Source: Fidelibacterota bacterium
Lineage (GTDB): Bacteria; Pseudomonadota; Alphaproteobacteria; Rhodospirillales; Rhodospirillaceae
NCBI GenBank assembly: GCA_947475895.1
Contig: CANJMF010000005.1
Coordinates: 62,001-126,000 of the forward strand
DNA: 64,000 nucleotides
Reading direction: 5' to 3'
In this document: positions 1 to 64,000 of the stretch, one piece after another
Position numbering within the stretch: position 1 is the first letter of the stretch
How the letters are laid out: each line of letters starts with the position of its first letter
Translations under genes and position numbers: made by a program
The notes under the pieces: generated by a model
Told to the model about the DNA's origin: nothing
What the model saw: only the letters and a program-made list of their open reading frames with translations
Databases searched by the model: none

Positions 1-675
1 TGGCGTGCCTATGAATTTCCACCGGAAGCACATCGCGATGGAATTCTCACGCAGGTGAGTTTCCTCGCGTTGCACTCTCATCCAACACGAAGCTCCGCAA
101 CGTTGCGCGGCAAAGCATTGCGCGAACTCATTCTCTGCCAGAAGGTGCCGCCGCCGCCGGCCAACGTCGATTTCTCGGCGCTCAACAATCCGGATGCGAC
201 CCTACGAACGGCCCGCGCGCGGCTCAGCGCCCATGCCCAAAACCCCGTGTGTGCCGGGTGCCACAAGATCACCGACCCTATGGGTCTCGCGCTCGAGAAC
301 TTTGACGGCGCCGGCCGCTATCGCACGGCGGAAAAAGACACACCGATCGATGCCAGCGGTAGCCTCGACGGCAAGCCGTTCACGGACGTTGTCGGTCTTG
401 GCCAAGCTGTCCATGACAGCCCGGCGCTGCCTTCGTGTCTCGTACGTCGTGCGTTTAGCTATGCCACGGCCGGAACGGTGCCAGTCACGGCTGAGCCCAC
501 ACTGGCTCAGTTGAACAAAAGCTTTGTCGGCGAGGGCTATCGTCTCCGGGCGTTATTGAAGGCAATCACGCTCAGCGAAGGCTTCTCGGACGTGACCCAA
601 CCAGCATCTAAGCCGGCAGCGCCGGAAAAAACCGCCAGCGTTTCGCTGCCGGGAAAAATTGCATCGAAGGAGTAG
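1..675 (+). CDS. DUF1592/DUF1588/DUF1585-family exported protein, C-terminal part (module A)
   Basis: The open frame runs in from base 1, so this is the 3' part of a longer gene; the GTG at 55 is internal. The translation matches the C-terminal 220 residues of the genes at 3503 and 12390: a Y-E-F/I-P segment, a S-H-P-x-R-S-S stretch, an LCQKVP block, the haem-type CAGCH motif in NPVCAGCHKITDP, a FDGAG block, and the DUF1585-like tail with S-C-L-V. These are the PSCyt3 (DUF1588) and PSD2 (DUF1585) families known from Planctomycetes, where they accompany c-type haem motifs; their biochemical role is unknown. One CXXCH is visible. The stop is 7 bases before the DUF1552 gene, so the two are probably co-transcribed. 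The N-terminus and any partner upstream lie outside the window. Confidence 0.85.
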   Translation, partial: WRAYEFPPEAHRDGILTQVSFLALHSHPTRSSATLRGKALRELILCQKVPPPPANVDFSALNNPDATLRTARARLSAHAQNPVCAGCHKITDPMGLALENFDGAGRYRTAEKDTPIDASGSLDGKPFTDVVGLGQAVHDSPALPSCLVRRAFSYATAGTVPVTAEPTLAQLNKSFVGEGYRLRALLKAITLSEGFSDVTQPASKPAAPEKTASVSLPGKIASKE

Positions 676-682
676 AGGAATC

Positions 683-2020
683 ATGAATGGTTTATCTCGC
701 CGCCGCGTTCTCCGCGGCGTCCTCAATGGCGGCGCCGTCACGGTCGGATTGCCGCTCCTCAATTATTATCTCAACGGCAACGGCACGGCGTTTGCCGACG
801 GAACACCGTTGCCCGTGCGCTTTGGGACCTGGAGCTGGGGGCTTGGAATGAGCCCGGCGGCTTTTGTGCCGAAGAAAACCGGTAAGGATTTCGAATTTCC
901 AGAGGAAATCGAAGCGCTTGCACCCCTGCGCGACAAGATCAACCTTCTTACGAATATCACCGCGTTTCGCGACAACTCGCAGCTGATGTGCCACTTCACC
1001 GGCTGGGCGATTTCACGCACAGGCAATGCACCGAACAGCCGCAATCTCAGCAGCGAAACTTACGATATCAAGATTGCCAACCAGATCAGCCGGTCGCGCC
1101 GTTTTAAAACGCTGACGGCCAATGCCGCAGCCGATGCGCGCGTCTCGTTCTCGTACGAGGACCCAAATACGCCGAACCCGGCCGAATATTCGCCGGTTCT
1201 GTTCTATTCGCGTTTGTTCGGACCCGAGTTTCCGAATCCGAATGCCAAAGAATTCAAACCCAGCCCACGCGCGATGTCGCGCAAGAGCGTCCTCTCGGCG
1301 GTCATGCAGGAGATGGATGCGGTCAATAAGCGCGTCGGCGCCGAAGATCGGGCGCGCCTCGACCAATATTTCACGGGGCTGCGTCACCTTGAACACCAGT
1401 TCGATCAGCAGCTGACAAAACCGGAGCCCATTGCCGCCTGTAATCCGCCGGCGGCTCCCAAAGACTCTGACATGAAGCTGGGCAATGAATCGCCGCTTGT
1501 CATTCAGCGGCACAAGATGATGACGGATCTGCTTGCCATGGCCGTCGCTTGCGATCAAACGCGCGTCATCAATATGGCGTACTGCGCCATGCTCTCGAAT
1601 ACGATCAAACCCGGCTATGAAAAGCCGCATCACACGACCACGCACGAAGAGCCGATCGACGAGAAGCTTGGCTACCAGCCGAACTGCTCGTGGTTCACGC
1701 GCCGCTGCATGGAGGGTTTTGCCTCTTACGTGCAAGCGTTCGCGAATATCAAGGAAGGCGACGGTACGCTGCTCGACAACATGCTCATCGTGGCCGATAC
1801 GGACCACGGTGTGGCCCGCCTACATTCTTTGGATGGCATGCCCGTCTTTACCGCCGGCCGCGCGGGCGGCAAGGTCAAAACGGGTTTGCATATCGATATG
1901 AAGGGCACGACGATCGCGCGCGTGGGATATACGGCCTTGCGTACGATGGGCGTCGATGTTCAAAAGTTCGGTGATCGCAGCAATACGACCTCCGACCTTA
2001 TCAGTGACATCCTGGTCTAA
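683..2020 (+). CDS. DUF1552 (HXXSHH family) Tat-exported protein, module A
   Basis: The 445-residue product starts at the ATG at 683, behind an AGAGGA-like ribosome site; a TTG 24 bases upstream is in frame but less likely. The N-terminus has a twin-arginine signal (SRRRVLRG, then a hydrophobic stretch), suggesting export of a folded, perhaps metal-bound protein. The rest matches PF07586 (DUF1552), of unknown function. The family signature region reads PHHTTTHEEP, a variant of H-x-x-S-H-H, and the same block recurs in the copies at 5158 and 14125. The C-terminus has a DTDHG segment and a FTAGRAGGK-like block, reminiscent of the metal-site regions of sulfatase/phosphatase-fold proteins; that comparison is inference. 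A hairpin terminator follows, so module A lacks the fourth gene of modules B and C. Confidence 0.85.
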   Translation: MNGLSRRRVLRGVLNGGAVTVGLPLLNYYLNGNGTAFADGTPLPVRFGTWSWGLGMSPAAFVPKKTGKDFEFPEEIEALAPLRDKINLLTNITAFRDNSQLMCHFTGWAISRTGNAPNSRNLSSETYDIKIANQISRSRRFKTLTANAAADARVSFSYEDPNTPNPAEYSPVLFYSRLFGPEFPNPNAKEFKPSPRAMSRKSVLSAVMQEMDAVNKRVGAEDRARLDQYFTGLRHLEHQFDQQLTKPEPIAACNPPAAPKDSDMKLGNESPLVIQRHKMMTDLLAMAVACDQTRVINMAYCAMLSNTIKPGYEKPHHTTTHEEPIDEKLGYQPNCSWFTRRCMEGFASYVQAFANIKEGDGTLLDNMLIVADTDHGVARLHSLDGMPVFTAGRAGGKVKTGLHIDMKGTTIARVGYTALRTMGVDVQKFGDRSNTTSDLISDILV

Positions 2021-2052
2021 AAAACGAGACCGAATCGGGCGTCCTTGAGCGG

Positions 2053-2081
2053 AAAATCCGCCCGTCAGGCGGTGATTTTTT
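2053..2081 (+). terminator. Probable intrinsic terminator after module A
   Basis: A short stem (AAAAT-CCGCC paired with GGCGG-ATTTT, with a two-base bulge) and loop CGTCA is followed by a run of six T. It lies 33 bases after the DUF1552 stop and separates modules A and B. Confidence 0.6.
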
Positions 2082-2245
2082 GTCATGATCTGGGGGAGGG
2101 GGACCGAAAACCCCGACCTAACGCGTGTCACGAACGCGTGTGCTTTTCGCGAAATCTACCGCTTGCGGGGTTTTATTAGCATTTCGCGTATTAGTATCGA
2201 GGCGATATTAACATTCTGCGCCTATATATAATTAGTAGGCATGTG

Positions 2246-2289
2246 TATAATCTGCCCTTACCTATGTCGCACCGGTCTGGGAGGTTTCG
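2246..2289 (+). promoter_or_regulatory. Candidate promoter and leader of module B
   Basis: A perfect TATAAT hexamer at 2246-2251 is followed by CT, later an ATGTC and then a strong GGGAGGT ribosome site before the ATG at 2290. The sequence before the module C gene at 11252 has the same elements at nearly the same distances. No convincing -35 box is seen at 16-18 bases, so the sigma factor is unclear. The flanking region 2082-2245 is AT-rich and holds no gene. Confidence 0.4.
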
Positions 2290-3453
2290 ATGGCGCTTGG
2301 GGTTAGTTCCTTTTTTCGTTTTTTGACGGGTCTGCAAGTCGGGACCTCGCGCGTTGCGTTGCTGGCTGCGCTGCCCTTAGCGCTTGTTGGTACCCCGGCA
2401 TCTGCCGAGACCATTGGCCTAGTCATGACTTCTTTTCATCTTGCGGGCCCGTTCACGAATGACGGGAAGAAAGAGTGCCCACAAGGCCTTAACCCGGATA
2501 ATCGCGACAATTTCCGCGCACAATATAAGACGCCGGAAGAGCAGAAAGAAATTCTCATCAAATACGGCTCAACCCAGATGCATTATCGGGGGCCGAACGG
2601 CGAGAGCGACACCTATAACCCGGAAGCTGTGAAAGATTTGCTGCCGTACTATGACGGGCTAGGAACTGTCAGCGTTGGCGTGAATCTCGACAGCACAAAA
2701 GACGGCCAAGCCACGGATAAGACCTGCAAACACGCTAAATTTGCAAATGAGTCAGGCGATGCCGTCGACAATCAGCTCTTCCGCGTTTTTGGCTGTGTTA
2801 AGGCTTTGCGTCCGCAAGGATTATACGACTCCTTCATCACGATGGAGATCCCACAGCTGGTCGTTAATCGCTGGCTGGTCGAGATCACGGGCGTCGATGA
2901 CCGAACCAACGATAACCAAGTGGACGTCACGATTGCACACGGCCTCGACGAGATCGTGCCGGACGGAAACGGTGGTTTCGTCGCAGGGCGGAGTCAGCGC
3001 GTCGACGAAAAGGCAGCCAGCTACATTCAGCACACAAAGGGACGCATTGTGAACGGCGTTCTGATTACCGATCCCATGCCTGAATTGCGCATCACCGGCT
3101 CGGGCATTATCGAAGTTTTTGAACGGCGTTTCAAAGATGCCCGCCTTCAGTTGAAGCTTACGCCGACAGGCGCTACGGGGTTTGTCGCGGCTTATCACGA
3201 TGTTCAACGCTTCTATCGCTTCCATGCGAAGTCGCTCGGCTTACACGGCGTTGCCGCCAACGTGAGCATGCCGTCCATCTATGCGTCGCTTCTTCGCAAC
3301 GCGGATGGGGATAAGGATCCGGCGACGGGACAGTGCACGTCGATTTCTGGCGTTTACACGATGGATTTTGTGAATGCGAACATCGTGCGCCAATCGTCGA
3401 AGAAAGAAGTGGCGGAAGTGATTTCCAAGGGCGCCGCTACAGCGCGGCCCTAA
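2290..3453 (+). CDS. Unrecognised secreted protein, first gene of module B
   Basis: This 387-residue protein has a Sec signal peptide (hydrophobic core ALLAALPLALV, likely cleavage after ASA near residue 40). I do not recognise a named domain. It is clearly related to the protein at 11252: both have an ECP-x-GLN block near the mature N-terminus, an R-G-x-N-G-E segment, a V-S-x-G-x-N-L-D segment and a conserved V-D-N-x-L-x-R-V-x-G-C motif, followed by a V-D-x-x-x-N-D-N segment. The rest reads as a compact beta-rich domain, possibly a binding protein. It starts an apparent operon: the DUF1592 gene begins 49 bases downstream. The start is supported by GGGAGG 6-11 bases upstream. Position and conservation suggest it works with the DUF1592/DUF1552 pair in the periplasm or at the cell surface. 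Confidence 0.8.
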   Translation: MALGVSSFFRFLTGLQVGTSRVALLAALPLALVGTPASAETIGLVMTSFHLAGPFTNDGKKECPQGLNPDNRDNFRAQYKTPEEQKEILIKYGSTQMHYRGPNGESDTYNPEAVKDLLPYYDGLGTVSVGVNLDSTKDGQATDKTCKHAKFANESGDAVDNQLFRVFGCVKALRPQGLYDSFITMEIPQLVVNRWLVEITGVDDRTNDNQVDVTIAHGLDEIVPDGNGGFVAGRSQRVDEKAASYIQHTKGRIVNGVLITDPMPELRITGSGIIEVFERRFKDARLQLKLTPTGATGFVAAYHDVQRFYRFHAKSLGLHGVAANVSMPSIYASLLRNADGDKDPATGQCTSISGVYTMDFVNANIVRQSSKKEVAEVISKGAATARP

Positions 3454-3502
3454 TCTTTAATTGGCGTTCGCGTACGGACGTTAAATGGAGGCTTGAGTTA
3501 CG

Positions 3503-5161
3503 ATGAAGTCAAAGTTTGTTTGGTTGGCATGTACCGTTGGATTGGTTCTGGCGTCGGCTACCGCCATTGCTCAGCAAAAGTCTGAGACACAGCCCGCGGC
3601 TGCGCGCGCGCGTCTTATTACGCAACCGCAATACGTCAATACGCTGCGTGCGATCTTCGGGCCGAACGTAAAGTATCCGTCAGCCCTTGCGCCGATGAAC
3701 CGCGTCGGTGGTTTGGTGGAGATCGGAGCTTCGGCCGCCGTCGTGACGGGGGGCGCGCTCGACCGGTTTGATAACGGTGCGCGATCGATTGCAAAGGACG
3801 TCTTCGATCCTTCGCATCGCGAATATTTGATGCCGTGTCGTCCCGCATCCGAAATGAAGCCGGACGACGCGTGCGCGCGCAAGTTTTTTGCGCAAGTGGG
3901 TCGCCTCTTGTTCCGTCGCGCTTTGACGGAAAAGGAACTGAAGGCTTACACGGACATTGCCCATGCGTCGGCAGTAAGCCTCGGTGATTTCTATTCAGGC
4001 ATGAGCGCCACCTTGTCAGGCATGCTTGTGGCGCCCGAATTTATATACGTTGCGCCGGCGACGGAGGTTGTGCGCGGGCACAGCCAGCTGACCGCAAACG
4101 CCAAGGCCGTGCGCCTTAGCATGTTGCTTTGGAATTCGTATCCGGACTCGGAATTGTTGACGGCCGCGGAGAATGGCTCACTCAACACCGACAAGGGATT
4201 GGTAAAGCAGGTCGACCGTCTGCTCGCGTCTCCGCGCCTTGCGGACGGCGTGCGGAACTTCTTCGCCGACATGCTGATATTCGAAAGCTTCGAAACGTTG
4301 GCAAAAGACGCGAAAATCTACCCCTCGTTCACGACCCAAGTTACGAACGACTCCAAGGAGCAAACCTTGCGGACGATCGTGTCTCATCTCGTGGACGAAA
4401 ATCTCGACTACCGCGATATTTTCACGACGCGAAAGACATTTTTGACGAATGATTTGGCCGCTGTTTATGGCGTGGCGATCAACGACCCCGACAGATGGGT
4501 TCCGTACGAATTCCCAGCCAACAGTCGGCGCGGCGGTCTTCTGACGCAAATCAGCTTCCTGGCGCTCTATTCTCATCCAGGTCGCAGTTCGCCGACGCGT
4601 CGCGGTCGCGCAATCCGTGAAATCTTTCTCTGCCAAAAGGTTCCGGATCCGCCGCCGAACGTAGATTTCAGTGCCATCGAGAACCCGGACCCGACAATCA
4701 AAACTGCGCGCGCGCGTTTGACGGCACATAGTGCGAATCCTGTTTGCGCGGGTTGCCACAAGATCACGGATCCGATCGGTCTCGCGCTTGAAAGCTTTGA
4801 TGGAGCGGGTTCGTATCGCGCCGATGAAAATGGCGCCGTGATCGATACGAGCGGCAAGTTGAACGACGCGAGCTTCGTCGATGCGACTGGCCTGGAAAAA
4901 GCGCTTCATGACAACCCGAGCACACCAAGCTGCCTTGTCCAAAGAATGACAAGCTACGCGCTTGGGCGGCAGGTTGGAGCGGATGATGCAAGTTTGCTGA
5001 GCGACGTTAATAGCAAGTTTGCGGCTAGCGGCTATCGCGTGAAGGATCTCTTACGCGTCATTGCTATGGATAAAACCTTTTACGCAGCGCCTCTTATCGA
5101 CAACAAACCGACAGTCGAAAAGGCCGACGCGGGAACATCAAAAGTAGGGAGCAAATCATGA
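3503..5161 (+). CDS. DUF1592/DUF1588/DUF1585-family exported monohaem protein, module B
   Basis: The 552-residue product has a Sec signal (ends ATAIA-QQ). Domains in order: a DUF1587-like start (RLITQPQYVNTLRAIFG), a DUF1595-like C-A-R-K-F-F...R-R-A-L-T-E-K-E block (residues about 120-155), the DUF1592 region (to about 350), DUF1588 with LCQKVP and one CAGCH motif (first Cys about residue 415), and DUF1585 at the C-terminus. These families are of unknown function; covalent haem at CXXCH is expected if a cytochrome c maturation system is present. GGAGG lies about 10 bases before the ATG. The last bases overlap the next start as ATGA, implying translational coupling with the DUF1552 gene. It is close kin of the partial gene at 1-675 and of the gene at 12390. 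Confidence 0.87.
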   Translation: MKSKFVWLACTVGLVLASATAIAQQKSETQPAAARARLITQPQYVNTLRAIFGPNVKYPSALAPMNRVGGLVEIGASAAVVTGGALDRFDNGARSIAKDVFDPSHREYLMPCRPASEMKPDDACARKFFAQVGRLLFRRALTEKELKAYTDIAHASAVSLGDFYSGMSATLSGMLVAPEFIYVAPATEVVRGHSQLTANAKAVRLSMLLWNSYPDSELLTAAENGSLNTDKGLVKQVDRLLASPRLADGVRNFFADMLIFESFETLAKDAKIYPSFTTQVTNDSKEQTLRTIVSHLVDENLDYRDIFTTRKTFLTNDLAAVYGVAINDPDRWVPYEFPANSRRGGLLTQISFLALYSHPGRSSPTRRGRAIREIFLCQKVPDPPPNVDFSAIENPDPTIKTARARLTAHSANPVCAGCHKITDPIGLALESFDGAGSYRADENGAVIDTSGKLNDASFVDATGLEKALHDNPSTPSCLVQRMTSYALGRQVGADDASLLSDVNSKFAASGYRVKDLLRVIAMDKTFYAAPLIDNKPTVEKADAGTSKVGSKS

Positions 5162-6495
5162 ACAACATTAATCGCAGACGTATTCTCCGCGGCATGCTCA
5201 ATGGCGCCGCCGTAACGGTGGCGCTGCCGTACCTTGAATGCTTCCTGAATAGCAATGGCACGGCTCTGGCTTCGGGCGCGCCGGTTCCCATTCGCTTCGG
5301 AACGTGGTTCTGGGGCCTTGGCATGACCAAGCAAATTTTCACGCCCACAAAAGTTGGCGCCGATTACGATCTGCCTGAGCAGATCGCGTCGTGGAAAGAC
5401 ATCAAGCAGCATGTGAATCTTTACTCGAACATGAACGTCTCCACCGACGGCCGTCCGGTGCCCTGTCACTACACGGGCTGGGTTTCGGTCATGACCGGCG
5501 AAGCGCCGCTGAATGGCAGTTCCTACCCGCGTGAAAGCATCGACGTGACGGTTGCTGATGCGATCGGAACAACGACGCGCTTCCGCTCGATGCAGTTGGC
5601 GGCGACCGCCAATCCGCGTTCGACCCACAGTTTCCGCAGCACCGAAGCGGTGAACCCACCGGAAGTGTCGGTGTCGGAATTGTATCAAAAAATCTTTGGA
5701 CCGGAGTTCCAAGATCCCAACTCGCCCAGCTTCACGCCGGACGTGCGGATCAAAACCCGTAAAAGCGTGTTGTCCGGAGTGATGGAGCAAAGCGCCGACT
5801 TCCGCCGCACACTGGGCAAAGCCGACCAGGCGCGTTTGGATGAATACTTCACAGCGACACGCGAGCTGGAAAGCCGCCTCGCGTTGCAGCTTGAAAAGCC
5901 CGATCCGGCGCCGGCGTGTAAGGTTCCGGCAGCAGCCAATAAAGAGCTTCCGGTCGGTATCGAATCGGAATTGCTGATCACGCGCCACAACCTCATGACG
6001 GATTTCTTAGTCATGGCACTGGCCTGCAATCAGACGCGCGTCTTCAATATGATGTATTCCGACGCCACGGCCGTGACGACCCGCAAGGGCTTCGCGAAGG
6101 TGCATCATACGATCACGCACGAAGAGCCCTATGACGTGAAGCTCGGCTATCAAACCGAAGCCTCATGGTTCGTGACGCGCTCCATGGAGTCCTTCGCATA
6201 CTTCGTGAAGGCGCTGGCGAAGTTCAAAGAAGGCGATGCGACGCTCCTCGATCGCAGCTTGGTGTTTGGGTATTCCGACTTGTCGCTTGCCCAGGCCCAC
6301 TCGTTGGTCGGTATTCCGATGATGACGGCCGGTTCTGCCGGTGGTCGCCTTAAAACCGGAATTCACTTCGACGGAAAAGGCGCGCCCGTAACACGGGTCG
6401 GCTTAACCGTGCAGCAGGCCTTGGGATTGCAAACCGCTGAATGGGGTCAGAACTCCATGAGGACCAGCCAGGCCATCGGAGAAGTCCTGGTCTAG
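5158..6495 (+). CDS. DUF1552 (HXXSHH family) Tat-exported protein, module B
   Basis: The 445-residue product begins with a twin-arginine signal (NRRRILRG plus hydrophobic stretch). The body matches DUF1552 (PF07586) end to end and aligns with the copies at 683 and 14125. The signature block here is VHHTITHEEPYD, keeping the paired His, Thr-His and Glu-Glu-Pro positions. A YSDLS segment replaces the DTDHG segment of copy A, so one potential ligand region differs between copies. The start overlaps the upstream stop by 4 bases (ATGA), with GGGAG 8 bases upstream. The gene downstream is a Lipoprotein_15 protein 31 bases away. The function is unknown; conserved pairing with the haem protein suggests a complex or an electron-transfer or metal-handling pathway in the periplasm (inference). 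Confidence 0.87.
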   Translation: MNNINRRRILRGMLNGAAVTVALPYLECFLNSNGTALASGAPVPIRFGTWFWGLGMTKQIFTPTKVGADYDLPEQIASWKDIKQHVNLYSNMNVSTDGRPVPCHYTGWVSVMTGEAPLNGSSYPRESIDVTVADAIGTTTRFRSMQLAATANPRSTHSFRSTEAVNPPEVSVSELYQKIFGPEFQDPNSPSFTPDVRIKTRKSVLSGVMEQSADFRRTLGKADQARLDEYFTATRELESRLALQLEKPDPAPACKVPAAANKELPVGIESELLITRHNLMTDFLVMALACNQTRVFNMMYSDATAVTTRKGFAKVHHTITHEEPYDVKLGYQTEASWFVTRSMESFAYFVKALAKFKEGDATLLDRSLVFGYSDLSLAQAHSLVGIPMMTAGSAGGRLKTGIHFDGKGAPVTRVGLTVQQALGLQTAEWGQNSMRTSQAIGEVLV

Positions 6496-6526
6496 GTTCA
6501 AAACGCATACGACGGGAGTGATGAAG

Positions 6527-7861
6527 ATGAATTTCGCCGGACGTACTATTCTTGGAGCGTGTTCCGTCGCAGCGATTGCGGCGTTGCTGACGCCCCAGCT
6601 GTCGCTTGCTGCGGATATGAAACTTGGCTTGAAGGATGAGCCTCGGCCGGCCGTCATCACGCTTCAAGAAACGGAGGAGGGGGGCGTGTTCGCCGACAAA
6701 AACGGCATGACCCTTTATACCGACCGTGACGAGACGAAACCCAATACGCCTGCTTGTACCTATGATGTCCCGATTTTGGGGGAGGTGGCTGAAGCCGATG
6801 ATATACGCGCGTTTCCGCCCTACCCCAATCCGACGACATGCCTGCACAAGCATAAGCCGGTTGTCGATATTGGCGACGGCAAGGCCGTAGGTCCGTGGGC
6901 GGTCATTGAGGATTCCTACGGGATCAAACAGTGGGCGTATAAGGGACACGTGGTTTATACGTCCGTCAAAGATCTCGCGGTGGGACAAAACTGGCTCGAC
7001 ATCGAGACAGGGCTGCGTCAGGGCAGAAAGAGATTTTTGACCCTTTTCGCACCGTTGGAACTGCCACCCGATATTACGGTGCAGGAAGTTGGCGTTGCGA
7101 AGGTGTTCGCAACATACTCAGGCCGCACGCTCTACACGCTGACACAAGATCGTGTCGGCAAAAGCATGTGCGACGGCGCGTGTTTGGACCAGTGGAAGCC
7201 ATTCCTGGGTGGGGCGCTCTCGCAGCCACGCGGGGAATGGACTCTCGTGACGCGTGACGATCACACGCGCCAATGGGCCTTCCGCGGTAAGCCACTGTAC
7301 CAGTTCGCTTCCGACAAAGCGGCCGGCGATACACGGGGCAATAACCTTCCGGGCGCTCTGGTGGCGGTTGCATACCCAGCTGCGCGCGAACCATCATCCG
7401 TGACGATCCAGGGAACCCCCGTCGGTGACTTGTACGCCGACGACAAGGGCATGACGCTCTACGCTTATATCTGCCCAGGATCAGGCGGCCGAGAATGCGA
7501 CGATCCCACTGAAAAGATGAATTGGTGGTACGTCATCTGCGGCAACACGCCCGAAAAATGCGCAAAAGAATGGAAGCCGTTTCTCGCTTCGGAGAATGCC
7601 AAGCCTACGGGCGGAACCTGGACGACTGTGAGCATGCCGCTTCCTTGGTCGCCCGTGATGGCCGCCCCGGGCAGCAAGGAGCCAAGCGTGAAAGTCTGGG
7701 CTTATAAAGGCCGTCCGTTGTTCACCCACGCAAATGAAGACCGTCCAGGCATGATCGATGGCATGGACATCGGGACCCTAGGCGGGCCGAAGTGGTTTTC
7801 AATTCGCGCGACCGGCGCAGACTTGAATAGAAAGACCACTGCCATTCAGGCTGCACGCTAA
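6527..7861 (+). CDS. Secreted Lipoprotein_15 (PF03640) multi-repeat protein, module B
   Basis: The product of about 444 residues has a Sec signal ending LSLAAD; no lipobox is visible despite the family name. The start at 6527 is preferred because GGAG lies 8 bases upstream; ATG 6521 and GTG 6518 are too close to it. The mature part has three or more units of the 'secreted repeat of unknown function' type: each begins near a G-V-F/L-Y-A-D-x-x-G-M-T-L-Y block and ends at a W-A-Y/F-x-G-x-P-L-Y/F block. Between them are Cys pairs and a W-K-P-F-L segment. Such repeats occur in small exported proteins of unknown role. It closes the module B operon; a strong terminator follows at 7885. The related gene in module C is at 15450. 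Confidence 0.82.
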   Translation: MNFAGRTILGACSVAAIAALLTPQLSLAADMKLGLKDEPRPAVITLQETEEGGVFADKNGMTLYTDRDETKPNTPACTYDVPILGEVAEADDIRAFPPYPNPTTCLHKHKPVVDIGDGKAVGPWAVIEDSYGIKQWAYKGHVVYTSVKDLAVGQNWLDIETGLRQGRKRFLTLFAPLELPPDITVQEVGVAKVFATYSGRTLYTLTQDRVGKSMCDGACLDQWKPFLGGALSQPRGEWTLVTRDDHTRQWAFRGKPLYQFASDKAAGDTRGNNLPGALVAVAYPAAREPSSVTIQGTPVGDLYADDKGMTLYAYICPGSGGRECDDPTEKMNWWYVICGNTPEKCAKEWKPFLASENAKPTGGTWTTVSMPLPWSPVMAAPGSKEPSVKVWAYKGRPLFTHANEDRPGMIDGMDIGTLGGPKWFSIRATGADLNRKTTAIQAAR

Positions 7862-7884
7862 GACGATCGTTTCACAAAAAGAAT

Positions 7885-7919
7885 GGCCCCGATTCCTTGC
7901 TGGAATCGGGGCCTTTTTT
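7885..7919 (+). terminator. Strong intrinsic terminator after module B
   Basis: A perfect 12-bp stem (GGCCCCGATTCC with GGAATCGGGGCC) with a 5-base loop is followed by six T, 23 bases after the stop at 7861. Confidence 0.93.
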
Positions 7920-7964
7920 GTATGCGCCGCCTCGTGAACGTTACGGGTTAGCGATCGTAGCGTG

Positions 7965-8189
7965 TTATTTGCGGCTTCCGATCGCGGCATCACCGATTTC
8001 CAACCAGCGCTTATATTCAGGTAGATTTTCGCGAAGGGTGGCCGCAGGCATTCCCCACTGCTCATCCCTATCTCCAAATATGACGATCTTTCGTCCGTCG
8101 CAAACGCGCTCGAAGACGACCTCCGCCCCGTGGTTATTATGTTCTTCGTACGTGGCAAAACGCGTCAGGCTGTGAAGGCTATCGCTCAT
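7965..8189 (-). CDS. Small hypothetical protein (74 aa)
   Basis: I do not recognise this short, acidic-to-neutral cytoplasmic-type protein. It has no signal peptide or membrane segment. Support for it being real is the ribosome site: AGGTG lies 5 bases before the ATG at 8189 and sits in an AT-rich upstream region that could hold its promoter. The composition (E, R, D, W-rich ends) is protein-like. It lies between the module B terminator and a divergent-looking secreted hypothetical gene. Confidence 0.55.
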   Translation of the reverse strand: MSDSLHSLTRFATYEEHNNHGAEVVFERVCDGRKIVIFGDRDEQWGMPAATLRENLPEYKRWLEIGDAAIGSRK

Positions 8190-8292
8190 AAATCACCTAT
8201 AATTAAAAAAACTTGGAAGGATCGCTCTCGATCGGCCGCCGCGTCGATGGTCCGTTCCTAACCATCGCGGTTCCGCGAAAAAAGCATGTAAG

Positions 8293-8982
8293 CTAATCGA
8301 TCTTAACGCGATTTTTGGGTTCGCAGACTTGCTGCTTGGCGATATCGGTCTCGGGTGCTTTGAGATCCGGCAGGGCGAAGGACAAATGAAAACCTTGTTC
8401 ATCCGCAATGAAGGACGTGACGACGCCGTCCGGCGAGACAGACGGAGCGCTGCTATCGATTTTGTATCCGAATTTTTGTGAAAGATCTCTGGCGAGCGCT
8501 AGATATTCCGGTGTGCCGGGTTTGACATGGAACGCGCGCGCGATCTTTTTAACCCGGAGGCGTGTATGACCGTCTACATTCACGATGTTGAATTCAATGG
8601 CAGTAAAGTGACCGCTCTCGGATTTGAAAGTGCTTACAAAAGGAGCGATGAGCGTGCATACGCTTTTCAGTCGGCGAAAAATTTCAACTGTTTGTCCGTC
8701 GATGAGAAATCGACCTTGCCGGTCCACACGTCGCGCAAGGGTTTTGCGGTCGCTATCGGACGTGTCGGGAAGGGCAGTTCTAAGGTCGGCGGTATTTGCG
8801 TAATTGTCCGCGACGCTTGTCAGGTCGTCGAGTTTAATCGTTTCCAGAATTTCTGATCCGTCGCCAAGGCACACATCCGAAAAGCAAAGCAATCGTTCGG
8901 ATGACCATGCCTGGGTCGGCGAAAACCCGCTCCAGAGCGCGATGAACATCGCGCCGCAGGCGGTGTAATGCCCTAGGTGCAC
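8293..8982 (-). CDS. Hypothetical exported protein (229 aa)
   Basis: The protein has an N-terminal hydrophobic stretch (GAMFIALWSGF) followed by TQAWS, consistent with a Sec signal peptide, then a mature region with no family I recognise. A Cys pair (L-C-F-S-D-V-C) follows the signal. The GTG at 8982 gives the full signal; an ATG at 8949 is an alternative, and neither has a strong ribosome site. It is transcribed away from gcrA. Upstream is a 438-base non-coding stretch. Confidence 0.6.
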   Translation of the reverse strand: MHLGHYTACGAMFIALWSGFSPTQAWSSERLLCFSDVCLGDGSEILETIKLDDLTSVADNYANTADLRTALPDTSDSDRKTLARRVDRQGRFLIDGQTVEIFRRLKSVCTLIAPFVSTFKSESGHFTAIEFNIVNVDGHTRLRVKKIARAFHVKPGTPEYLALARDLSQKFGYKIDSSAPSVSPDGVVTSFIADEQGFHLSFALPDLKAPETDIAKQQVCEPKNRVKID

Positions 8983-9420
8983 AGGTTTTCTTTCACGACG
9001 TCATGAGACATCAAAGTTGTTGTCGCGCGCGCGGCGCGCCTCGAAGGAGTCGCAGCGGGTGTGATCGACTGGAAAAGATCGAAAATTGAACAGGTTCCAC
9101 TACGCCCCACGCCGATGGACCTTGGGGATAGGCCCGCGCGGGCTTCGAATGTGAATGTGCGAATGGTTAACACGCTAAGCATTAATGTGGCGGATGTCCA
9201 CGAATCATTGGGCTAAATCAAATATAGAGTCGGAGGGGGTTGTAAAAGGAGCGCCTTCATCGCATATCCCATGCTGGAAAGCTTCGTGCTTCGGCAATCT
9301 CTTCATTGCGTCTCGATCCGCCACGAATGCCCCCCACTTGTAAACAATGTCATCGCGGTGAACGGCGCAGCTACTTTCCAGCGCCGGCTGCGGACAACAC
9401 GAAATTCAGGAGAACGATCG
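8983..9420. promoter_or_regulatory. Intergenic region upstream of gcrA with GANTC sites
   Basis: No convincing gene is seen here. GANTC sites, the CcrM methylation target of many Alphaproteobacteria, occur at 9202-9206 (GAATC) and 9227-9231 (GAGTC), with another GAGTC near 9047. The 9227 site follows an AAATATAGA stretch that could be a -10 region. GcrA is known in Caulobacter to act at promoters with methylated GANTC near -10, so feedback on its own gene is plausible. If transcription starts here, the gcrA leader is about 180 bases. Confidence 0.4.
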
Positions 9421-9819
9421 ATGCCGAATGAAGGACGCGATGAAACAGGTTGGACCGAGGAACGGATCGACCGGCTAGGGAAGCTTTGGCAGGAAGGATC
9501 GAGCACCGCGGCAATCGGAAAATTGCTGGGCATATCGAAGAATGCTGTCGTCGGTAAGGTTCATCGACTGAAGCTTAAGGGCCGGCCTTCGCCGATCAGT
9601 GGGGGGAGTAGATCGCCACAACCGAAGCAAAAAGCGCCTCCACGTATTTACACCATGGAAGATTTGTCGTCGCAAACGTGCCGCTGGCCGAGCGGTGATC
9701 CGCAGCACGAAGATTTCCAGTTCTGCGGCCGCCCCCCGACGCCGGGCAAGCCCTATTGTGCCAAGCACTGCGACGCCGGCTATGCCACGGCTAAGCCCAA
9801 GCCCAAGCCGGCCTCCTAA
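9421..9819 (+). CDS. gcrA: GcrA family cell cycle regulator
   Basis: GcrA is a small sigma70-associated transcription regulator that works at promoters carrying CcrM-methylated GANTC sites to drive cell-cycle genes. The 132-residue product shows both conserved ends: the N-terminal helix-turn-helix-like block W-T-E-E-R-I-D-R-L...A-V-V-G-K-V-H-R-L, and the C-terminal Cys/His block with C-R-W-P-x-G-D-P...F-x-F-C-G...P-Y-C-x-x-H. The basic, proline-rich linker is usual. The ATG at 9421 is chosen because AGGAG lies about 10 bases upstream and the protein then begins just before the conserved block; an ATG at 9271 would add 50 residues unlike the family. The gene stands alone, transcribed toward the cold-shock gene. 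Confidence 0.93.
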   Translation: MPNEGRDETGWTEERIDRLGKLWQEGSSTAAIGKLLGISKNAVVGKVHRLKLKGRPSPISGGSRSPQPKQKAPPRIYTMEDLSSQTCRWPSGDPQHEDFQFCGRPPTPGKPYCAKHCDAGYATAKPKPKPAS

Positions 9820-9996
9820 CTCAGTGCGTGTGGTTTTTTGGGCTTGGTTGGCCTGAGCTTGGGGCAGAAATGCCCCAATTCACGCGGAAAACCCTGAAAT
9901 CGCCTCGAATCGCGGTTACGGGCGCTCACCCGCCTTGATAAATACCGATAAATGCTTCATACAATGGCCATCGGGTTTACGCTTGCCTTGTTACAC

Positions 9997-10097
9997 GCCC
10001 TTTTTGGGCTCCTCCCAGGACATCGCTGAATTCGTAAAAACGGCTCCGCGATTGTCGCGTGGCCGATGACACGCACTCGTGCGTTTTCTTAAGGAGG
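9997..10097 (+). promoter_or_regulatory. Structured leader of the cold-shock gene
   Basis: Three short hairpins can be drawn upstream of the csp start: GCCC/GGGC at 9997-10009, CGCG/CGCG at 10047-10059, and ACGCA-CTCG-TGCGT at 10071-10084 followed by TTTTCTT just before the AAGGAGG ribosome site. Cold-shock mRNAs commonly have long structured leaders that control stability and translation. The region 9820-9996 shows nothing further. Confidence 0.35.
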
Positions 10098-10102
10098 CCA
10101 AC

Positions 10103-10306
10103 ATGGCCAGCGGAACAGTTAAGTGGTTTAACGCCCAAAAGGGCTTCGGTTTCATTCAGCCCACGGACGGTGGCAAAGATGTGTTCGTTCACATCAGCGC
10201 CGTCGAGCGCGCCGGACTTAATACCCTGAATGAAGGCCAAGCCATCAATTTTGACGTCGTGAACGAACGCGGCAAAGATGCCGCCGCCAATTTGAAAGTC
10301 GCGTAA
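10103..10306 (+). CDS. Cold-shock protein, CspA family
   Basis: This 67-residue single cold-shock domain binds single-stranded RNA and DNA and acts as an RNA chaperone. The RNP1 motif (K-G-F-G-F-I) and RNP2 motif (V-F-V-H-I) are both present, as is the opening G-T-V-K-W-F-N. The ATG at 10103 follows AAGGAGG by 5 bases; an upstream in-frame ATG at 10079 would add eight residues outside the domain. It is monocistronic, with a structured leader and a perfect terminator. Confidence 0.95.
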   Translation: MASGTVKWFNAQKGFGFIQPTDGGKDVFVHISAVERAGLNTLNEGQAINFDVVNERGKDAAANLKVA

Positions 10307-10325
10307 TACTGCGACGTTCTAAAAA

Positions 10326-10355
10326 AGCCCGGTGCGAAAGCGCCGGGCTTTTTTT
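10326..10355 (+). terminator. Intrinsic terminator of the cold-shock gene
   Basis: The stem AGCCCGGTGC/GCGCCGGGCT, with one G-T pair and a GAAA tetraloop, is followed by at least six T, 19 bases after the stop. Confidence 0.93.
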
Positions 10356-10500
10356 ATTCCGGGCGCCGTTTAGCCGGCGAGGGGCCTGCCCCAGTTCGCC
10401 CCTTATTCACGCCGCTGAGGCCGCCCTTGCGTCTGGGGGCAGTCCCAACACCTCCCCCGCCTTGGCTCTCCTGCACGACCCTAAAAGGGGCCAGCGCTAG

Positions 10501-11022
10501 GCAGTTCAGCACGATGAGTGGGTGGTTGGCTGCGAGTCGGTACGCATTCACGGCCAGAGAGCCATATGTAGCGATCCGATTATTTTCAAAGAATTCGGTG
10601 TGCCGGTGCGCGCCGACGTTCAGTCCGGGAGACTAGGGCCGCTGGTCGGCCTATTGACCGCAATGATCTGGGCGAAAGAGATCGGCCATGACTTTGTCGT
10701 TACCGTTCCGGGCGACGTGCCGTTCCTTCCCGACGATCTGATCACGCGGATGTCCGGCGCCGCCGGATATCGGCGTCCCGTCGTTCTTGCGTCAGGTGAC
10801 CGTGTTCATCCAACGATCGGCCTGTGGCCGGTCGCACTGGCGGAGCGTTTGGCGCAAAATATTGGCTTCGGTGTCACCCGCATGCTTGCTTGGTGCAAGG
10901 CCGTCGGCGCCATAGAACTTTTGTATCCCACGGACGATCCCGGCTATTTCCTCAATCTCAATACCGTGGAGGACCTCGAGCGGCGCGGAGGGTCGCGGAT
11001 GGCCGGAGTCGTCCGCGGCTAA
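10501..11022 (+). pseudogene. mobA remnant (molybdenum cofactor guanylyltransferase, N-terminus lost)
   Basis: The frame encodes the C-terminal two thirds of a MobA-type nucleotidyltransferase: F-G-V-P-V-R-A-D, G-P-L-V-G-L-L, P-G-D-V-P-F-L-P-D-D-L, a G-L-W-P-V-A-L block and N-L-N-T-V-E-D-L. MobA normally starts with a nucleotide-binding LAGGxSxRMG loop; that block of about 50-70 residues is absent, and an in-frame TAG lies at 10498-10500. The first apparent start (10522) has no ribosome site. The preceding 10356-10500 is GC-rich and encodes nothing recognisable. A product could not bind GTP in the usual way, so a decayed gene is likely. A sequencing frameshift further upstream is possible but would not by itself restore the missing block. 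Confidence 0.75.
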
Positions 11023-11049
11023 CCAATTGAAACTGCAGGAAGAAAGTGA

Positions 11050-11085
11050 TGGGCGATATTAGGGACTGACCCTACGACCCACCCG
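11050..11085 (-). repeat. Degenerate 3' fragment of tRNA-Val, possible attachment-site remnant
   Basis: These 36 bases align with 18673-18708, the 3' half of the intact tRNA-Val from next to the anticodon to the discriminator base: 32 identities, 3 mismatches and 2 one-base gaps. The orientation is the same as the tRNA gene. Similarity stops next to the anticodon and there is no CCA. The T-loop is damaged, so it is not a functional tRNA. Confidence 0.7.
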
Positions 11086-11209
11086 AGCAAATCGCCAAAT
11101 TATGTAGTTAAGCTCATAAATTCGCGCTTACCGTTACACGCTGGTTAGAGCGTCGAATTCGCCGCTAGGCGGCATCGCGCAACGCGCCATACAATACTGC
11201 GCCGGGCGT

Positions 11210-11251
11210 TATAATCTTCGTTCCGAACGCCATGTCTTGGGGAGGTAGGCT
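11210..11251 (+). promoter_or_regulatory. Candidate promoter and leader of module C
   Basis: TATAAT at 11210-11215 followed by CT, then ATGTC and a GGGGAGGT ribosome site, mirrors the leader of module B at 2246-2289. The distance from TATAAT to the start codon is 42 bases here and 44 there. No clear -35 box is seen. Confidence 0.4.
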
Positions 11252-12382
11252 ATGCGCATTCTGTCTGCGCGTCGATTTGCGCTGGGCGCCTTCGTGCCAA
11301 TGATTGCGATGTTTGGGTCTGTCCCCGCTAAGGCGGCTTCAGTTGAGCAGGCGCCACCTCCAAACGGCACGATCGCTTATGTGGTCACGACCGTACTGCC
11401 CGCCGTCTATCAAACCTCCGATGCCAAAGCAGAATGTCCGACCGGGCTCAATGCGACCCATCTCGAGCAATACGAGGCTCAATTCCCGACGGAAGAGGCC
11501 CGCAAAGCGCAACGACGGGATTACGGTTACTTCCACAATCGCGGACGGAACGGCGAGAACGTCCACTACAGTCCCGAAAGCGTCGTCGATCCGTTGCCGT
11601 TCAAAGAAGCGGTGGGCAAGGTTTCACTCGGATTGAACCTCGATGGAAAAGTAGGGCCGAATGATTTCGTCTCGCCCGACGGCGAAGCTGGCGTAGACAA
11701 CGAATTGTATCGCGTTCTCGGCTGCATTTCGGGCTGGCGCGACAACGGAACGATGACGTTTCAAAACGAAGTCCGTATGCGCGACAATCGCTTCAATCGG
11801 ATCATCTTTGTTTTGTCTGGCGTCGACAATCTCGAGAACGATAACGAGGTAACGATCAGAACGTATCGCGGCCTCGACAACGTGCCGCTCGATAGTCTGA
11901 ATAAGGGCGTGCCCGGAAGTACGCAGAGAATCGATTTTAAATTCGGTCAGCGATACATGCACGTATTCAAAGGCAAAATCGTCAACGGCGTGCTGACGAC
12001 GACCGCACCCGCCGATTACGTTATGCCGTGGTCGATCATTGGCGACGGACGTTTTGCGGGCGACGAGCAATGGTACCGCGAAGCACGCCTGCAGCTGAAA
12101 GTGGACTCTCGCCGGGCGGAAGGTCTGCTTGCAGGGTATGTGGATGTAGCAGGGTGGTGGTGGGCTTACACCAAGCGAACGTCCGCCCATATCGGTGACG
12201 CTGTACGTAGCAGCCCGCCGTCGGTCTGGGTCGCGCTAAAACGACGGGCGGACGCGTTTCCGGATCCTGTTACCGGTCAGAACACTGCGATCTCGACGGC
12301 CGTCGCGTTGAAGTTTGTTCGCGCCGAAATCAGCAACTTGCCAAAAGAAGAGACACAGCATCTCGCATCGGCTGCAAAGTAA
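11252..12382 (+). CDS. Unrecognised secreted protein, first gene of module C
   Basis: The 376-residue protein has a Sec signal (likely cleavage after AKA near residue 29). It is a divergent paralogue of the protein at 2290, sharing the E-C-P-T-G-L-N block, R-G-R-N-G-E, V-S-L-G-L-N-L-D, the V-D-N-E-L-Y-R-V-L-G-C motif and a V-D-N-x-x-N-D-N segment. No named family is recognised. The one Cys in the V-D-N motif and the early E-C-P Cys are kept in both copies and could form a disulfide. GGAGGT lies 6 bases before the ATG. The next gene starts 7 bases after the stop, so coupling is likely. Confidence 0.8.
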   Translation: MRILSARRFALGAFVPMIAMFGSVPAKAASVEQAPPPNGTIAYVVTTVLPAVYQTSDAKAECPTGLNATHLEQYEAQFPTEEARKAQRRDYGYFHNRGRNGENVHYSPESVVDPLPFKEAVGKVSLGLNLDGKVGPNDFVSPDGEAGVDNELYRVLGCISGWRDNGTMTFQNEVRMRDNRFNRIIFVLSGVDNLENDNEVTIRTYRGLDNVPLDSLNKGVPGSTQRIDFKFGQRYMHVFKGKIVNGVLTTTAPADYVMPWSIIGDGRFAGDEQWYREARLQLKVDSRRAEGLLAGYVDVAGWWWAYTKRTSAHIGDAVRSSPPSVWVALKRRADAFPDPVTGQNTAISTAVALKFVRAEISNLPKEETQHLASAAK

Positions 12383-12389
12383 CCCCGGA

Positions 12390-14078
12390 ATGTTGCATAA
12401 TCCATATAGTAGCGTTGACCGCGTGCGTCGGCTGACAAACGTAGCCATGATCATTGGCGCGGCGTGCTATTTAGTGAGCTGCAGCGATGCCCCGACGTCA
12501 CACCTAAATCAGCAGGTTTCCCCGACTTCGTCCGCCGCCTCGACAGCGCGCATGAGACTCATGTCTCAGGACGAATATGCTTATGCCATCGGTGATCTCT
12601 TCGGGCCCGACGTCGAGGTGACGCAGACCATTCCGCGCGCGCCGCGCGTCACAGGGTTGTTGGCGGTCGGTACAGGGGTGGCCGCCGTCACGCCGTCAAT
12701 GGTCGAGCGGTTTCATCGCGATTCTCATCTCATTGCTGAGCAAGTGGTTGGCAAGGCGCGCCGCGAATTTCTTGTCCCCTGCAAGCCGGCGGGAATAAGC
12801 GCCGCGGACGCGGCCTGTGCCGACAAGTTCATTACCACCGTTGGACGCCGGTTGTTCCGGCGTCCGCTTTCGGAAGCCGAACACAAAAGCATGGTTCAGG
12901 CTGCCGGTGAGGGCGCGGTGCGGCTCAAGGACTTCTACGCCGGTCTGTCCTTTACCCTGGCTGGGATGATCTCCTCGCCGCAGTTCATGTTGCTGACGGA
13001 GACGACAGAGGTTGATCCCCATAACGCGAGACGCCAGCGACTGACGGGCTATGCGAAGGCCCAAAGGCTCAGCCTCTTTTTCTGGGATTCTATTCCGGAC
13101 GAACAGTTGCTGCGCGCGGCCGAGCGCGGCGACCTCCATACCGAGCGCGGGGTGGCTCAACAAATCGATCGCCTCGTGAACTCACCGCAGCTTGAACGCG
13201 GGGTGCGGGCTTTTTTCAGTGACATGCTCGCCTTCGAAACCTTTGCTGACGTTGCAAAAGACAACGTGATCTATCCCGCATTCACACAGGCGACCGTTCC
13301 TGAGGCCAAAGAGCAGGCACTGCGGATGATTGCGCATCATCTCGTTGCCGAGCGCGGCGACTATCGTGAATTGTTTACCAGCCGAAAGACGTTCGTTACC
13401 CCGAATTTGGCAATTCTGATGGGCATCATCGCGCCCGGTCCAGGTTGGTCGGAATATGAAATTCCGCAAAGCAGCCAACGGGTCGGCCTGCTCAGCCAAG
13501 TGGGGTTTACATCCCTTTATGCACATCCCGGTCGCAGTTCGCCGACGCGACGCGGCAAGGCAATCCGCGAGCTCGTGTTGTGTCAGAAGGTGCCGGATCC
13601 GCCGGCCAACGTTGATTTCTCCGGCTTTGAGGATCCGCGCGGTAAAATGAACACGGCCCGTGATCGGTTGACGGCGCATGCGACCAATCCGGTCTGTGCC
13701 GGGTGTCACAAAATTACAGATCCGATTGGCCTGTCGCTCGAGAATTTCGATGGCGCAGGGCAGTTCCGAACCACTGAAGGAGACGCCGCAATTGATCCTT
13801 CGGGTACACTTGACGGCGTCGCGTTCAACACGCCCGAAGGTCTGGGAAAAGCCTTGCACGATAGCCCCGCGTTGACGTCGTGTTTGGTCTCGCGCCTTTA
13901 CAGTTTTGCATTGGCTAAGGCGCCAGGTGCGAACGAAAAGGATTATTTGGAGACGCTGAGGGCGAAATTTGCCGGTGCCGGATATCGCGTTCCGGACTTG
14001 ATGCGCATGATATCGAACGACGCTGCATTTTTCGCATTGGCCGCCGCGCCAACGACTGTTGCAGGGGTAACTCCGTGA
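12390..14078 (+). CDS. DUF1592/DUF1588/DUF1585-family monohaem lipoprotein, module C
   Basis: The product of about 562 residues has the same domain order as the gene at 3503: a DUF1587-like start (RLMSQDEYAYAIGDLFG), DUF1595-like R-R-P-L-S-E-A-E, DUF1592, DUF1588 with LCQKVP and one CAGCH, and DUF1585. Unlike copy B it carries a lipobox (LVSC followed by Ser), so it is likely lipidated and, by the +2 rule, sorted to the outer membrane. The ATG at 12390 is chosen because the longer in-frame start at 12315 overlaps the upstream gene and puts 25 extra residues before the signal. The ribosome site is weak. The DUF1552 partner follows after 46 bases. Confidence 0.85.
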   Translation: MLHNPYSSVDRVRRLTNVAMIIGAACYLVSCSDAPTSHLNQQVSPTSSAASTARMRLMSQDEYAYAIGDLFGPDVEVTQTIPRAPRVTGLLAVGTGVAAVTPSMVERFHRDSHLIAEQVVGKARREFLVPCKPAGISAADAACADKFITTVGRRLFRRPLSEAEHKSMVQAAGEGAVRLKDFYAGLSFTLAGMISSPQFMLLTETTEVDPHNARRQRLTGYAKAQRLSLFFWDSIPDEQLLRAAERGDLHTERGVAQQIDRLVNSPQLERGVRAFFSDMLAFETFADVAKDNVIYPAFTQATVPEAKEQALRMIAHHLVAERGDYRELFTSRKTFVTPNLAILMGIIAPGPGWSEYEIPQSSQRVGLLSQVGFTSLYAHPGRSSPTRRGKAIRELVLCQKVPDPPANVDFSGFEDPRGKMNTARDRLTAHATNPVCAGCHKITDPIGLSLENFDGAGQFRTTEGDAAIDPSGTLDGVAFNTPEGLGKALHDSPALTSCLVSRLYSFALAKAPGANEKDYLETLRAKFAGAGYRVPDLMRMISNDAAFFALAAAPTTVAGVTP

Positions 14079-14124
14079 TGCTTCTTTTTTTAAGCCCGAC
14101 AATGACAGGCCAAGGAGCGACGTT

Positions 14125-15453
14125 ATGAATTCCTTCAGCAGGCGCCGTGTTCTCAGAGGCGTAGTGGGCGGTAGTGCGGTGACCGTAGGTCTTCCGCTCC
14201 TGAATTGTTTTTTAAATGGCAATGGTACGGCGCTTGCTAACGGCGCACCGATGCCTGTTCGGTTTGCGACTTGGTACTGGGCGCTTGGAATGCAAAAGAA
14301 GATCTTTGTGCCCAAGACGGTCGGCGCCAACTACGACCTGCCCGAAGAGTTGCAACCGCTTAAGGACGTGAAGCAACATATCAACGTTTACAGCGACTTT
14401 GACGTCCTCAGGGACTCGTCAGCTGCCGTTTGCCATTACACGGGATGGGTGGCTTTGCGGTGTGGCGCGGTACCCAAGGGGCGCGGTGACCTTCCGAGTC
14501 CAAGCCTGGACGTTTACGTCGCTCAAAAGATCGGTACGGGGACGCGCTTCCCGGCGCTCTACGCCACAGCCACGGGCAATCCTACAAACTCGTACAGTTT
14601 CCGTGGCCCAAATGCGCTCAATCCCTCGGTCGCGTCGCCGCTTGAGCTTTATAATCAGGTGTTCGGCGCCGATTTCCAGGATCCGAACACGCCCGTCTTC
14701 ACGCCAAACCCGCGGGTTATGGTGAAGCGGAGCGTTCTATCCGGTGTTCTCGAACAGGCTAAGGATCTCGAACGCAATCTTGGGTCGGAAGATCGTGCCA
14801 GGATGGACCAATATTTTACGGGTCTGCGCGATTTGGAGCGGCAACTCGCCGGCCAGCTTGAGAAGCCAAGACCAATCGCGGCGTGCCGCGCTCCGACGAA
14901 GCCGGCCGAAATTCCCGTTGGTCTTCCCTGGGAACGCATCGCGCTTCGGCACAAGCTGATGACCGAGATCTTGCAAATGGCCGTCGTGTGCGATCAGACG
15001 CGTGTGGTCAATATGGTCGGTTCGTCTCAAGAGGCGACGAAGGAAGGTGTGGCGCAAGCTCACCACAATACGACGCACGAGGAGCCGGTGGACGAGGCGC
15101 TGGGATACCAACCGCTGACGTCATTCTTTACCCGTCGCGCAATGGACAACTGGGCGCAATTTGTCGGGGCGTTCGCTAATGCCAAAGAAGGCGACGGTAC
15201 GGTCCTCGATAATATGCTGATTTATGCTGACTCTGACCAATCGTACGCCAGGGTTCACGGACTGGACGGTCTTCCAATGTTTACGGCTGGCCGTGCTGGC
15301 GGACGTTTAAAAACCGGAATCCATGTCAACGGCGCTCATACCCCCGGATCGCGCGTTGGCTATACGGCCTTGCGTACGATGGGCGTTGATATGGAGGCTT
15401 GGGGCGCGCAGTCGAACCGCACATCGAAGGAAGTTGGAGAAGTCGTGGTATGA
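14125..15453 (+). CDS. DUF1552 (HXXSHH family) Tat-exported protein, module C
   Basis: The 442-residue product has the twin-arginine signal SRRRVLRG and a hydrophobic stretch nearly identical to copy A. DUF1552 spans the rest. The signature block is AHHNTTHEEPVD. An ADSDQSYAR segment aligns with copy A's DTDHG and copy B's YSDLS region. AAGGAG lies about 9 bases before the ATG. The stop overlaps the next start as ATGA. The sequence is closer to copy A than to B around the C-terminal V-G-Y-T-A-L-R-T-M-G-V-D block. Confidence 0.87.
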   Translation: MNSFSRRRVLRGVVGGSAVTVGLPLLNCFLNGNGTALANGAPMPVRFATWYWALGMQKKIFVPKTVGANYDLPEELQPLKDVKQHINVYSDFDVLRDSSAAVCHYTGWVALRCGAVPKGRGDLPSPSLDVYVAQKIGTGTRFPALYATATGNPTNSYSFRGPNALNPSVASPLELYNQVFGADFQDPNTPVFTPNPRVMVKRSVLSGVLEQAKDLERNLGSEDRARMDQYFTGLRDLERQLAGQLEKPRPIAACRAPTKPAEIPVGLPWERIALRHKLMTEILQMAVVCDQTRVVNMVGSSQEATKEGVAQAHHNTTHEEPVDEALGYQPLTSFFTRRAMDNWAQFVGAFANAKEGDGTVLDNMLIYADSDQSYARVHGLDGLPMFTAGRAGGRLKTGIHVNGAHTPGSRVGYTALRTMGVDMEAWGAQSNRTSKEVGEVVV

Positions 15454-16802
15454 CGCTTTGCTTTCAGCGTGCGCGATTGCGCCGAAGCGTGACCTTGGGC
15501 TCCTTTGTTATTTTCGCACTCGCTTTCGGTCCCGTCGAAAAATCCATTGCGGCGGAACGCTGGATTGAGGAACCGACGCCTCAAAACTTTCACGTGGAAA
15601 TGACGGATTTTGACGGTCCGGTATATGCCGACGCGCGCGGCATGACGATATACACGTGGAGTAAAGACAAGAGCGGCGAGTCCGCCTGCAATGCTGACCG
15701 ATACGTTGATAGCGTTCACATGGGATATGACTTTTCCCTTCAGGAACCTGAGCGTCGGCCGACCTGTGAGCAAGTGTGGCTTCCTGTCCGCGCAGAGCCA
15801 AGCGCGATGTCGGTCGGAGAGTGGTCGATCGTCAGCCGGCACGACGGCTCGCGCCAATGGGCCTACAGCGGTGCGCCTCTTTACACCTACGCATTCGACC
15901 ACATGCCGGGTGCCGTGAACGAAGTAAATCGCGATTGGCCGTCTGTGCTCAAGGGGGGCCGTGAGCCCTTGTCGCCAAAGTTGGACAATCCGCCTGGCGT
16001 CGTGGTGCAAGTGTTTCCCCAAGGGGGCCGGGTGCTGACGACGATCGACGGCGCGGTCTTATATTTTACTGATCCGAAATTGAAGAATAAAGCCGGCGAC
16101 GCATTCGCCCCCTTCTTAGCGCCTCAGCTCATTAAACCGCGCGGCGATTGGTCACTCGTCAAGTTGAAGGACGGAAGCGCGCAATGGGCCTATGAAGGCC
16201 GCCCGCTGTTCTATCCCGTTTTAGAAAAGACGCGCCTCGAAGCACCGCCGGATTTTATCGCAGAGGGCGGGTGGCGTCCGGTTCGGCTCATTGCCGAGGA
16301 TGTTCCGGGCTGGAGCCCTGTCATTGTTCAAGCAGCGCCTAAACCGCCCGCTGGCGTGATTGTGCAACGAACAGCGGCAGGTGACATCCTCGCGGATTCG
16401 CGCGGCCACACGCTCTATGCATTGCATTGTATGGAAAGATCACCGGACGAGTTGGCCTGCGACAATCCCGGTGCCAGCGGACGTTATCGTCAGGAGGTTT
16501 GCGGTACATGGGAGCAATGTGAGAAGACGTGGCCGCGGCTGTTGGCGGAGCCAAACGCGAAACCCGGCAACCGCACTTGGTCCATTGCCACCATTGACCG
16601 TACGACCGGGCGCTTCTCATCGGAGCTCGACCAAAATGCCGTGCGAATTTGGCTTTACCGTGGGCACCCACTTTATAGGTTTGCCGGCGACGTGAAGCCC
16701 GGGGACGTCAAAGCTCAATTCGTCAACGACTACCTCATGGATTTTTATTATCTGCGTGTGCTTTCCACATCGTCAGACTACGACCCATCTAAGGCTCAGT
16801 AG
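15450..16802 (+). CDS. Secreted Lipoprotein_15 (PF03640) multi-repeat protein, module C
   Basis: The product of about 450 residues starts at the ATG overlapping the DUF1552 stop; a longer frame from 15399 lies inside that gene. A Sec signal ends near SIAAE. It has three or four repeats like those of the protein at 6527: V-Y-A-D-A-R-G-M-T-I-Y, V-L-T-T-I-D-G-A-V-L-Y and I-L-A-D-S-R-G-H-T-L-Y openings paired with W-A-Y-S/E-G-x-P-L and W-L-Y-R-G-H-P-L-Y closings. Cys pairs between repeats suggest disulfides. No lipobox is seen. It ends the module C operon. Confidence 0.82.
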   Translation: MTLCFQRARLRRSVTLGSFVIFALAFGPVEKSIAAERWIEEPTPQNFHVEMTDFDGPVYADARGMTIYTWSKDKSGESACNADRYVDSVHMGYDFSLQEPERRPTCEQVWLPVRAEPSAMSVGEWSIVSRHDGSRQWAYSGAPLYTYAFDHMPGAVNEVNRDWPSVLKGGREPLSPKLDNPPGVVVQVFPQGGRVLTTIDGAVLYFTDPKLKNKAGDAFAPFLAPQLIKPRGDWSLVKLKDGSAQWAYEGRPLFYPVLEKTRLEAPPDFIAEGGWRPVRLIAEDVPGWSPVIVQAAPKPPAGVIVQRTAAGDILADSRGHTLYALHCMERSPDELACDNPGASGRYRQEVCGTWEQCEKTWPRLLAEPNAKPGNRTWSIATIDRTTGRFSSELDQNAVRIWLYRGHPLYRFAGDVKPGDVKAQFVNDYLMDFYYLRVLSTSSDYDPSKAQ

Positions 16803-17031
16803 AGGATGTGGGCGGTCACTGCGAGGGGTGGAGCAGTGCATAACCCGCGAGGAACGTTGAGCTCTTGCCATCTGGGCTCGCCCTTGGCAGTTACCCAATA
16901 GCGCGCCCTTTTTGCCGTCTTTTTCTTATGCTCGCGCCAATATACGCGGTTTGACGTATGTGGCGCCGTAGCATGCGCAGCTAGCTTTCCGTATCGCCCA
17001 TCAATCTTCACGCGCACGGGAGCCAGAAATC

Positions 17032-18585
17032 ATGGAATCATTTTTACGAGCGCGGTTGAACCGCAGATTGCCCGCTGCCGTCATCTGTTTCGCGACAGCG
17101 TTCATGATGCAATCCAGCATGACGCAAGCGCAGGCCGCCGAGTTGGTCATCCACAACGGTCTCATTATCAACGAGAACGGTCGCCTAGAAGCTGATATCA
17201 GAATTCGGGACGAGAAAATCGTCGAGATCGGTTCGAAGCTTAAGGCTGGACCGGGCGCAAAAGAGATCGATGCTGCCGGCAAGTTCCTGATGCCAGGCAT
17301 CATTGATACCCATACCCATCTGCCCCTCGACCCCACCATTCCGCCCCGGGCGAAAGGTAATACCGACGATATCGTCAGCGGCTCGAGGGCCGCGTTGGCT
17401 GGCGGAATCACATTGCTAGGCGACTTTATCGGAATCAGGAACGATGAAGACCCCAACGCGTTTGTCGACAAGAACAAAACGTTGATCGAAAAGAATTCTA
17501 TTGCCGACGTCTATATCCACGCGAGCGTTGCCCCTGTGGATACCCCGAAGGACGCTCCTCCGGACCCGCTGACGCAAAAGGCGACCTTCGACAAGCTCGT
17601 CGCGCGCGGGGTCGTCAGCACCGGCGAAGATGGCATGCACAGGCCGACGTACGATAAGAATTCGCTGGCTTGGATAACGTTGTTCCGTGTTTCGGGCGAG
17701 GCCGGCGTGGTCAGCATGGTTCACGCCGAGGACTACGCGATTCTTACGGATGCGCAACGGCGTTTAACCGAGCAGTATGGCGGCGCAGGACTTAGCATAA
17801 AGAATTTCGCCCAAAGCGCGCCGGTGATCGCCGAGATCCTCGCCGTTCAGCGCACCATTGCGATTGCCGAAGCCACCGGATCGCCCATGTACACCCTCCA
17901 CACAACGTCCGGCCGGGCGCTGAAGGAGCTTGAAGACGCGCAGCGCCGCGGACTTATGGTTTATGTGGAAACGCGCCCGTGGAATCTTTTCGGGACCGAT
18001 CAAGGATATCAAAAACCGGATGGCGGTATCTATGTCGGCGGTCCGCCGCTGCGCCCGAAATGGGACCAGGACGTGATCTGGGAAGACATTCGTAAAGGCG
18101 TGATTCACACCATCGGCACAGATCACACGGCCTTCTCGAAGGCAGATAAGCTCGATCCCACGCAAACGATTCTCGATAAGCGCATGGGGCAGAACACCCT
18201 CCAGGATTATCCGACCATGATGTTCTCGGAGGGCGTTATGAAGGACCGCATCACGCTTGAGCAGATGGTGGCAGTAACGTCCACGAATGCCGCAAAGATT
18301 TTCGGCATGTATCCGCGCAAAGGCGTGATCCAAGTTGGATCCGACGCTGACATCGTGATCTGGGATCCGGCCAAGAAAAAGATTCTCAACGATAAAGATC
18401 AGATATCGCGCGCAGGATACTCGACGTACGCGGGCAGGGAGGTCACCGGACTTCCGATCACGACAATTCGTCGCGGAGAAATCGTGTGGGACAACGGCAA
18501 GATTCTCGGACAGCCCGGCTCCGGAAAATACATTCCCGGCGGTAGGTTCCAACGGCCAGTGCTTCGTCCGCTTAGCAACGACTGA
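17032..18585 (+). CDS. Exported dihydropyrimidinase-like amidohydrolase
   Basis: The 517-residue protein has a Sec signal (ends TQAQA near residue 35), unusual for this normally cytoplasmic family. The fold signatures of cyclic amidohydrolases (D-hydantoinase/dihydropyrimidinase) are clear: metal ligands H94 and H96 in the D-T-H-T-H block, H231 in HAED, H290 in LHTTS, and D364 in GTDH. The family's carboxylated lysine would fall near residues 195-200, where the sequence reads GVVSTGEDG with no Lys, so the metal centre may be mononuclear or use another ligand. The C-terminal beta-sandwich (G-S-D-A-D-I-V-I-W-D) is intact. The gene is 229 bases downstream of module C, in the same direction, and ends before tRNA-Val. 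The substrate is unknown. Confidence 0.82.
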   Translation: MESFLRARLNRRLPAAVICFATAFMMQSSMTQAQAAELVIHNGLIINENGRLEADIRIRDEKIVEIGSKLKAGPGAKEIDAAGKFLMPGIIDTHTHLPLDPTIPPRAKGNTDDIVSGSRAALAGGITLLGDFIGIRNDEDPNAFVDKNKTLIEKNSIADVYIHASVAPVDTPKDAPPDPLTQKATFDKLVARGVVSTGEDGMHRPTYDKNSLAWITLFRVSGEAGVVSMVHAEDYAILTDAQRRLTEQYGGAGLSIKNFAQSAPVIAEILAVQRTIAIAEATGSPMYTLHTTSGRALKELEDAQRRGLMVYVETRPWNLFGTDQGYQKPDGGIYVGGPPLRPKWDQDVIWEDIRKGVIHTIGTDHTAFSKADKLDPTQTILDKRMGQNTLQDYPTMMFSEGVMKDRITLEQMVAVTSTNAAKIFGMYPRKGVIQVGSDADIVIWDPAKKKILNDKDQISRAGYSTYAGREVTGLPITTIRRGEIVWDNGKILGQPGSGKYIPGGRFQRPVLRPLSND

Positions 18586-18613
18586 GCAGCGAAGCGCCTC
18601 GTGATCGTATAGC

Positions 18614-18643
18614 AAGCGCCGCCGGTTTGTTTCGGCGGCGCTT
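18614..18643 (+). terminator. Hairpin after the amidohydrolase gene
   Basis: A perfect 10-bp stem (AAGCGCCGCC/GGCGGCGCTT) lies 28 bases after the stop. The T-tract is poor (CTGCGTT), so termination may be weak or bidirectional. Confidence 0.5.
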
Positions 18644-18669
18644 CTGCGTTATCCAAATTTCGAGAAAAA

Positions 18670-18744
18670 TGGTGGGCGGTATAGGGATTGAACCTACGAC
18701 CCCACCCGTGTGAAGGGTGTGCTCTACCGCTGAGCTAACCGCCC
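18670..18744 (-). tRNA. tRNA-Val (anticodon CAC)
   Basis: The reverse complement folds as a complete cloverleaf: 7-bp acceptor stem GGGCGGT/ACCGCCC, D arm, anticodon stem CACCC/GGGTG with loop TTCACAC (anticodon at 18710-18712), and T arm GTAGG/CCTAT with loop TTCAATC. The discriminator A is followed by an encoded CCA. The gene stands alone, with a short T-run after CCA. Confidence 0.95.
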
Positions 18745-18894
18745 GAACCGTTACGGTAATATCGTCCGAAGGCGCGCTTACATATCACATTCGGCGCCCG
18801 GCAGAAGGCTGAATTCCCTAAAAAGGAACAGAATGTCTGTGCGCCGTAAGCCCGGCTATTTCGCCTATAACGTATTGAGAATCAAGCGCAAAAA

Positions 18895-19299
18895 CTATGA
18901 CCCCATGGCGCTTAACGCTGCACCTTGCACGGCGCTAGCGGCCAAAGCGGCCAAAAGACCCTGTTTCAATGTCTGGGCTGTATAGGGCTTAGAGACGCAG
19001 GTGCCATTTTCATAGCCATGGATGGGCCGCGACAAGAGGCTGTAACCCGTGCCGAACAGCACGGGCGTGCCGGCGTGCGACAGTTTTTCCGCCAGGGGAA
19101 AGCTCATGCGGCCGTTCAAATTCACATCGAGCACCGCAAGGTCGAAATGCTTCGTGCTGATGATCCGGTCGGCTTCCTCAAATGTGCCCGCCATATCCAC
19201 CGACGCGGCGCCCATTTCCATCAACATATCTTGCGCGTCGATGGCGATCAGAAATTCGTCTTCCACCAAAAGAATGGAAAGGCCGGCAATACTTGTCAT
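18895..19299 (-). CDS. Single-domain response regulator
   Basis: The 134-residue receiver domain has no output domain. The acidic pocket (E-D-E at the first strand), phospho-acceptor Asp in L-D-V-N-L, a Thr in FGTGYS and the conserved Lys in S-K-P-Y are all present. It follows the hybrid CheB-CheR kinase gene by about 20 bases on the same strand and is its likely target, or a phosphate sink, as is common for HWE kinases. The ATG at 19299 is preferred over a TTG at 19308; neither has a strong ribosome site. Confidence 0.88.
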   Translation of the reverse strand: MTSIAGLSILLVEDEFLIAIDAQDMLMEMGAASVDMAGTFEEADRIISTKHFDLAVLDVNLNGRMSFPLAEKLSHAGTPVLFGTGYSLLSRPIHGYENGTCVSKPYTAQTLKQGLLAALAASAVQGAALSAMGS

Positions 19300-19317
19300 G
19301 TCACGCAACCATCAACG

Positions 19318-22300
19318 TTAAAACGGAACAGTAATTCTGCAGTTCAATCCCTGCGGCATCAGATTGTATTCGCACTTGCCGCGCAAATCGTGCTTAACGG
19401 CATTTCTAATCAACTTCATGCCGAAGTTCTCGATGACAGGCGTCGACGAAATCGGCGACGACACCTCTTCGGCCCAATTGATGGTGATTTCTCGGCCCGC
19501 GCCATCCACCTTCACCGCCCAATCGACGTCCAATTTCTCGCCGGCGGCCGAAAGTGCGCCGTATTTCGCGGCATTGGTGGTCAACTCGTGCAACGTCAGC
19601 GTCAGGGCGAGGGCGTGCTTAGGCGGAAGCTCGACCGCCGGGCCGTGCAACATTACGCGTCGGGTCTGCTCGAAAGGCTCCAACTCCGCTTCCAGAATCT
19701 TCTGCAGCGACGCGCCGTTCCAATCGCGTGTGGTCAATAAATCGTGTGTTGCCGCCAATGCGCCGATGCGCTTCTTCAAGGTATCCGCTACGTCGGCGCG
19801 ATTTTGGGCCCTGCTGCCGATGGTCTGATTGATGATCGAGTTCACGGTCGCCAATGTGTTCTTCACGCGGTGCTGCAGTTCGTCCATCAAGCGGCGCATT
19901 TCTTTTTCGAGCCTGCGCAATTCGGTGACGTCCTTTAGGATTAGGCCCACGGCTTTCACTGCGCCGTCCTCGACGTAAGGATAAAGGTCCACCAGGAAAT
20001 CGCGCAAAATGCCGTCTGCCGTGCGAATGGTTGCTTCCAAATCGGTGACGCCTTCGCCGCGCTCGAACACTTCCGCCATGGGCTGTGCGATGTTGTCGAA
20101 TAGGCCCGGTGCAGTGTCGCGCACGTTATGGCCGATATGGCTGTCGATGGGCTTGCCGTTAAGGTTGGCAAAGTGCTGGTTGATCTTGACGTAGCGTCGA
20201 TTGCGATCCACCAACGCCATGCCGACCGGCGCGGTCTTGTACAGCGTTTCAATCTCGTTGCTGCGCTCGCGGGCGATGTTCTCGTTGCGCGCGATGTCTT
20301 CTTGCGCTTTGCGGATGTTGGTGACGTCCGAGAACACGATCACGACGCCGTCCATCGTGTCGTCCACCGCCTTATAAGGCAGAACGCGCACCACAAAACT
20401 TTCGCCGGTTTCTTGAACTGCGAGCTCATGCTCCACCGGTTCACCGGTGCGCAAGACCTCTTGGGCGAGAGGCTCGAACTCCGTGCGCGTACGCGATACC
20501 AAGTCCGATAATGGCCGCCCCTTGTCCTGCTCCTGGAAGCGGAACAGCGACTTCGTGGCCGGCGTGAAGCTGCGGATGCGCAGTTTGCTGTCCAGGAAGA
20601 TCGTCGGAATCTGCGTGCTCTCGATGAAGTTCTCTAAATCGCTGTTGGCGCGCGCCAATTGGTCAACCTTGTTCTTCAGCTCTTCGTTGACGGTCGCAAG
20701 CTCCTCGTTGGTCGATTGAAGTTCCTCGTTCATAGACATCATCTCTTCGTTGGAGCTTTTCAGCTCCTCGTTTGATGTCTCTAACTCTTCGACCGTCGTA
20801 CGCAGCTTGGTGCGCGTTTCGTCCAGTTCGTCTTCCAACTGTTTGATGCTGTCGTCGTCGGTGGTTGTCGTTTCCACCTCGACGGCCTCGGCGTCGATGT
20901 GCGGGGCCGCGACCTCTTGAAACACCAGCAGCGTTTCCTCAAGGTTCAGCGGTTGCGCCGTAACATTCACGCCGTAATTCCACTCGCCGTCCTCTATCTC
21001 CACGTTGCGTTTGATTGATCGCTTTCCGCTGCGCCGCGCGCCGTCCAATACGGCGCGAATGGGCGAGCGCAAACCGCGTTTGGCCAAATCCGTGATGCGC
21101 GCCGATGGCGTGCCTTCCGCCAATTCCAGATACCGGCTGGTACGCGGCGACGATCGGATCACGTCGTTCAACGAGTTCACCACCACGTGCGCGGGCGCGA
21201 AGTGATCCATGATCGCCTTCGCGGTTCCGTCAACGCGTTCAACGGGCTGCGCGTGTGTCGCGCTGTCGATTTCCGAAACCGTATGGGCCAATGCGGCGTC
21301 CACCGACAACGGCATCGACACAGACTGGCGAATCGCACCTTTGCGTTTGAAAATGCGCGTCGATGTGTCGATGGTTTCGAACAGGTCGCCGCGCGAGGCG
21401 ATGTTCTCGGCCGAACCCAAGAACAACCACCCGCCCAGCCGCAACGCATAGTGAAACACGGGGATCAGGCGTTGCTGCAGCGACGGGTTCAGATAGATCA
21501 GCAGGTTGCGGCAGATCACCATATCCACGCGCGAGAACGGCGGATCTTTGATCATATTGTGATTGGACACGCGCACCATGTCGCGGATCGGCTGGATGAG
21601 CGTGTACTCATCCTCCTGCGCATAGAAATAGCGGTCCAAAAGCTCCGGCGGAATATCGCGCACCGCCGAATGCGGATAGCGCGCAAGTCGCGCTTTTTGC
21701 AGCATGGGTTCGTCGATGTCTGTCGCGAAGATTTGCACACGCGGCCGCGCGTCCATGCGCGCCAGGTATTCGGAAATCAGAATGGCAACGCTGTAAGCTT
21801 CTTCGCCGCTCGAGCAGCCCGGTGTCCAGATGCGCACGGTATCGGCAGCGCCCTTGTTGCGCAGCAGGTCGGGAATAACCTCGCGCCGCAAAAAGTCGAA
21901 CGGTTCGCTGTCGCGGAAGAAGCACGTCACGTTGATGAGAAGATCGCGAAAGAGAAGTTCCGCTTCCTTTGGGTTTTCGCGCAAGCGTTTGAGATATTCG
22001 TCGGTCGATTCCGTGCCCACCACCTGCATGCGGCGCTGAACGCGGCGCATCATGGTGCTGCGTTTATACTGGCTGAAGTCGTGGCCCAGCTTGCGGCGCA
22101 GTTCTTCACACACGCGCAGCAGGAAATCGGTGTCTTCAAGAAACGCGATGCTCTGGCTGCGTTCGAAGTAGTCGCTCAATGCCGCCGGCATGTCGCGCAC
22201 GCTCAAAATTTTATCGACGAAACCCGTCGCCAATGCACTCTTGGGCATTCCGTCGTATTTGGCGCCGTCCGGCTCTTGCGCGATCGTTAGGCCGCCGGCC

Positions 22301-22791
22301 TCTTTCACGGCGCGCAAGCCTTCGGCGCCGTCGCCGCCCGTGCCCGAAAGCACGATGCAGGCCGCGTTGCTGCCCTGGTCCAGGGCAAGACTGCGAAAGA
22401 AGACGTCGATGGGGCGGCGAAAGCCGCGGGGTTCGGAGAACTCCGTTAGGCGCAGGTGCGCCTTTTCAATGGTCAGGCTGGCATTGGGTGGAATCAGGTA
22501 GACGTGATCCGGCATGATCAGCGTGCCGTCCACGATCTGTCGTACCGGCATGCTCGTGCGGCGGCTCAGCAGCTCCGCCAACATACTTTCGTGGTTAGGG
22601 TCCAGGTGCTGAACCAGCACGTACGCGTGCCCCGAGGGCTGCCCCACGTTCGTTAGAAAGGTTTGAAAGGCCTCAAGGCCTCCTGCCGAGGCACCTAACC
22701 CTATAACTGGGCACTGTGCGGGATAAGCGCCAATTTGTGGCTTATCCGGCGCCAAAACGCGCTCGGCGCTTTCGAGTTCTTCGACCGACAT
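19318..22791 (-). CDS. CheB-CheR-PAS-PAS-HWE sensor histidine kinase
   Basis: The product of about 1157 residues fuses: a CheB methylesterase domain without receiver (residues about 25-205; catalytic Ser in GASAGG, His in V-Q-H-L-D-P, Asp in G-T-G-G-D-G); a CheR methyltransferase (about 220-480; SAM loop P-G-C-S-S-G-E-E, then CRNLLIYL); a long Glu/Asn-rich coiled coil (about 640-710); two PAS domains; and an HWE kinase with His in ELQHRVKN, the N-A-A-K-Y-G-A-L-S N-box and a W-A-E motif. Such hybrids are found in Alphaproteobacteria near lone receivers; the link between methylation enzymes and kinase is poorly understood. The ATG at 22791 has GGAGG 12 bases upstream; a GTG at 22851 is the alternative start. 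Confidence 0.92.
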   Translation of the reverse strand: MSVEELESAERVLAPDKPQIGAYPAQCPVIGLGASAGGLEAFQTFLTNVGQPSGHAYVLVQHLDPNHESMLAELLSRRTSMPVRQIVDGTLIMPDHVYLIPPNASLTIEKAHLRLTEFSEPRGFRRPIDVFFRSLALDQGSNAACIVLSGTGGDGAEGLRAVKEAGGLTIAQEPDGAKYDGMPKSALATGFVDKILSVRDMPAALSDYFERSQSIAFLEDTDFLLRVCEELRRKLGHDFSQYKRSTMMRRVQRRMQVVGTESTDEYLKRLRENPKEAELLFRDLLINVTCFFRDSEPFDFLRREVIPDLLRNKGAADTVRIWTPGCSSGEEAYSVAILISEYLARMDARPRVQIFATDIDEPMLQKARLARYPHSAVRDIPPELLDRYFYAQEDEYTLIQPIRDMVRVSNHNMIKDPPFSRVDMVICRNLLIYLNPSLQQRLIPVFHYALRLGGWLFLGSAENIASRGDLFETIDTSTRIFKRKGAIRQSVSMPLSVDAALAHTVSEIDSATHAQPVERVDGTAKAIMDHFAPAHVVVNSLNDVIRSSPRTSRYLELAEGTPSARITDLAKRGLRSPIRAVLDGARRSGKRSIKRNVEIEDGEWNYGVNVTAQPLNLEETLLVFQEVAAPHIDAEAVEVETTTTDDDSIKQLEDELDETRTKLRTTVEELETSNEELKSSNEEMMSMNEELQSTNEELATVNEELKNKVDQLARANSDLENFIESTQIPTIFLDSKLRIRSFTPATKSLFRFQEQDKGRPLSDLVSRTRTEFEPLAQEVLRTGEPVEHELAVQETGESFVVRVLPYKAVDDTMDGVVIVFSDVTNIRKAQEDIARNENIARERSNEIETLYKTAPVGMALVDRNRRYVKINQHFANLNGKPIDSHIGHNVRDTAPGLFDNIAQPMAEVFERGEGVTDLEATIRTADGILRDFLVDLYPYVEDGAVKAVGLILKDVTELRRLEKEMRRLMDELQHRVKNTLATVNSIINQTIGSRAQNRADVADTLKKRIGALAATHDLLTTRDWNGASLQKILEAELEPFEQTRRVMLHGPAVELPPKHALALTLTLHELTTNAAKYGALSAAGEKLDVDWAVKVDGAGREITINWAEEVSSPISSTPVIENFGMKLIRNAVKHDLRGKCEYNLMPQGLNCRITVPF

Positions 22792-23046
22792 CTTGGGTAA
22801 GGGCCTCCGGTTCCGAGCGAATTCAACGCAACGGAATTGGAAAAGTTCCACCTTTACGCGGCCTGTTAATTCGGTTGTTCAACTTTATTAACGCCACGAA
22901 TTTTGCGTGCGATTGTGCACTGGGCGGTATCTATCCCTTTGACCGCCACAGACTTTTCCGCACCCGGGAACAAATAGGCCGTGTCGGCGGTCTTTATCCC
23001 GCCACTTTGACGTGTCATTTCTCTAGGAACAGTTTCTCGTAAAACG

Positions 23047-24444
23047 ATGCATTTCATGTCCCCAGCTAAAATGGCGGCCGTCGCTGCCGCCGAACCCACC
23101 ATCCCTACCGCTGCGGTCGTCCTGGCTGCGGGCGAGGGCACGCGCATGAAATCCAAGTTGCCGAAGGTCATGCACGCCGTCGCTGGCCGCCCCTTGGTGC
23201 AGCACGCCCTCACAACCCTTTCGGCAGAAGGGTTATCGCCCCTGGTCGTCGTGGTGGGGCCGGGCATGGAGCAGGTGGCCGCCGCAGTGGCGCCCCATAA
23301 GACGGTCGTTCAGAACGACCGCAAAGGCACGGGCCACGCGGTCCTCCAGGCCAAGGACGTCCTGAACGGCTTCGAGGGGGATGTTCTGATAGCCTTTGGC
23401 GATACACCCTTTGTCACCGCCGCCACGGTCGCGAAAATGCGCGCGGCGCGCCAGTTGCCCAACGCCCCGAAAGTCATCGTCCTCGGTTTCACGCCGCCCC
23501 ATCCCGGCGACTATGGCCGTCTGATCGTCGGCGCCGACGGGCTGGAACGCATTGTTGAGGCCAAAGACGCAACGCCCGAGGAGCGCGCCGTCCGGCTTTG
23601 CAACTCAGGGATTATGTTGGTGGACGGCAAGATCCTGTGGCCGCTATTGGCCGACGTTGGCGCCCACAATGCCAAGGGCGAATACTATCTTACCGACGTC
23701 GTTGGTTTGGCCCGCAAAGCCGGGTACACCTGTGGCGTGGTCGAAGGTGAAACCGACGAATTGATGGGCATCAATAGCCGCGCCGACTTAGCAAAAGCCG
23801 AGGCCGTGGCGCAGGAGCAACTGCGCCGCGCGGCCATGGACAATGGCGTTACGTTACAGGCGCCCGAAACCGTGTTTTTCAGTGCCGATACCAAGCTCGG
23901 CCGCGACGTGCAGATTGGCCCCTTCGTGGTATTCGGCCCGGGCGTAACCGTCGACGACGGCGCGGTGATCAAAGGTTTTTGCCATATCGAAGGTGCGCAT
24001 ATTTCCAGCGGCGCGGTCATCGGTCCCCATGCGCGTTTGCGTCCTGGCGCCGAGATCGGCCCCGATGCCCACGTGGGTAATTTCGTGGAAATTAAGAACG
24101 CCACCCTGGAAGCCGGCGCCAAAGTGAACCATCTATCCTATGTCGGCGATGCCCGCGTGGGCGCCAAAGCCAATGTCGGCGCGGGCACCATTACGGCGAA
24201 CTACGACGGGTTCAATAAGTCGCATACCGATATCGGCGTGGGCGCCTCCATCGGGTCGAACACGGTTCTGGTTGCGCCGGTGAAAATCGGCGACGGCGCC
24301 ATGACCGGGGCCGGTGCGGTAGTTACAAAAGACGTGCCGGCAAACGGGTTGGCGATCAACTCGGCGCGCCAAGAAAACAAAACAGATTTCGCCGCGAAAT
24401 ACCGTGAGTTGAAGCGAGCGACAAAAACCAAGCCCCCGCGTTAA
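23047..24444 (+). CDS. glmU: Bifunctional N-acetylglucosamine-1-phosphate uridyltransferase / glucosamine-1-phosphate acetyltransferase
   Basis: GlmU makes UDP-GlcNAc for peptidoglycan and lipopolysaccharide: acetylation of GlcN-1-P, then uridylylation. The 465-residue product has the N-terminal nucleotidyltransferase loop LAAGEGTRM-K-S-K-L-P-K, the G-F-T-P-P-H-P-G-D-Y-G-R block, and a C-terminal left-handed beta-helix of hexapeptide repeats ending in the G-A-G-T-I-T-A-N-Y-D-G acetyltransferase block. The length is normal. Three in-frame ATGs lie near the start (23047, 23056, 23071) and the ribosome site is weak, so the exact N-terminus is uncertain. glmS follows 51 bases on, a common pairing. 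Confidence 0.96.
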   Translation: MHFMSPAKMAAVAAAEPTIPTAAVVLAAGEGTRMKSKLPKVMHAVAGRPLVQHALTTLSAEGLSPLVVVVGPGMEQVAAAVAPHKTVVQNDRKGTGHAVLQAKDVLNGFEGDVLIAFGDTPFVTAATVAKMRAARQLPNAPKVIVLGFTPPHPGDYGRLIVGADGLERIVEAKDATPEERAVRLCNSGIMLVDGKILWPLLADVGAHNAKGEYYLTDVVGLARKAGYTCGVVEGETDELMGINSRADLAKAEAVAQEQLRRAAMDNGVTLQAPETVFFSADTKLGRDVQIGPFVVFGPGVTVDDGAVIKGFCHIEGAHISSGAVIGPHARLRPGAEIGPDAHVGNFVEIKNATLEAGAKVNHLSYVGDARVGAKANVGAGTITANYDGFNKSHTDIGVGASIGSNTVLVAPVKIGDGAMTGAGAVVTKDVPANGLAINSARQENKTDFAAKYRELKRATKTKPPR

Positions 24445-24495
24445 GTGTTAGGCGATAAGCGTAAGAGAGCGACGGATTAGGTAGGGCAAACAAGC

Positions 24496-26319
24496 ATGTG
24501 TGGAATTGTCGGCGTCATTGGTCGCGCGAATGCGGCCGAATGTCTGGTAGATGGCCTCAAACGCCTGGAATATCGCGGGTATGACTCGGCCGGGATTGCC
24601 ACGCTGGTAAATGGCCAGATCGAACGCCGCCGCGCCCCCGGCAAGATCGCGAACCTCGCCGCCAAAGTTCAAGCCGAGCCCATTGGCGGCACCGTTGGCA
24701 TTGGCCACACGCGCTGGGCCACCCACGGCGTTCCCACGGAATCCAACGCGCATCCGCATTCCAATGGCCGTGTCGCCGTCGTACACAACGGCATCATCGA
24801 GAACTTTCAAGAACTGCGCAGCGAGCTTGAGCGCAAGGGTCACACGTTTTCCAGCGATACCGATACCGAAGTCGTCGTTCATCTGGTGACCGAGTATCTC
24901 GATCAAGGTTTCAAAGCCGAAGAAGCGGTGTTCCAAGCGTTACGCCGCCTCGATGGCGCGTTTGCCTTGGCCATCATGATCGCTGCACGTCCTGACATGC
25001 TCGTGGGTGCGCGCAAAGGCCCGCCCATGGCTGTGGGCTACGGTAAAGGCGAAATGTACATCGGCTCCGATGCCTTGGCGCTGGCGCCTATGACCAATCG
25101 CATCTCTTATCTCGAAGACGGCGACTGGGTGATCATCACACCGGAAGGCGCTGTGGTTCGCAATCAAACCGGCCAACAGGTTGAGCGCAAGATCATTAAA
25201 AGCTCAGTGACGGGTGCGCTCGCCGGCAAAGGCGAATACCGCCACTTCATGCTCAAGGAAATCTACGAGCAGCCCCAAGCGCTCGGCGATACCTTGCGCA
25301 CGCACTACAACCCCGCCGCTCAGTCGATCACGCTCGCCGAGATGCCGTTCGATCTCAAAGACATCGATCGCGTCACGGCTGTCGCTTGCGGCACCGCCTA
25401 TTACGCTTGTCTTGTCGCCAAATATTGGATCGAGATGATCGCGAAAGTGCCGGTGGATGTGGATGTCGGTTCCGAATTTCGCTACCGCGAGCCGCCGCTC
25501 TCGAAAAAAGGCCTCGGCCTGTTCGTCTCCCAATCGGGTGAGACCGCCGATACCTTAGTGCCGTTGCGTTATTGCAAAACCCAAGGTCAGCGCATTCTTT
25601 CGGTCGTGAACGTGCCTGAAAGCACTATTGCGCGGGAATCCGACGCGATCCTTCCCACGCTAGCGGGCCCTGAGATCGGCGTCGCCTCCACTAAGGCTTT
25701 CACCACGCAGTTGATGGCGTTGGCATGCTTGGCCATTAGCTTTGGTAAAGCGCGGGGCACCATTGATTCCGCTGCCGAAGCGCGGCTCTCGTCCGCCTTG
25801 CTCACCGTTCCGTCGCGTGTGGCCGATGTGTTGCATCTCGATGCGTCGATCCGCTTGATCGCCGAAGAGTTGGCCGAAGCGCGCGACGTGCTTTATCTCG
25901 GTCGCGGTTCGTCCTATCCCATCGCGCTCGAAGGCGCTCTGAAGCTCAAGGAGATTTCTTATATCCACGCCGAAGGCTATGCGGCGGGTGAGTTGAAGCA
26001 CGGCCCCATTGCGCTTATCGACGAGAAGGTGCCGGTGGTCGTCATCGCGCCCAGCGATTTCCTGTTCGACAAGTCGCTGTCCAATATTGAGCAGGTGATT
26101 GCCCGCGGCGGGCGCGTCATTCTCATCAGTGATGAGCAAGGCATCAAGCGTGCGGGTCGTTTGGCGTCACACTCGATTTGTATGCCGACGGTCGATCCCT
26201 TTGTGGTGCCGATCATCGCGACGATTCCGGTGCAGCTTTTGGCTTATCACACGGCCGTCTTGCGCGGCACCGATGTCGATCAGCCGCGCAACCTCGCCAA
26301 AAGCGTTACTGTTGAATAG
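24496..26319 (+). CDS. glmS: Glutamine--fructose-6-phosphate aminotransferase (isomerizing)
   Basis: GlmS converts fructose-6-phosphate and glutamine to glucosamine-6-phosphate, the first step toward UDP-GlcNAc. The 607-residue product starts M-C-G-I-V-G, with Cys2 as the class II amidotransferase nucleophile after Met removal, followed by R-W-A-T-H-G and N-G-I-I-E-N. Two SIS domains follow (S-Q-S-G-E-T-A-D-T; L-G-R-G-S-S-Y-P-I-A-L-E-G), and the C-terminus ends L-A-K-S-V-T-V-E, as is usual. AGG lies about 13 bases before the ATG. It is transcribed with glmU. No glmS ribozyme is seen in the short gap. Confidence 0.97.
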   Translation: MCGIVGVIGRANAAECLVDGLKRLEYRGYDSAGIATLVNGQIERRRAPGKIANLAAKVQAEPIGGTVGIGHTRWATHGVPTESNAHPHSNGRVAVVHNGIIENFQELRSELERKGHTFSSDTDTEVVVHLVTEYLDQGFKAEEAVFQALRRLDGAFALAIMIAARPDMLVGARKGPPMAVGYGKGEMYIGSDALALAPMTNRISYLEDGDWVIITPEGAVVRNQTGQQVERKIIKSSVTGALAGKGEYRHFMLKEIYEQPQALGDTLRTHYNPAAQSITLAEMPFDLKDIDRVTAVACGTAYYACLVAKYWIEMIAKVPVDVDVGSEFRYREPPLSKKGLGLFVSQSGETADTLVPLRYCKTQGQRILSVVNVPESTIARESDAILPTLAGPEIGVASTKAFTTQLMALACLAISFGKARGTIDSAAEARLSSALLTVPSRVADVLHLDASIRLIAEELAEARDVLYLGRGSSYPIALEGALKLKEISYIHAEGYAAGELKHGPIALIDEKVPVVVIAPSDFLFDKSLSNIEQVIARGGRVILISDEQGIKRAGRLASHSICMPTVDPFVVPIIATIPVQLLAYHTAVLRGTDVDQPRNLAKSVTVE

Positions 26320-26336
26320 CGGGCGAAGCGCCGGCG

Positions 26337-27626
26337 TTATGCCGGCGTAAGTTTGAGGAGCTTTCCGTCGTCCGTCAGCACGTAGACGGCGTCGTCCGGT
26401 CCGACGCGAATGTCGCGTACGCGGCTCTTCAGGTCGAACAGCAGTGATTCTTCATCCACCACTTTGTCGCCTTTCACCGTTAGGCGATCCATCATTGTGC
26501 CGCGCAAAGCGCCAACGAACACGCTGCCTTTCCATTGCGGAAAGAGCTTGCCGTTATAAAACATGAGGCCCGACGGCGCGATCACCGGATCCCAGTAATA
26601 GCGCGGCTGCTCCAGGCCTTCTTTCTCGGTCAGGCCGCCGTTGATCAATTCACCCGGATAGTCGATGCCGTGAAAGATGATCGGCCAGCCGTAATTCTTG
26701 CCGGGCTCGATGAGATTGAGTTCGTCGCCGCCGCGGGGCCCGTGTTCGGTTTCCCACAGCTTGCCGCTCGCATCGAACGCAAGGCCTTGCTCGCTGCGGT
26801 GACCAAGGGACCAGATCTCCGGCAGCGCGCCCTCTTTACCGATGAACGGATTGCCCGGTGCGGCTTTGCCTTCCGTTGTGACGTGGATGATCTTGCCCAA
26901 GTGCGTGTCGAGACGTTGCGCGATTTCCCACGGCGGCGACTTCGAGCGGTCGCCCACGGTCAAAAACACCGTGCCGTCTTTTGCAATCGCGATGCGTCCA
27001 CCACCGTTGCCGTTCAGCGTTTTGGGCGCGGCCGGATAGGCCCGGAAAATCACCTTTAGGTCGTTGAGCGCACCTTTGGCTTCGTCAAGAGTCGCGCTGG
27101 CGAGGGCGAGATTGGTTTTGTCGTCGGCGACGGGCTCGAAGTAACTGAAGAAAATGCGGTGCGTCTTTGCGAAATTACGGTCGAGCGCGAGGTCGTGCAT
27201 CCCATGTGTGCCCGAGTAATAGGCGGCGGGCACATTCGCGATGGGTTCGGAAACCGCGCCCTTCATATCGACAATACGCATCGCACCGCTCTTTTCGGTG
27301 ACCAGCACTTTGCCACTCGGTAGAAACGCAAAGCCCCACGGCGCTTTCAGCGCCTCGGTAATCGTCGTGACTTTATAAGGCACGGTCTGGCGATAGGGCG
27401 CGCGCGTCTGGCCGGGGAATGCGGGCTTATCGGTGCTTAATTCAGGCGGGCGCGTTTCAATTGGTTCACCCGGCGTCGTGGCGGGTGTGGGGAAAACCCG
27501 AGAGCTTTGGCTCTTCAAGACGGTCGCGCCCGGCGGCATACCCGTCAATTCAAACGGTGCATCAGCGGCAAAAGCGGCCGACGCCGCGAGCAGTGATGCC
27601 AACAAAGATGTCGAAAATGATTTCAT
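26337..27626 (-). CDS. Exported PQQ-dependent sugar dehydrogenase (soluble aldose dehydrogenase type)
   Basis: The 429-residue product has a Sec signal (ends AAFAAD) and a six-bladed propeller of the glucose/sorbosone dehydrogenase family (PF07995): P-W-G-F-A-F-L-P-S-G, G-T-H-G-M-H-D-L-A-L-D, N-G-G-G-R-I, W-S-L-G-H-R-S-E-Q-G, E-H-G-P-R-G-G-D-E-L-N and Y-G-W-P are all typical. Known members oxidise aldoses to lactones in the periplasm with PQQ and Ca2+. PQQ synthesis genes are not in this window. The ATG at 27626 has AGAGGG 6 bases upstream; a TTG at 27644 is in frame. It is convergent with glmS. Confidence 0.87.
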   Translation of the reverse strand: MKSFSTSLLASLLAASAAFAADAPFELTGMPPGATVLKSQSSRVFPTPATTPGEPIETRPPELSTDKPAFPGQTRAPYRQTVPYKVTTITEALKAPWGFAFLPSGKVLVTEKSGAMRIVDMKGAVSEPIANVPAAYYSGTHGMHDLALDRNFAKTHRIFFSYFEPVADDKTNLALASATLDEAKGALNDLKVIFRAYPAAPKTLNGNGGGRIAIAKDGTVFLTVGDRSKSPPWEIAQRLDTHLGKIIHVTTEGKAAPGNPFIGKEGALPEIWSLGHRSEQGLAFDASGKLWETEHGPRGGDELNLIEPGKNYGWPIIFHGIDYPGELINGGLTEKEGLEQPRYYWDPVIAPSGLMFYNGKLFPQWKGSVFVGALRGTMMDRLTVKGDKVVDEESLLFDLKSRVRDIRVGPDDAVYVLTDDGKLLKLTPA

Positions 27627-27723
27627 GAGAGCCCTCTTTGACAAGGCTCGCCTATTTCATTTCGGCACTCTGTACGCCATTTGACGTATTCGGATGCCGC
27701 CGCTCGTAACAGCTCAAAAGCAA

Positions 27724-27758
27724 ACGCCCGCCGCTGGTGAAGCGGCGGGCGTTTTTTT
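27724..27758. terminator. Hairpin terminator, probably bidirectional
   Basis: A perfect 12-bp stem (ACGCCCGCCGCT/AGCGGCGGGCGT) with loop GGTGA is followed on the plus strand by seven T; on the minus strand it is followed by TTTGCTTTT. It lies 15 bases past the minus-strand lipoprotein gene at 27773. The better T-run faces plus, where no gene ends nearby. Confidence 0.7.
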
Positions 27759-27772
27759 GTTACGTGGATTTG

Positions 27773-28720
27773 TTACTTGCTCGCGGGAATGGCGTAGATC
27801 GTGAACGGCTCGGGCGATTTGTCCTTCATGGGACCGTTGCCCATATAGGCCTGCTTCGCGTTGGCAACCCAAACCTTGTCGCCGATCTTGGTGATCGCCG
27901 TTACGCCCGGATCTACCTTCAGCACGCGGATTTCGGCCGCATCGCCGTTAACCGTGACTTCCGTTACACGGCCAACCTCGGCTGCGTTCTCGGTCATCAG
28001 GAACTTGTTGCCGCCAAGCGAACGCATGCCGTCGGGACGGGCGAGGGGCATTGAAGGCTTCAGTTCGGTGATGTCGCCCACAGCGCCGTCGGCACCCATC
28101 GCGATGCTAAACAAGCGATTGGCCGCAACGCTGTTCACGTACATGACGCTGTCGTTGATCGCGATGCCGTCGACGCCCGCGAGACGCTCGTCCTTCACCC
28201 AGCTTTCCAGCGCGGTGGCGCCGGGCTTCAAGCTCAGGATTTGGGCGTTACCGGTATCGGTGATGTACGCCGTGCCGTCAGCCGCCACATCAATGTCGTT
28301 GCAGACGGCCGTCTCGGCGTCGGGCATCGGATAAACGGTCTTCGCTTCGCCGGTCGTCAAATCGAACGTGTGCAAAGCATTCTTTTCCGTCTGACGCGGC
28401 TGGCCTTCAACGCGCGGCGCGAGCGAGCAGGCATACAGCGTGTTCGAAGCGTCGTGAGCGAAAACGCCGAGCAGTACGGAGATTCCGGTTTTGGCGGGAT
28501 CGATCCAAAGCGTTGCCTTGTCGGTGCCGGCTTTGGCGCGGTAGACGCCGCCTTTACCTTGGCTGGCGATGATCAGATCGCCGGCCTTCGTCGAGGTAAT
28601 GCTTTCAGGGAAAACTTTGTCGTCCTGAATGGTGACAACGTTATCGGCCGCTTTTTTCTCGCAGGCGGTCAACGTTGCGACGACCACGCACGCGGCGGTC
28701 AGGTATGTTTTAAACTGCAT
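27773..28720 (-). CDS. SMP-30/gluconolactonase-like lipoprotein
   Basis: The 315-residue product begins with a lipoprotein signal whose lipobox is LTAC followed by Glu, predicting outer-membrane sorting. The mature part looks like a six-bladed beta-propeller of the SMP-30/gluconolaconase/LRE type: N-D-I-D-V-A-A-D-G-T-A-Y-I-T-D-T, V-D-G-I-A-I-N-D and R-P-D-G-M-R blocks carry the usual Asn/Asp positions for a divalent metal. Lactonase activity is likely but not shown. TAGGAGAG lies about 9 bases before the ATG. It is divergent from a cytochrome c gene and follows the PQQ sugar dehydrogenase region, hinting at a shared oxidation pathway. Confidence 0.75.
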   Translation of the reverse strand: MQFKTYLTAACVVVATLTACEKKAADNVVTIQDDKVFPESITSTKAGDLIIASQGKGGVYRAKAGTDKATLWIDPAKTGISVLLGVFAHDASNTLYACSLAPRVEGQPRQTEKNALHTFDLTTGEAKTVYPMPDAETAVCNDIDVAADGTAYITDTGNAQILSLKPGATALESWVKDERLAGVDGIAINDSVMYVNSVAANRLFSIAMGADGAVGDITELKPSMPLARPDGMRSLGGNKFLMTENAAEVGRVTEVTVNGDAAEIRVLKVDPGVTAITKIGDKVWVANAKQAYMGNGPMKDKSPEPFTIYAIPASK

Positions 28721-28921
28721 CGTATTCTCTCCTAAGGGTGAATTGATCGAAGTGGGGACGTCGTTGTTTCGTTCGGGGACAGACGATTTGAAAAGAACGG
28801 GGTAAGGTTCGGCGTCAAATCATAAATCGGCGCGATGTATACCAAGTTATATATCGCACCGATACACTGCTGAATATCGGTCAAGCGCTTGTGAGCATAC
28901 GCCTGTAAATCGAGGAATTTG

Positions 28922-29299
28922 ATGTCTTTTAACGCTGTCTATGTCGGTTTTATTGCGCTCCTCGCGGCTGGCGTCGCCCACGCGGCCGATACCGCTGCAG
29001 TCAATCGCGGAAGCGACGCCTTTCAAGACCAATGCGCGATCTGCCACACAGTCGTGGAAGGCGAGGGCGGCGATCAGGGACCCGCGCTCAATGGCGTCGT
29101 CGGGCGTAAAGCGGGAACCATTCCCGGCTTCGAATATTCAAAGCGGTTCAAGGCTTCCGGCAAAGTCTGGACCGTGACGAATCTCGATGCGTTCTTAAGC
29201 GACCCGCCGACGTTTATTGCTGGCACCAAAATGCCTTACAACGTCGGTGAAGCCAAAGAACGCGCCGATATCATTGCCTATCTCGCAACGACAAAGTAG
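28922..29299 (+). CDS. Class I cytochrome c, periplasmic
   Basis: The 125-residue protein has a Sec signal (ends AHAAD), a single haem motif CAICH, a G-P-A-L-N-G-V-V-G-R-K block and a Met axial ligand in G-T-K-M-P-Y, then a C-terminal helix. This is the mitochondrial/cytochrome c2-like class I fold used as a soluble electron shuttle. The ATG at 28922 follows GAGGAA by about 6 bases; an overlapping TTG is one codon earlier. It is divergent from the lipoprotein gene, with an AT-rich 201-base region between them that should hold both promoters. Confidence 0.92.
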   Translation: MSFNAVYVGFIALLAAGVAHAADTAAVNRGSDAFQDQCAICHTVVEGEGGDQGPALNGVVGRKAGTIPGFEYSKRFKASGKVWTVTNLDAFLSDPPTFIAGTKMPYNVGEAKERADIIAYLATTK

Positions 29300-29359
29300 G
29301 CGTGCGAGGAGGTGTCCGGTAGGGTTGCGGGCTCCGCATGTGCGCCTTATGAATAAGCC

Positions 29360-30736
29360 ATGTCCAAATACGATTACGACCTCATTACGATAGGCGCCGG
29401 TTCGGGCGGCGTTCGTGCATCGCGTCTCGCCGGAAAGTACGGCGCGCGCGTCGCCGTCATTGAGAACAGCCGCATCGGCGGCACCTGCGTCATGCGCGGC
29501 TGCGTGCCCAAGAAGCTGCTCGTCTACGGCGCTCACTTCGCCCATCTGTTCGAAGACGCCGCCGGTTTCGGCTGGCAAGTGAATGGCGCGACCCACGACT
29601 GGGGCGCCATGATTGACGCGAAGAACAAGGAACTGAATCGTCTCGAAGGCATCTATAACCGACTCCTGCGCGACGCCAATGTCGAACTCGTCGCGGGCCG
29701 CGGTGTGCTGGGCGACGCACACACGGTCGAAGTGAACGGCAAGCGCCTCACGGCCGAAAAAATCCTCATCGGCACCGGCGGCTGGCCGGTGGTACCCGAT
29801 TTTCCGGGCAAGGAACACGTCATTACCTCCAACGAGGCGCTTGATTTGCCGACGCGCCCCAAGCGCATTGTCATTGTCGGCGGTGGTTACATCGCCGTCG
29901 AGTTTGCCGGCATCTTTAATGCCCTCGGTTCCGAGGTCACGATCATCATCCGGCGCGGCGCGCTTCTGCGCGGCTTCGATCTCGACGTGCGCACCGAGCT
30001 TGCCGACGAACTGGCAAAAAAAGGCATCAAGATCCACCGCGATTGTACCGTCCGCTCCGTCGAAAAAACCGCCAAAGGCTATTCGATCTCATTCGATATG
30101 GCCGAGGAGATGGAAACCGATTGCGTGATGTACGCAACCGGGCGCGCACCGGCCACCAAGAACCTCGGCCTCGAGCAGGCAGGCGTGAAGACGCGCGACA
30201 ACGGCGCGGTCATTGTCGACGACCACAATCGTTCATCCGTCGAGAACATCTACGCACTCGGTGACGTCACCGACCGCATCAACCTGACGCCGGTGGCCAT
30301 CAACGAAGGCCGTGCCTTCGCCGAGACGCATTACAATAAGAACCCTATCACCATGGACTACACCAACATCGCCTCCGCGGTGTTCAGTCAGCCGCCCGTG
30401 GCAACCGTCGGTCTTTCGGAAGAAGACGCGCGCAAGAAGCACAAAGTGCGCCTGTTCATCACCCGCTTTCGGCCCATGAAGCACACACTGTCCGGCCGCG
30501 ACGAACGCGTGATGATGAAGCTCGTGGTCGATAAGGAAACCGACAAGGTTCTCGGCGCGCACATGGTAGGCGAGGACGCGCCCGAGATCATCCAGGGCCT
30601 GGCCATCGCGCTCAAGTGCGGCGCGACCAAAGCCCAATTCGATGCAACCGTCGGCATTCACCCAACGGCGGCGGAGGAATTCGTCACGATGCGCGATCCG
30701 GTGCCGGAAAAAGATCCGGCGGATAAAGAACTCTGA
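29360..30736 (+). CDS. gor: Glutathione-disulfide reductase
   Basis: This FAD/NADPH enzyme reduces GSSG to GSH. The 458-residue product shows the FAD loop G-A-G-S-G-G-x-R-A-S-R, the redox disulfide in G-G-T-C-V-M-R-G-C-V-P-K-K, the NADPH loop G-G-G-Y-I-A-V-E-F-A, the second FAD motif A-L-G-D-V-T, and the C-terminal H-P-T-A-A-E-E active-site His-Glu pair. The length is usual. An FkbM-type gene starts 3 bases after its stop. Other glutathione-linked genes in the window are grxD, arsC and the peroxidase at 59863, but they are not in one operon. Confidence 0.95.
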   Translation: MSKYDYDLITIGAGSGGVRASRLAGKYGARVAVIENSRIGGTCVMRGCVPKKLLVYGAHFAHLFEDAAGFGWQVNGATHDWGAMIDAKNKELNRLEGIYNRLLRDANVELVAGRGVLGDAHTVEVNGKRLTAEKILIGTGGWPVVPDFPGKEHVITSNEALDLPTRPKRIVIVGGGYIAVEFAGIFNALGSEVTIIIRRGALLRGFDLDVRTELADELAKKGIKIHRDCTVRSVEKTAKGYSISFDMAEEMETDCVMYATGRAPATKNLGLEQAGVKTRDNGAVIVDDHNRSSVENIYALGDVTDRINLTPVAINEGRAFAETHYNKNPITMDYTNIASAVFSQPPVATVGLSEEDARKKHKVRLFITRFRPMKHTLSGRDERVMMKLVVDKETDKVLGAHMVGEDAPEIIQGLAIALKCGATKAQFDATVGIHPTAAEEFVTMRDPVPEKDPADKEL

Positions 30737-30739
30737 CCG

Positions 30740-31459
30740 ATGACGGAAGATCCGGTCGCCCAACTCCTCGGCTATATCGGTTCTCGTCGCCCTCCGCACG
30801 CGCCGCTTGCCATCAATATCAAGCAGCTATGCTTCGCCAATTATTATTGGAGCATGGGCGGGGAAGATGCGGCCCTGCGGCATATATTCAAGCAAAAGAT
30901 CAATCGGAAAGAACTGGGCACCTACGTCGATATCGGCTGCAACGTGCCGGCGTTTATTTCCAACAGCTACATGTTTTACTGCATGGGTTGGAACGGCCTG
31001 TGCGTCGACGCCGATGAAAATTATCGCCGCGATTGGGCGAAGGTGCGGCCCCGAGATACCTTCGAAAGCGTCGCAATCAGTGAAGCGCCCGGCGATGCTT
31101 TCTTTTTCCTACACACGAGCAATCTGGGCATGAGCTATGTCGATACCGTCATGGAAGCGCGCGGGATCGATTACGAAGCACCCCGGCCCGTTCGCATGCG
31201 ACGTTTGGACGATGTGTTCGCGCAGCACCTGAAGGGCCAAAAGATCGATTTCATGTCGATCGATATCGAGGGCGGCGAACTCAGCGCTTTGAAATCGAAC
31301 GATTGGAATCAATGGCGTCCGCACGCGATCCTTATGGAGTGCGTGACCTTCAGCTTCGATGCGCCCTATGACACGCCGGCCATGGCGTACTTGCATGCGC
31401 TCGGATACCGGCTCACGTCAAAAATCGGCGCGAATGTTATTTTGTTGGATCAAACTTAG
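30740..31459 (+). CDS. FkbM-family methyltransferase
   Basis: The 239-residue protein has a SAM-binding opening T-Y-V-D-I-G-C-N, an acidic strand C-V-D-A-D-E, and the FkbM hallmark late block F-M-S-I-D-I-E-G-G-E-L. The family O-methylates sugars and other small molecules; the substrate cannot be inferred. It begins 3 bases after gor and is likely co-transcribed, with no evident functional link. It has no signal or membrane segment. Confidence 0.82.
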   Translation: MTEDPVAQLLGYIGSRRPPHAPLAINIKQLCFANYYWSMGGEDAALRHIFKQKINRKELGTYVDIGCNVPAFISNSYMFYCMGWNGLCVDADENYRRDWAKVRPRDTFESVAISEAPGDAFFFLHTSNLGMSYVDTVMEARGIDYEAPRPVRMRRLDDVFAQHLKGQKIDFMSIDIEGGELSALKSNDWNQWRPHAILMECVTFSFDAPYDTPAMAYLHALGYRLTSKIGANVILLDQT

Positions 31460-31470
31460 AAGAACCCGCC

Positions 31471-31827
31471 ATGTCGGACCAATCGATCACCATTTTCCAC
31501 AATCCCGGCTGCGGCACATCACGCAATGTGTTGAAAGCCATCAAAGACGCGGGCCACGCGCCCATGATCGTTCCCTATCTCGAGCGTGGCTGGACGCTCG
31601 CCGTCTTGAAGACGCTGCTGAAGGACATGAACGCGCGCCCGCGCGATCTCTTGCGTGCCAGAGGCACCAGCGCCGAAGAACTGGGGCTGACCCAACCCAC
31701 CGCGACCGACGACGAAATCCTCGCGGCCATGATCGCGCACCCGGTTCTGGTCAATCGCCCCATCGTCGTCACGGCGAAGGGCACGCGGCTCTGCCGCCCG
31801 GCCGAAGTGCTCGCCGAAATCCTGTAA
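31471..31827 (+). CDS. arsC: Arsenate reductase, glutaredoxin-coupled (ArsC)
   Basis: The 118-residue protein shows the ArsC active site H-N-P-G-C-G-T-S-R-N (catalytic Cys near residue 13) and the three Arg-bearing blocks that bind arsenate, including L-V-N-R-P-I-V-V-T and G-T-R-L-C-R-P. It reduces As(V) to As(III) using glutathione and glutaredoxin. No arsB or arsR is adjacent, so it may be housekeeping. It lies 11 bases after the FkbM-type gene, perhaps in the gor operon, which would place it with its glutathione supply. Confidence 0.92.
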   Translation: MSDQSITIFHNPGCGTSRNVLKAIKDAGHAPMIVPYLERGWTLAVLKTLLKDMNARPRDLLRARGTSAEELGLTQPTATDDEILAAMIAHPVLVNRPIVVTAKGTRLCRPAEVLAEIL

Positions 31828-31979
31828 CACTCAGTCTGCAAAGAGCAGCAACTGTCACGCGACCTGGCGTGCGAATTTTTACACGCGCCGCATGCCGTAA
31901 CTCCCTTGGTCTCTCGCCGTTGACTTAGTCTCGGGCAACACCTCGCCCGGTCTGGTTCATTTTGGTAAGGAGAAAAAGA

Positions 31980-32348
31980 ATGCCCACAACAGCCGGCCAC
32001 ACCTCAGCGATCCGTGCGTCGAAGGTCAAAGGCACAAACGTCTACAATACGGCGGGCGACAAGATCGGCCATGTCGAAGACGTGATTCTCGACAAACAAT
32101 CGAACAGCGTCCTGTTTGCCGCCATTGGCTTTGGCGGCCTGTTCGGCATGGGCGAGAAATTCGCGCCTGTTCCCTGGTCGATGCTCGATTACAGCGAAGA
32201 CAAGGGCGGCTACGTCGTTCCCCTGTCGGAAGACACGATTAAAAAGGCCCCAGCCTATGATCTGAAAGACTTGGTAAAAGATGACGGCGCCGCCGGCATT
32301 CGCGACCAGTCCTACGACTACTACAAGGTTTCTCGCGATCTGCACTAA
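31980..32348 (+). CDS. PRC-barrel domain protein
   Basis: The 122-residue protein has one PRC-barrel: I-R-A-S-K-V-K-G-T-x-V-Y-N, G-D-K-I-G-H-V-E-D-V-I-L-D, and an F-A-P-V-P-W-S-M-L block. The fold is found in RimM, photosynthetic reaction centre H subunits and stress-related small proteins. There is no signal peptide. TAAGGAG lies about 10 bases before the ATG at 31980; a GTG at 31962 is less likely. It is a single gene with its own terminator. Confidence 0.87.
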   Translation: MPTTAGHTSAIRASKVKGTNVYNTAGDKIGHVEDVILDKQSNSVLFAAIGFGGLFGMGEKFAPVPWSMLDYSEDKGGYVVPLSEDTIKKAPAYDLKDLVKDDGAAGIRDQSYDYYKVSRDLH

Positions 32349-32374
32349 GCCTGCGGAGCCCCGCGACGACGACG

Positions 32375-32400
32375 AAGGCCCGGCAAAACCGGGCCTTTTT
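32375..32400 (+). terminator. Intrinsic terminator after the PRC-barrel gene
   Basis: The stem AAGGCCCGG/CCGGGCCTT with loop CAAAA is followed by T4-5. Confidence 0.9.
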
Positions 32401-32547
32401 CGTGCCTTTCCGGCCTAAACACCCAATTGCCCCATTTTTGCCACGATAAGCCCTTGCCGAGGCTCAAAATATTCTCAAATGACACCCGCAACGAATTGGC
32501 AGGTTGTGCATTAGTACTTCAGTCCCACACGTCAGGAGAGTGTCCCC

Positions 32548-33105
32548 TTGGCCAGTGAATTTCATAACCTTCTCGTCGAACAGCTTCCACGCCTTCGGGC
32601 TTATGCGCTGTCTCTCACCCGCAACCGTTCGGCGGCGGACGACCTGATTCAGGAAACCGCGCTCAAGGCCTGGAACGCGCAAGCGCAGTTCCAGCCGGGC
32701 ACGAATTTTAAAGCCTGGATCTATCGCATCCTCCGGAACGAGCACATCAGCTCGTTCCGCCGTAACAAGCGCCCGCAAGTCTCCATGGACTCGGTTCCGG
32801 AAGAGTTCTTCGCCCGCGAAGGCGATCAGGAAACCAAAGTGCTCACCAAAGAAGTCATGGTGCGCATCGCGGAACTGTCGCCCGGTCAGCGCGAGGTGCT
32901 GCTGCTCAATTGCGCCAGCGGTCTCTCTTACGAAGAAATCGCCGAAACCATCGGCTGCTCGGTGGGTACGGTGAAAAGCCGCCTCTGGCGCGCGCGCAAC
33001 GAAATGCACAAGCGCATGCTGGGTCCGGACGAACAACCGCAACAGATCCCGCGCGATGTACGCGGATACGACGACGAGGAAGTCGGCGTCTCCGCCAGCC
33101 TCTAA
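32548..33105 (+). CDS. ECF-type RNA polymerase sigma factor
   Basis: The 185-residue product has region 2 (R-A-D/A-D-D-L-I-Q-E-T, F-K-A-W-I-Y-R-I-L-R-N) and region 4 (L-S-P-G-Q-R-E-V-L-L-L...S-Y-E-E-I-A-E-T-I-G-C-S-V-G-T-V-K-S-R-L-x-R-A-R), as in the RpoE/EcfG-like group. The C-terminal tail is acidic. It starts with TTG at 32548, with AGGAGA about 9 bases upstream; no ATG fits the conserved start. No anti-sigma gene, NepR or PhyR is adjacent, so its trigger is unknown. A terminator follows. Confidence 0.9.
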   Translation: MASEFHNLLVEQLPRLRAYALSLTRNRSAADDLIQETALKAWNAQAQFQPGTNFKAWIYRILRNEHISSFRRNKRPQVSMDSVPEEFFAREGDQETKVLTKEVMVRIAELSPGQREVLLLNCASGLSYEEIAETIGCSVGTVKSRLWRARNEMHKRMLGPDEQPQQIPRDVRGYDDEEVGVSASL

Positions 33106-33128
33106 TCGCTCGTTCTTTTCTGGATAAG

Positions 33129-33163
33129 CGCCGCCCAAGGATCCCGGGCGGTGTTTATCTTTT
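33129..33163 (+). terminator. Intrinsic terminator after the ECF sigma gene
   Basis: The stem CGCCGCCC/GGGCGGTG (one G-T pair) with a 9-base loop is followed by TTTATCTTTT. Confidence 0.7.
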
Positions 33164-33245
33164 GTGGCTCATTATCTTTTATGGCCCATGTCGTGCTGGG
33201 ATTTATTTCCAGGACCCATGACGATAAATCGCCCAGTTATCTTTT
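33155..33245. repeat. Three copies of TTATCTTTT
   Basis: TTATCTTTT occurs at 33155-33163, 33172-33180 and 33237-33245, each followed by RT(G/C)GG-like bases. The last copy contains the stop codon of the minus-strand DUF1272 gene. Function unknown; it may be tail duplication. Confidence 0.5.
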
Positions 33246-33545
33246 GTCGGGCGGGATATCCTTCAGCTTCGCACTGAATTTAACTATCTCCTCGGCGCCG
33301 TACGAAAGCCGCGTGCGCTTCGTGGTCATAGGCCGCTTAGCCAGCGACAGACCCGGTTGCCATTCGCCCACAGGCCGGATTGGGCGGTCGGTAAACCCGC
33401 CGCCGCAGTTGGGGCACACGTTGTTCAGCTCCGTCTCCACGCAATCCGCACAGAACGTGCACTCATAACTACAGATGCGGGCTTCCAGCGAATGAGCCGG
33501 AAGATCCTTGTCGCAGTATTCACATGTCGGGCGCAGTTCCAGGGC
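33237..33545 (-). CDS. DUF1272 zinc-ribbon-like protein
   Basis: The product of about 102 residues matches DUF1272 (PF06906): L-E-L-R-P-x-C-E-Y-C-D-K-D-L-P opening, A-R-I-C-S-Y-E-C-T-F-C-A-D-C block and N-V-C-P-N-C-G-G-G-F, eight or more Cys that likely bind two zinc ions. Its function is unknown. The family start M-x-L-E-L-R-P supports the ATG at 33545; an ATG at 33560 with AGG 9 bases upstream is a good alternative. The C-terminus is longer than the short family members, with a basic K/R-rich tail. Confidence 0.85.
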   Translation of the reverse strand, partial: ALELRPTCEYCDKDLPAHSLEARICSYECTFCADCVETELNNVCPNCGGGFTDRPIRPVGEWQPGLSLAKRPMTTKRTRLSYGAEEIVKFSAKLKDIPPDKR

Positions 33546-33707
33546 CATGGCGGCGATCATGGCCGCAAACCTGGCCGGCCGCACCGCCGTTTTGCGGACA
33601 AACTCGGCCAAAACGGCGGCCTAACCACCTGAATTAGCAAGATTCTCGGCTTTTCCCCTGGAAATCACGGCTTTGAGTTATTATGAAAAGACTTCCAAAC
33701 GTAAGGA

Positions 33708-35099
33708 ATGAAGCCTTTGAAGTGGAGCCGCGACAGCTGGCGTTCGAAGCCCATCGTGCAGGTGCCGGAATACCCGGACGCTGCCGCTTTGGCTGCCGTC
33801 GAGAAACAACTGCGCGTCTATCCGCCGCTGGTGTTTGCCGGTGAAGCCCGCCGTCTGAAAACAAGCCTGGCCAAAGTGGCCGACGGTAAGGCTTTCCTGC
33901 TCCAGGGCGGCGATTGTGCGGAAAGCTTCGCCGAATTCCATCCCGACAATATCCGCGACACCTTCCGTGTGCTGCTGCAGATGGCCGTGGTGCTCACCTT
34001 CGGCGGCGCGCTGCCCATCGTGAAGGTTGGCCGCTTGGCCGGTCAGTTCGCCAAGCCGCGCTCAGCACCCGATGAAACCATCGACGGCGTCACGTTGCCG
34101 TCTTATCGCGGCGACAATATCAACGGCATGGAATTCACCAAGGAAGCGCGCGTGCCCGATCCGCAGCGCATGGTGCAGTCCTATAACCAATCCGCCGCCA
34201 CGCTCAATCTGCTGCGCGCCTTTGCACAAGGCGGGTACGCCGATCTGCACAAGGTCCATCAGTGGACCCTGGGCGCCATGGCCGATACGCCGGCCGGGGC
34301 GACGTACAAGAAATTCGCTGACCGCATCCAGGAAACCCTTGAGTTCATGGAAGCCTGTGGTCTGACCGGCGAGACCGTGCCGCAAATCCGCGAAACTGAA
34401 TTCTACACCTCGCACGAAGCGCTGTTGCTGCCGTACGAAGAAGCGCTGACCCGCGTCGATTCCACGTCGGGTCAATGGTACGCGTGCTCGGCCCACATGC
34501 TGTGGTTGGGCGAGCGCACGCGCCAAATCGATCACGCGCATATCGAATTCCTGCGCGGCGTGCAAAATCCGTTGGGCGTTAAAATCGGCCCGACCACGAC
34601 GCCCGAACAAATCATCGCGCTGTGCGACGCGCTCAACCCGCAGAACGAAGCCGGCCGTCTCGGCTTCATCTCGCGCATGGGCGCCGAGCGCGTGGCCGAA
34701 CATCTGCCCACGCTCATTCGCACCATCGAGCGCGAAGGCCGCAAGGTCGTGTGGGTGTGCGATCCCATGCATGCCAACACGGTGAAAAGCTCCACCGGCT
34801 ACAAGACGCGCCAGTTCGACCGCATCCTCGCCGAAGTGAAGGCGTTCTTCGCCGTTCACCGCGCCGAGGGAACGCATCCCGGCGGCGTGCACTTCGAGTT
34901 GACGGGGAAAGACGTGACCGAGTGCGTCGGCGGCACCACCGCCGCTGTCACGGACGCAGCGTTGGGCGACCGCTATCACACCCACTGCGATCCGCGCCTC
35001 AACGCTTCGCAGGCGCTGGACCTTGCATTCTTGATCGCCGAGTCATTGAAAGATGAACGCGCTCACCTGCAAAAGCCGCGCATCGCTGCGGCCCAATAG
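33708..35099 (+). CDS. 3-deoxy-7-phosphoheptulonate synthase, class II
   Basis: The enzyme condenses PEP and erythrose-4-phosphate, the first step of the shikimate pathway. The 463-residue product has the class II (plant/AroA_II) signatures: [11 protein letters not shown] near the start, [31 protein letters not shown] and [10 protein letters not shown]. The metal-binding Cys and His/Glu residues are present. AAGG is unusually close (1-2 bases) to the ATG. No other aro gene is adjacent. Confidence 0.95.
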
Positions 35100-35103
35100 G
35101 GCT

Positions 35104-35892
35104 TTAAGCGGTCTGCGCGCTTCTACGGCGTGCCAGAGTTCCCAAACCCACCAACGCGATTACGAGCAGAGCTAGGCTGCCGGGCTCAGGCACCGGCGCG
35201 GCCGCCGGCTGAACGATCGAGGCCACGGTCTCCGTCGTTGGCGGGCTCGCATCGTCTAGCGGTATGCTCGGCGTCGGTCGATCAATGGATCTCCGGGCGC
35301 TCGAATGCGTTGGTTCCGTCGTGCCGTCCACTAAGAGGGGAGGCTCGACGCTTGCAACTTCCGCCCCGCCGACGCTACCGCCAAGAGAGCTGAACCCCGG
35401 CCACTGTTCGGGCATGGAGGTTGAGTAACCATCAAAGCTTGTGATCCCGGCGAAGGTGGGCGCAAAGCGGATCGACGCTGTCGAGGCGGGTGACGGATCA
35501 AATGCGGGCATACGGGAAGCAAGTGAGCCATCGAAATTGCGCCTGTTCGACAGATCTACGCTCGATCCATCTACGCTCGATTCATCCACGGCCGCCACCT
35601 CGTAAGCGTTGGTGCTTGTGGCCGTAATGCTGGCAGCCGCCACTGCCGTCCCGTTGGCGGCTTGTTTTTGAGGCAGCGAGATAGACGTGCTGGTGATCGA
35701 CGTGCGCGCGGGGCTCGTGATTAACACGCTGTTGTCGTCAGAGCGCATATCGAACGCGGTCGCCGCTTGAGGCGCCGGGCCTTGGCCGATACCGGCCACC
35801 GCGCCGATGAACATCGCGACAACGAGGGTGAACAACAAGCGCATGCGCGCCGTCATAATGATCGATGGCAGTGTTATAGAAGGGAACCACAT
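35104..35892 (-). CDS. PEP-CTERM sorting-domain protein
   Basis: The 262-residue protein has an N-terminal signal/transmembrane stretch (L-L-F-T-L-V-V-A-M-F) and a C-terminal PEP-CTERM tail: V-P-E-P-G-S, a hydrophobic helix, then R-R-R. This is the recognition signal for exosortase (EpsH), which processes exported proteins, often beside exopolysaccharide genes. The middle is low-complexity, rich in Ser, Thr, Ala and Pro, with two S-S-V-D repeats, and has no recognised domain. TGGAGA lies about 8 bases before the ATG at 35892. No exosortase is in the window. It is convergent with the DAHP synthase gene, 4 bases apart. Confidence 0.85.
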   Translation of the reverse strand: MWFPSITLPSIIMTARMRLLFTLVVAMFIGAVAGIGQGPAPQAATAFDMRSDDNSVLITSPARTSITSTSISLPQKQAANGTAVAAASITATSTNAYEVAAVDESSVDGSSVDLSNRRNFDGSLASRMPAFDPSPASTASIRFAPTFAGITSFDGYSTSMPEQWPGFSSLGGSVGGAEVASVEPPLLVDGTTEPTHSSARRSIDRPTPSIPLDDASPPTTETVASIVQPAAAPVPEPGSLALLVIALVGLGTLARRRSAQTA

Positions 35893-36041
35893 TCGCGTTA
35901 TCTCCAGTCACGGATTAAACGCATCTTCCCAAGAGTTTGTTCGGAAGTGATTCCATCCGCCGCATCTGTGAGTTGTGGGTGTCGCCGCGCATCACGCGCA
36001 CGAAGTGCCGCGCGCCTCGCGGCATTCTTGTGGAACCGCCT

Positions 36042-37757
36042 TTATTCCGCCGGATTTGCTGAAATTAAAGATTCATCCGCGATAATCGGCTGACCCGCTG
36101 GACGTCTTTGCGTGATGGGATCGCCGCCTTTGGTCGAGGTGCCTCGTCCGCCGCTGCCCATGACAATCGATGCCGCGAACGTGTCGGCGCTGGCCAAGGT
36201 CCATGCTTCCTTGAACCGCACGTCGTTCGTGCCGCTCAACAGTTCGCCGGGCTGCAGCACCGGGTAAATCTGCGAATAGGTTTTCACCGACGAGGTCGAC
36301 GCTCGGCGGAAGAAGTGATGGGGTCCTAGCTGGCCGGGGTGCGTCAATCCGGCGGCGGCCACGACTTCCGCCAGGGCCTTCACCGTCGAGCGGTGAAATT
36401 GCGCCACGCGCTCGGCTTTGTTGGGCACGTAAATCGCGTTCTGGCGCGACTTGTCTTGTGTCGCGACACCTGTGGGGCATTTGTCGGTGTGACAGCTCTG
36501 CGACTGAATGCAGCCCAGGGCGAACATAAACCCGCGCGCCGAATTGCACCAATCGGCTCCCAGTGCCATCACGCGCGCCATGTCAAAGGCCGAGGTAATC
36601 TTGCCGCTGCAGCCGATCCTAATCTGGTCGCGCTTGCCAATGCCGATCAACGCGCTGTGCACGAAGTTCAAACCTTCGCGCAACGGCATGCCGATATGGT
36701 CGGCGAATTCCAAAGGTGCCGCGCCCGTGCCGCCCTCGGTGCCGTCCACGACAATAAAATCCGGCGTCACGTCGGCGGCCAGCATGGCCTTGCAGATGGC
36801 CAGAAATTCCCACGGATGCCCGATGCACAACTTGAAGCCCACCGGCTTGCCGCCGCTCAGCTCGCGCAGCTGCTTGATGAACGCCATGAGTTCCATGGGC
36901 GTCGAGAAAGCCGAATGGCGCGAGGGCGACACGCAGTCCGTGCCCGGGGGCACGCCGCGCGCGGCCGAAATTTCGTACGAGACTTTTGCGCCCGGAAGCA
37001 CGCCGCCGTGCCCGGGCTTTGCACCTTGCGACAGTTTGATCTCGATCATCTTCACGCAATCGAGCTGGGCGTTGCGCGCGAATTCGGTGGGCAGGAATTT
37101 TCCATCCGACGTGCGGCAGCCGAAATATCCGCTGCCGATTTCCCAAATGATGTCGCCGCCTTCCTTGTGATATTTGCTGATGCCGCCTTCGCCCGTGTCA
37201 TGGGCAAATGAGTCCAGCTTCGCGCCGATGTTCAAGGCGCGGATCGCGTTGGCGCTCAGCGCGCCGAAACTCATGGCGGAAATATTGAATACCGAAGCTG
37301 AATACGGTTTGGTGCATTGCGGGCCGCCGACCGTCACGCGAAAGGGCGCTTTCACCGGGTCCGCGGGCACCATCGAATGATGCAGCCATTCGAATGTGTT
37401 TGAGTAGACGTTGAGCTGCGTTCCGAAGGGGCGTTTGTCCAAAGCACCTTTGGCGCGCTGATAGACGATGGAGCGTTCGCTGCGGCTGAACGGTGTGCCG
37501 TCGGTTTCGCTCTCGAGAAAGTATTGGCGAATTTCGGGGCGGATCGATTCCAGGATAAAGCGCATGTGCGCGGTGATCGGATAGTTCCGCAGGATGCTGC
37601 GGTTGTGCTGCGCCACGTCGTAGATGCCGACCAGCAGCAGTGCGAGGGGGATCGCCATCACCCAATAAAAGATCGGGCTCAGCAGATCGCCGAGCACAAA
37701 GCACAGTCCGGCCAATGCCGCGACCGAGATGAAAATCAAATTCCGCGAAGCGAACAT
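36042..37757 (-). CDS. Membrane-anchored FMN-binding glutamate synthase-family protein
   Basis: The 571-residue product has two hydrophobic N-terminal segments (residues about 5-50) and a large domain like the FMN/iron-sulfur part of glutamate synthase GltB: M-S-F-G-A-L-S, E-G-G-I-S-K-Y-H, K-P-G-H-G-G-V-L-P-G, D-G-T-E-G-G-T-G-A-A-P-L, and the 3Fe-4S pattern C-x5-C-x4-C in the block starting GCIQSQSC. It lacks the glutaminase and C-terminal domains of real GltB. Related stand-alone proteins are common but their reaction is not settled. GGGGA lies about 9 bases before the ATG. Confidence 0.88.
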   Translation of the reverse strand: MFASRNLIFISVAALAGLCFVLGDLLSPIFYWVMAIPLALLLVGIYDVAQHNRSILRNYPITAHMRFILESIRPEIRQYFLESETDGTPFSRSERSIVYQRAKGALDKRPFGTQLNVYSNTFEWLHHSMVPADPVKAPFRVTVGGPQCTKPYSASVFNISAMSFGALSANAIRALNIGAKLDSFAHDTGEGGISKYHKEGGDIIWEIGSGYFGCRTSDGKFLPTEFARNAQLDCVKMIEIKLSQGAKPGHGGVLPGAKVSYEISAARGVPPGTDCVSPSRHSAFSTPMELMAFIKQLRELSGGKPVGFKLCIGHPWEFLAICKAMLAADVTPDFIVVDGTEGGTGAAPLEFADHIGMPLREGLNFVHSALIGIGKRDQIRIGCSGKITSAFDMARVMALGADWCNSARGFMFALGCIQSQSCHTDKCPTGVATQDKSRQNAIYVPNKAERVAQFHRSTVKALAEVVAAAGLTHPGQLGPHHFFRRASTSSVKTYSQIYPVLQPGELLSGTNDVRFKEAWTLASADTFAASIVMGSGGRGTSTKGGDPITQRRPAGQPIIADESLISANPAE

Positions 37758-37837
37758 GGATGATGTCCCCCCTCAAATCCCCCAAGGCACGCCGTTCTGG
37801 CTTGCCCGTCTAGCGCGCCTTTTATACCCCGGATGCT

Positions 37838-38752
37838 TTAAGAAAGCCTCTCTTTATGGGCCGTTTTGGCCGTCTGAATCTGCGCTTCCAGGCCCTGTGC
37901 CTCGGCGATCATTTCGCCCATGCGGCGCGCAATGCTGCTCTTCAATGCGTCCGAAGCGCTTTCCGCCACGGAAATAGGTGGCGCGAAGCGTACAGTGACC
38001 GATGTGGGCCGTGCGCCGTGCGACACCATGTCGATCAGCTGCAGGGCCGCCGCCAGCTTCTCGCGCTCCGGTCGCGTGCGTTTGAAATGTGTCAGCCAGT
38101 GCTGCGCTGTTTTGCGGCAAATCACGCCGCGCACCAGCACGGGCACGATGCGCGTCTCGGGTGCCAAGCGCACAATGAAGCGCGCTGAGTCCGCCCAGTC
38201 GTTGATGGACTCGACCGCGCCGGGATGAAGGTCGGGATCGGGCTCGATGCGTCCCGCCGGGAACGACAGCACCGCGCCGCCTTTACGCAAATGCGCCGCC
38301 ACTTCGTGTGCGGCGATGACACGCTTGCCGAGATTGTCGTCGACGAAAAAGATGTGCTTGGCCGTGTTCTCCAGGGATTCCAGAAAGGGCCGACGCTGCG
38401 CGATGATCTTCAGATCGCGCCGTTCGATGGCCGCGAATAGGCTGATGGTGTCGGCCATGCCGGGGTGGTTGGATAAAAACAAAACCGGCCCGCTCGTCGG
38501 AATATGTTCGTGGCCTTCAATCTGCACACCGCGCACATAGCGGTTTTGCAAAAAGCGGTGCGAGGCGTCGCCTAGTTCGGCCATGCGTCCGACGTCGTTG
38601 TCGAACTCCAGCATTTGGCCCGCGAACTTACGCGCGGAATTTTGAAAAACGCGCCGCAACAGGGTGTCGAGCAGCCGCTGCCCTTTCCACCCGAACGACG
38701 CCACAAGGTCGTCGAGATTGATATCGGTCAGGGCATCCAGTTGGTGCGCCAT
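37838..38752 (-). CDS. PlsC-like 1-acyl-sn-glycerol-3-phosphate acyltransferase family protein
   Basis: The 304-residue product has the acyltransferase H-x4-D motif in S-N-H-P-G-M-A-D and a F-P-A-G-R block in place of the usual F-P-E-G-T-R-S. It probably transfers acyl chains to a glycerolipid at the membrane, but the altered second motif leaves the acceptor open. The start at 38752 is firm: GGGAGG lies 3-4 bases before the ATG; a longer frame to 38848 has no such support. It is in line with, and 80 bases upstream of, the FMN protein on the same strand. Confidence 0.8.
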   Translation of the reverse strand: MAHQLDALTDINLDDLVASFGWKGQRLLDTLLRRVFQNSARKFAGQMLEFDNDVGRMAELGDASHRFLQNRYVRGVQIEGHEHIPTSGPVLFLSNHPGMADTISLFAAIERRDLKIIAQRRPFLESLENTAKHIFFVDDNLGKRVIAAHEVAAHLRKGGAVLSFPAGRIEPDPDLHPGAVESINDWADSARFIVRLAPETRIVPVLVRGVICRKTAQHWLTHFKRTRPEREKLAAALQLIDMVSHGARPTSVTVRFAPPISVAESASDALKSSIARRMGEMIAEAQGLEAQIQTAKTAHKERLS

Positions 38753-38979
38753 GATCCTCCCCAGGACGCATAAGTAACATCTCGAAAAATCCCGGCGTCC
38801 AGCGCTATTTGCCGGTATTCTAAGAGCCGAGCAGGCCCAAAATGGCACTTAAGTCGTTGAAAATGCGGATAATTGTCGGAATAGGGGGTTGTTTTTCTTT
38901 TTCTAAAGGCTTGATATCGTTTACTAAATGTCCTCTTTGACCCCCGCTCCATGGGGTTGTTTCTGTAACTGTCGGGGTT

Positions 38980-40633
38980 ATGACCGCCACCACTCTCACC
39001 ATCGCACTGGCACAGCTCAATCCCACGGTCGGCGACGTGGACGGCAACGCGCGCCTGGTGCTCGAGGCCCGGGCTCAAGCCGCGGCTATGGGCGCTCAGC
39101 TTTTGGTGCCCTCCGAGCTCGTTATCAGCGGTTATCCCCCCGAAGACTTGGTGCTGCGCCCGGCGTTCCTTGATGCCGTGGAAGCGGCCGTGCGCGATCT
39201 CGCGGCCGCCACCGCCGACGGCGGCCCCGGCCTGCTCATCGGCGCGCCCTGGCGCGACAAAGGCAAAATTCATAACGCGCTCCTGCTGCTCGACGGCGGC
39301 AAGATCGTCACGCAACGCTTTAAGCATCATCTCCCGAACTACGGCGTGTTCGACGAAGCGCGCGTGTTCCAGCCCGGCGATGTGCCGGGCCCCGTCGTGT
39401 TTCGCGGCGTGCGCCTCGGCGCCATGATCTGCGAAGACATGTGGTACGAGGATGTGGCCGAGACGCTCGCGGAATCCGGCGCCGAGATTCTCATCGTGCC
39501 CAACGGCTCGCCTTATCATCTCGATAAACAAAACGAACGCCTTACGCACGCGGTCGCGCGCGTTACCGAAACCAAACTGCCGCTCGTCTATGTGCAGCAA
39601 GTCGGCGGACAAGACGACTTGGTGTTCGACGGCAATTCCTTCGTGCTCAATTCCGACCGCAGTTTGGCCGCGCAATTGCCCGCCTGGAAAAGCGCGATTG
39701 TGCTAACGAAATGGGAGAAAGCGGCCACCGGCTGGCGCTGCGCGCCGCAAGCGCTCGCGCCCGAAATGACTCATTGCGAAAGCATTTATCACGCGCTCAT
39801 GGTGGGCCTGCGCGACTACGTCGGCAAAAACAAATTCCCCGGCGTTGTGCTCGGCCTCTCGGGCGGTATCGATAGCGCCATCTCCGCGGCCATCGCGGCC
39901 GACGCGCTGGGTCCTGACAAAGTCCACTGCGTCATGATGCCGTCACCGTACACGTCGCAAGAAAGTCTCGATGACGCGGCGTCTTGCGCGAAGCTGCTCG
40001 GCGTGAAACTGGACACCATCAACATCGGTCCCGCCATGGATGCGTACAAATCCATGCTCAGCGTGCAGTTCGCCGACACGAAGGCCGACACGACCGAGGA
40101 GAATCTCCAGTCGCGCGCGCGCGGGCTCACGCTCATGGCGCTCTCGAACAAGTTCGGGAAAATGGTTCTGTCCACCGGCAACAAAAGCGAGATGTCCACT
40201 GGCTACGCCACGCTCTACGGCGACATGTGCGGCGGCTACTGCGTGCTGAAGGACGTCTACAAGACAACCGTGTTCGAACTCTCGCGCTGGCGCAACGCGC
40301 ATAAGCCGTCGGATGCGTTGGGACCGACAGGCCCCGTCATGCCCGAAAACATCATCACCAAGCCGCCCACCGCCGAGCTCAAGCCCAATCAAAAAGACCA
40401 GGACACGCTGCCGCCTTACGATGTTCTCGATGGCATCCTGAAAGGCCTGATCGAAGACCGGGCCGGGATCGCGGCCGTGACGGCCGAGGGTTACGACGCT
40501 GCAACCGTGCGCAGGGTCTATCGCATGCTGAAGGCGGCGGAGTATAAGCGGCGCCAAGCCACGCCCGGCGTGAAGATCACGAAATTGGCGTTTGGCCGCG
40601 ACTACCGCTATCCGATCACGAATGGATTTAACG

Positions 40634-40644
<11 letters not shown>
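38980..40644 (+). CDS. nadE: NAD+ synthase, glutamine-hydrolysing
   Basis: NadE amidates deamido-NAD+ with glutamine nitrogen. The 554-residue product has an N-terminal nitrilase domain with the Glu/Lys/Cys triad ([19 protein letters not shown]) and a C-terminal synthetase with the P-loop L-S-G-G-I-D-S and S-T-G-N-K-S-E. The length is usual for the two-domain form. The ATG at 38980 has a GGGG 4 bases upstream. The 3' end overlaps glnS by 11 bases. The 227-base region upstream is AT-rich and holds no gene. Confidence 0.95.
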
Positions 40645-42301
<1,657 letters not shown>

Positions 42302-42408
42302 CGCGCGAGTAAACGCGCGACTTTCTATCTCCCCTCGGTAGCAACGGTTATCCCCCTCATGCGTTTATATGAGGCGGACGGGCTGGTTTTTATTCACAGG
42401 GGAGTACC

Positions 42409-42666
42409 GTGTCCGAACACCATTCGTCTTCGACCAGTGCAGCGCAAGAAGAAGCGCTTTATTTCAACACCGCGACCCTCTCGCGTTTCATGCGCGCCAA
42501 CTACGGCGCTGAAGCCATCCGGGTCACCCGCGAACGCGTCAACGCGTATCTACAGGCGGATCAGCAAGACATTGCTGAGATCTGGCAGCGCGTGCTGTCG
42601 CATCTCACGGGCGTCGAGCTGAAGGAAGATCATCGCCGGCGGCTCAAGCCGATCCATCACCGCTAG
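42409..42666 (+). CDS. Small hypothetical protein (85 aa)
   Basis: I do not recognise this protein. It starts with GTG at 42409, with GGGGAG about 5 bases upstream, which supports it being translated. It is charged and mostly helical by composition (E, R, Q, A, L), with an N-terminal Ser/His-rich segment and a basic tail ending H-H-R. It has no signal or membrane segment. It lies 107 bases after glnS, behind a weak GC-rich hairpin. Confidence 0.65.
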   Translation: MSEHHSSSTSAAQEEALYFNTATLSRFMRANYGAEAIRVTRERVNAYLQADQQDIAEIWQRVLSHLTGVELKEDHRRRLKPIHHR

Positions 42667-42718
42667 AAAACGCCGACGCTTTCGCCATAATGCCTCTTCC
42701 CACGAAGAGGACCCGCGC

Positions 42719-43129
42719 ATGTCTACGATTTACGTCGCTTCAAGCCCCGCCATGCAGGAATGGGGCAGCGATGCCGGCATCAGCAAGCATCTCTATCGCG
42801 TCGGCGTCACAGATAGCGATGCGAAGGCCGCCGTTGTTGAAATGAACGATGCCGACCATGCGGGTCAAAAAGACTGGGTGCTCGCGGGCAGCCGCGATGT
42901 CGACGCGTGGGATGAGGCTCGGCTCCTCGCGCGCCTCGCCGAGCGCCAGAAGGTCGTCGATCCGCTCTATTACCCGAAGATCAAAGGGGCCAAAGACATC
43001 GTCCGGATCGAGCAACGCAAGGTCGAAGCCAGTCTGATCTTCAAACGAACCATGGAAGGCCGGGATTCCAAGGTCCCCAAACTGAAGCCTGCGGACATCG
43101 CCGACTACATCATCGACAGCATTGCCTGA
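42719..43129 (+). CDS. Hypothetical protein (136 aa)
   Basis: The protein has no signal peptide. Its N-terminal I-Y-V-A-S-S-P...L-Y-R-V-G-V-T-D block loosely resembles the start of GIY-YIG/T5orf172-type domains (I-Y-V...Y-K-V-G-x-T), but the catalytic Tyr/Arg/Glu arrangement is not clear, so no function is assigned. A conserved-looking P-x-Y-Y-P-K-I-K-G-A-K segment and the K-L-K-P-A-D-I-A-D-Y end recall hypothetical proteins of other Alphaproteobacteria. AGAGGA precedes the ATG by 6 bases. Confidence 0.7.
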   Translation: MSTIYVASSPAMQEWGSDAGISKHLYRVGVTDSDAKAAVVEMNDADHAGQKDWVLAGSRDVDAWDEARLLARLAERQKVVDPLYYPKIKGAKDIVRIEQRKVEASLIFKRTMEGRDSKVPKLKPADIADYIIDSIA

Positions 43130-43298
43130 GCGGCTAAAACGCGGGCATCGACTATTTCCTGCCGCCTTTTTCAGCGGCTGAACAAAAAATAGGCGATTTC
43201 CGCCGCGTGGCGCGCAGAATCAGCGGTCTTTTTCGTGTCGATCCTGGCACGCTACGTGCTTATAGCTGGGTAACCACTCCGAAAAGGGGACGCACAAG

Positions 43299-44711
43299 GT
43301 GGCCTTTGATGAGATGCGCGCCGCCGACGGGACAATCCGCCCGTCCTACGGCGGTGTTTCCAAGTGGCTAGGTTCGGTACCGCTCGAGCAACTCGATCGC
43401 CGGCGGATGGAAGCGGAGCTGTTTTATCGCCGCGGCGGAATCACGTTCGCCGTTTACGGCGACGCGCAAGGCGAAGAGCGGATCATTCCGTTCGACATCA
43501 TCCCGCGCATCATCTCGAGCAAGGAATGGAAAGTCCTCGCTAAGGGCCTCGAGCAGCGCGTCAAAGCAATCAATCTGTTTTTGGCCGACATCTACGGCCC
43601 GCAGCGCTGCCTGAAAGCGGGCATCGTGCCGGAGGAGATGATCTGGCAGAACCCGGCTTACCGCCCCGAGATGGCCGGCGTCGCCGTGCCCCACGGCGTT
43701 TACACGCACGTCGCCGGCATCGACATCGTCCGCATCGATGAAAACGATTTTTATGTGCTCGAAGACAACGCGCGCACACCGTCCGGCGTTTCGTACATGT
43801 TGGGTGGGCGGGAGATCTGCTTCCGCCTCATGGCCGATCTTTACGGCGAGCATCGCGTCGCGCCCATTGAGAATTATCCAGATCAGTTGGTGAGTGCACT
43901 ACGCTCGGTCGCGCCGCGCGGTGCGGGCGACAATCCAACCGTCGCACTTCTAACACCAGGACAGTTCAATTCGGCCTATTACGAGCATTCGTTTCTCGCC
44001 GACAAAATGGGCGTGGAACTTGTCGAAGGCCGAGACTTATTCGTTAAAGACGGCGTCGTCTTTATGCGCACCACCGAAGGCCCGAAGCGCGTCGATGTTT
44101 TGTATCGCCGGATCGACGACGATTTCCTTGATCCTCTCGCGTTCCGCCCTGACTCAATGCTGGGCGTGCCGGGGCTCTTCAACGCTTATGCGGCCGGTAA
44201 CGTCACCTTGGCGAATGCAGTTGGCACAGGCGCTGCCGACGACAAGGCCGTTTACACCTACATGCCCGAGATCGTGAAGTTCTTCCTCAGCGAAGAACCG
44301 ATCCTCAAGAATGTGCCTACGTGGCGGTGCCGCGAGCCCAAGAGTCTTGCGTACGTGCTCGAACATTTGGATGAACTAGTCGTAAAGGAAGTTCATGGTT
44401 CAGGTGGTTATGGGATGCTCGTTGGCCCGCAGGCGACGTCAGAGCAAATCGAGGAATTCCGCGCACGACTTAAAGCAAAACCCGACCAATACATTGCCCA
44501 GCCAACCCTGGCGCTCTCCACATGCCCGTCGTTCGTCGCGTCTGGAGTGGCACCGCGCCACGTCGACCTCCGTCCCTTTGTTCTGACGGGCTCGAAAGGC
44601 GTGCACATCGTGCCTGGTGGGTTGACGCGCGTGGCCCTCAAGGAGGGCTCGCTCGTGGTCAACTCCAGCCAAGGCGGCGGCACAAAAGACACCTGGGTTG
44701 TGGACCTGTAG
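43299..44711 (+). CDS. Circularly permuted type 2 ATP-grasp protein (Anbu cluster)
   Basis: The 470-residue product matches the DUF404/DUF407 circularly permuted ATP-grasp family: I-S-S-K-E-W, N-L-F-L-A-D-I-Y-G, L-E-D-N-A-R-T-P-S-G-V-S-Y, L-T-P-G-Q-F-N-S-A-Y-Y-E-H, Y-R-R-I-D-D and a late L-V-V-K-E-V-H-G-S-G-G-Y-G nucleotide loop. Such enzymes join amines to carboxylates with ATP. Comparative work predicts the family acts with the alpha-E protein, transglutaminase and Anbu encoded next to it, making or trimming an unknown peptide-like product. It starts with GTG at 43299; AAAAGGGG lies about 11 bases upstream. Confidence 0.93.
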   Translation: MAFDEMRAADGTIRPSYGGVSKWLGSVPLEQLDRRRMEAELFYRRGGITFAVYGDAQGEERIIPFDIIPRIISSKEWKVLAKGLEQRVKAINLFLADIYGPQRCLKAGIVPEEMIWQNPAYRPEMAGVAVPHGVYTHVAGIDIVRIDENDFYVLEDNARTPSGVSYMLGGREICFRLMADLYGEHRVAPIENYPDQLVSALRSVAPRGAGDNPTVALLTPGQFNSAYYEHSFLADKMGVELVEGRDLFVKDGVVFMRTTEGPKRVDVLYRRIDDDFLDPLAFRPDSMLGVPGLFNAYAAGNVTLANAVGTGAADDKAVYTYMPEIVKFFLSEEPILKNVPTWRCREPKSLAYVLEHLDELVVKEVHGSGGYGMLVGPQATSEQIEEFRARLKAKPDQYIAQPTLALSTCPSFVASGVAPRHVDLRPFVLTGSKGVHIVPGGLTRVALKEGSLVVNSSQGGGTKDTWVVDL

Positions 44712-44713
44712 CC

Positions 44714-45655
44714 ATGTTGAGCCGCACCGCCGATAATCTGTTCTGGCTGTCGCGCTATGTCGAGCGCGCGGACTATCTCGCGCGTATTCTGGAAACGTCA
44801 TCGCGACTTTCTGTCTTGCCGGCCGCTTATGCCGGCGAAGCGAATGAATGGAGCAGCGCGCTGGCGACGGCAGGGTGCCTGGACGATTTCCTAAAGCATT
44901 ACGAAAAACCGACCGCCGAAACGGTCGCGGAATTTTTGGCGTTCTCGGAACATAACCCAACTTCGATCCGCAAATGCCTGGAGACGGCGCGATTCAACGC
45001 ACGGGCGGTGCGCACGGCGCTGACCATCGAAATGTGGGAAACCATCAACGGAGCCTGGCTCGAACTGCAGCAGTTCAATCGTCAGTCGCTGACGGGCGGG
45101 CGTCTTAGCCGGTTCACCGACTGGGTAAAGGATGTGTCGCTGCGGTTCGATGGTTCGGGCTACCGCACCATGCTGCGCAACGATGCGTTCTCATTCTCTC
45201 GGCTCGGCTTCTTCGTCGAGCGCGCCGATAACACCGCGCGTATTCTCGACGTCAAATATCACATCCTGCTGCCAGAGACATCGGCCGTGGGCGGGGGGCT
45301 CGATTATTCCCAATGGGCTGCGATCTTGCGGTCCGTCAACGCACTGACTGCGTACCACTGGGTATACCGCGAGAGCCTCCGCCCATGGCTGATTGCAGAC
45401 CTGTTGATTCTGAACGAGCAGCTTCCGCGCTCGCTGGCGTCCTGTTACCGCAATATCGTGCAAGAGCTCGATCAGCTCGCGACCGTTTATGGACGCCAGG
45501 GCAAAGCCCAGCGCCTCGCGCGCACGCTTCGGACGTCGCTGGAAAACCACCGCATCGAGAAAGTATTCCAAACGGGCTTGCACGAATTCATCACGGGCTT
45601 CATCCGTGATAACAATCGCGTCGGGATCTCGGTTTCCGAGCAGTACCTGGCTTAG
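44714..45655 (+). CDS. Alpha-E domain protein (DUF403, Anbu cluster)
   Basis: This 313-residue all-helical protein opens M-L-S-R-T-A-D-N-L-F-W-L-S-R-Y-V-E-R-A, the hallmark of the alpha-E family, which always accompanies type 2 ATP-grasp enzymes. An R-x-E-R-A-D-N-T-A-R block repeats the opening in its second half. It starts 2 bases after the ATP-grasp stop, so the two are coupled. The ORF reads open upstream inside the ATP-grasp gene, but the family start fixes the ATG at 44714. Its role is unproven; it may hold the ATP-grasp substrate. Confidence 0.93.
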   Translation: MLSRTADNLFWLSRYVERADYLARILETSSRLSVLPAAYAGEANEWSSALATAGCLDDFLKHYEKPTAETVAEFLAFSEHNPTSIRKCLETARFNARAVRTALTIEMWETINGAWLELQQFNRQSLTGGRLSRFTDWVKDVSLRFDGSGYRTMLRNDAFSFSRLGFFVERADNTARILDVKYHILLPETSAVGGGLDYSQWAAILRSVNALTAYHWVYRESLRPWLIADLLILNEQLPRSLASCYRNIVQELDQLATVYGRQGKAQRLARTLRTSLENHRIEKVFQTGLHEFITGFIRDNNRVGISVSEQYLA

Positions 45656-45666
45656 AGAACTATTGT

Positions 45667-46488
45667 ATGCGCCTGCGGGTTTTGCACCGGACAGCCTACA
45701 CCTATGACCAGCCGGCTTCGGCGGTTATCCAGATTCTGCGCCTAACACCACGCAATCACGAAGGTCAGCGCGTGCTGAATTGGCGCATCGACCTCGATCA
45801 AGACGCTCAGCTCAAGCCCGGCGAAGACGCGTTCGGAAACATCTACCACGCGCTCTCGGTCCCGCGCGCGCTGGAAGATCTGGTCATCACTGTTCAAGGC
45901 GAAGTCGAAACACACAGTTTCGAAGGCGTCGTGCGCGGCACGATGGAGCCATTCCCGCCGGGGTTATTTCTACGCGAGACGCCCTTGACGCAACCGAACG
46001 CCGAGATCAAGGAATTCGCCAGCGACCTCTTTGCCAACAAGCCCGCGCTCGAGGGGTTGCATGCGCTGCTGGATACACTCAACCGTGACATGACCTTCGA
46101 TACGAGTCCCACGGATGTTTCCACGACAGCCGCGCAAGCCTTCAGTGCGCGTACCGGTGTTTGCCAAGATCTCAGCCACGTCTTTATTGCCGCCGCGCGC
46201 GCGCAAGGGATTCCGGCGCGGTATATCGGCGGTTACATGTTTCGCAGCGACGGCAAGGTCCAACAAGAAGCCGGTCATGCGTGGGCCGAAGCCTATGTCG
46301 AGGGCCTCGGCTGGGTGGGTTTCGATCCCGCCAACGGCGTGAGCCCGACGGACGCGCATATCCGTGTAAGTGTAGGGCTCGACTATCTCGGCGCGTCCCC
46401 CGTGCGCGGCGCGCGTTACGGCGGTACTGAAGAACACCTCTCCGTCTCGGTCGCCGTTGAGCAAGCCGGCAGCCAGCGCCAACAATAA
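45667..46488 (+). CDS. Transglutaminase-like cysteine protease (Anbu cluster)
   Basis: The 273-residue protein begins M-R-L-R-V-L-H-R-T-A-Y-T-Y and carries the papain-like catalytic triad: Cys in T-G-V-C-Q-D, His in G-H-A-W-A-E, Asp in F-D-P-A-N-G. It has the N-terminal beta-sandwich of bacterial transglutaminase-like proteins. It lies 11 bases after the alpha-E gene and is predicted to cleave or cross-link an amide in the cluster's unknown product. It has no signal peptide, so it is cytoplasmic. Confidence 0.92.
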   Translation: MRLRVLHRTAYTYDQPASAVIQILRLTPRNHEGQRVLNWRIDLDQDAQLKPGEDAFGNIYHALSVPRALEDLVITVQGEVETHSFEGVVRGTMEPFPPGLFLRETPLTQPNAEIKEFASDLFANKPALEGLHALLDTLNRDMTFDTSPTDVSTTAAQAFSARTGVCQDLSHVFIAAARAQGIPARYIGGYMFRSDGKVQQEAGHAWAEAYVEGLGWVGFDPANGVSPTDAHIRVSVGLDYLGASPVRGARYGGTEEHLSVSVAVEQAGSQRQQ

Positions 46489-46552
46489 ATCGCCGAAATT
46501 GTTTGACCGGTCTGGGTGGGCTATAAGCCATGGCCCGGGGGGAGAAAGATTT

Positions 46553-47302
46553 ATGACTTATTGCGTCGGACTGCTGCTCAACGAAGGATTGGCGATGATT
46601 GCCGACACGCGGACCAACGCGGGTGTCGACAACGTCGCGAGCTTTCGCAAGCTGCATATGTTCGAGCAGCCCGGCGAGCGCGTCATCGCCTTGGCCAGTT
46701 CGGGCAATCTCTCCATCACCCAGTCGGTTTTGAGTCTGCTCAACGAAGGCATGCCGTCGCCGGACTCAGATGAGTTGGAAACGCTCCACAATGTCCCGAC
46801 GATGTTTCGCGCGGCGCAGCTCGTGGGCCGTGCGGTGCGTGAAATCTATCGCGTTGATGCGCTCAGCCTCGAGGAACACAATATGCGCTTCGATGTGGCG
46901 CTGTTGTTGGGCGGCCAGATCAAAGGGCGGCGTTTGCGACTCTTCATGATTTATGCGGCCGGGAATTTCATTGAGGCAACGCCCGACACGCCGTTCCTTC
47001 AGATCGGCGAAACCAAATACGGAAAACCCATTCTCGATCGTGCGGTGCGTTACAGCACTGATCTCTACGACGCGCTCAAAATCGGTTTGATCTCGGTGGA
47101 CTCGACTATGCGCTCGAATTTGGCCGTGGGACTGCCGCTCGATCTCATGGTCTTGAAACGCGATGCCATGCGCGCGGAGCTGACATTCCGTGTCGAGGCG
47201 GGCGATCCCTACTTTGAGGATCTGCGCAATCGGTGGTCGGAAGCTTTGCGCGCCACGCATCAAGCGATTCCGAAACCGCCCTACACCACCCGTAAGGTCT
47301 GA
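46553..47302 (+). CDS. Anbu proteasome-like peptidase
   Basis: Anbu ('ancestral beta subunit') is an N-terminal nucleophile hydrolase related to HslV and proteasome beta subunits. The 249-residue product begins M-T-Y-C-V-G, giving an N-terminal Thr after Met removal; the supporting Asp (I-A-D-T-R-T) at mature position 17 and Lys (F-R-K-L) at 32 are kept. Known Anbu proteins form helical ring assemblies; native substrates are unclear. GGGGGAG lies about 8 bases before the ATG; a longer frame from 46457 overlaps the transglutaminase gene and would block the nucleophile. It is the last gene of the four-gene cluster. Confidence 0.94.
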   Translation: MTYCVGLLLNEGLAMIADTRTNAGVDNVASFRKLHMFEQPGERVIALASSGNLSITQSVLSLLNEGMPSPDSDELETLHNVPTMFRAAQLVGRAVREIYRVDALSLEEHNMRFDVALLLGGQIKGRRLRLFMIYAAGNFIEATPDTPFLQIGETKYGKPILDRAVRYSTDLYDALKIGLISVDSTMRSNLAVGLPLDLMVLKRDAMRAELTFRVEAGDPYFEDLRNRWSEALRATHQAIPKPPYTTRKV

Positions 47303-47309
47303 GCCTCCT

Positions 47310-48152
47310 TTGCCGAAGCGCACGCTCAAACGCGACTCTCCCGCTTTTGCCGAAAAGCAGCGGCTGGTCGGCAAGGCGGGCAAGAACCCGCCGGCCGTGA
47401 TTCTGGTTGAACCTCAGTTGGCCGAAAACATCGGTACGGCTGCGCGCGCCATGATGAACACGGGGCTCGAGGATTTGCGTCTCGTCGACCCGAAACAGGA
47501 TTGGATGAGCGAAAAGGCCTTGGCCGCATCGTCGGGCGCGGAATGGATTTTGGAAAACGCGCAGCGCTTTATGACGGTGGAAGAGGCCATTGCCGATCGC
47601 CAGATGCTGTATGCCGCCACGGCGCGCCGCCGCGAAATGGTGAAACCGCTTTCGACCGCCAGGACGGCAGGTCGTGAAATGCGTGCGCGCGCAGAGGCGG
47701 ACGAGAAGGTGGGCATTTTATTCGGGCGCGAACGGGACGGCCTCACCAATCAGGAAGTCGCGCTGGCGAATGCGATCATTGAAGTGCCGCTCAATCCCGA
47801 GCACTCGTCGCTCAACCTCGCCCAAGCGGTGTTGTTGATCGGCTACGAGTGGTTCCAGGCGGGCTATGACGGGCCGGAATCCATGATCACCTTCAACAGC
47901 GCCAAGCCCGCCGATAAGGAGATGCTCATCGGACTGTTCGAGCATCTTGAGGAAGAACTCACCCTCTGTGGTTTCTTGCGCCACGAAGAGCGCCGCCCCA
48001 GCATGGTCGCTAACCTTCGCAACATCCTCCAACGGGCAGAGCTGACCGAGCAGGAAGTGCGTACGCTTCATGGGGTGGTGAAGGAATTACGCTATGGCCG
48101 GCGGCCCGATCGGCCGAAGCGCCAGCCCGGATTTAAAGATGAAGACTTTTAA
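47310..48152 (+). CDS. TrmJ-type SpoU RNA methyltransferase
   Basis: This product of about 280 residues has the SPOUT knot motifs: V-E-P-Q-L-A-E-N-I-G-T-A-A-R-A-M, G-R-E-R-D-G-L-T-N, and N-L-A-Q-A-V-L-L. It probably 2'-O-methylates C/U32 of tRNA, as TrmJ does. The only start that clears the Anbu gene is the TTG at 47310, with AAGG 11 bases upstream; longer frames run back inside Anbu. A C-terminal extension (about 80 residues) matches TrmJ. It may be co-transcribed with Anbu by chance of proximity. Confidence 0.85.
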   Translation: MPKRTLKRDSPAFAEKQRLVGKAGKNPPAVILVEPQLAENIGTAARAMMNTGLEDLRLVDPKQDWMSEKALAASSGAEWILENAQRFMTVEEAIADRQMLYAATARRREMVKPLSTARTAGREMRARAEADEKVGILFGRERDGLTNQEVALANAIIEVPLNPEHSSLNLAQAVLLIGYEWFQAGYDGPESMITFNSAKPADKEMLIGLFEHLEEELTLCGFLRHEERRPSMVANLRNILQRAELTEQEVRTLHGVVKELRYGRRPDRPKRQPGFKDEDF

Positions 48153-48237
48153 CAGATTGATTTTGCTTCATTTTTAGCTTTTGGCGGGGCGCGATCGCCG
48201 GTTGACTTAGCGCCTGTCCCACCTATACTCCGCTCGC

Positions 48238-48337
48238 TTTATTTCCGGGAACGTGAATACGGGCAACGACCTGTATTCCGGCTGCCGTTACAGCCCTACC
48301 GGGACAATAACAACAACATGACAACAACAGGATACCA
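48238..48337 (+). promoter_or_regulatory. Structured leader of rpsD
   Basis: Two hairpins lie in tandem: GAATACGGG/CCTGTATTC (48255-48263 with 48270-48278, one G-T pair) and GGCTG/CAGCC (48280-48284 with 48291-48295), then a CAA-rich unstructured stretch up to the AGGA ribosome site. S4 commonly autoregulates its own mRNA, so this is a plausible S4 target, not shown. Confidence 0.35.
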
Positions 48338-48952
48338 ATGACCAAACGTGCAGAGTCAAAGTACAAGATCGACCGACGTCTCCAAGTCAATCTCTGGGGA
48401 CGTCCCAAGAGCCCCCTGAACAAGCGTGAGTACGGCCCCGGCCAACACGGTCAGCGCCGCAAGAAGCCGTCCGACTACGGCGTTCAGCTCATGGCGAAGC
48501 AGAAATTGAAGGGCTACTACGGCAACGTTTCCGAGAAGCAATTCCGCAAGTATTACGCCGAAGCTATGCGCCGTAAGGGCGACAACGGCGAGAACTTGGT
48601 TGGCATTCTCGAAAGCCGCCTCGATGCGATCATCTATCGCATGAAATTCGCGATCACCGTGTTTGCCTCGCGCCAGTTCGTGAACCACGGCCACGTGTCC
48701 GTAAACGGCCGCCGCGTCACGGTGCCGTCGTACATGATCAAAGTCGGTGACAAGATCGAAGTGCGTGCCAAGTCGAAAGAACTCACGGTTCTGAAGGAAG
48801 CGTCTGAATCGTCCGAGCGCGATGTGCCCGACTATATCGAAGTCGATCACACCAAGTTCGCCGGCGAATTGAAGCGCGTTCCGGCCCTGAAGGACATTCC
48901 TTATCCCGTCCAGATGGAACCGAACCTCGTCATCGAATTCTATTCGCGCTAA
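48338..48952 (+). CDS. rpsD: 30S ribosomal protein S4
   Basis: S4 is a primary 16S rRNA-binding protein that nucleates the 30S body. The 204-residue product is full length: N-terminal L-W-G-R-P-K-S-P, the G-Q-H-G-Q-R-R block, L-E-S-R-L-D, and the S4 RNA-binding domain with R-Q-F-V-N-H-G-H-V-x-V-N-G. AGGA precedes the ATG by 7 bases. It is a single gene with a structured leader and a perfect terminator, outside the usual S10/spc/alpha operons, as is usual in Alphaproteobacteria. Confidence 0.98.
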
Positions 48953-48977
48953 CGCGCGACAGAATACCGAAACGACA

Positions 48978-49005
48978 AACGGCGCCTCGCAAGAGGCGCC
49001 GTTTT
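48978..49005 (+). terminator. Intrinsic terminator of rpsD
   Basis: The stem ACGGCGCCTC/GAGGCGCCGT with loop GCAA is followed by TTT, 25 bases after the stop. Confidence 0.9.
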
Positions 49006-49024
49006 GCATTCGGGCGTCAGCGCT

Positions 49025-49348
49025 TCAAGCGTGCGCTGAAACCGGGTTCGATAACTTGCGTAGGGCCCGATAGGGCCGGGGATTGTCGGGCTGGCGCAGA
49101 ACGATCTCTGTCTGGTTTGTGTCGGGATGCAGGGGGTTGAACCAAGCCAGCGGCTTGCCGTGATAGCCGGCGATAAGTGCCGCCCGCACATAGGGTAAAA
49201 CCGAATGGGCGCCCTTGTGCTCTTCCAGAAAGGCTTGGAGCTCATCCTCGAATTCATCGAGCGGTGAATGAACACGGCGCAATGCGCTCGCATATTCATA
49301 GGCCCACTCGATTGCCAGCTCGGGTGACTTAACCTCGTCAATTTCCAT
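49025..49348 (-). CDS. Hypothetical protein (107 aa)
   Basis: I do not recognise this soluble, acidic protein. It has no signal or membrane segment. An N-terminal helical Glu/Ala-rich part is followed by a W-F-N-P-L-H-P-D-T-N segment and a basic tail. GAGG lies 7 bases before the ATG at 49348, which supports translation. It is convergent with rpsD. Confidence 0.6.
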   Translation of the reverse strand: MEIDEVKSPELAIEWAYEYASALRRVHSPLDEFEDELQAFLEEHKGAHSVLPYVRAALIAGYHGKPLAWFNPLHPDTNQTEIVLRQPDNPRPYRALRKLSNPVSAHA

Positions 49349-49561
49349 AATCGGACCTCAGCCCATTTCACCAAACCGGACGCGCGCGTAGTGCGATGCT
49401 ATCCTCAGGTTCCATAACGCGAAAGTTGTGGAAATGTTTCCGTCAGAAAGAGACGGTCTGTAAAAAGCACGTGGATTTTCAAAGTTGCGAAAATTTCTCA
49501 ACTTCGCGGAACAAGCGAGGTTGTCCCGCGTTGATTTTCTAACGTCCTTAGGGAGGCCGTC

Positions 49562-49753
49562 TTGGACGAAGGGCAACATAACGCTGAAGTGTATCGCCAG
49601 CGGGCAGTTAGCATTCGACGTACCGCCGAGGCAGCTACAGACCCCAAGGCGCGGGAAGAGCTTCTGCGTCTTGCGGAAAGCTGGCAACGTTTGGCCGACC
49701 TGAAGTCGCCAGCGCCACCGAGTTGGGTAATGCCGGAAGGCTCAACACACTAG
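49562..49753 (+). CDS. Small helical hypothetical protein (63 aa)
   Basis: Likely real because AGGGAGG lies about 5 bases before a TTG start at 49562. The sequence fits a widespread small helical family of Alphaproteobacteria with a Y-R-x-R-A...I-R-x-x-A-E-x-A-x-D-P...L-L-R-L-A-E-S-W-x-R-L-A pattern, usually annotated hypothetical. A proline-rich tail follows. It is convergent with grxD. The 213 bases upstream (49349-49561) are AT-rich and hold no other gene. Confidence 0.6.
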   Translation: MDEGQHNAEVYRQRAVSIRRTAEAATDPKAREELLRLAESWQRLADLKSPAPPSWVMPEGSTH

Positions 49754-49782
49754 ATTAAAGGGGCGTGTCGGCGTGGACGGCG

Positions 49783-50115
49783 TTAAGCGGTCGCGACCTG
49801 CTTTTCTTTGAACAGGTCTTGCAGCTCGCCGTTTTCGGCCATCTCGCGCACGATATCGCAGCCGCCCACGAATTCGCCCTTCACGTAAAGCTGGGGGATC
49901 GTAGGCCAGTTGCTGAACTCTTTGATGCCCTGGCGCAGGCCATCGTCGGCGAGCACGTTCACGCCTTTGAACTTCACGCCTGTGTGCGAAAGAATCTGCA
50001 CCACGGCAGCCGAGAAGCCGCATTGCGGAAACTGAGGCGTGCCCTTCATGAACAGCACGATGTCGTTCTCGGCGATGTCTTTTTTGATGCCTTCGATGGC
50101 GGGAGTGTCGCTCAT
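49783..50115 (-). CDS. grxD: Monothiol glutaredoxin, Grx4 family
   Basis: The 110-residue protein has the CGFS active site (Q-C-G-F-S), [15 protein letters not shown] and G-G-C-D-I. Grx4 proteins carry 2Fe-2S clusters with glutathione, often bridged by BolA, and feed iron-sulfur assembly. GAGG lies 9 bases before the ATG at 50115; the ORF's first Met at 50130 is less likely. The bolA gene lies 76 bases upstream on the same strand, matching the known protein partnership. Confidence 0.95.
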
Positions 50116-50191
50116 TGCAAATATCCTCAATTGGGAATGTAGCCCGAATATAAGGGCTTAAGTCCGTAATACAAGTTGCGATGGACGCTGT

Positions 50192-50428
50192 TTAGGCGGC
50201 TTTTACGCCGGTTTGCAGCGCCAGCGCATGCAGTTCCCCGCCCATTTTGCCCTTCAGGGCAGCATAAACCATCTGGTGCTGCTGTACGCGCGACTTGCCT
50301 TTGAACGCCTCCGACAGGATCGTGGCGGCGTAATGATCGCCATCGCCGGCCAGGTCTTCAATGGAGACCTCGGCGTCGGGAAAAGCGTCCTTGATCATCT
50401 TCTCGATATCGTTTGCGGCCATCGCCAT
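50192..50428 (-). CDS. BolA family protein
   Basis: This 78-residue protein matches the BolA/IbaG fold: F-P-D-A-E-V-x-I-x-D-L-A-G-D-G-D-H-Y and F-K-G-K-S-R-V-Q-Q-H-Q-M-V-Y-A-A-L, with the invariant His near the middle. BolA proteins bind monothiol glutaredoxins and bridge a 2Fe-2S cluster. It lies 13 bases after purL and before grxD on the same strand. Both Met1 and Met3 are possible starts. Confidence 0.93.
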   Translation of the reverse strand: MAMAANDIEKMIKDAFPDAEVSIEDLAGDGDHYAATILSEAFKGKSRVQQHQMVYAALKGKMGGELHALALQTGVKAA

Positions 50429-50441
50429 TGCTTAATTTCCC

Positions 50442-52655
50442 TTAGCTCGCTGACGCCATATAGATCGGGAACCAGCCTTCGTACAATTTACGCAAAGTCA
50501 TCAGCGCCATAGAATCGGTGCCGATCGTGAGAGAGGCGCCGCCTGTAACGCCGATGTCGCGGGCTGGCACGCCGGCTTTCGCCGCCGCTTCGAGAATACC
50601 CGCAGCTTTAGCCTGTGGAACCGCGATCACGTAGCGTCCCTGATCTTCACCGAAATGAAGCGAATGATCCTCGATGGTCAACGTCGCGCCGATGTTGCCG
50701 GCCAAGGCCATTTCCGTTACGGCGACGAGGGTGCCGCCATCGGAAACGTCATGGCAGGTGCGGACTTGGCCGCTGGTAATGAGGCCGCGCACGAAATCGC
50801 CCACCTTGCGCTCGTGCGCAAGATCGACCGGCGGCGGCGCGCCCATCTTGGACTCATCTTCGAAGTCATGGGCCCACACTTCGCGCACATACAGCGATTG
50901 GCCTAGATAACCTTCGCCGACTTGGCCCAGAAGAATGATGGTGTCGCCAACGCCTTTGAACAGAACGGTCGCCGTGTGGTCGAGGTTGTCGATGAGACCG
51001 ACCCCGCCAATCGCAGGCGTCGGCAAGATCGCCTTGCCGTTGGTCTCGTTATAAAGCGACACGTTGCCCGAAATGACCGGGTAATCGAGCGCCTTGCACG
51101 CCTCACCGATACCCTTAATGGCATCGACAATCTGGCCCATAATTTCGGGCTTCTCGGGGTTGCCGAAGTTGAGGTTGTCGGTGATCGCGAGCGGGCGCCC
51201 GCCGACGGCGGTGATGTTGCGCCACGTCTCCGCGACGGCTTGCTTGCCGCCTTCGAACGGATCGGCCTTCACATAACGCGGCGTACAGTCGGTGGTGATC
51301 GCTAGGCCGCGATTGGAGCCATGCAAGCGCACGACGGCTGCATCGCCCCCTGGGCGCTGCGTGGTGTCGGCCATGACCATGTGATCGTACTGTTCCCAAA
51401 TCCAGCGACGGCTGGCGAGGTCCGGGCAGCCCATGAGCCGGGGCAGGGCCTCGGTCCAAAGGACCATGTTCACATTCTTGGTTTCGAGGGCCGGCAGTTT
51501 AGGCGATGAAACCCACGGCCGGTCGTATTCGGGCGAGGCCTGTGCGAGCGGGTCGATCGGCAGATCGCCGACCACGTCGCCGTTCATTTTCAAAACCATG
51601 CGGCCTGTATCCGTCAGATGGCCGATGATCGCGAAATCCAGCTCCCACTTTTCCATGATCTTGCGGGCAATATCTTCTTTGCCGGGCTGCAAGATCACGA
51701 GCATGCGCTCCTGGCTTTCCGAAAGCATCATTTCGTACGGCGTCATGCCGGTTTCGCGTTGGGGCACTTTCTCCAGATTAAGTTCAACGCCCATGCCGCC
51801 TTTCGACGCCATTTCGAAAGACGAACTCGTCAGACCGGCCGCACCCATGTCTTGGATAGCGACGATGGTTCCGGTCTTCATCAGCTCAAGGCAGGCTTCG
51901 ATGAGAAGCTTTTCGGTGAACGGGTCGCCAACCTGGACGGTCGGGCGCTTCTCCTCGGAGTCTGCGCCAAATTCCGCCGACGCCATGGTGGCGCCGTGAA
52001 TACCGTCGCGCCCGGTTTTTGAACCGAAATACACAACCGGATTTCCAACGCCCGCGGCAGCCGAATAGAAAATTTTGTCCTTGTCCGCGAGGCCGACAGT
52101 CATCGCGTTAACGAGGATGTTGCCGTTATAGCTGGGGTGGAAGTTTACTTCGCCGCCAACTGTCGGCACGCCCACGCAATTGCCGTAACCACCGATGCCC
52201 GCGACCACGCCGGCAACGAGTTGCTTGGTTTTGGGATGCTTCGGGTCGCCGAAACGCAAAGCATTCATATTGGCGATGGGACGTGCGCCCATGGTGAATA
52301 CATCGCGCAAGATGCCGCCCACGCCCGTGGCCGCGCCCTGATAGGGCTCGATAAAGCTGGGGTGGTTGTGGCTTTCCATTTTAAAGATCGCCGCCAGGCC
52401 TTCGCCGATGTCGATGACGCCGGCATTCTCACCGGGGCCGCAAATGACCCAGGGGGCCGTTGTCGGCAAGGTCTTGAGCCAGCGCTTGGACGATTTGTAA
52501 GAGCAATGCTCCGACCACATTACCGAGAAAATGCCCAGCTCAACGAGGTTGGGCTCGCGGCCCATGATCTCGAGGACTTTTTTGTATTCGGATTCGCTCA
52601 GGCCGTGGCTTTTGACGTCCTCGGGCGTGATGCCCGTTTTTGGCTGGTGGTTCAC
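50442..52655 (-). CDS. purL: Phosphoribosylformylglycinamidine synthase subunit PurL
   Basis: PurL, with PurQ and PurS, converts FGAR and glutamine to FGAM in de novo purine synthesis. The 737-residue small-type PurL shows [40 protein letters not shown] and [13 protein letters not shown]. It overlaps purQ by 4 bases, so the two are coupled. Confidence 0.97.
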
Positions 52656-53347
52656 GACAAAGTCTCCACCAGGCTTTCAAACATCTTGCGGCCGTCGATG
52701 CCGCCAAGTTTCGGATCCGACAGGCGCTCAGGGTGCGGCATCATGCCCAGCACTGTGCGCGACTTGTTGAAGACGCCCGCGATATTGCGTTGTGATCCGT
52801 TCGGGTTGGAGAAGTCGCTTAAGTCGCCGCGCGGCGAGCAATAGCGGAATGCCACCAAGCCTTCACCTTCCAAGCGATCAAGCGTTTCGGTATCGGCATA
52901 GTAGTTGCCTTCACCATGGCCGATCGGAATGCGGACCACTTCGCCGACGCTGTATTTCGACGTGAAGGCGCTCTGCGAGTCTTCGACCTTGAGATAAACG
53001 TCTTTGCAGATGTACTTGAGGTTCTTGTTGCGCATCAGAACGCCAGGCACGAGGCCCGCTTCCGCGATGATCTGAAAGCCGTTGCAGATACCAAGGACGC
53101 GCATGCCCTTTTCGGCGCGGCGCTTTACTTCATGCATGATGGGCGAGTGCGCGGCCATGGCGCCGCAGCGCAAATAATCGCCGTAGGAAAATCCGCCCGG
53201 AACGACGACAAGGTCCACATCGGGGAGTTCCGTATCCCGATGCCAGATCATCTGTGTGGGTTTGCCGAGACTTTGTTCGAGGGCGACGGCGATGTCGCGA
53301 TCGCAGTTCGAGCCCGGGAATACAATAACCGCTGCCTTTACCGACAT
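52652..53347 (-). CDS. purQ: Phosphoribosylformylglycinamidine synthase glutaminase subunit PurQ
   Basis: PurQ releases ammonia from glutamine for PurL. The 231-residue class I amidotransferase has the nucleophile Cys in L-G-I-C-N-G-F-Q, an F-P-G-S-N-C-D opening, and a late His-x-Glu in P-H-P-E-R. It overlaps purL by 4 bases and follows purS by 4 bases. Confidence 0.96.
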
Positions 53348-53351
53348 GGCG

Positions 53352-53594
53352 TTAGTCCACCACCTCGACGCTGAAGTTTTCGATCACGGTGTTGGCCAGC
53401 AGCTTGCGGCACATGTCCTCGACCGTGCTCTTGGCTTTTGCCGCGTCGGTCTCGGCAATATTCAATTCTATGAACTTGCCTTGCCGCACGTCGCTCGCGC
53501 TTTTGAAGCCGTGACCGTGCAGGGCGTTTTCGACAGCTTTACCCTGGGGATCGAGCACGCCGTTTTTCAGCGTGATGTGGACTCGTGCCTTCAA
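53352..53594 (-). CDS. purS: Phosphoribosylformylglycinamidine synthase subunit PurS
   Basis: This small bridge protein docks PurQ onto PurL and is required by the small-type enzyme. The 80-residue product has the usual [10 protein letters not shown][10 protein letters not shown] opening and an [13 protein letters not shown] end. It lies 4 bases before purQ and 49 bases after purC. Confidence 0.96.
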
Positions 53595-53643
53595 TGCCTA
53601 CTCCTCAGACTTCAATCCCGGGACTTGGCCCGGGATTGGTTCA

Positions 53644-54411
53644 TTATTGCAGTGTGGACGGACCTTTTACGTCGGTGGGCCCGCTCTCGGGCAAGATGCC
53701 TAACCGTCGCGCCACTTCCTGGTAGGCTTCCTCGATCTGGCCGAGGTCGCGGCGGAAGCGGTCTTTGTCCATCTTTTCGTTGGTCTTGGAATCCCACAAA
53801 CGCATGTTGTCCGGCGACAGTTCGTCGGCCAGAACAATTTGCACATCGCCGTTTTCGTGGAACAGGCGGCCGAACTCGACCTTGAAATCGATGACGCGAA
53901 TGCCGATGCCCAAGAACATGCCTGTCATGAAATCGTTGATGCGCAAGCTCATGTTCAGCATTTCGTCGATCTCGTGGATCGCGGCCCAACCGAAGCCCGT
54001 GATGTGCTCTTCCGAAACCATCGGATCGCCGAACTGATCGTTCTTGTAATAGTACTCGACGATGGAGCGGGGCAGGCGTGTGCCCTCAGGAATATGAAAC
54101 CGTTCGGAGATGGAGCCGGCGGCGACGTTGCGCACGACCACTTCCACCGGAATAATCTCAACTTCCTTCACCAACTGCTCGCGCATGTTCAGGCGGCGCA
54201 CGAAGTGCGTCGGGATGCCGATCTCCTCCAAGCGCATCATCAGGTATTCCGAGATGCGGTTGTTGAGCACGCCCTTACCGGTGATGGTGCCCTTCTTCTT
54301 GTTATTGAAGGCGGTCGCATCGTCCTTGAAGTACTGCACCAAGGTGCCGGGTTCGGGGCCTTCGAACAAAACCTTAGCTTTGCCCTCGTAGATCTGCTTG
54401 CGCCGCGCCAT
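53644..54411 (-). CDS. purC: SAICAR synthase (phosphoribosylaminoimidazolesuccinocarboxamide synthase)
   Basis: PurC joins CAIR and aspartate with ATP, the step before purB. The 255-residue product opens Y-E-G-K-A-K-V-L-F and has [26 protein letters not shown] and [10 protein letters not shown]. The first gene of the purCSQL run. purB, which acts next in the pathway, lies 2.4 kb away on the same strand. Confidence 0.97.
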
Positions 54412-54514
54412 GGCGTTTTCCTTAAAAACAGCGGAAGGACCGGTGCGTTTCCGGCGTTATGGGGTCGATATAGCAGGTGGGGGCCAGGGCTACAACGGAT
54501 GGGGTATGACGATC

Positions 54515-54536
54515 AAAAAGCCCCGAAAACCGGGGC
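54515..54536 (-). terminator. Intrinsic terminator after the NRDE gene
   Basis: On the minus strand, stem GCCCCG/CGGGGC directly after the stop is followed by T5. Confidence 0.85.
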
Positions 54537-55301
54537 CTAATGGCGGGCTGCGGAGACCGCGCCAAAAATATCCACAGGCTGAAATCGCGTAGACTCGGGC
54601 GGGCCGGCGGCAAACAGCCACACGGGAAACGTGCCGTCATGGGCTGCTTGCGCGGACGGAAGCGCCATCAACGAGGAGGAGGACGTGCCAAAACCGCTCT
54701 CTAAGCGAAAGCTCATCGCCCGGCTTTCCGTGGCGTCATTCGATCCCAGCAGTTTTTGCCAGGCGTCCCATTGGTCGGCGCCAGGATCGGGACGTGCTGC
54801 AGTTTCGAAACGCGGGAGATAGTTGGCAATACGCGGGTCGCCAATATCGTTGCGATCGGACGCCGTGAACATCGATAGGCCGGCGGGCACTTGTTCGACG
54901 CGGACTCGTTTGGCGCCATCCGTCGATGACAGCCACCATGCGTCACGGTTATCGGCGATCACCAGATTGAACGAGCGGTAAGCGGTTGGGTCAATGTCGC
55001 CGAGCGCCTCGGCTGCGTCGGCATGATCCAACGCCTCGAGTACCAGCTCACCACGCGAGCGCTTACCGGGCGCAGGCCCCAGCGAGCCGTACCGATTAAG
55101 AATGCACGCAACAACGCCGTGATCGTTCAATCCCATCCAGGTGCCGCCCGCAGTCATATCGAGCCCGGCGACGGCCTCCGGTCGATCCGGCCAGTGCCGC
55201 GCCGGCGGTTGCCAGGAGCGATCAAGCATTTCATCGCGGTTGGCGCCGATAATCACGGGCCACGCATGACCGGGTTGGCGAAGAAGAACGACGGTGCACA
55301 T
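54537..55301 (-). CDS. NRDE (TANGO2-like) family protein
   Basis: The 254-residue product starts M-C-T-V-V-L-L, with an N-terminal Cys after Met removal, and has the name motif A-N-R-D-E, then G-G-T-W-M-G-L-N-D-H-G and R-S-F-N-L-V-I-A-D. The family is related to N-terminal nucleophile hydrolases; the eukaryotic TANGO2 is linked to Golgi and haem or lipid handling, but the bacterial role is unknown. The ATG at 55301 is chosen to expose Cys2; a GTG two codons earlier is open. It is divergent from the TPR-methyltransferase gene. Confidence 0.9.
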   Translation of the reverse strand: MCTVVLLRQPGHAWPVIIGANRDEMLDRSWQPPARHWPDRPEAVAGLDMTAGGTWMGLNDHGVVACILNRYGSLGPAPGKRSRGELVLEALDHADAAEALGDIDPTAYRSFNLVIADNRDAWWLSSTDGAKRVRVEQVPAGLSMFTASDRNDIGDPRIANYLPRFETAARPDPGADQWDAWQKLLGSNDATESRAMSFRLESGFGTSSSSLMALPSAQAAHDGTFPVWLFAAGPPESTRFQPVDIFGAVSAARH

Positions 55302-55389
55302 AGGCACAAGTTAGTGTCCCTCATAACTTCGCGCCAGCCGTGAAGCGCAAGGCCCTTCGATCCTTTGTGCAGCGTGCTATCTTTTGGGA

Positions 55390-56796
55390 ATGACGTCTAA
55401 ATCGCCTTGGCTTCCTATGCCCGCGCGTGATCGCTTGACCGCGACACCGGCGGAGATGTTGAAGATGTATGGCGCCGATTTGCCCCGCATCCCGGACAGC
55501 GGTGTCTTGCATCACGGGCGCGGTATAGCGCTTTGTGGCTTAAACAAATTCGACGAAGCACAGCACGCATTTACAAAAGCGCTGGAAATGGCGCCGCTCT
55601 ATGCCGACGCGTGGGTGTCGATGGGCGATTTGCATTTTGCCCGAAAAGAAAAACGGCTTGCGCGTGCAGCTTTTCTAAAGGCATTGGCCATTGATGCGTT
55701 GACGCCTGGTGCGTGGGCTGGGTTTTGCGATACGTCGAGTTGGGTATCGCGGTGGATTTGGCGTCGGAGGCTTTCCGCCCGGGAGGCGCTTTTGCGGCAG
55801 CGGCGCCGGGACAAACACCCCGAGGCGGCGGCTGTGATCAGCGAAGCGGCGCGCCTTGGAAAATCGGAATACCATGCGGAAGCCATCAATGTGCTGCGGG
55901 CGTTTCTGGAAACGTGCCCGGGACATGTAAATGCGACGGCGACGTTGTGCGCCCTTTTGGCGGGACTTGGAAACGTCGAGCAAGGTCGACGCGGGTTAGA
56001 ACGCCTCGTCCAATGGTGGCCGAGCAGCGCGTCGGCCAGCTACTGCCTCGGGGCCTATCTCATGACGGTGGGTGAGAAAGAAGCCGGTATAAAAATGCTT
56101 CAGCGTTCTCTGGCGCTTGATCCTGAGGACAAGGCCAATGCGCGCTTTGCCCTGTCTACATTGGGCGTGGCTCCATTGCCGCGTCTCGCCGACGCCGAGG
56201 TCCGCGGCATTTTCGACGCCTACGCCGACAAATTCGACCACGACCTGAGAGACAATCTTGAGTACCGCGTGCCCGAGATCATCGCGGCCCGTATTGCTGG
56301 CGCAGGGCGACGTTGGCCATGCATGTTGGACCTTGGGTGCGGAACGGGTCTATGTGGCGTGCAAATGCGCGCCCATGTTGATCGCTTGATCGGCGTGGAT
56401 CTGTCGGAAAAAATGCTTCGAAAGGCCCAGACGCGGCGCATCTATGATGTTTTGCAGGTCGGTGAAGCGGCTTCCTATCTTGAACGATCATCCGAAAGTT
56501 TTGACCTGATGATCGCCGCCGATGTCCTCGTTTATATCGGGGATGTAACCGCCCTTTTTGGCGCGGTCGCCGCCCGGCTCGCGCGCGCCGGTGAGTTTTG
56601 GTTTTCGGTCGAAGTGTCGGAACGCGAAGGTGTTCACATTACGATGTCGCGCAGATACCAGCACAGTCTGGGGTATCTTGAATCCTCCGCCCGCGCAGCG
56701 GGACTTCGCGTGAAGCACCAGCAGCCGACCGATATTCGCAGGCATGCGAATGAGATGCAGAAGGGTTTGTTAGTCGCACTCGAACGCGACGTTTAG
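55390..56796 (+). CDS. TPR-repeat SAM-dependent methyltransferase
   Basis: The product of about 468 residues has N-terminal TPR-like helices (residues about 40-240: A-L-E-M-A-P-L-Y-A-D-A-W, A-L-A-I-D, S-L-A-L-D-P-E-D) and a C-terminal class I methyltransferase: L-D-L-G-C-G-T-G-L-C-G, G-V-D-L-S-E-K-M-L, and F-D-L-M-I-A-A-D-V-L. This TPR-plus-methyltransferase layout recurs in Alphaproteobacteria; TPRs likely bind a protein target. The ATG at 55390 follows a weak GGGA. Its last 4 bases overlap the purB stop on the other strand. Confidence 0.82.
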   Translation: MTSKSPWLPMPARDRLTATPAEMLKMYGADLPRIPDSGVLHHGRGIALCGLNKFDEAQHAFTKALEMAPLYADAWVSMGDLHFARKEKRLARAAFLKALAIDALTPGAWAGFCDTSSWVSRWIWRRRLSAREALLRQRRRDKHPEAAAVISEAARLGKSEYHAEAINVLRAFLETCPGHVNATATLCALLAGLGNVEQGRRGLERLVQWWPSSASASYCLGAYLMTVGEKEAGIKMLQRSLALDPEDKANARFALSTLGVAPLPRLADAEVRGIFDAYADKFDHDLRDNLEYRVPEIIAARIAGAGRRWPCMLDLGCGTGLCGVQMRAHVDRLIGVDLSEKMLRKAQTRRIYDVLQVGEAASYLERSSESFDLMIAADVLVYIGDVTALFGAVAARLARAGEFWFSVEVSEREGVHITMSRRYQHSLGYLESSARAAGLRVKHQQPTDIRRHANEMQKGLLVALERDV

Positions 56797-58091
56797 GCGT
56801 TTTCAAACACCCGCTTGAAGATCGTGTCGACGTGCTTGGTGTGGTAGCCCATGTCGAACAGCGGGGCGAGATCTTTGGCCGGGATGCGGCTGGTGACGTC
56901 CTTGTCGTTGCTGAGAAGATCGAGCAGCTGCCCGCCTTCATTCCACACTTTCATCGCGTTGCGTTGAACGAGGACGTAGGACTCTTCGCGGCTCACACCG
57001 GCTTGGGTCAATGCAAGCAGGACACGCTGCGAGAACATCAAACCGCCGGTCTTGGCGAGGTTGCTGGCGATCCGTTCCGGATAAATCACAAGCTTGTCGA
57101 CGACGCTGACGAGGCGTGCCAATGCGAAGTCCAGGGTGATGGTGGCATCTGGGCCGATGTAACGTTCAACAGATGAGTGCGAAATATCACGCTCGTGCCA
57201 CAGCGCCACGTTTTCCATGGCGGGAACCACGTATCCACGCACAACGCGCGCGAGGCCCGTCAGGTTTTCCGTCAGCACTGGGTTGCGCTTGTGGGGCATG
57301 GCGGACGAGCCCTTCTGCCCCGGCGAGAAATACTCTTCGGCTTCGCCGACTTCCGTCCGTTGCAAGTGACGCACTTCCGTCGCGATGCGTTCAATCGAGC
57401 TGGCAATGACGCCGAGAATGGCAAAGAAATGGGCATGGCGGTCGCGCGGGATGACTTGTGTCGAGACAGGCTCGGCATGCAGGCCCATCTTCTCGGCGAC
57501 GTATTCCTCAACCGATGGATCGATGTTGGCGAACGTACCGACGGCACCGGAAATAGCGCAGCTGGCGATGTCTTCGCGAGCGGCTTTGAGGCGCGTCAGG
57601 TTGCGGTCGAATTCAGCGTAAAAGCTCGCGAATTTCAGGCCAATCGTGACGGGCTCGGCGTGAATGCCGTGGCTGCGTCCGACCGTGACGGTCATTTTGT
57701 GTTCAAGTGCGCGGCGCTTCAGCGCCGCCAAAAGATCTTCCACGTCCTTCAAAAGAATGTCAGCGGCTTGCACGAGTTGAACCGACAAGCACGTGTCGAG
57801 CACGTCCGATGAGGTCATGCCTTGATGCACGAAGCGCGCTTCGGGGCCCACGTGCTCTGCGAGGTTGGTCAGGAACGCGATGACGTCGTGCTTGGTTTCT
57901 TTTTCGATCTCGTCGATGCGCGCGATGTCCCACTTGCCGCGTTGCCACACGGCTTTAGCGGCTTCGCGCGGAACCACGCCTAAAATCGCGAGCGCATCCA
58001 TGGCGTGCGCTTCGATTTCAAACCAAATGCGGAACTTGTTGTCCGGCTCCCAAATGGCCGTCATTTGCGGGCGGGCGTAACGAGGAATCAT
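56793..58091 (-). CDS. purB: Adenylosuccinate lyase
   Basis: PurB splits SAICAR and adenylosuccinate, releasing fumarate, in two steps of purine synthesis. The 432-residue product has the superfamily signature S-S-A-M-P-H-K-R-N-P, Q-G-M-T-S-S-D-V-L-D-T and G-R-S-H-G-I-H-A-E-P. AAGGA lies 8 bases before the ATG at 58091; the frame is open to 58178 but the family starts M-I-P-R-Y. It is on the purC strand but separated from it by two genes, one of them opposite. Confidence 0.97.
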   Translation of the reverse strand: MIPRYARPQMTAIWEPDNKFRIWFEIEAHAMDALAILGVVPREAAKAVWQRGKWDIARIDEIEKETKHDVIAFLTNLAEHVGPEARFVHQGMTSSDVLDTCLSVQLVQAADILLKDVEDLLAALKRRALEHKMTVTVGRSHGIHAEPVTIGLKFASFYAEFDRNLTRLKAAREDIASCAISGAVGTFANIDPSVEEYVAEKMGLHAEPVSTQVIPRDRHAHFFAILGVIASSIERIATEVRHLQRTEVGEAEEYFSPGQKGSSAMPHKRNPVLTENLTGLARVVRGYVVPAMENVALWHERDISHSSVERYIGPDATITLDFALARLVSVVDKLVIYPERIASNLAKTGGLMFSQRVLLALTQAGVSREESYVLVQRNAMKVWNEGGQLLDLLSNDKDVTSRIPAKDLAPLFDMGYHTKHVDTIFKRVFENA

Positions 58092-58211
58092 GCGCTTTGT
58101 CCTTGTGTGTCTGCGATGTATAGGAGGCCGGGCCGCAGATGACAACTGGCGCCGTGGCGCCGGCCGAAAGGCTGTCATAGGTTATGGGGCGAGGCTCAGG
58201 AGACGATCGTA

Positions 58212-59330
58212 ATGCGTTTAAAGAAGTTGTTGGCGATAGGGCTTTTTGCGGCATTCAGCGCGGTTTCTCCGGGCCATGCGGCCGACGGCTTTCACTTTGG
58301 CGGCGACTCCGGTACGCAATTTTATGCGGGCGGACAGGCGGACGTGTCCGAAGGGGCCTCGACCGTTTTCGCGACCGGCGGCGAAGTTAACGTCGAATCA
58401 AAAGACATCGGAAAACTCATCGCGGCAGGTGGCCGGGTTTCGGTCCAAGATATTCGCGCGAACGAAGTGACAGCGGCGGGCGGGCACGTAACGGTCGACG
58501 GCGTCGTGAATAAAAGCGTGACGCTGGCCGGCGGCCAAATTGAAATCACGCCCCAAACCAAAGTTGGCGGCGACGTGGTGGTAGCCGGCGGCAATGTCAC
58601 GATCGGCGGCGATGTGGGCGGCGACGTGATTGTCGCCAGCGGCAACATCGCACTTTCCGGCCACGTCAAAGGCGACGTGCGGCTGCGCGGCGGAAAAATC
58701 GCCATTGCGCCGGGGACGCAGATCGACGGCGATCTCAATTATCGCAGCGACGAAGAACTGCAGTTGCCATCGGATATTCGCGTTGGCGGCAGCGTGAACC
58801 GCGAAGGGGCCGGCAAGCACGGCTACCGCTTCTGGGAACACTTAGGCGTCGTTCTGCTCGGCTTCGCGACGCTTGCGTCCATCGGCTTCATCGTGATGCT
58901 GTTTGTATTCGCGTTCCTGATGCTTTTGCTTTTCGGAACGCTCCTGGGGCGCGTCAACGACACGATGGATTTTGCGCCGGTTAAAAGTTTTGGCGTTGGG
59001 CTTCTCGTCACCCTGGCGATGCCCATGGTGTTTGTTGTTTTGCTCATCACCATTATCGGAATCCCACTGGCGCTTTTGTGCCTCGCGGTGTTTCCGATCA
59101 TCTACGGCCTTGGCGTGGTGGCAGCGGCGCACTGGATCGGCTTGCGGCTGCGGCGCGCAATGAGACCGGCGGCCACCGATATGGGGTTTGGCCGGCGCGT
59201 TTTATGGACCTTCGTTGGCGTCGTCGTGTTCGTGCTTGTCGGCGTGGTGCCGTTCGTTGGGAATCTGGTTCAATTCGTTGTCGCGACGATGGGCCTTGGT
59301 GGCCTGGGCGTGACGATGACGCGCGCCTAA
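58212..59330 (+). CDS. Exported bactofilin-like polymer-forming protein with membrane domain
   Basis: The 372-residue protein has a Sec signal (ends PGHAAD), then about 170 residues of short Gly/Val repeats in pseudo-hexapeptide style (A-A-G-G-x-V-x-V, G-G-D-V-V-V-A-G-G-N-V-T-I) that look like a beta-helix of the bactofilin/polymer-forming type, then four hydrophobic helices (about 215-370). Bactofilins are usually cytoplasmic; here the repeats should face the periplasm with a membrane anchor after them. The function is unknown. CAGGAG lies about 9 bases before the ATG. Confidence 0.75.
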   Translation: MRLKKLLAIGLFAAFSAVSPGHAADGFHFGGDSGTQFYAGGQADVSEGASTVFATGGEVNVESKDIGKLIAAGGRVSVQDIRANEVTAAGGHVTVDGVVNKSVTLAGGQIEITPQTKVGGDVVVAGGNVTIGGDVGGDVIVASGNIALSGHVKGDVRLRGGKIAIAPGTQIDGDLNYRSDEELQLPSDIRVGGSVNREGAGKHGYRFWEHLGVVLLGFATLASIGFIVMLFVFAFLMLLLFGTLLGRVNDTMDFAPVKSFGVGLLVTLAMPMVFVVLLITIIGIPLALLCLAVFPIIYGLGVVAAAHWIGLRLRRAMRPAATDMGFGRRVLWTFVGVVVFVLVGVVPFVGNLVQFVVATMGLGGLGVTMTRA

Positions 59331-59359
59331 GCTCGCATTACACCAACAACGCGGCGCTG

Positions 59360-59842
59360 CTATTTACCCTCGGCCATTTTGACCATTTTTTCGACGCCGC
59401 CCGTGAAGGTCTTCGTGCGCTGCGCTTTGTCGGCGGCTTTGGCTTCCGCAGTGCCGGTGGGTTCCTGATCGTAGAACAGCGTGTAAACGATCTTCGATTT
59501 ATTGGCGCCGTCAGCAATGGCTTCCAGATGCCCGTGATAAGACGTCGGGTTCGGCGCGATGAAGGTATAGGTGTAGGAATACTTGGTCGTGCTGACGAGC
59601 ACTTCGGTCACGCGGCCGCCGGCGATGCTGCGCACGGAGCCCACATCGGTGCCGTTGCCTTTGGTGATTTCGCACGCTGGGCCCAGCCACTCGCTCAATG
59701 AGCAATAAGGGCTGATCTTTTTCCAGGTGTCGTCGACCGACGCGTTGACGGGGCGTTCGATCACAATAGAGGTATAATCGGCCGCGGCGGCGGGACCGGC
59801 GATCAGCAGTCCACTGAATGCCACGAGTACATGTTTTTTCAT
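59360..59842 (-). CDS. Exported SRPBCC-family protein
   Basis: This 160-residue protein has a Sec signal (ends AAAAD) and a START-like SRPBCC fold: V-N-A-S-V-D-D-T-W-K-K-I, a C-S-L-S-E-W block, G-S-V-R-S-I-A-G-G-R-V-T-E and a long C-terminal helix with M-V-K-M-A. These proteins bind hydrophobic ligands; no ligand is predicted. GGGGAGG lies about 5 bases before the ATG at 59842, and the longer frame to 59932 has no such support. It follows the peroxidase gene by 20 bases on the same strand. Confidence 0.8.
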   Translation of the reverse strand: MKKHVLVAFSGLLIAGPAAAADYTSIVIERPVNASVDDTWKKISPYCSLSEWLGPACEITKGNGTDVGSVRSIAGGRVTEVLVSTTKYSYTYTFIAPNPTSYHGHLEAIADGANKSKIVYTLFYDQEPTGTAEAKAADKAQRTKTFTGGVEKMVKMAEGK

Positions 59843-59862
59843 TTGATCCTCCCCAATTGAAT

Positions 59863-60342
59863 TTACGCGATCAGTCGTTCGATGGCGTGGCGGAATCGTG
59901 CGGCCTTCGGATTGGTGATGCTCGCGAACCAATCCATCATCTTACCGTCGCGGTTAATCAGATATTTGTGGAAATTCCAGCGCGGCCGCGAAAAATAACC
60001 GCCTTGCGTGGCCAGCCAGGCATAGAGCGGGTGAATGCCTTCGCCGCGCACGTGAATTTTGCCCGTCATCGGAAATGTGATGCCGTAAGCACGCTGGCAG
60101 AAAGCGGCGATGGTGGAGTCCGTGTCGGGCTCTTGCCGGCCGAAATCGTTGCAGGGAATCCCCAAGACGTTGAGGCCCTGGTCCTTAAACTCATCCCAGA
60201 GCAACTGGAGGTCCGCATACTGCGGCGTAAAACCACATTGCGAAGCCGTGTTGATCAAGATCGTTGGGCGGCCGCTGAATTGGGCGAGCGGAAGCGGCTC
60301 ACCTTTAAGGGTCGTTAGCTGAAAGTCATATGCAGTTGTCAT
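59863..60342 (-). CDS. Glutathione peroxidase family protein
   Basis: The 159-residue product has the Cys-type active site N-T-A-S-Q-C-G-F-T, then C-N-D-F-G-R-Q-E-P and W-N-F-H-K-Y-L, giving Cys, Gln, Trp and Asn of the catalytic tetrad. The usual N-Q-F-G reads N-D-F-G here. Most bacterial members in fact use thioredoxin to reduce peroxides. It is the first gene of a two-gene run with the SRPBCC protein. Confidence 0.93.
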   Translation of the reverse strand: MTTAYDFQLTTLKGEPLPLAQFSGRPTILINTASQCGFTPQYADLQLLWDEFKDQGLNVLGIPCNDFGRQEPDTDSTIAAFCQRAYGITFPMTGKIHVRGEGIHPLYAWLATQGGYFSRPRWNFHKYLINRDGKMMDWFASITNPKAARFRHAIERLIA

Positions 60343-60725
60343 GTCTTCGCCGCCCGCGGGTCCAGGCCTATTAAGACACCTAAAGCGCGACTAACAAAGG
60401 CGTAACCGCTTTTTATACCTCGCCGGGAACCAAATTTCATGATCGGCGTTTTGTTTGCATCGACGGCCACAACCCCCATAGCCCCCCCCAATGTGGTCGT
60501 CAGATTCTTAATCGCCCCTCCGTTCCCCCCAACGGAGGGGCGTTGCTTTTTGGGCTACACTGATCGTCCCGAATTGAACCGTCTGGGCCGTTTACCTGAG
60601 AAAAGCGCTCATTTCCGCCAGATTTACCGGTCCTTCACGTGCTGCGGCCTGGCCACGCGTGGGGATTTCCTTTTGGTTGAATTCCATGCCTAATTGTTTC
60701 CATTACGAGCTTGCGGGGACCATGG
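60343..60725. other. Intergenic region holding an orphan terminator
   Basis: The region should contain the divergent promoters of the peroxidase and metallopeptidase genes. A short plus-strand frame (60439-60693) runs through a terminator hairpin and has no ribosome site, so no gene is called. A TTTTTATACC stretch near 60411 could be a -10 region, upstream of the orphan terminator. Confidence 0.4.
60513..60551 (+). terminator. Orphan intrinsic terminator
   Basis: A perfect 12-bp stem (CGCCCCTCCGTT/AACGGAGGGGCG) with a C6 loop is followed by TTGCTTTTT. No plus-strand gene ends upstream of it; the nearest gene to the left is on the minus strand. Confidence 0.75.
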
Positions 60726-63581
60726 ATGTTCAAAAACTATTTAGCGGCGTTCTGTCTGGTGACGGCAACTGGCGTGGCGTACGCGGCTGATCCGGCGTCG
60801 CAACGCCTCCGCATGATCGAAATCGCGCCGCTGGTGTCGGCGCTTCCCGTGACGCCTGCCGATCCGTTGGTCCTCGACACGCCTTCGTTGAAGGCACCCA
60901 AAGAGCAAGCGTTGTCCGCGCGCGGCGTTGCGCGCTCGCGCACCGTGACGGTATCGCCGGAAACGGTTACTGCCTTACGCGACAGCCCCGCGCTTGTGTT
61001 GGACGGCGCCGGAAACATCGCGGGGCAACCCGAGCAGTTTGTTCTGCAATTGTTTGACGATGTCGCCGTGCGCTTGGTGAAAGTCGATCTCACGCAAGAT
61101 TCACAAGGCAACGATGTGCTGCGCGCGGCAGTGGTGGGCGATGCCGGCGGCGACGCCACGTTGGTGATCGCCGGCGGTGAGATCAGCGGCAAAGTGCGCG
61201 CGGGCGGGCGCCGCTACAGTCTACAGCCGGCAGGCGGTGCGCTACATACGGTGATCGAATACGATCCCGCGACCATGCCGCGTTTAACCGATGACGCGAA
61301 GCATGTGCCGCCGCTCACCCTCGAGAAGTCACACTCTCAGGCATCACCCGACATCGAGCGTCCCACCGCCATATCCGATATCCGCGTGCTTGTCGTTTAC
61401 ACGGCCAAAGCATTGGCCAAGCGCCCGAACATCACCCGGGATATCGCGACGACCATCGCCGAGTTCAACACGGTGTTGTCCAACTCCTATGTGGACAGCA
61501 ACGTGAATATCGTTTTGGCCGGGACCGATATGGTCAACTTCACCGAGATCTCGACGACCTCGACGGACAACATGATCGAAACGGCCCGTTCGCAAACGGG
61601 TGACTTCGCGCGCATCGCCACCTTGCGCGCATCGTTGGGCGCCGACCTCGTGCAGGTCTGGATCGCCCCGAACGACGATCCATCCTGCGGCGTCGCGTAT
61701 ACGAACCGCGAGACGAATACCTATGGCTATACGTTAGCCCCGGACGCCAACGCGGCCTCTTATGGATTTAGCTCGGTGTTCATCGACGCGAGTGGGAGCT
61801 GCATTCTGGGGCAGGAGACGGTGCCGCACGAACTGGGCCACAACATGGGCCTCGATCACGACCGCTTCGTTCTGACTGATGATCCGCCGAAAGCGGGGTC
61901 GTACGGCTATGGCTATGTCGACCTGGTCGGGCGTAAGCGCGACGTGATGGCCTATACCGATGCCTGCGACGCGCAGCATTTAGATTGCGCGGAGCAACCG
62001 TATTTCAGCAGTCCCAAGGTGATCATCAACGGCCGGCCGCTTGGCATCGCCTACAATCAAACCAACGCCGCCGACGCGGCGCGGTATCTGACGGAATCGA
62101 CGCCGTTTGTCGCGCGCCTCCATACCGCCCTCACGAACCCCATCGCGACCGTAAACCTTGGGCCGGTCTATTCGACGGCCTCGACGACGAAGCAATCGTT
62201 TCTGCGTGTTGCTAATACCGGCGCCAGCGCTGGCACCGCGACATTCACTTTCATGAACAGCACAACGGGAAATGTGGTCGGCACCTGGACCACGCCTTCG
62301 CTGCCGGCCGGATCGCAGGCCCAATATTATATCGGGGTGCTTGAGGACAACGCGAAGATCACCGCCGCCAATCGTCCGCTTTTTTATACCGTCACGATCA
62401 AGTCGGGCCTCACCGGTTATATCCAGCACGTACTCTATCGTCCCGATACGGGCACGCTGACGAACCTCAGCACGTGCGATGCCGCGGTCGCCTCTTATCC
62501 AAAAGAGCTCAGCGGCGTTCACACAAACCTGATCACGCAGTACGGATTTCCGAGCACAGTCGTGATCAACAACACCGGATCGACGGCGGCCACGGCCAAT
62601 CTCGGCATTTACGATGCGCGCGACGGAGTGAAGCTTGGGACCTACTCGGCGCTTATCGAAGCGAACGGCGAAGCGCGGCCCACCACCCAAGCGCTCGAAA
62701 GCGCGCTGCCGACCGTGCCCAAGGGTGATCAAAACTATTTCATCGTCAAACTCGAGAACGGCTACAACGGTTTCTTGCAGCACCTGGTGACCAGCACGCA
62801 AGCGGGCGTGGTGTCGGATATGTCCACCGTGTGCGCGCTCAATTCGCCGGCGCCGACCCAAATCCCGACGACCTTGCGTCAGAGCATCATGTATTCGACC
62901 GCCGGCCTGCAGCAGCAGTCGTTCGTGCGCTTCTTCAATAACGGATCGAACGCGGGCGTCGTGCGCGCCACGTTCTACGACTATGTAACCGGTCTACAAC
63001 GCGGCCAATGGACCAGTCCCAGCATCGTGGTCGGTCAAGATCTGCAATATTTTATCGGCGAGATCGAAAAAGAAGCCAACATCACAGGCACGAAGCCGGC
63101 GGCTTATACGATGTCGGTCACGTCCGATATCACCGGCTACTTTCAGCACGTCCTCTATCGTCCAGCGGACGGAACACTGACGAACCTCAGCACCTGCAGC
63201 GCCGGCGTCACCGCCGACCCGCGCAAGCTGGGTGAGGTGCACTCCTCACTGCTTGAGCAGTACGGACTTCCAAGTTCCATCGTGGTGCGCAACACCGATA
63301 CCAACGCGAATGCTGGAATCGATCTCGGCATTTACGACGCGCGCGACGGAACGAAGATCACCACCTATCGCACGGCGGCCATTCCCGCCAACGCGGCGAT
63401 CATCATCCGCATGTCGGATATCGAAAAAGAAAAAAACAAAACACCGACGGGCGGACTCATCCATTACGTGGTCAAGGTCGAGAGCACGTTCACGGGTTTT
63501 CTCCAGCACCTGCTCGATAACCTTCAGGCAGGCATCACCACCGACATGACAACCATGTGCGCGCTGCGCCCTGCGAGCTAA
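60726..63581 (+). CDS. Secreted M12B-like (reprolysin-type) zinc metallopeptidase with duplicated C-terminal module
   Basis: This product of about 951 residues has a Sec signal (ends VAYAAD), a propeptide-like region (to about 215), and a metallopeptidase domain with the zinc motif H-E-L-G-H-N-M-G-L-D-H at residues 368-378, which fits H-E-x-x-H-x-x-G-x-x-H, and a later V-M-A-Y-T Met-turn candidate. After about residue 470 come two tandem copies of a module of about 230 residues, each with two G-Y/F-x-Q-H-V/L-L blocks, a S-T-C-like Cys, and a G-I-Y-D-A-R-D-G segment. The role of the module is unknown; it may bind a surface or substrate. The ATG at 60726 has GGGGA about 7 bases upstream. It is probably released or surface-displayed. 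Confidence 0.85.
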   Translation: MFKNYLAAFCLVTATGVAYAADPASQRLRMIEIAPLVSALPVTPADPLVLDTPSLKAPKEQALSARGVARSRTVTVSPETVTALRDSPALVLDGAGNIAGQPEQFVLQLFDDVAVRLVKVDLTQDSQGNDVLRAAVVGDAGGDATLVIAGGEISGKVRAGGRRYSLQPAGGALHTVIEYDPATMPRLTDDAKHVPPLTLEKSHSQASPDIERPTAISDIRVLVVYTAKALAKRPNITRDIATTIAEFNTVLSNSYVDSNVNIVLAGTDMVNFTEISTTSTDNMIETARSQTGDFARIATLRASLGADLVQVWIAPNDDPSCGVAYTNRETNTYGYTLAPDANAASYGFSSVFIDASGSCILGQETVPHELGHNMGLDHDRFVLTDDPPKAGSYGYGYVDLVGRKRDVMAYTDACDAQHLDCAEQPYFSSPKVIINGRPLGIAYNQTNAADAARYLTESTPFVARLHTALTNPIATVNLGPVYSTASTTKQSFLRVANTGASAGTATFTFMNSTTGNVVGTWTTPSLPAGSQAQYYIGVLEDNAKITAANRPLFYTVTIKSGLTGYIQHVLYRPDTGTLTNLSTCDAAVASYPKELSGVHTNLITQYGFPSTVVINNTGSTAATANLGIYDARDGVKLGTYSALIEANGEARPTTQALESALPTVPKGDQNYFIVKLENGYNGFLQHLVTSTQAGVVSDMSTVCALNSPAPTQIPTTLRQSIMYSTAGLQQQSFVRFFNNGSNAGVVRATFYDYVTGLQRGQWTSPSIVVGQDLQYFIGEIEKEANITGTKPAAYTMSVTSDITGYFQHVLYRPADGTLTNLSTCSAGVTADPRKLGEVHSSLLEQYGLPSSIVVRNTDTNANAGIDLGIYDARDGTKITTYRTAAIPANAAIIIRMSDIEKEKNKTPTGGLIHYVVKVESTFTGFLQHLLDNLQAGITTDMTTMCALRPAS
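62160..63570 (+). repeat. Intragenic tandem duplication in the metallopeptidase gene
   Basis: Two units of about 690 bases (about 62160-62840 and 62880-63570) encode similar modules. The nucleotide match is very close in places, for example around 62458 and 63179 (ctgacgaacctcagcac in both), suggesting a fairly recent duplication or gene conversion. Confidence 0.75.
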
Positions 63582-63833
63582 GGGCTGGCGGGGACGCTAA
63601 AAGCTTTTCGGATTTGAATGAGACGACCCGTCGCATCGGGCAAGCGGCCCGACATGATCGGCGCGCCGCACAAGATCTCTATTTTTATGCTCTCACAGCT
63701 CGTTGTGCGATGCAATATAATTCATGCTGCGTTGCGATATCTGTGATTGTAACACCCGATCCCGGGGCATCTACTTGGTCCCGAAGAAGGAGATGGGGAG
63801 GAAGCTAACCCACCCACTCACAAGGATCGTTAC

Positions 63834-64000
63834 ATGAAAAAGGTATGTTCTCTCGTTGCCGTTGCTCTCCTGACCTCGGTTTCGTCCATGGCCCTCGCTG
63901 CCGACCCGACCGGTCTTCTTTCCGCAGGCTTCTCTGCCATTAAGCACTCCCAATGGGTCAGCGGGGCCGAATTTTCCAGCGCGGCCCTCAAAATGCCCGG
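63834..64000 (+). CDS. N-terminus of an exported protein, cut by the window end
   Basis: The frame from the ATG at 63834 opens with M-K-K-V-C and a Sec signal (hydrophobic L-V-A-V-A-L-L, ends M-A-L-A-A-D), then 31 mature residues with no recognised family. AAGGA lies about 7 bases upstream. The region 63582-63833 before it has a TATAAT-like hexamer near 63716 and holds no other gene. Confidence 0.7.
   Translation, partial: MKKVCSLVAVALLTSVSSMALAADPTGLLSAGFSAIKHSQWVSGAEFSSAALKMP

Follow-up and report, generated by a model that had tools for sequence, protein, structure and literature searches.

A four-gene module of exported DUF1552 and putative haem proteins, repeated in one alphaproteobacterial genome and recurrent in distantly related bacteria

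Four genes, encoding an unknown secreted protein (F1), a DUF1592/1588/1585 protein (F2), a twin-arginine DUF1552 protein (F3) and a protein with Lipoprotein_15 repeats (F0), form a set that recurs across distantly related bacteria and has been multiplied in the genome examined here. We consider it about an even chance (probability near 0.5) that the module is a periplasmic haem-linked oxidoreductase which has been multiplied into substrate-specific versions. A sequence-only reading of this DNA had described a repeated haem/DUF1552 exported gene module; this was confirmed, the repetition being larger than reported, with 14 F2-F3 pairs genome-wide. The four-gene module, F1 and the copy expansion were not found in the accessible parts of the papers searched, and no functional study of the DUF1552, DUF1592, Lipoprotein_15, PSCyt or DUF1501 families was recognised in those same parts.

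Module layout and distribution

The window, that is the whole 64-kb stretch of DNA which was analysed (C5:62001-126000), contains modules B and C, each of four genes in the order F1-F2-F3-F0, together with the end of module A, which lies partly outside the window toward lower contig coordinates. The features are as follows.

Before the window (C5:56524 and C5:58154; C5:59728; C5:60897): module A, two F0 genes; F1; start of F2
1..675, + strand: module A F2, C-terminal part (PSCyt3 and PSD2, one CXXCH), gene start at C5:60897
683..2020, + strand: module A F3, twin-arginine DUF1552 (HXXSHH) protein of 445 aa; Pfam, structure predicted
2290..3453, + strand: module B F1, secreted, without Pfam family
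3503..5161, + strand: module B F2, PSD5-PSD4-PSCyt3-PSD2, one CXXCH; Pfam
5158..6495, + strand: module B F3, twin-arginine DUF1552; start overlaps the F2 stop
6518..7861, + strand: module B F0, secreted Lipoprotein_15 repeats; start GTG 6518 or ATG 6527
7885..7913, + strand: terminator-like hairpin with a 12-pair stem (9 GC) and a T run after it, immediately 3' of module B; consensus scan
11252..12382, + strand: module C F1, secreted; structure predicted
about 12447..14078, + strand: module C F2, DUF1592-type, one CXXCH; start could be TTG 12315
14125..15453, + strand: module C F3, twin-arginine DUF1552
15450..16802, + strand: module C F0, Lipoprotein_15 repeats; ATG within the ATGA that overlaps the F3 stop
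17032..18585, + strand: secreted dihydropyrimidinase/hydantoinase-like amidohydrolase, 229 bases 3' of module C

Coordinates and Pfam matches bore out the earlier claim that B and C share a four-gene order, and the overlaps at 5158 and 15450 (ATGA) also held, the latter being read directly. For module A 'at least the middle two' genes had been claimed; F2 and F3 are indeed present, but the claim was an understatement, as F0 and F1 lie upstream of the window and the complete module has the order F0-F1-F2-F3. Export of the products, also proposed earlier, is supported by signal-like N-termini and by the twin arginines of F3. Terminator-like sites numbered 28 over the whole stretch (mean of 20.0 in shuffled sequence), and none was stronger than the hairpin at 7885-7913. 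Promoter-like sites numbered 2, below the 7.1 of shuffled sequence. The consensus scan found no + strand terminator-like site between module C and the amidohydrolase gene, whose product is possibly an associate of this module.

The 3.3-Mb genome contains 14 DUF1552 and 14 DUF1592 genes and every pair is adjacent. This pattern is beyond chance; by comparison, DUF1552 had no match in any of 119 further genomes sampled from that order. Thirteen of the 14 F2-F3 pairs belong to complete four-gene modules, the remaining one having F1 and F2 joined in a single fused gene; in 13 of the 14 modules the four genes are contiguous on one strand with no gene between them and gaps of -4 to 278 bases. Divergence is correlated between partners across the modules (r 0.95 for F2-F3, 0.94 for F0-F1). 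F1 and F0 are less conserved than F3 and are also found without F2-F3, with eight genes of each family lying apart from the 14 modules, in most cases paired F0-F1.

Complete modules were present in Solimonas, Hydrocarboniphaga, Steroidobacter, Kordiimonas and in MAGs, the same module occurring, as judged by record title, in both Alpha- and Gammaproteobacteria, and F1-F2-F3 is carried on Sphingobium plasmids. It had been argued beforehand that rare adjacency in other genomes would speak against a single system. When five further genomes of this class were searched from DUF1552 alone, DUF1592 (F2) adjoined all 15 loci, F1 was present at 13/15 and F0 at 9/15; among loci found through F1, 54 of 70 F3 genes sat in a run holding all four families. 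The proposal of one system is therefore supported by recurrent adjacency, by the one F1-F2 fusion and by the correlated divergence of partners. A partly comparable situation is described in the accessible text of PMC5615132, where PSCyt3 genes in Verrucomicrobia usually adjoin one family of unknown function and reach many copies in some genomes, and where some PVC bacteria are described as rich in planctomycete-type cytochrome genes.

Domains, folds and conserved residues of the four proteins

The F2 proteins of modules B and C matched PSD5, PSD4, PSCyt3 and PSD2 above the Pfam cut-off, and an N-terminal PSD3 (DUF1587) domain scored just below its cut-off of 23 (19.1 and 22.2 bits). In the module A piece PSCyt3 and PSD2 were above cut-off, PSD4 being located upstream of the window at C5:61599. 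Across the genome each of the 14 F2 proteins has PSD4 above cut-off and exactly one CXXCH, and we regard F2 as a putative carrier of a single c-type haem on the basis of this motif. A lipobox-like LVSC was seen by eye in F2 of module C.

All 14 F3 copies matched PF07586 (DUF1552/HXXSHH) with 137-164 bits against a cut-off of 30. The predicted structure of module A F3 (pLDDT 86.6) matched 19 PDB chains at E<=0.001, mostly sulfatases but also LtaS and phosphoglycerate mutase, the best match being a remote one to choline sulfatase (E 4.7e-5, TM about 0.37); by this model F3 has a remote alkaline-phosphatase-superfamily fold. Profile comparison with sulfatases covered only 74 columns around the SDHG strand, with a probability of 25% and E 8e-4. 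A Foldseek search of a viral library gave no match at E<=0.001, and its best four matches (E 0.004-0.015) were sulfatase/alkaline-phosphatase-type proteins. DUF1501 (PF07394), a twin-arginine, PSCyt-associated planctomycete family with four matches elsewhere in the genome, was rejected as a close homologue of DUF1552, the profile comparison being non-significant (E 0.19).

We aligned 51 F3 sequences, comprising 44 closer members (the 14 genome copies and 30 relatives) and seven distant ones. H104, H317, H321 and H381 were invariant in 51/51, a planctomycete included, and H317 and H321 form the H-x-x-[S/T]-H for which the family is named. The last H of HXXSHH is E in all 44 closer members, and two distant sequences have A or N there. 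The D-H metal pair which follows the last core strand in an active hydrolase of the superfamily was not conserved in F3, H375 being present in 14/44 closer members (7/14 in the genome) and 0/7 distant sequences. The aspartate, D374, is retained in 37/44 closer members, and part of the classical site may therefore survive. As regards a Ser/Thr/Cys nucleophile, the sulfatase CxPSR loop presumably corresponds, as judged by eye and outside the profile alignment, to the F3 loop with invariant H104.

F1 of module C was predicted with good scores (pLDDT 89.7, pTM 0.87) to be mainly beta. It was modelled alone rather than as the natural F1-F2 fusion because in mixed alignments of the fusion F1 rows fell on the F2 portion. 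F1 matched no Pfam family and its model no solved fold at E<=0.001; NCBIfam gave no name for F1, F2 or F3 (one copy each), and profiles of all four families searched against solved-structure sequences returned two matches only, to unrelated chains (E 0.17 and 0.2). Lipoprotein_15 (PF03640) repeats in F0 of modules B and C scored 96.8 and 106 bits (cut-off 24.4), and a lipobox-like motif occurred in only 2/21 F0 proteins.

Neighbouring genes and rival explanations

A gene of a cytochrome c family was found in 19 of 78 relative loci, encoding three CXXCH in 18 and two in one incomplete case; it lay directly upstream of F2 (<310 bp) in eight loci, 1.6-2.3 kb upstream in five and elsewhere in six. 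The remaining 59 loci, many of them incomplete, showed no triheme cytochrome, and the two homologues in our genome are on contigs other than those of the modules. On two Sphingobium plasmids genes for cytochrome c' and a b-type cytochrome come after F1-F2-F3; the b-type protein is b561 according to Pfam in locus L116 and according to annotation in L115. The module had been called perhaps 'redox- or metal-linked'. Such cytochrome genes beside it in some relatives lend support to the redox half of that suggestion, and the conserved histidines and modelled fold of F3 are consistent with the metal half.

Catabolic genes also adjoin the module, giving it in part an amino-acid-type context in which the hydantoinase-like gene 3' of module C takes its place. 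HutC-type genes were near it in three loci, agmatinase and 5-guanidino-2-oxopentanoate decarboxylase preceded F2 in one (L058), creatininase-family genes occurred in seven relative loci and in this genome, and a carbamoylase/allantoate-type amidase in three loci, along with 2-oxoacid dehydrogenase-type genes. Rieske, monooxygenase and molybdenum-type genes occur too; given such variety, and counts that carry no background rate, any guess at a substrate is weak. The idea of tomatine breakdown, suggested by tomato-root Sphingobium plasmids, received no support from the accessible part of PMC10653915.

The fold matches to sulfatases, LtaS and phosphoglycerate mutase would suit a system in which F3 is an ordinary alkaline-phosphatase-superfamily hydrolase of a sulphate, phosphate or similar ester, with F2 as accessory or sensor, and the D-H pair is wholly or partly kept in many closer members (D374 in 37/44, H375 in 14/44). 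We nevertheless consider this unlikely, since H375 is lost in half of the genome copies, 23/30 closer relatives and 7/7 distant sequences while the histidine set is invariant, and since constant coupling to a haem protein, with further cytochromes in some relatives, is unexpected for a hydrolase. It is somewhat harder still to believe that the module captures substrate for TonB receptors without chemistry of its own, F1/F0 binding ligands on the surface and F2-F3 being structural. The F0 and F1 genes outside the modules (eight of each) and the mainly beta prediction for F1 fit such a role, as does the finding that half of the genome's TonB receptors (11/22, p 1.4e-6) are within 10 kb of F1/F3 genes, a receptor next door being what a SusC/SusD-like uptake locus would show; this closeness, however, was not significant at 5 kb (4/22, p 0.051) or 3 kb (3/22, p 0.09), in relatives an F4-type receptor was within four genes of only 18/101 F1 genes, and twin-arginine export plus haem would be costly for a passive part.

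Sugar oxidation, as suspected for planctomycete-type cytochromes of PVC bacteria, in which sugars or glycosides would be oxidised and then cleaved, seems improbable to a similar degree. A 3-keto-disaccharide hydrolase gene follows the F2-F3 pair in Planctomyces SH-PL62 (L118), and PSCyt genes with carbohydrate-binding modules are reported for Verrucomicrobia in the accessible text of PMC5615132; against this, Pfam scans of selected representatives found no 3-keto-disaccharide hydrolase beside proteobacterial modules and recognised no glycoside hydrolase among their recurring neighbours. An amplified haem system for stress or detoxification, handling peroxide, nitric oxide or metals, is very improbable: a single exported haem-type protein is predicted and in Sphingobium the module adjoins cytochrome c', whose family binds nitric oxide, but fourteen divergent versions, set among varied catabolic genes, are better matched by a range of substrates than by a single stress.

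Proposed mechanism and comparison with known systems

Gene content, conservation, copy number, the fusion, the F3 fold match, its invariant residues and the neighbouring cytochromes of some relatives are observations; for the haem-linked oxidoreductase we infer from them that the proteins form a complex, that haem and metal are bound, that electrons flow and F3 is the catalyst, and what the substrate may be. The four proteins would form one exported unit in the periplasm or at the outer-membrane face. F3, with its twin-arginine signal, would therefore cross the membrane already folded and probably metal-loaded, and substrate and metal would probably bind in its remodelled alkaline-phosphatase-type pocket with the four invariant histidines. 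Electrons from F3 would enter the single c-type haem of F2 and reach the respiratory chain by way of a further cytochrome in the membrane or periplasm, either a triheme cytochrome c or cytochrome c' together with b561. F1, mostly beta, and the cysteine-containing repeat protein F0 would hold or present the substrate. The fourteen versions may differ in the molecules they act on; amino-acid-derived nitrogen compounds or hydroxy/oxo acids are candidates, and TonB-dependent receptors may bring in some of them. A single haem in F2 is little for such an enzyme and, like the lack of an identified redox cofactor in F3, counts against the oxidoreductase reading. So do the many relative loci that show no triheme cytochrome, the position of this genome's two homologues away from the modules, the remoteness of the F3 fold match and the retention of D374.

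A bolder version, which we put forward tentatively and think rather doubtful, makes DUF1552 a redox metalloenzyme on an alkaline-phosphatase scaffold, in which a four-histidine metal site has replaced the nucleophile and some classical ligands; F2, as a dedicated c-type haem protein, would drain its electrons into respiration, and with F1 and F0 it would form an exported dehydrogenase that has been multiplied and passed between distant lineages.

If the redox reading is true, it would add a respiratory enzyme class on an unexpected scaffold. F1 would constitute a new protein family, one for which no fold has been solved. With 14 natural variants and their catabolic neighbours in one 3.3-Mb genome, and with cultured carriers in Solimonas, Hydrocarboniphaga, Steroidobacter and Kordiimonas (F1-F2-F3 in Sphingobium), the role of PSCyt-neighbouring families becomes testable in standard laboratory strains.

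F3 has its overall fold in common with the alkaline phosphatase superfamily (sulfatases, LtaS, phosphoglycerate mutase; PF00884 and relatives) but differs in the non-conserved D-H histidine, the four invariant histidines and the haem partner. F0 has repeats above the Pfam cut-off, as has the Lipoprotein_15/SCO0930 family, although its score against SCO0930 (NF040526) was 73.5 bits, far below the cut-off of 275. The Planctomyces SH-PL62 plasmid locus likewise has a DUF1592-type haem protein adjoining a DUF1552 gene; it shows no F1 or F0 match, its PSCyt1/DUF1587 protein is encoded separately and its DUF1592 protein is longer, whereas proteobacterial F2 has only one CXXCH and is accompanied by F1 and usually F0. 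Cbp2D of Cellvibrio (DUF1587, haem domain X183) resembles F2 in uniting haem binding with a planctomycete-type domain in one protein, but belongs to an LPMO/cellulose setting, and the accessible part of that source does not mention F1, F3 or F0 (PMC8981238). The multiplied substrate-specific versions of the bolder reading would be likened to the SusCD pairs of Bacteroidota.

The modules in the window and across the source genome

ORF calls and Pfam searches confirmed the genes of modules A, B and C where the sequence-only reading had placed them. In modules B and C the DUF1592/1588/1585 protein with one CXXCH motif (F2) contained PSD5, PSD4, PSCyt3 and PSD2, and the repeat protein (F0) contained Lipoprotein_15, above the Pfam cut-offs; HXXSHH was above cut-off in the twin-arginine DUF1552 protein (F3) of all three modules. 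The secreted protein (F1) of modules B and C matched no Pfam family at E 0.01, and that of module C matched no NCBIfam family. The proposed gene overlap at 5158 in module B follows from the ORF ends, and the ATGA at 15450 in module C was read in the sequence. The window starts inside the module A F2 gene, and the remaining piece retained PSCyt3 and PSD2 above cut-off. Module A had been credited with at least the middle two genes, which are present, but this was an understatement: the module is complete, with F0, F0 and F1 genes upstream on the contig.

Features of the window and of contig C17 of the source genome
Window 7885-7913: strong terminator-like hairpin after module B (terminator scan)
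Window 9415-9816: GcrA gene
Window 17032-18585: after module C, hydantoinase-like protein (signal-like N-terminus)
C17:20577-23204 (fetched stretch L018:10581-13205, minus strand): in-frame F1-F2 fusion of 875 aa, no F0 in the run

GcrA is linked with Alphaproteobacteria, so the class of the source is probably Alphaproteobacteria. Beside a small response regulator (18895-19308), a 1177-aa protein on the minus strand (19318-22851) looked by eye like a CheB-CheR-PAS-histidine kinase hybrid.

The source genome (3,299,865 bases, 36 contigs, 100% complete by tool estimate) gave 14 DUF1552 and 14 DUF1592 matches on profile search, and gene calls on fetched stretches together with the corrected module table gave 14 pairs in which F2 and F3 adjoin. 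F1 and F0 were in the same run as this pair in 13 of the 14 modules, on one strand, with no intervening gene and a spacing between genes of -4 to 278 bases. Gene order was a rotation: F1-F2-F3-F0 in six modules, F2-F3-F0-F1 in four and F0-F1-F2-F3 in three. The fourteenth module is the fusion on C17, the sole one among the 14 F2 genes. Genome-wide there were 22 F1 genes (fusion counted once), and 21 multi-repeat F0 proteins were clustered within fetched stretches chosen around genome profile matches; eight genes of each of these two families belonged to none of the 14 modules and were mostly paired as F0-F1. Contig C31 (6296 bases) held only one complete module, its F2 and F3 77% like those of module B, possibly a duplicate or an assembly repeat.

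Co-inheritance and distribution of the four families

Inter-copy distances (13 or 14 modules) were correlated between all partners, most closely for F2-F3 (r 0.95) and F0-F1 (0.94), followed by F1-F3 (0.79), F1-F2 (0.78), F0-F3 (0.74) and F0-F2 (0.73); none of 2000 permutations reached any observed value. Such correlation is expected from joint duplication and is alone no proof of contact. F2-F3 has the look of one sub-pair and F0-F1 that of another.

Of 243 places matched in the F1 scan, the best 80 gave 78 loci; these came from Hydrocarboniphaga effusa, three Solimonas species, Steroidobacter, Peristeroidobacter, Kordiimonas, Woeseiaceae and many MAGs, among others. In these loci 54 of 70 F3 genes were part of a run with all four families, and F2, F0 and F1 shared the F3 run in 59, 65 and 62 of the 70, respectively, where one run may cover two modules; 14 of the 16 incomplete runs were close to a locus boundary (within 6 kb at the start, 4.5 kb at the end). 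Because these loci were found via F1, a DUF1552-seeded test is fairer. Among the matches listed, up to five per genome and so perhaps not every copy, there were at least 15 loci in five further genomes of the class; F2 was present in 15/15 loci, F1 in 13/15 and F0 in 9/15, and the two loci lacking F1 were two planctomycete-type-like copies in one genome (G540). That the four families form one co-inherited exported system is strongly supported.

DUF1552 had no match in 119 other sampled genomes of the same order. Among 385 genomes sampled from the class, 6 had a DUF1552 score above the cut-off (8 at E 0.001), and among 299 sampled from the phylum F1 was matched in 2; the source genome is counted in both the 6 and the 2. 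This patchy distribution suggests that the module may have moved by horizontal transfer. The MAG records of L032, L036 and L048, and other CAN*/CAMDOZ records, are titled Candidatus Marinimicrobia yet have proteobacterial-like modules, reflecting either transfer or mislabelled records.

Predicted structures and redox context

Module A F3, predicted from 44 aligned sequences (pLDDT 86.6, pTM 0.83), was placed by Foldseek in the alkaline phosphatase superfamily, with 19 PDB chains at E<=0.001 and choline sulfatase 6fny as best match (E 4.7e-5, TM 0.37). In one profile comparison with 27 sulfatases, the F3 strand LLDNMLIVADTDHG aligned weakly with the sulfatase SDHG strand (E 8e-4, probability 25%, 74 columns). 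Residues H104, H317, H321 and H381, and also S202, D222, R234, E237 and D365, were invariant in 51/51 F3 sequences, Sphingobium and a planctomycete among them (positions numbered as in the module A protein). For the D-H pair usual for the superfamily, 37 of the 44 closer members retained D374 (13/14 in the source genome) and 14 of the 44 retained H375 (7/14), which occurred in 0/7 distant members. With H375 patchy and D374 partly kept, conservation in the F3 family does not centre on the metal pair of typical hydrolases. It is plausible that F3 would catalyse via a histidine metal site. The module C F1 model (79 sequences, pLDDT 89.7, pTM 0.87) consisted mainly of beta strands plus helices and had no PDB match at E<=0.001, the best being a photosystem II chain (E 0.011, TM 0.17).

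A cytochrome c family was present in 19 of the 78 relative loci (best 80 of 243), with three CXXCH motifs in 18 and two in one that is truncated; it ended <310 bp before F2 in eight loci, 1.6-2.3 kb before in five and lay elsewhere in six. On two Sphingobium plasmids the genes after F1-F2-F3 coded for cytochrome c' (PF01322 on each) and a b-type cytochrome (PF01292 in L116, annotation only in L115), and on a third (L117) a glyoxalase-family gene came next. In two further genomes (L143, L144) the module was followed by frames resembling, by eye, 2Fe-2S and molybdenum dehydrogenase subunits. The source genome's two triheme cytochrome homologues were on contigs C2 and C24, both without a module. 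Given the haem partner F2 and the cytochromes in some relatives, a redox function of the module is likely. On contig C16 (L022:9613-15774), one run after an F0-F1 pair looked by eye as if it encoded a cytochrome c, a flavocytochrome and Sox-like proteins together with dehydrogenase subunits of the 2Fe-2S and molybdenum types, the Pfam scan covering the molybdenum subunit only.

Neighbouring genes and comparison with known systems

Three loci, from Solimonas, Hydrocarboniphaga and Steroidobacter, had a HutC-type regulator upstream (the one tested, Solimonas, scored 273.7 bits vs a cut-off of 220). Before F2 in L058 lay a symporter, agmatinase (197.7 vs 174.3) and 5-guanidino-2-oxopentanoate decarboxylase (831.6 vs 500). 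A carbamoylase/allantoate-type amidase occurred in three loci (one tested, 446 vs 204), and creatininase-family genes in seven relative loci and the source genome (one tested, PF02633 above cut-off). The hydantoinase-like secreted protein directly after module C scored 329.5 vs 393 bits, below the equivalog cut-off; this family is usually cytosolic and exported members are odd. Genes near modules in the source genome included one of the 2-oxoacid dehydrogenase E1 type, which scored below equivalog cut-offs, and one of the FMN 2-hydroxyacid dehydrogenase type, together with genes for a TPP enzyme and an aldehyde dehydrogenase. The HutC, agmatinase, amidase, creatininase, hydantoinase-like and 2-oxoacid-type neighbours lead us to favour, as a weak guess, amino-acid-derived compounds as substrates, although the neighbours also include Rieske, flavin and further catabolic genes. 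Of the 22 TonB receptors in the source genome, 11 had an F1 or F3 gene within 10 kb (p 1.4e-6); the figure fell to 4/22 at 5 kb and 3/22 at 3 kb.

TQ-rich short-repeat proteins (e.g. STTQ(I/F)) were seen by eye in the source genome, of 2246 aa (L030:3743-10483, C21:11742-18482) and 841 aa (L027:5692-8217, C3:93691-96216), and one of 572 aa (L036:8151-9866) in a MAG with modules.

Among open-licence papers we found none on the four-gene module. One study of Verrucomicrobia (PMC5615132), whose main text as consulted does not name DUF1552 although a text search counts the term three times in its record, reports that PSCyt2 and PSCyt3 genes usually adjoin each of two unknown gene families and that their functions are unknown.
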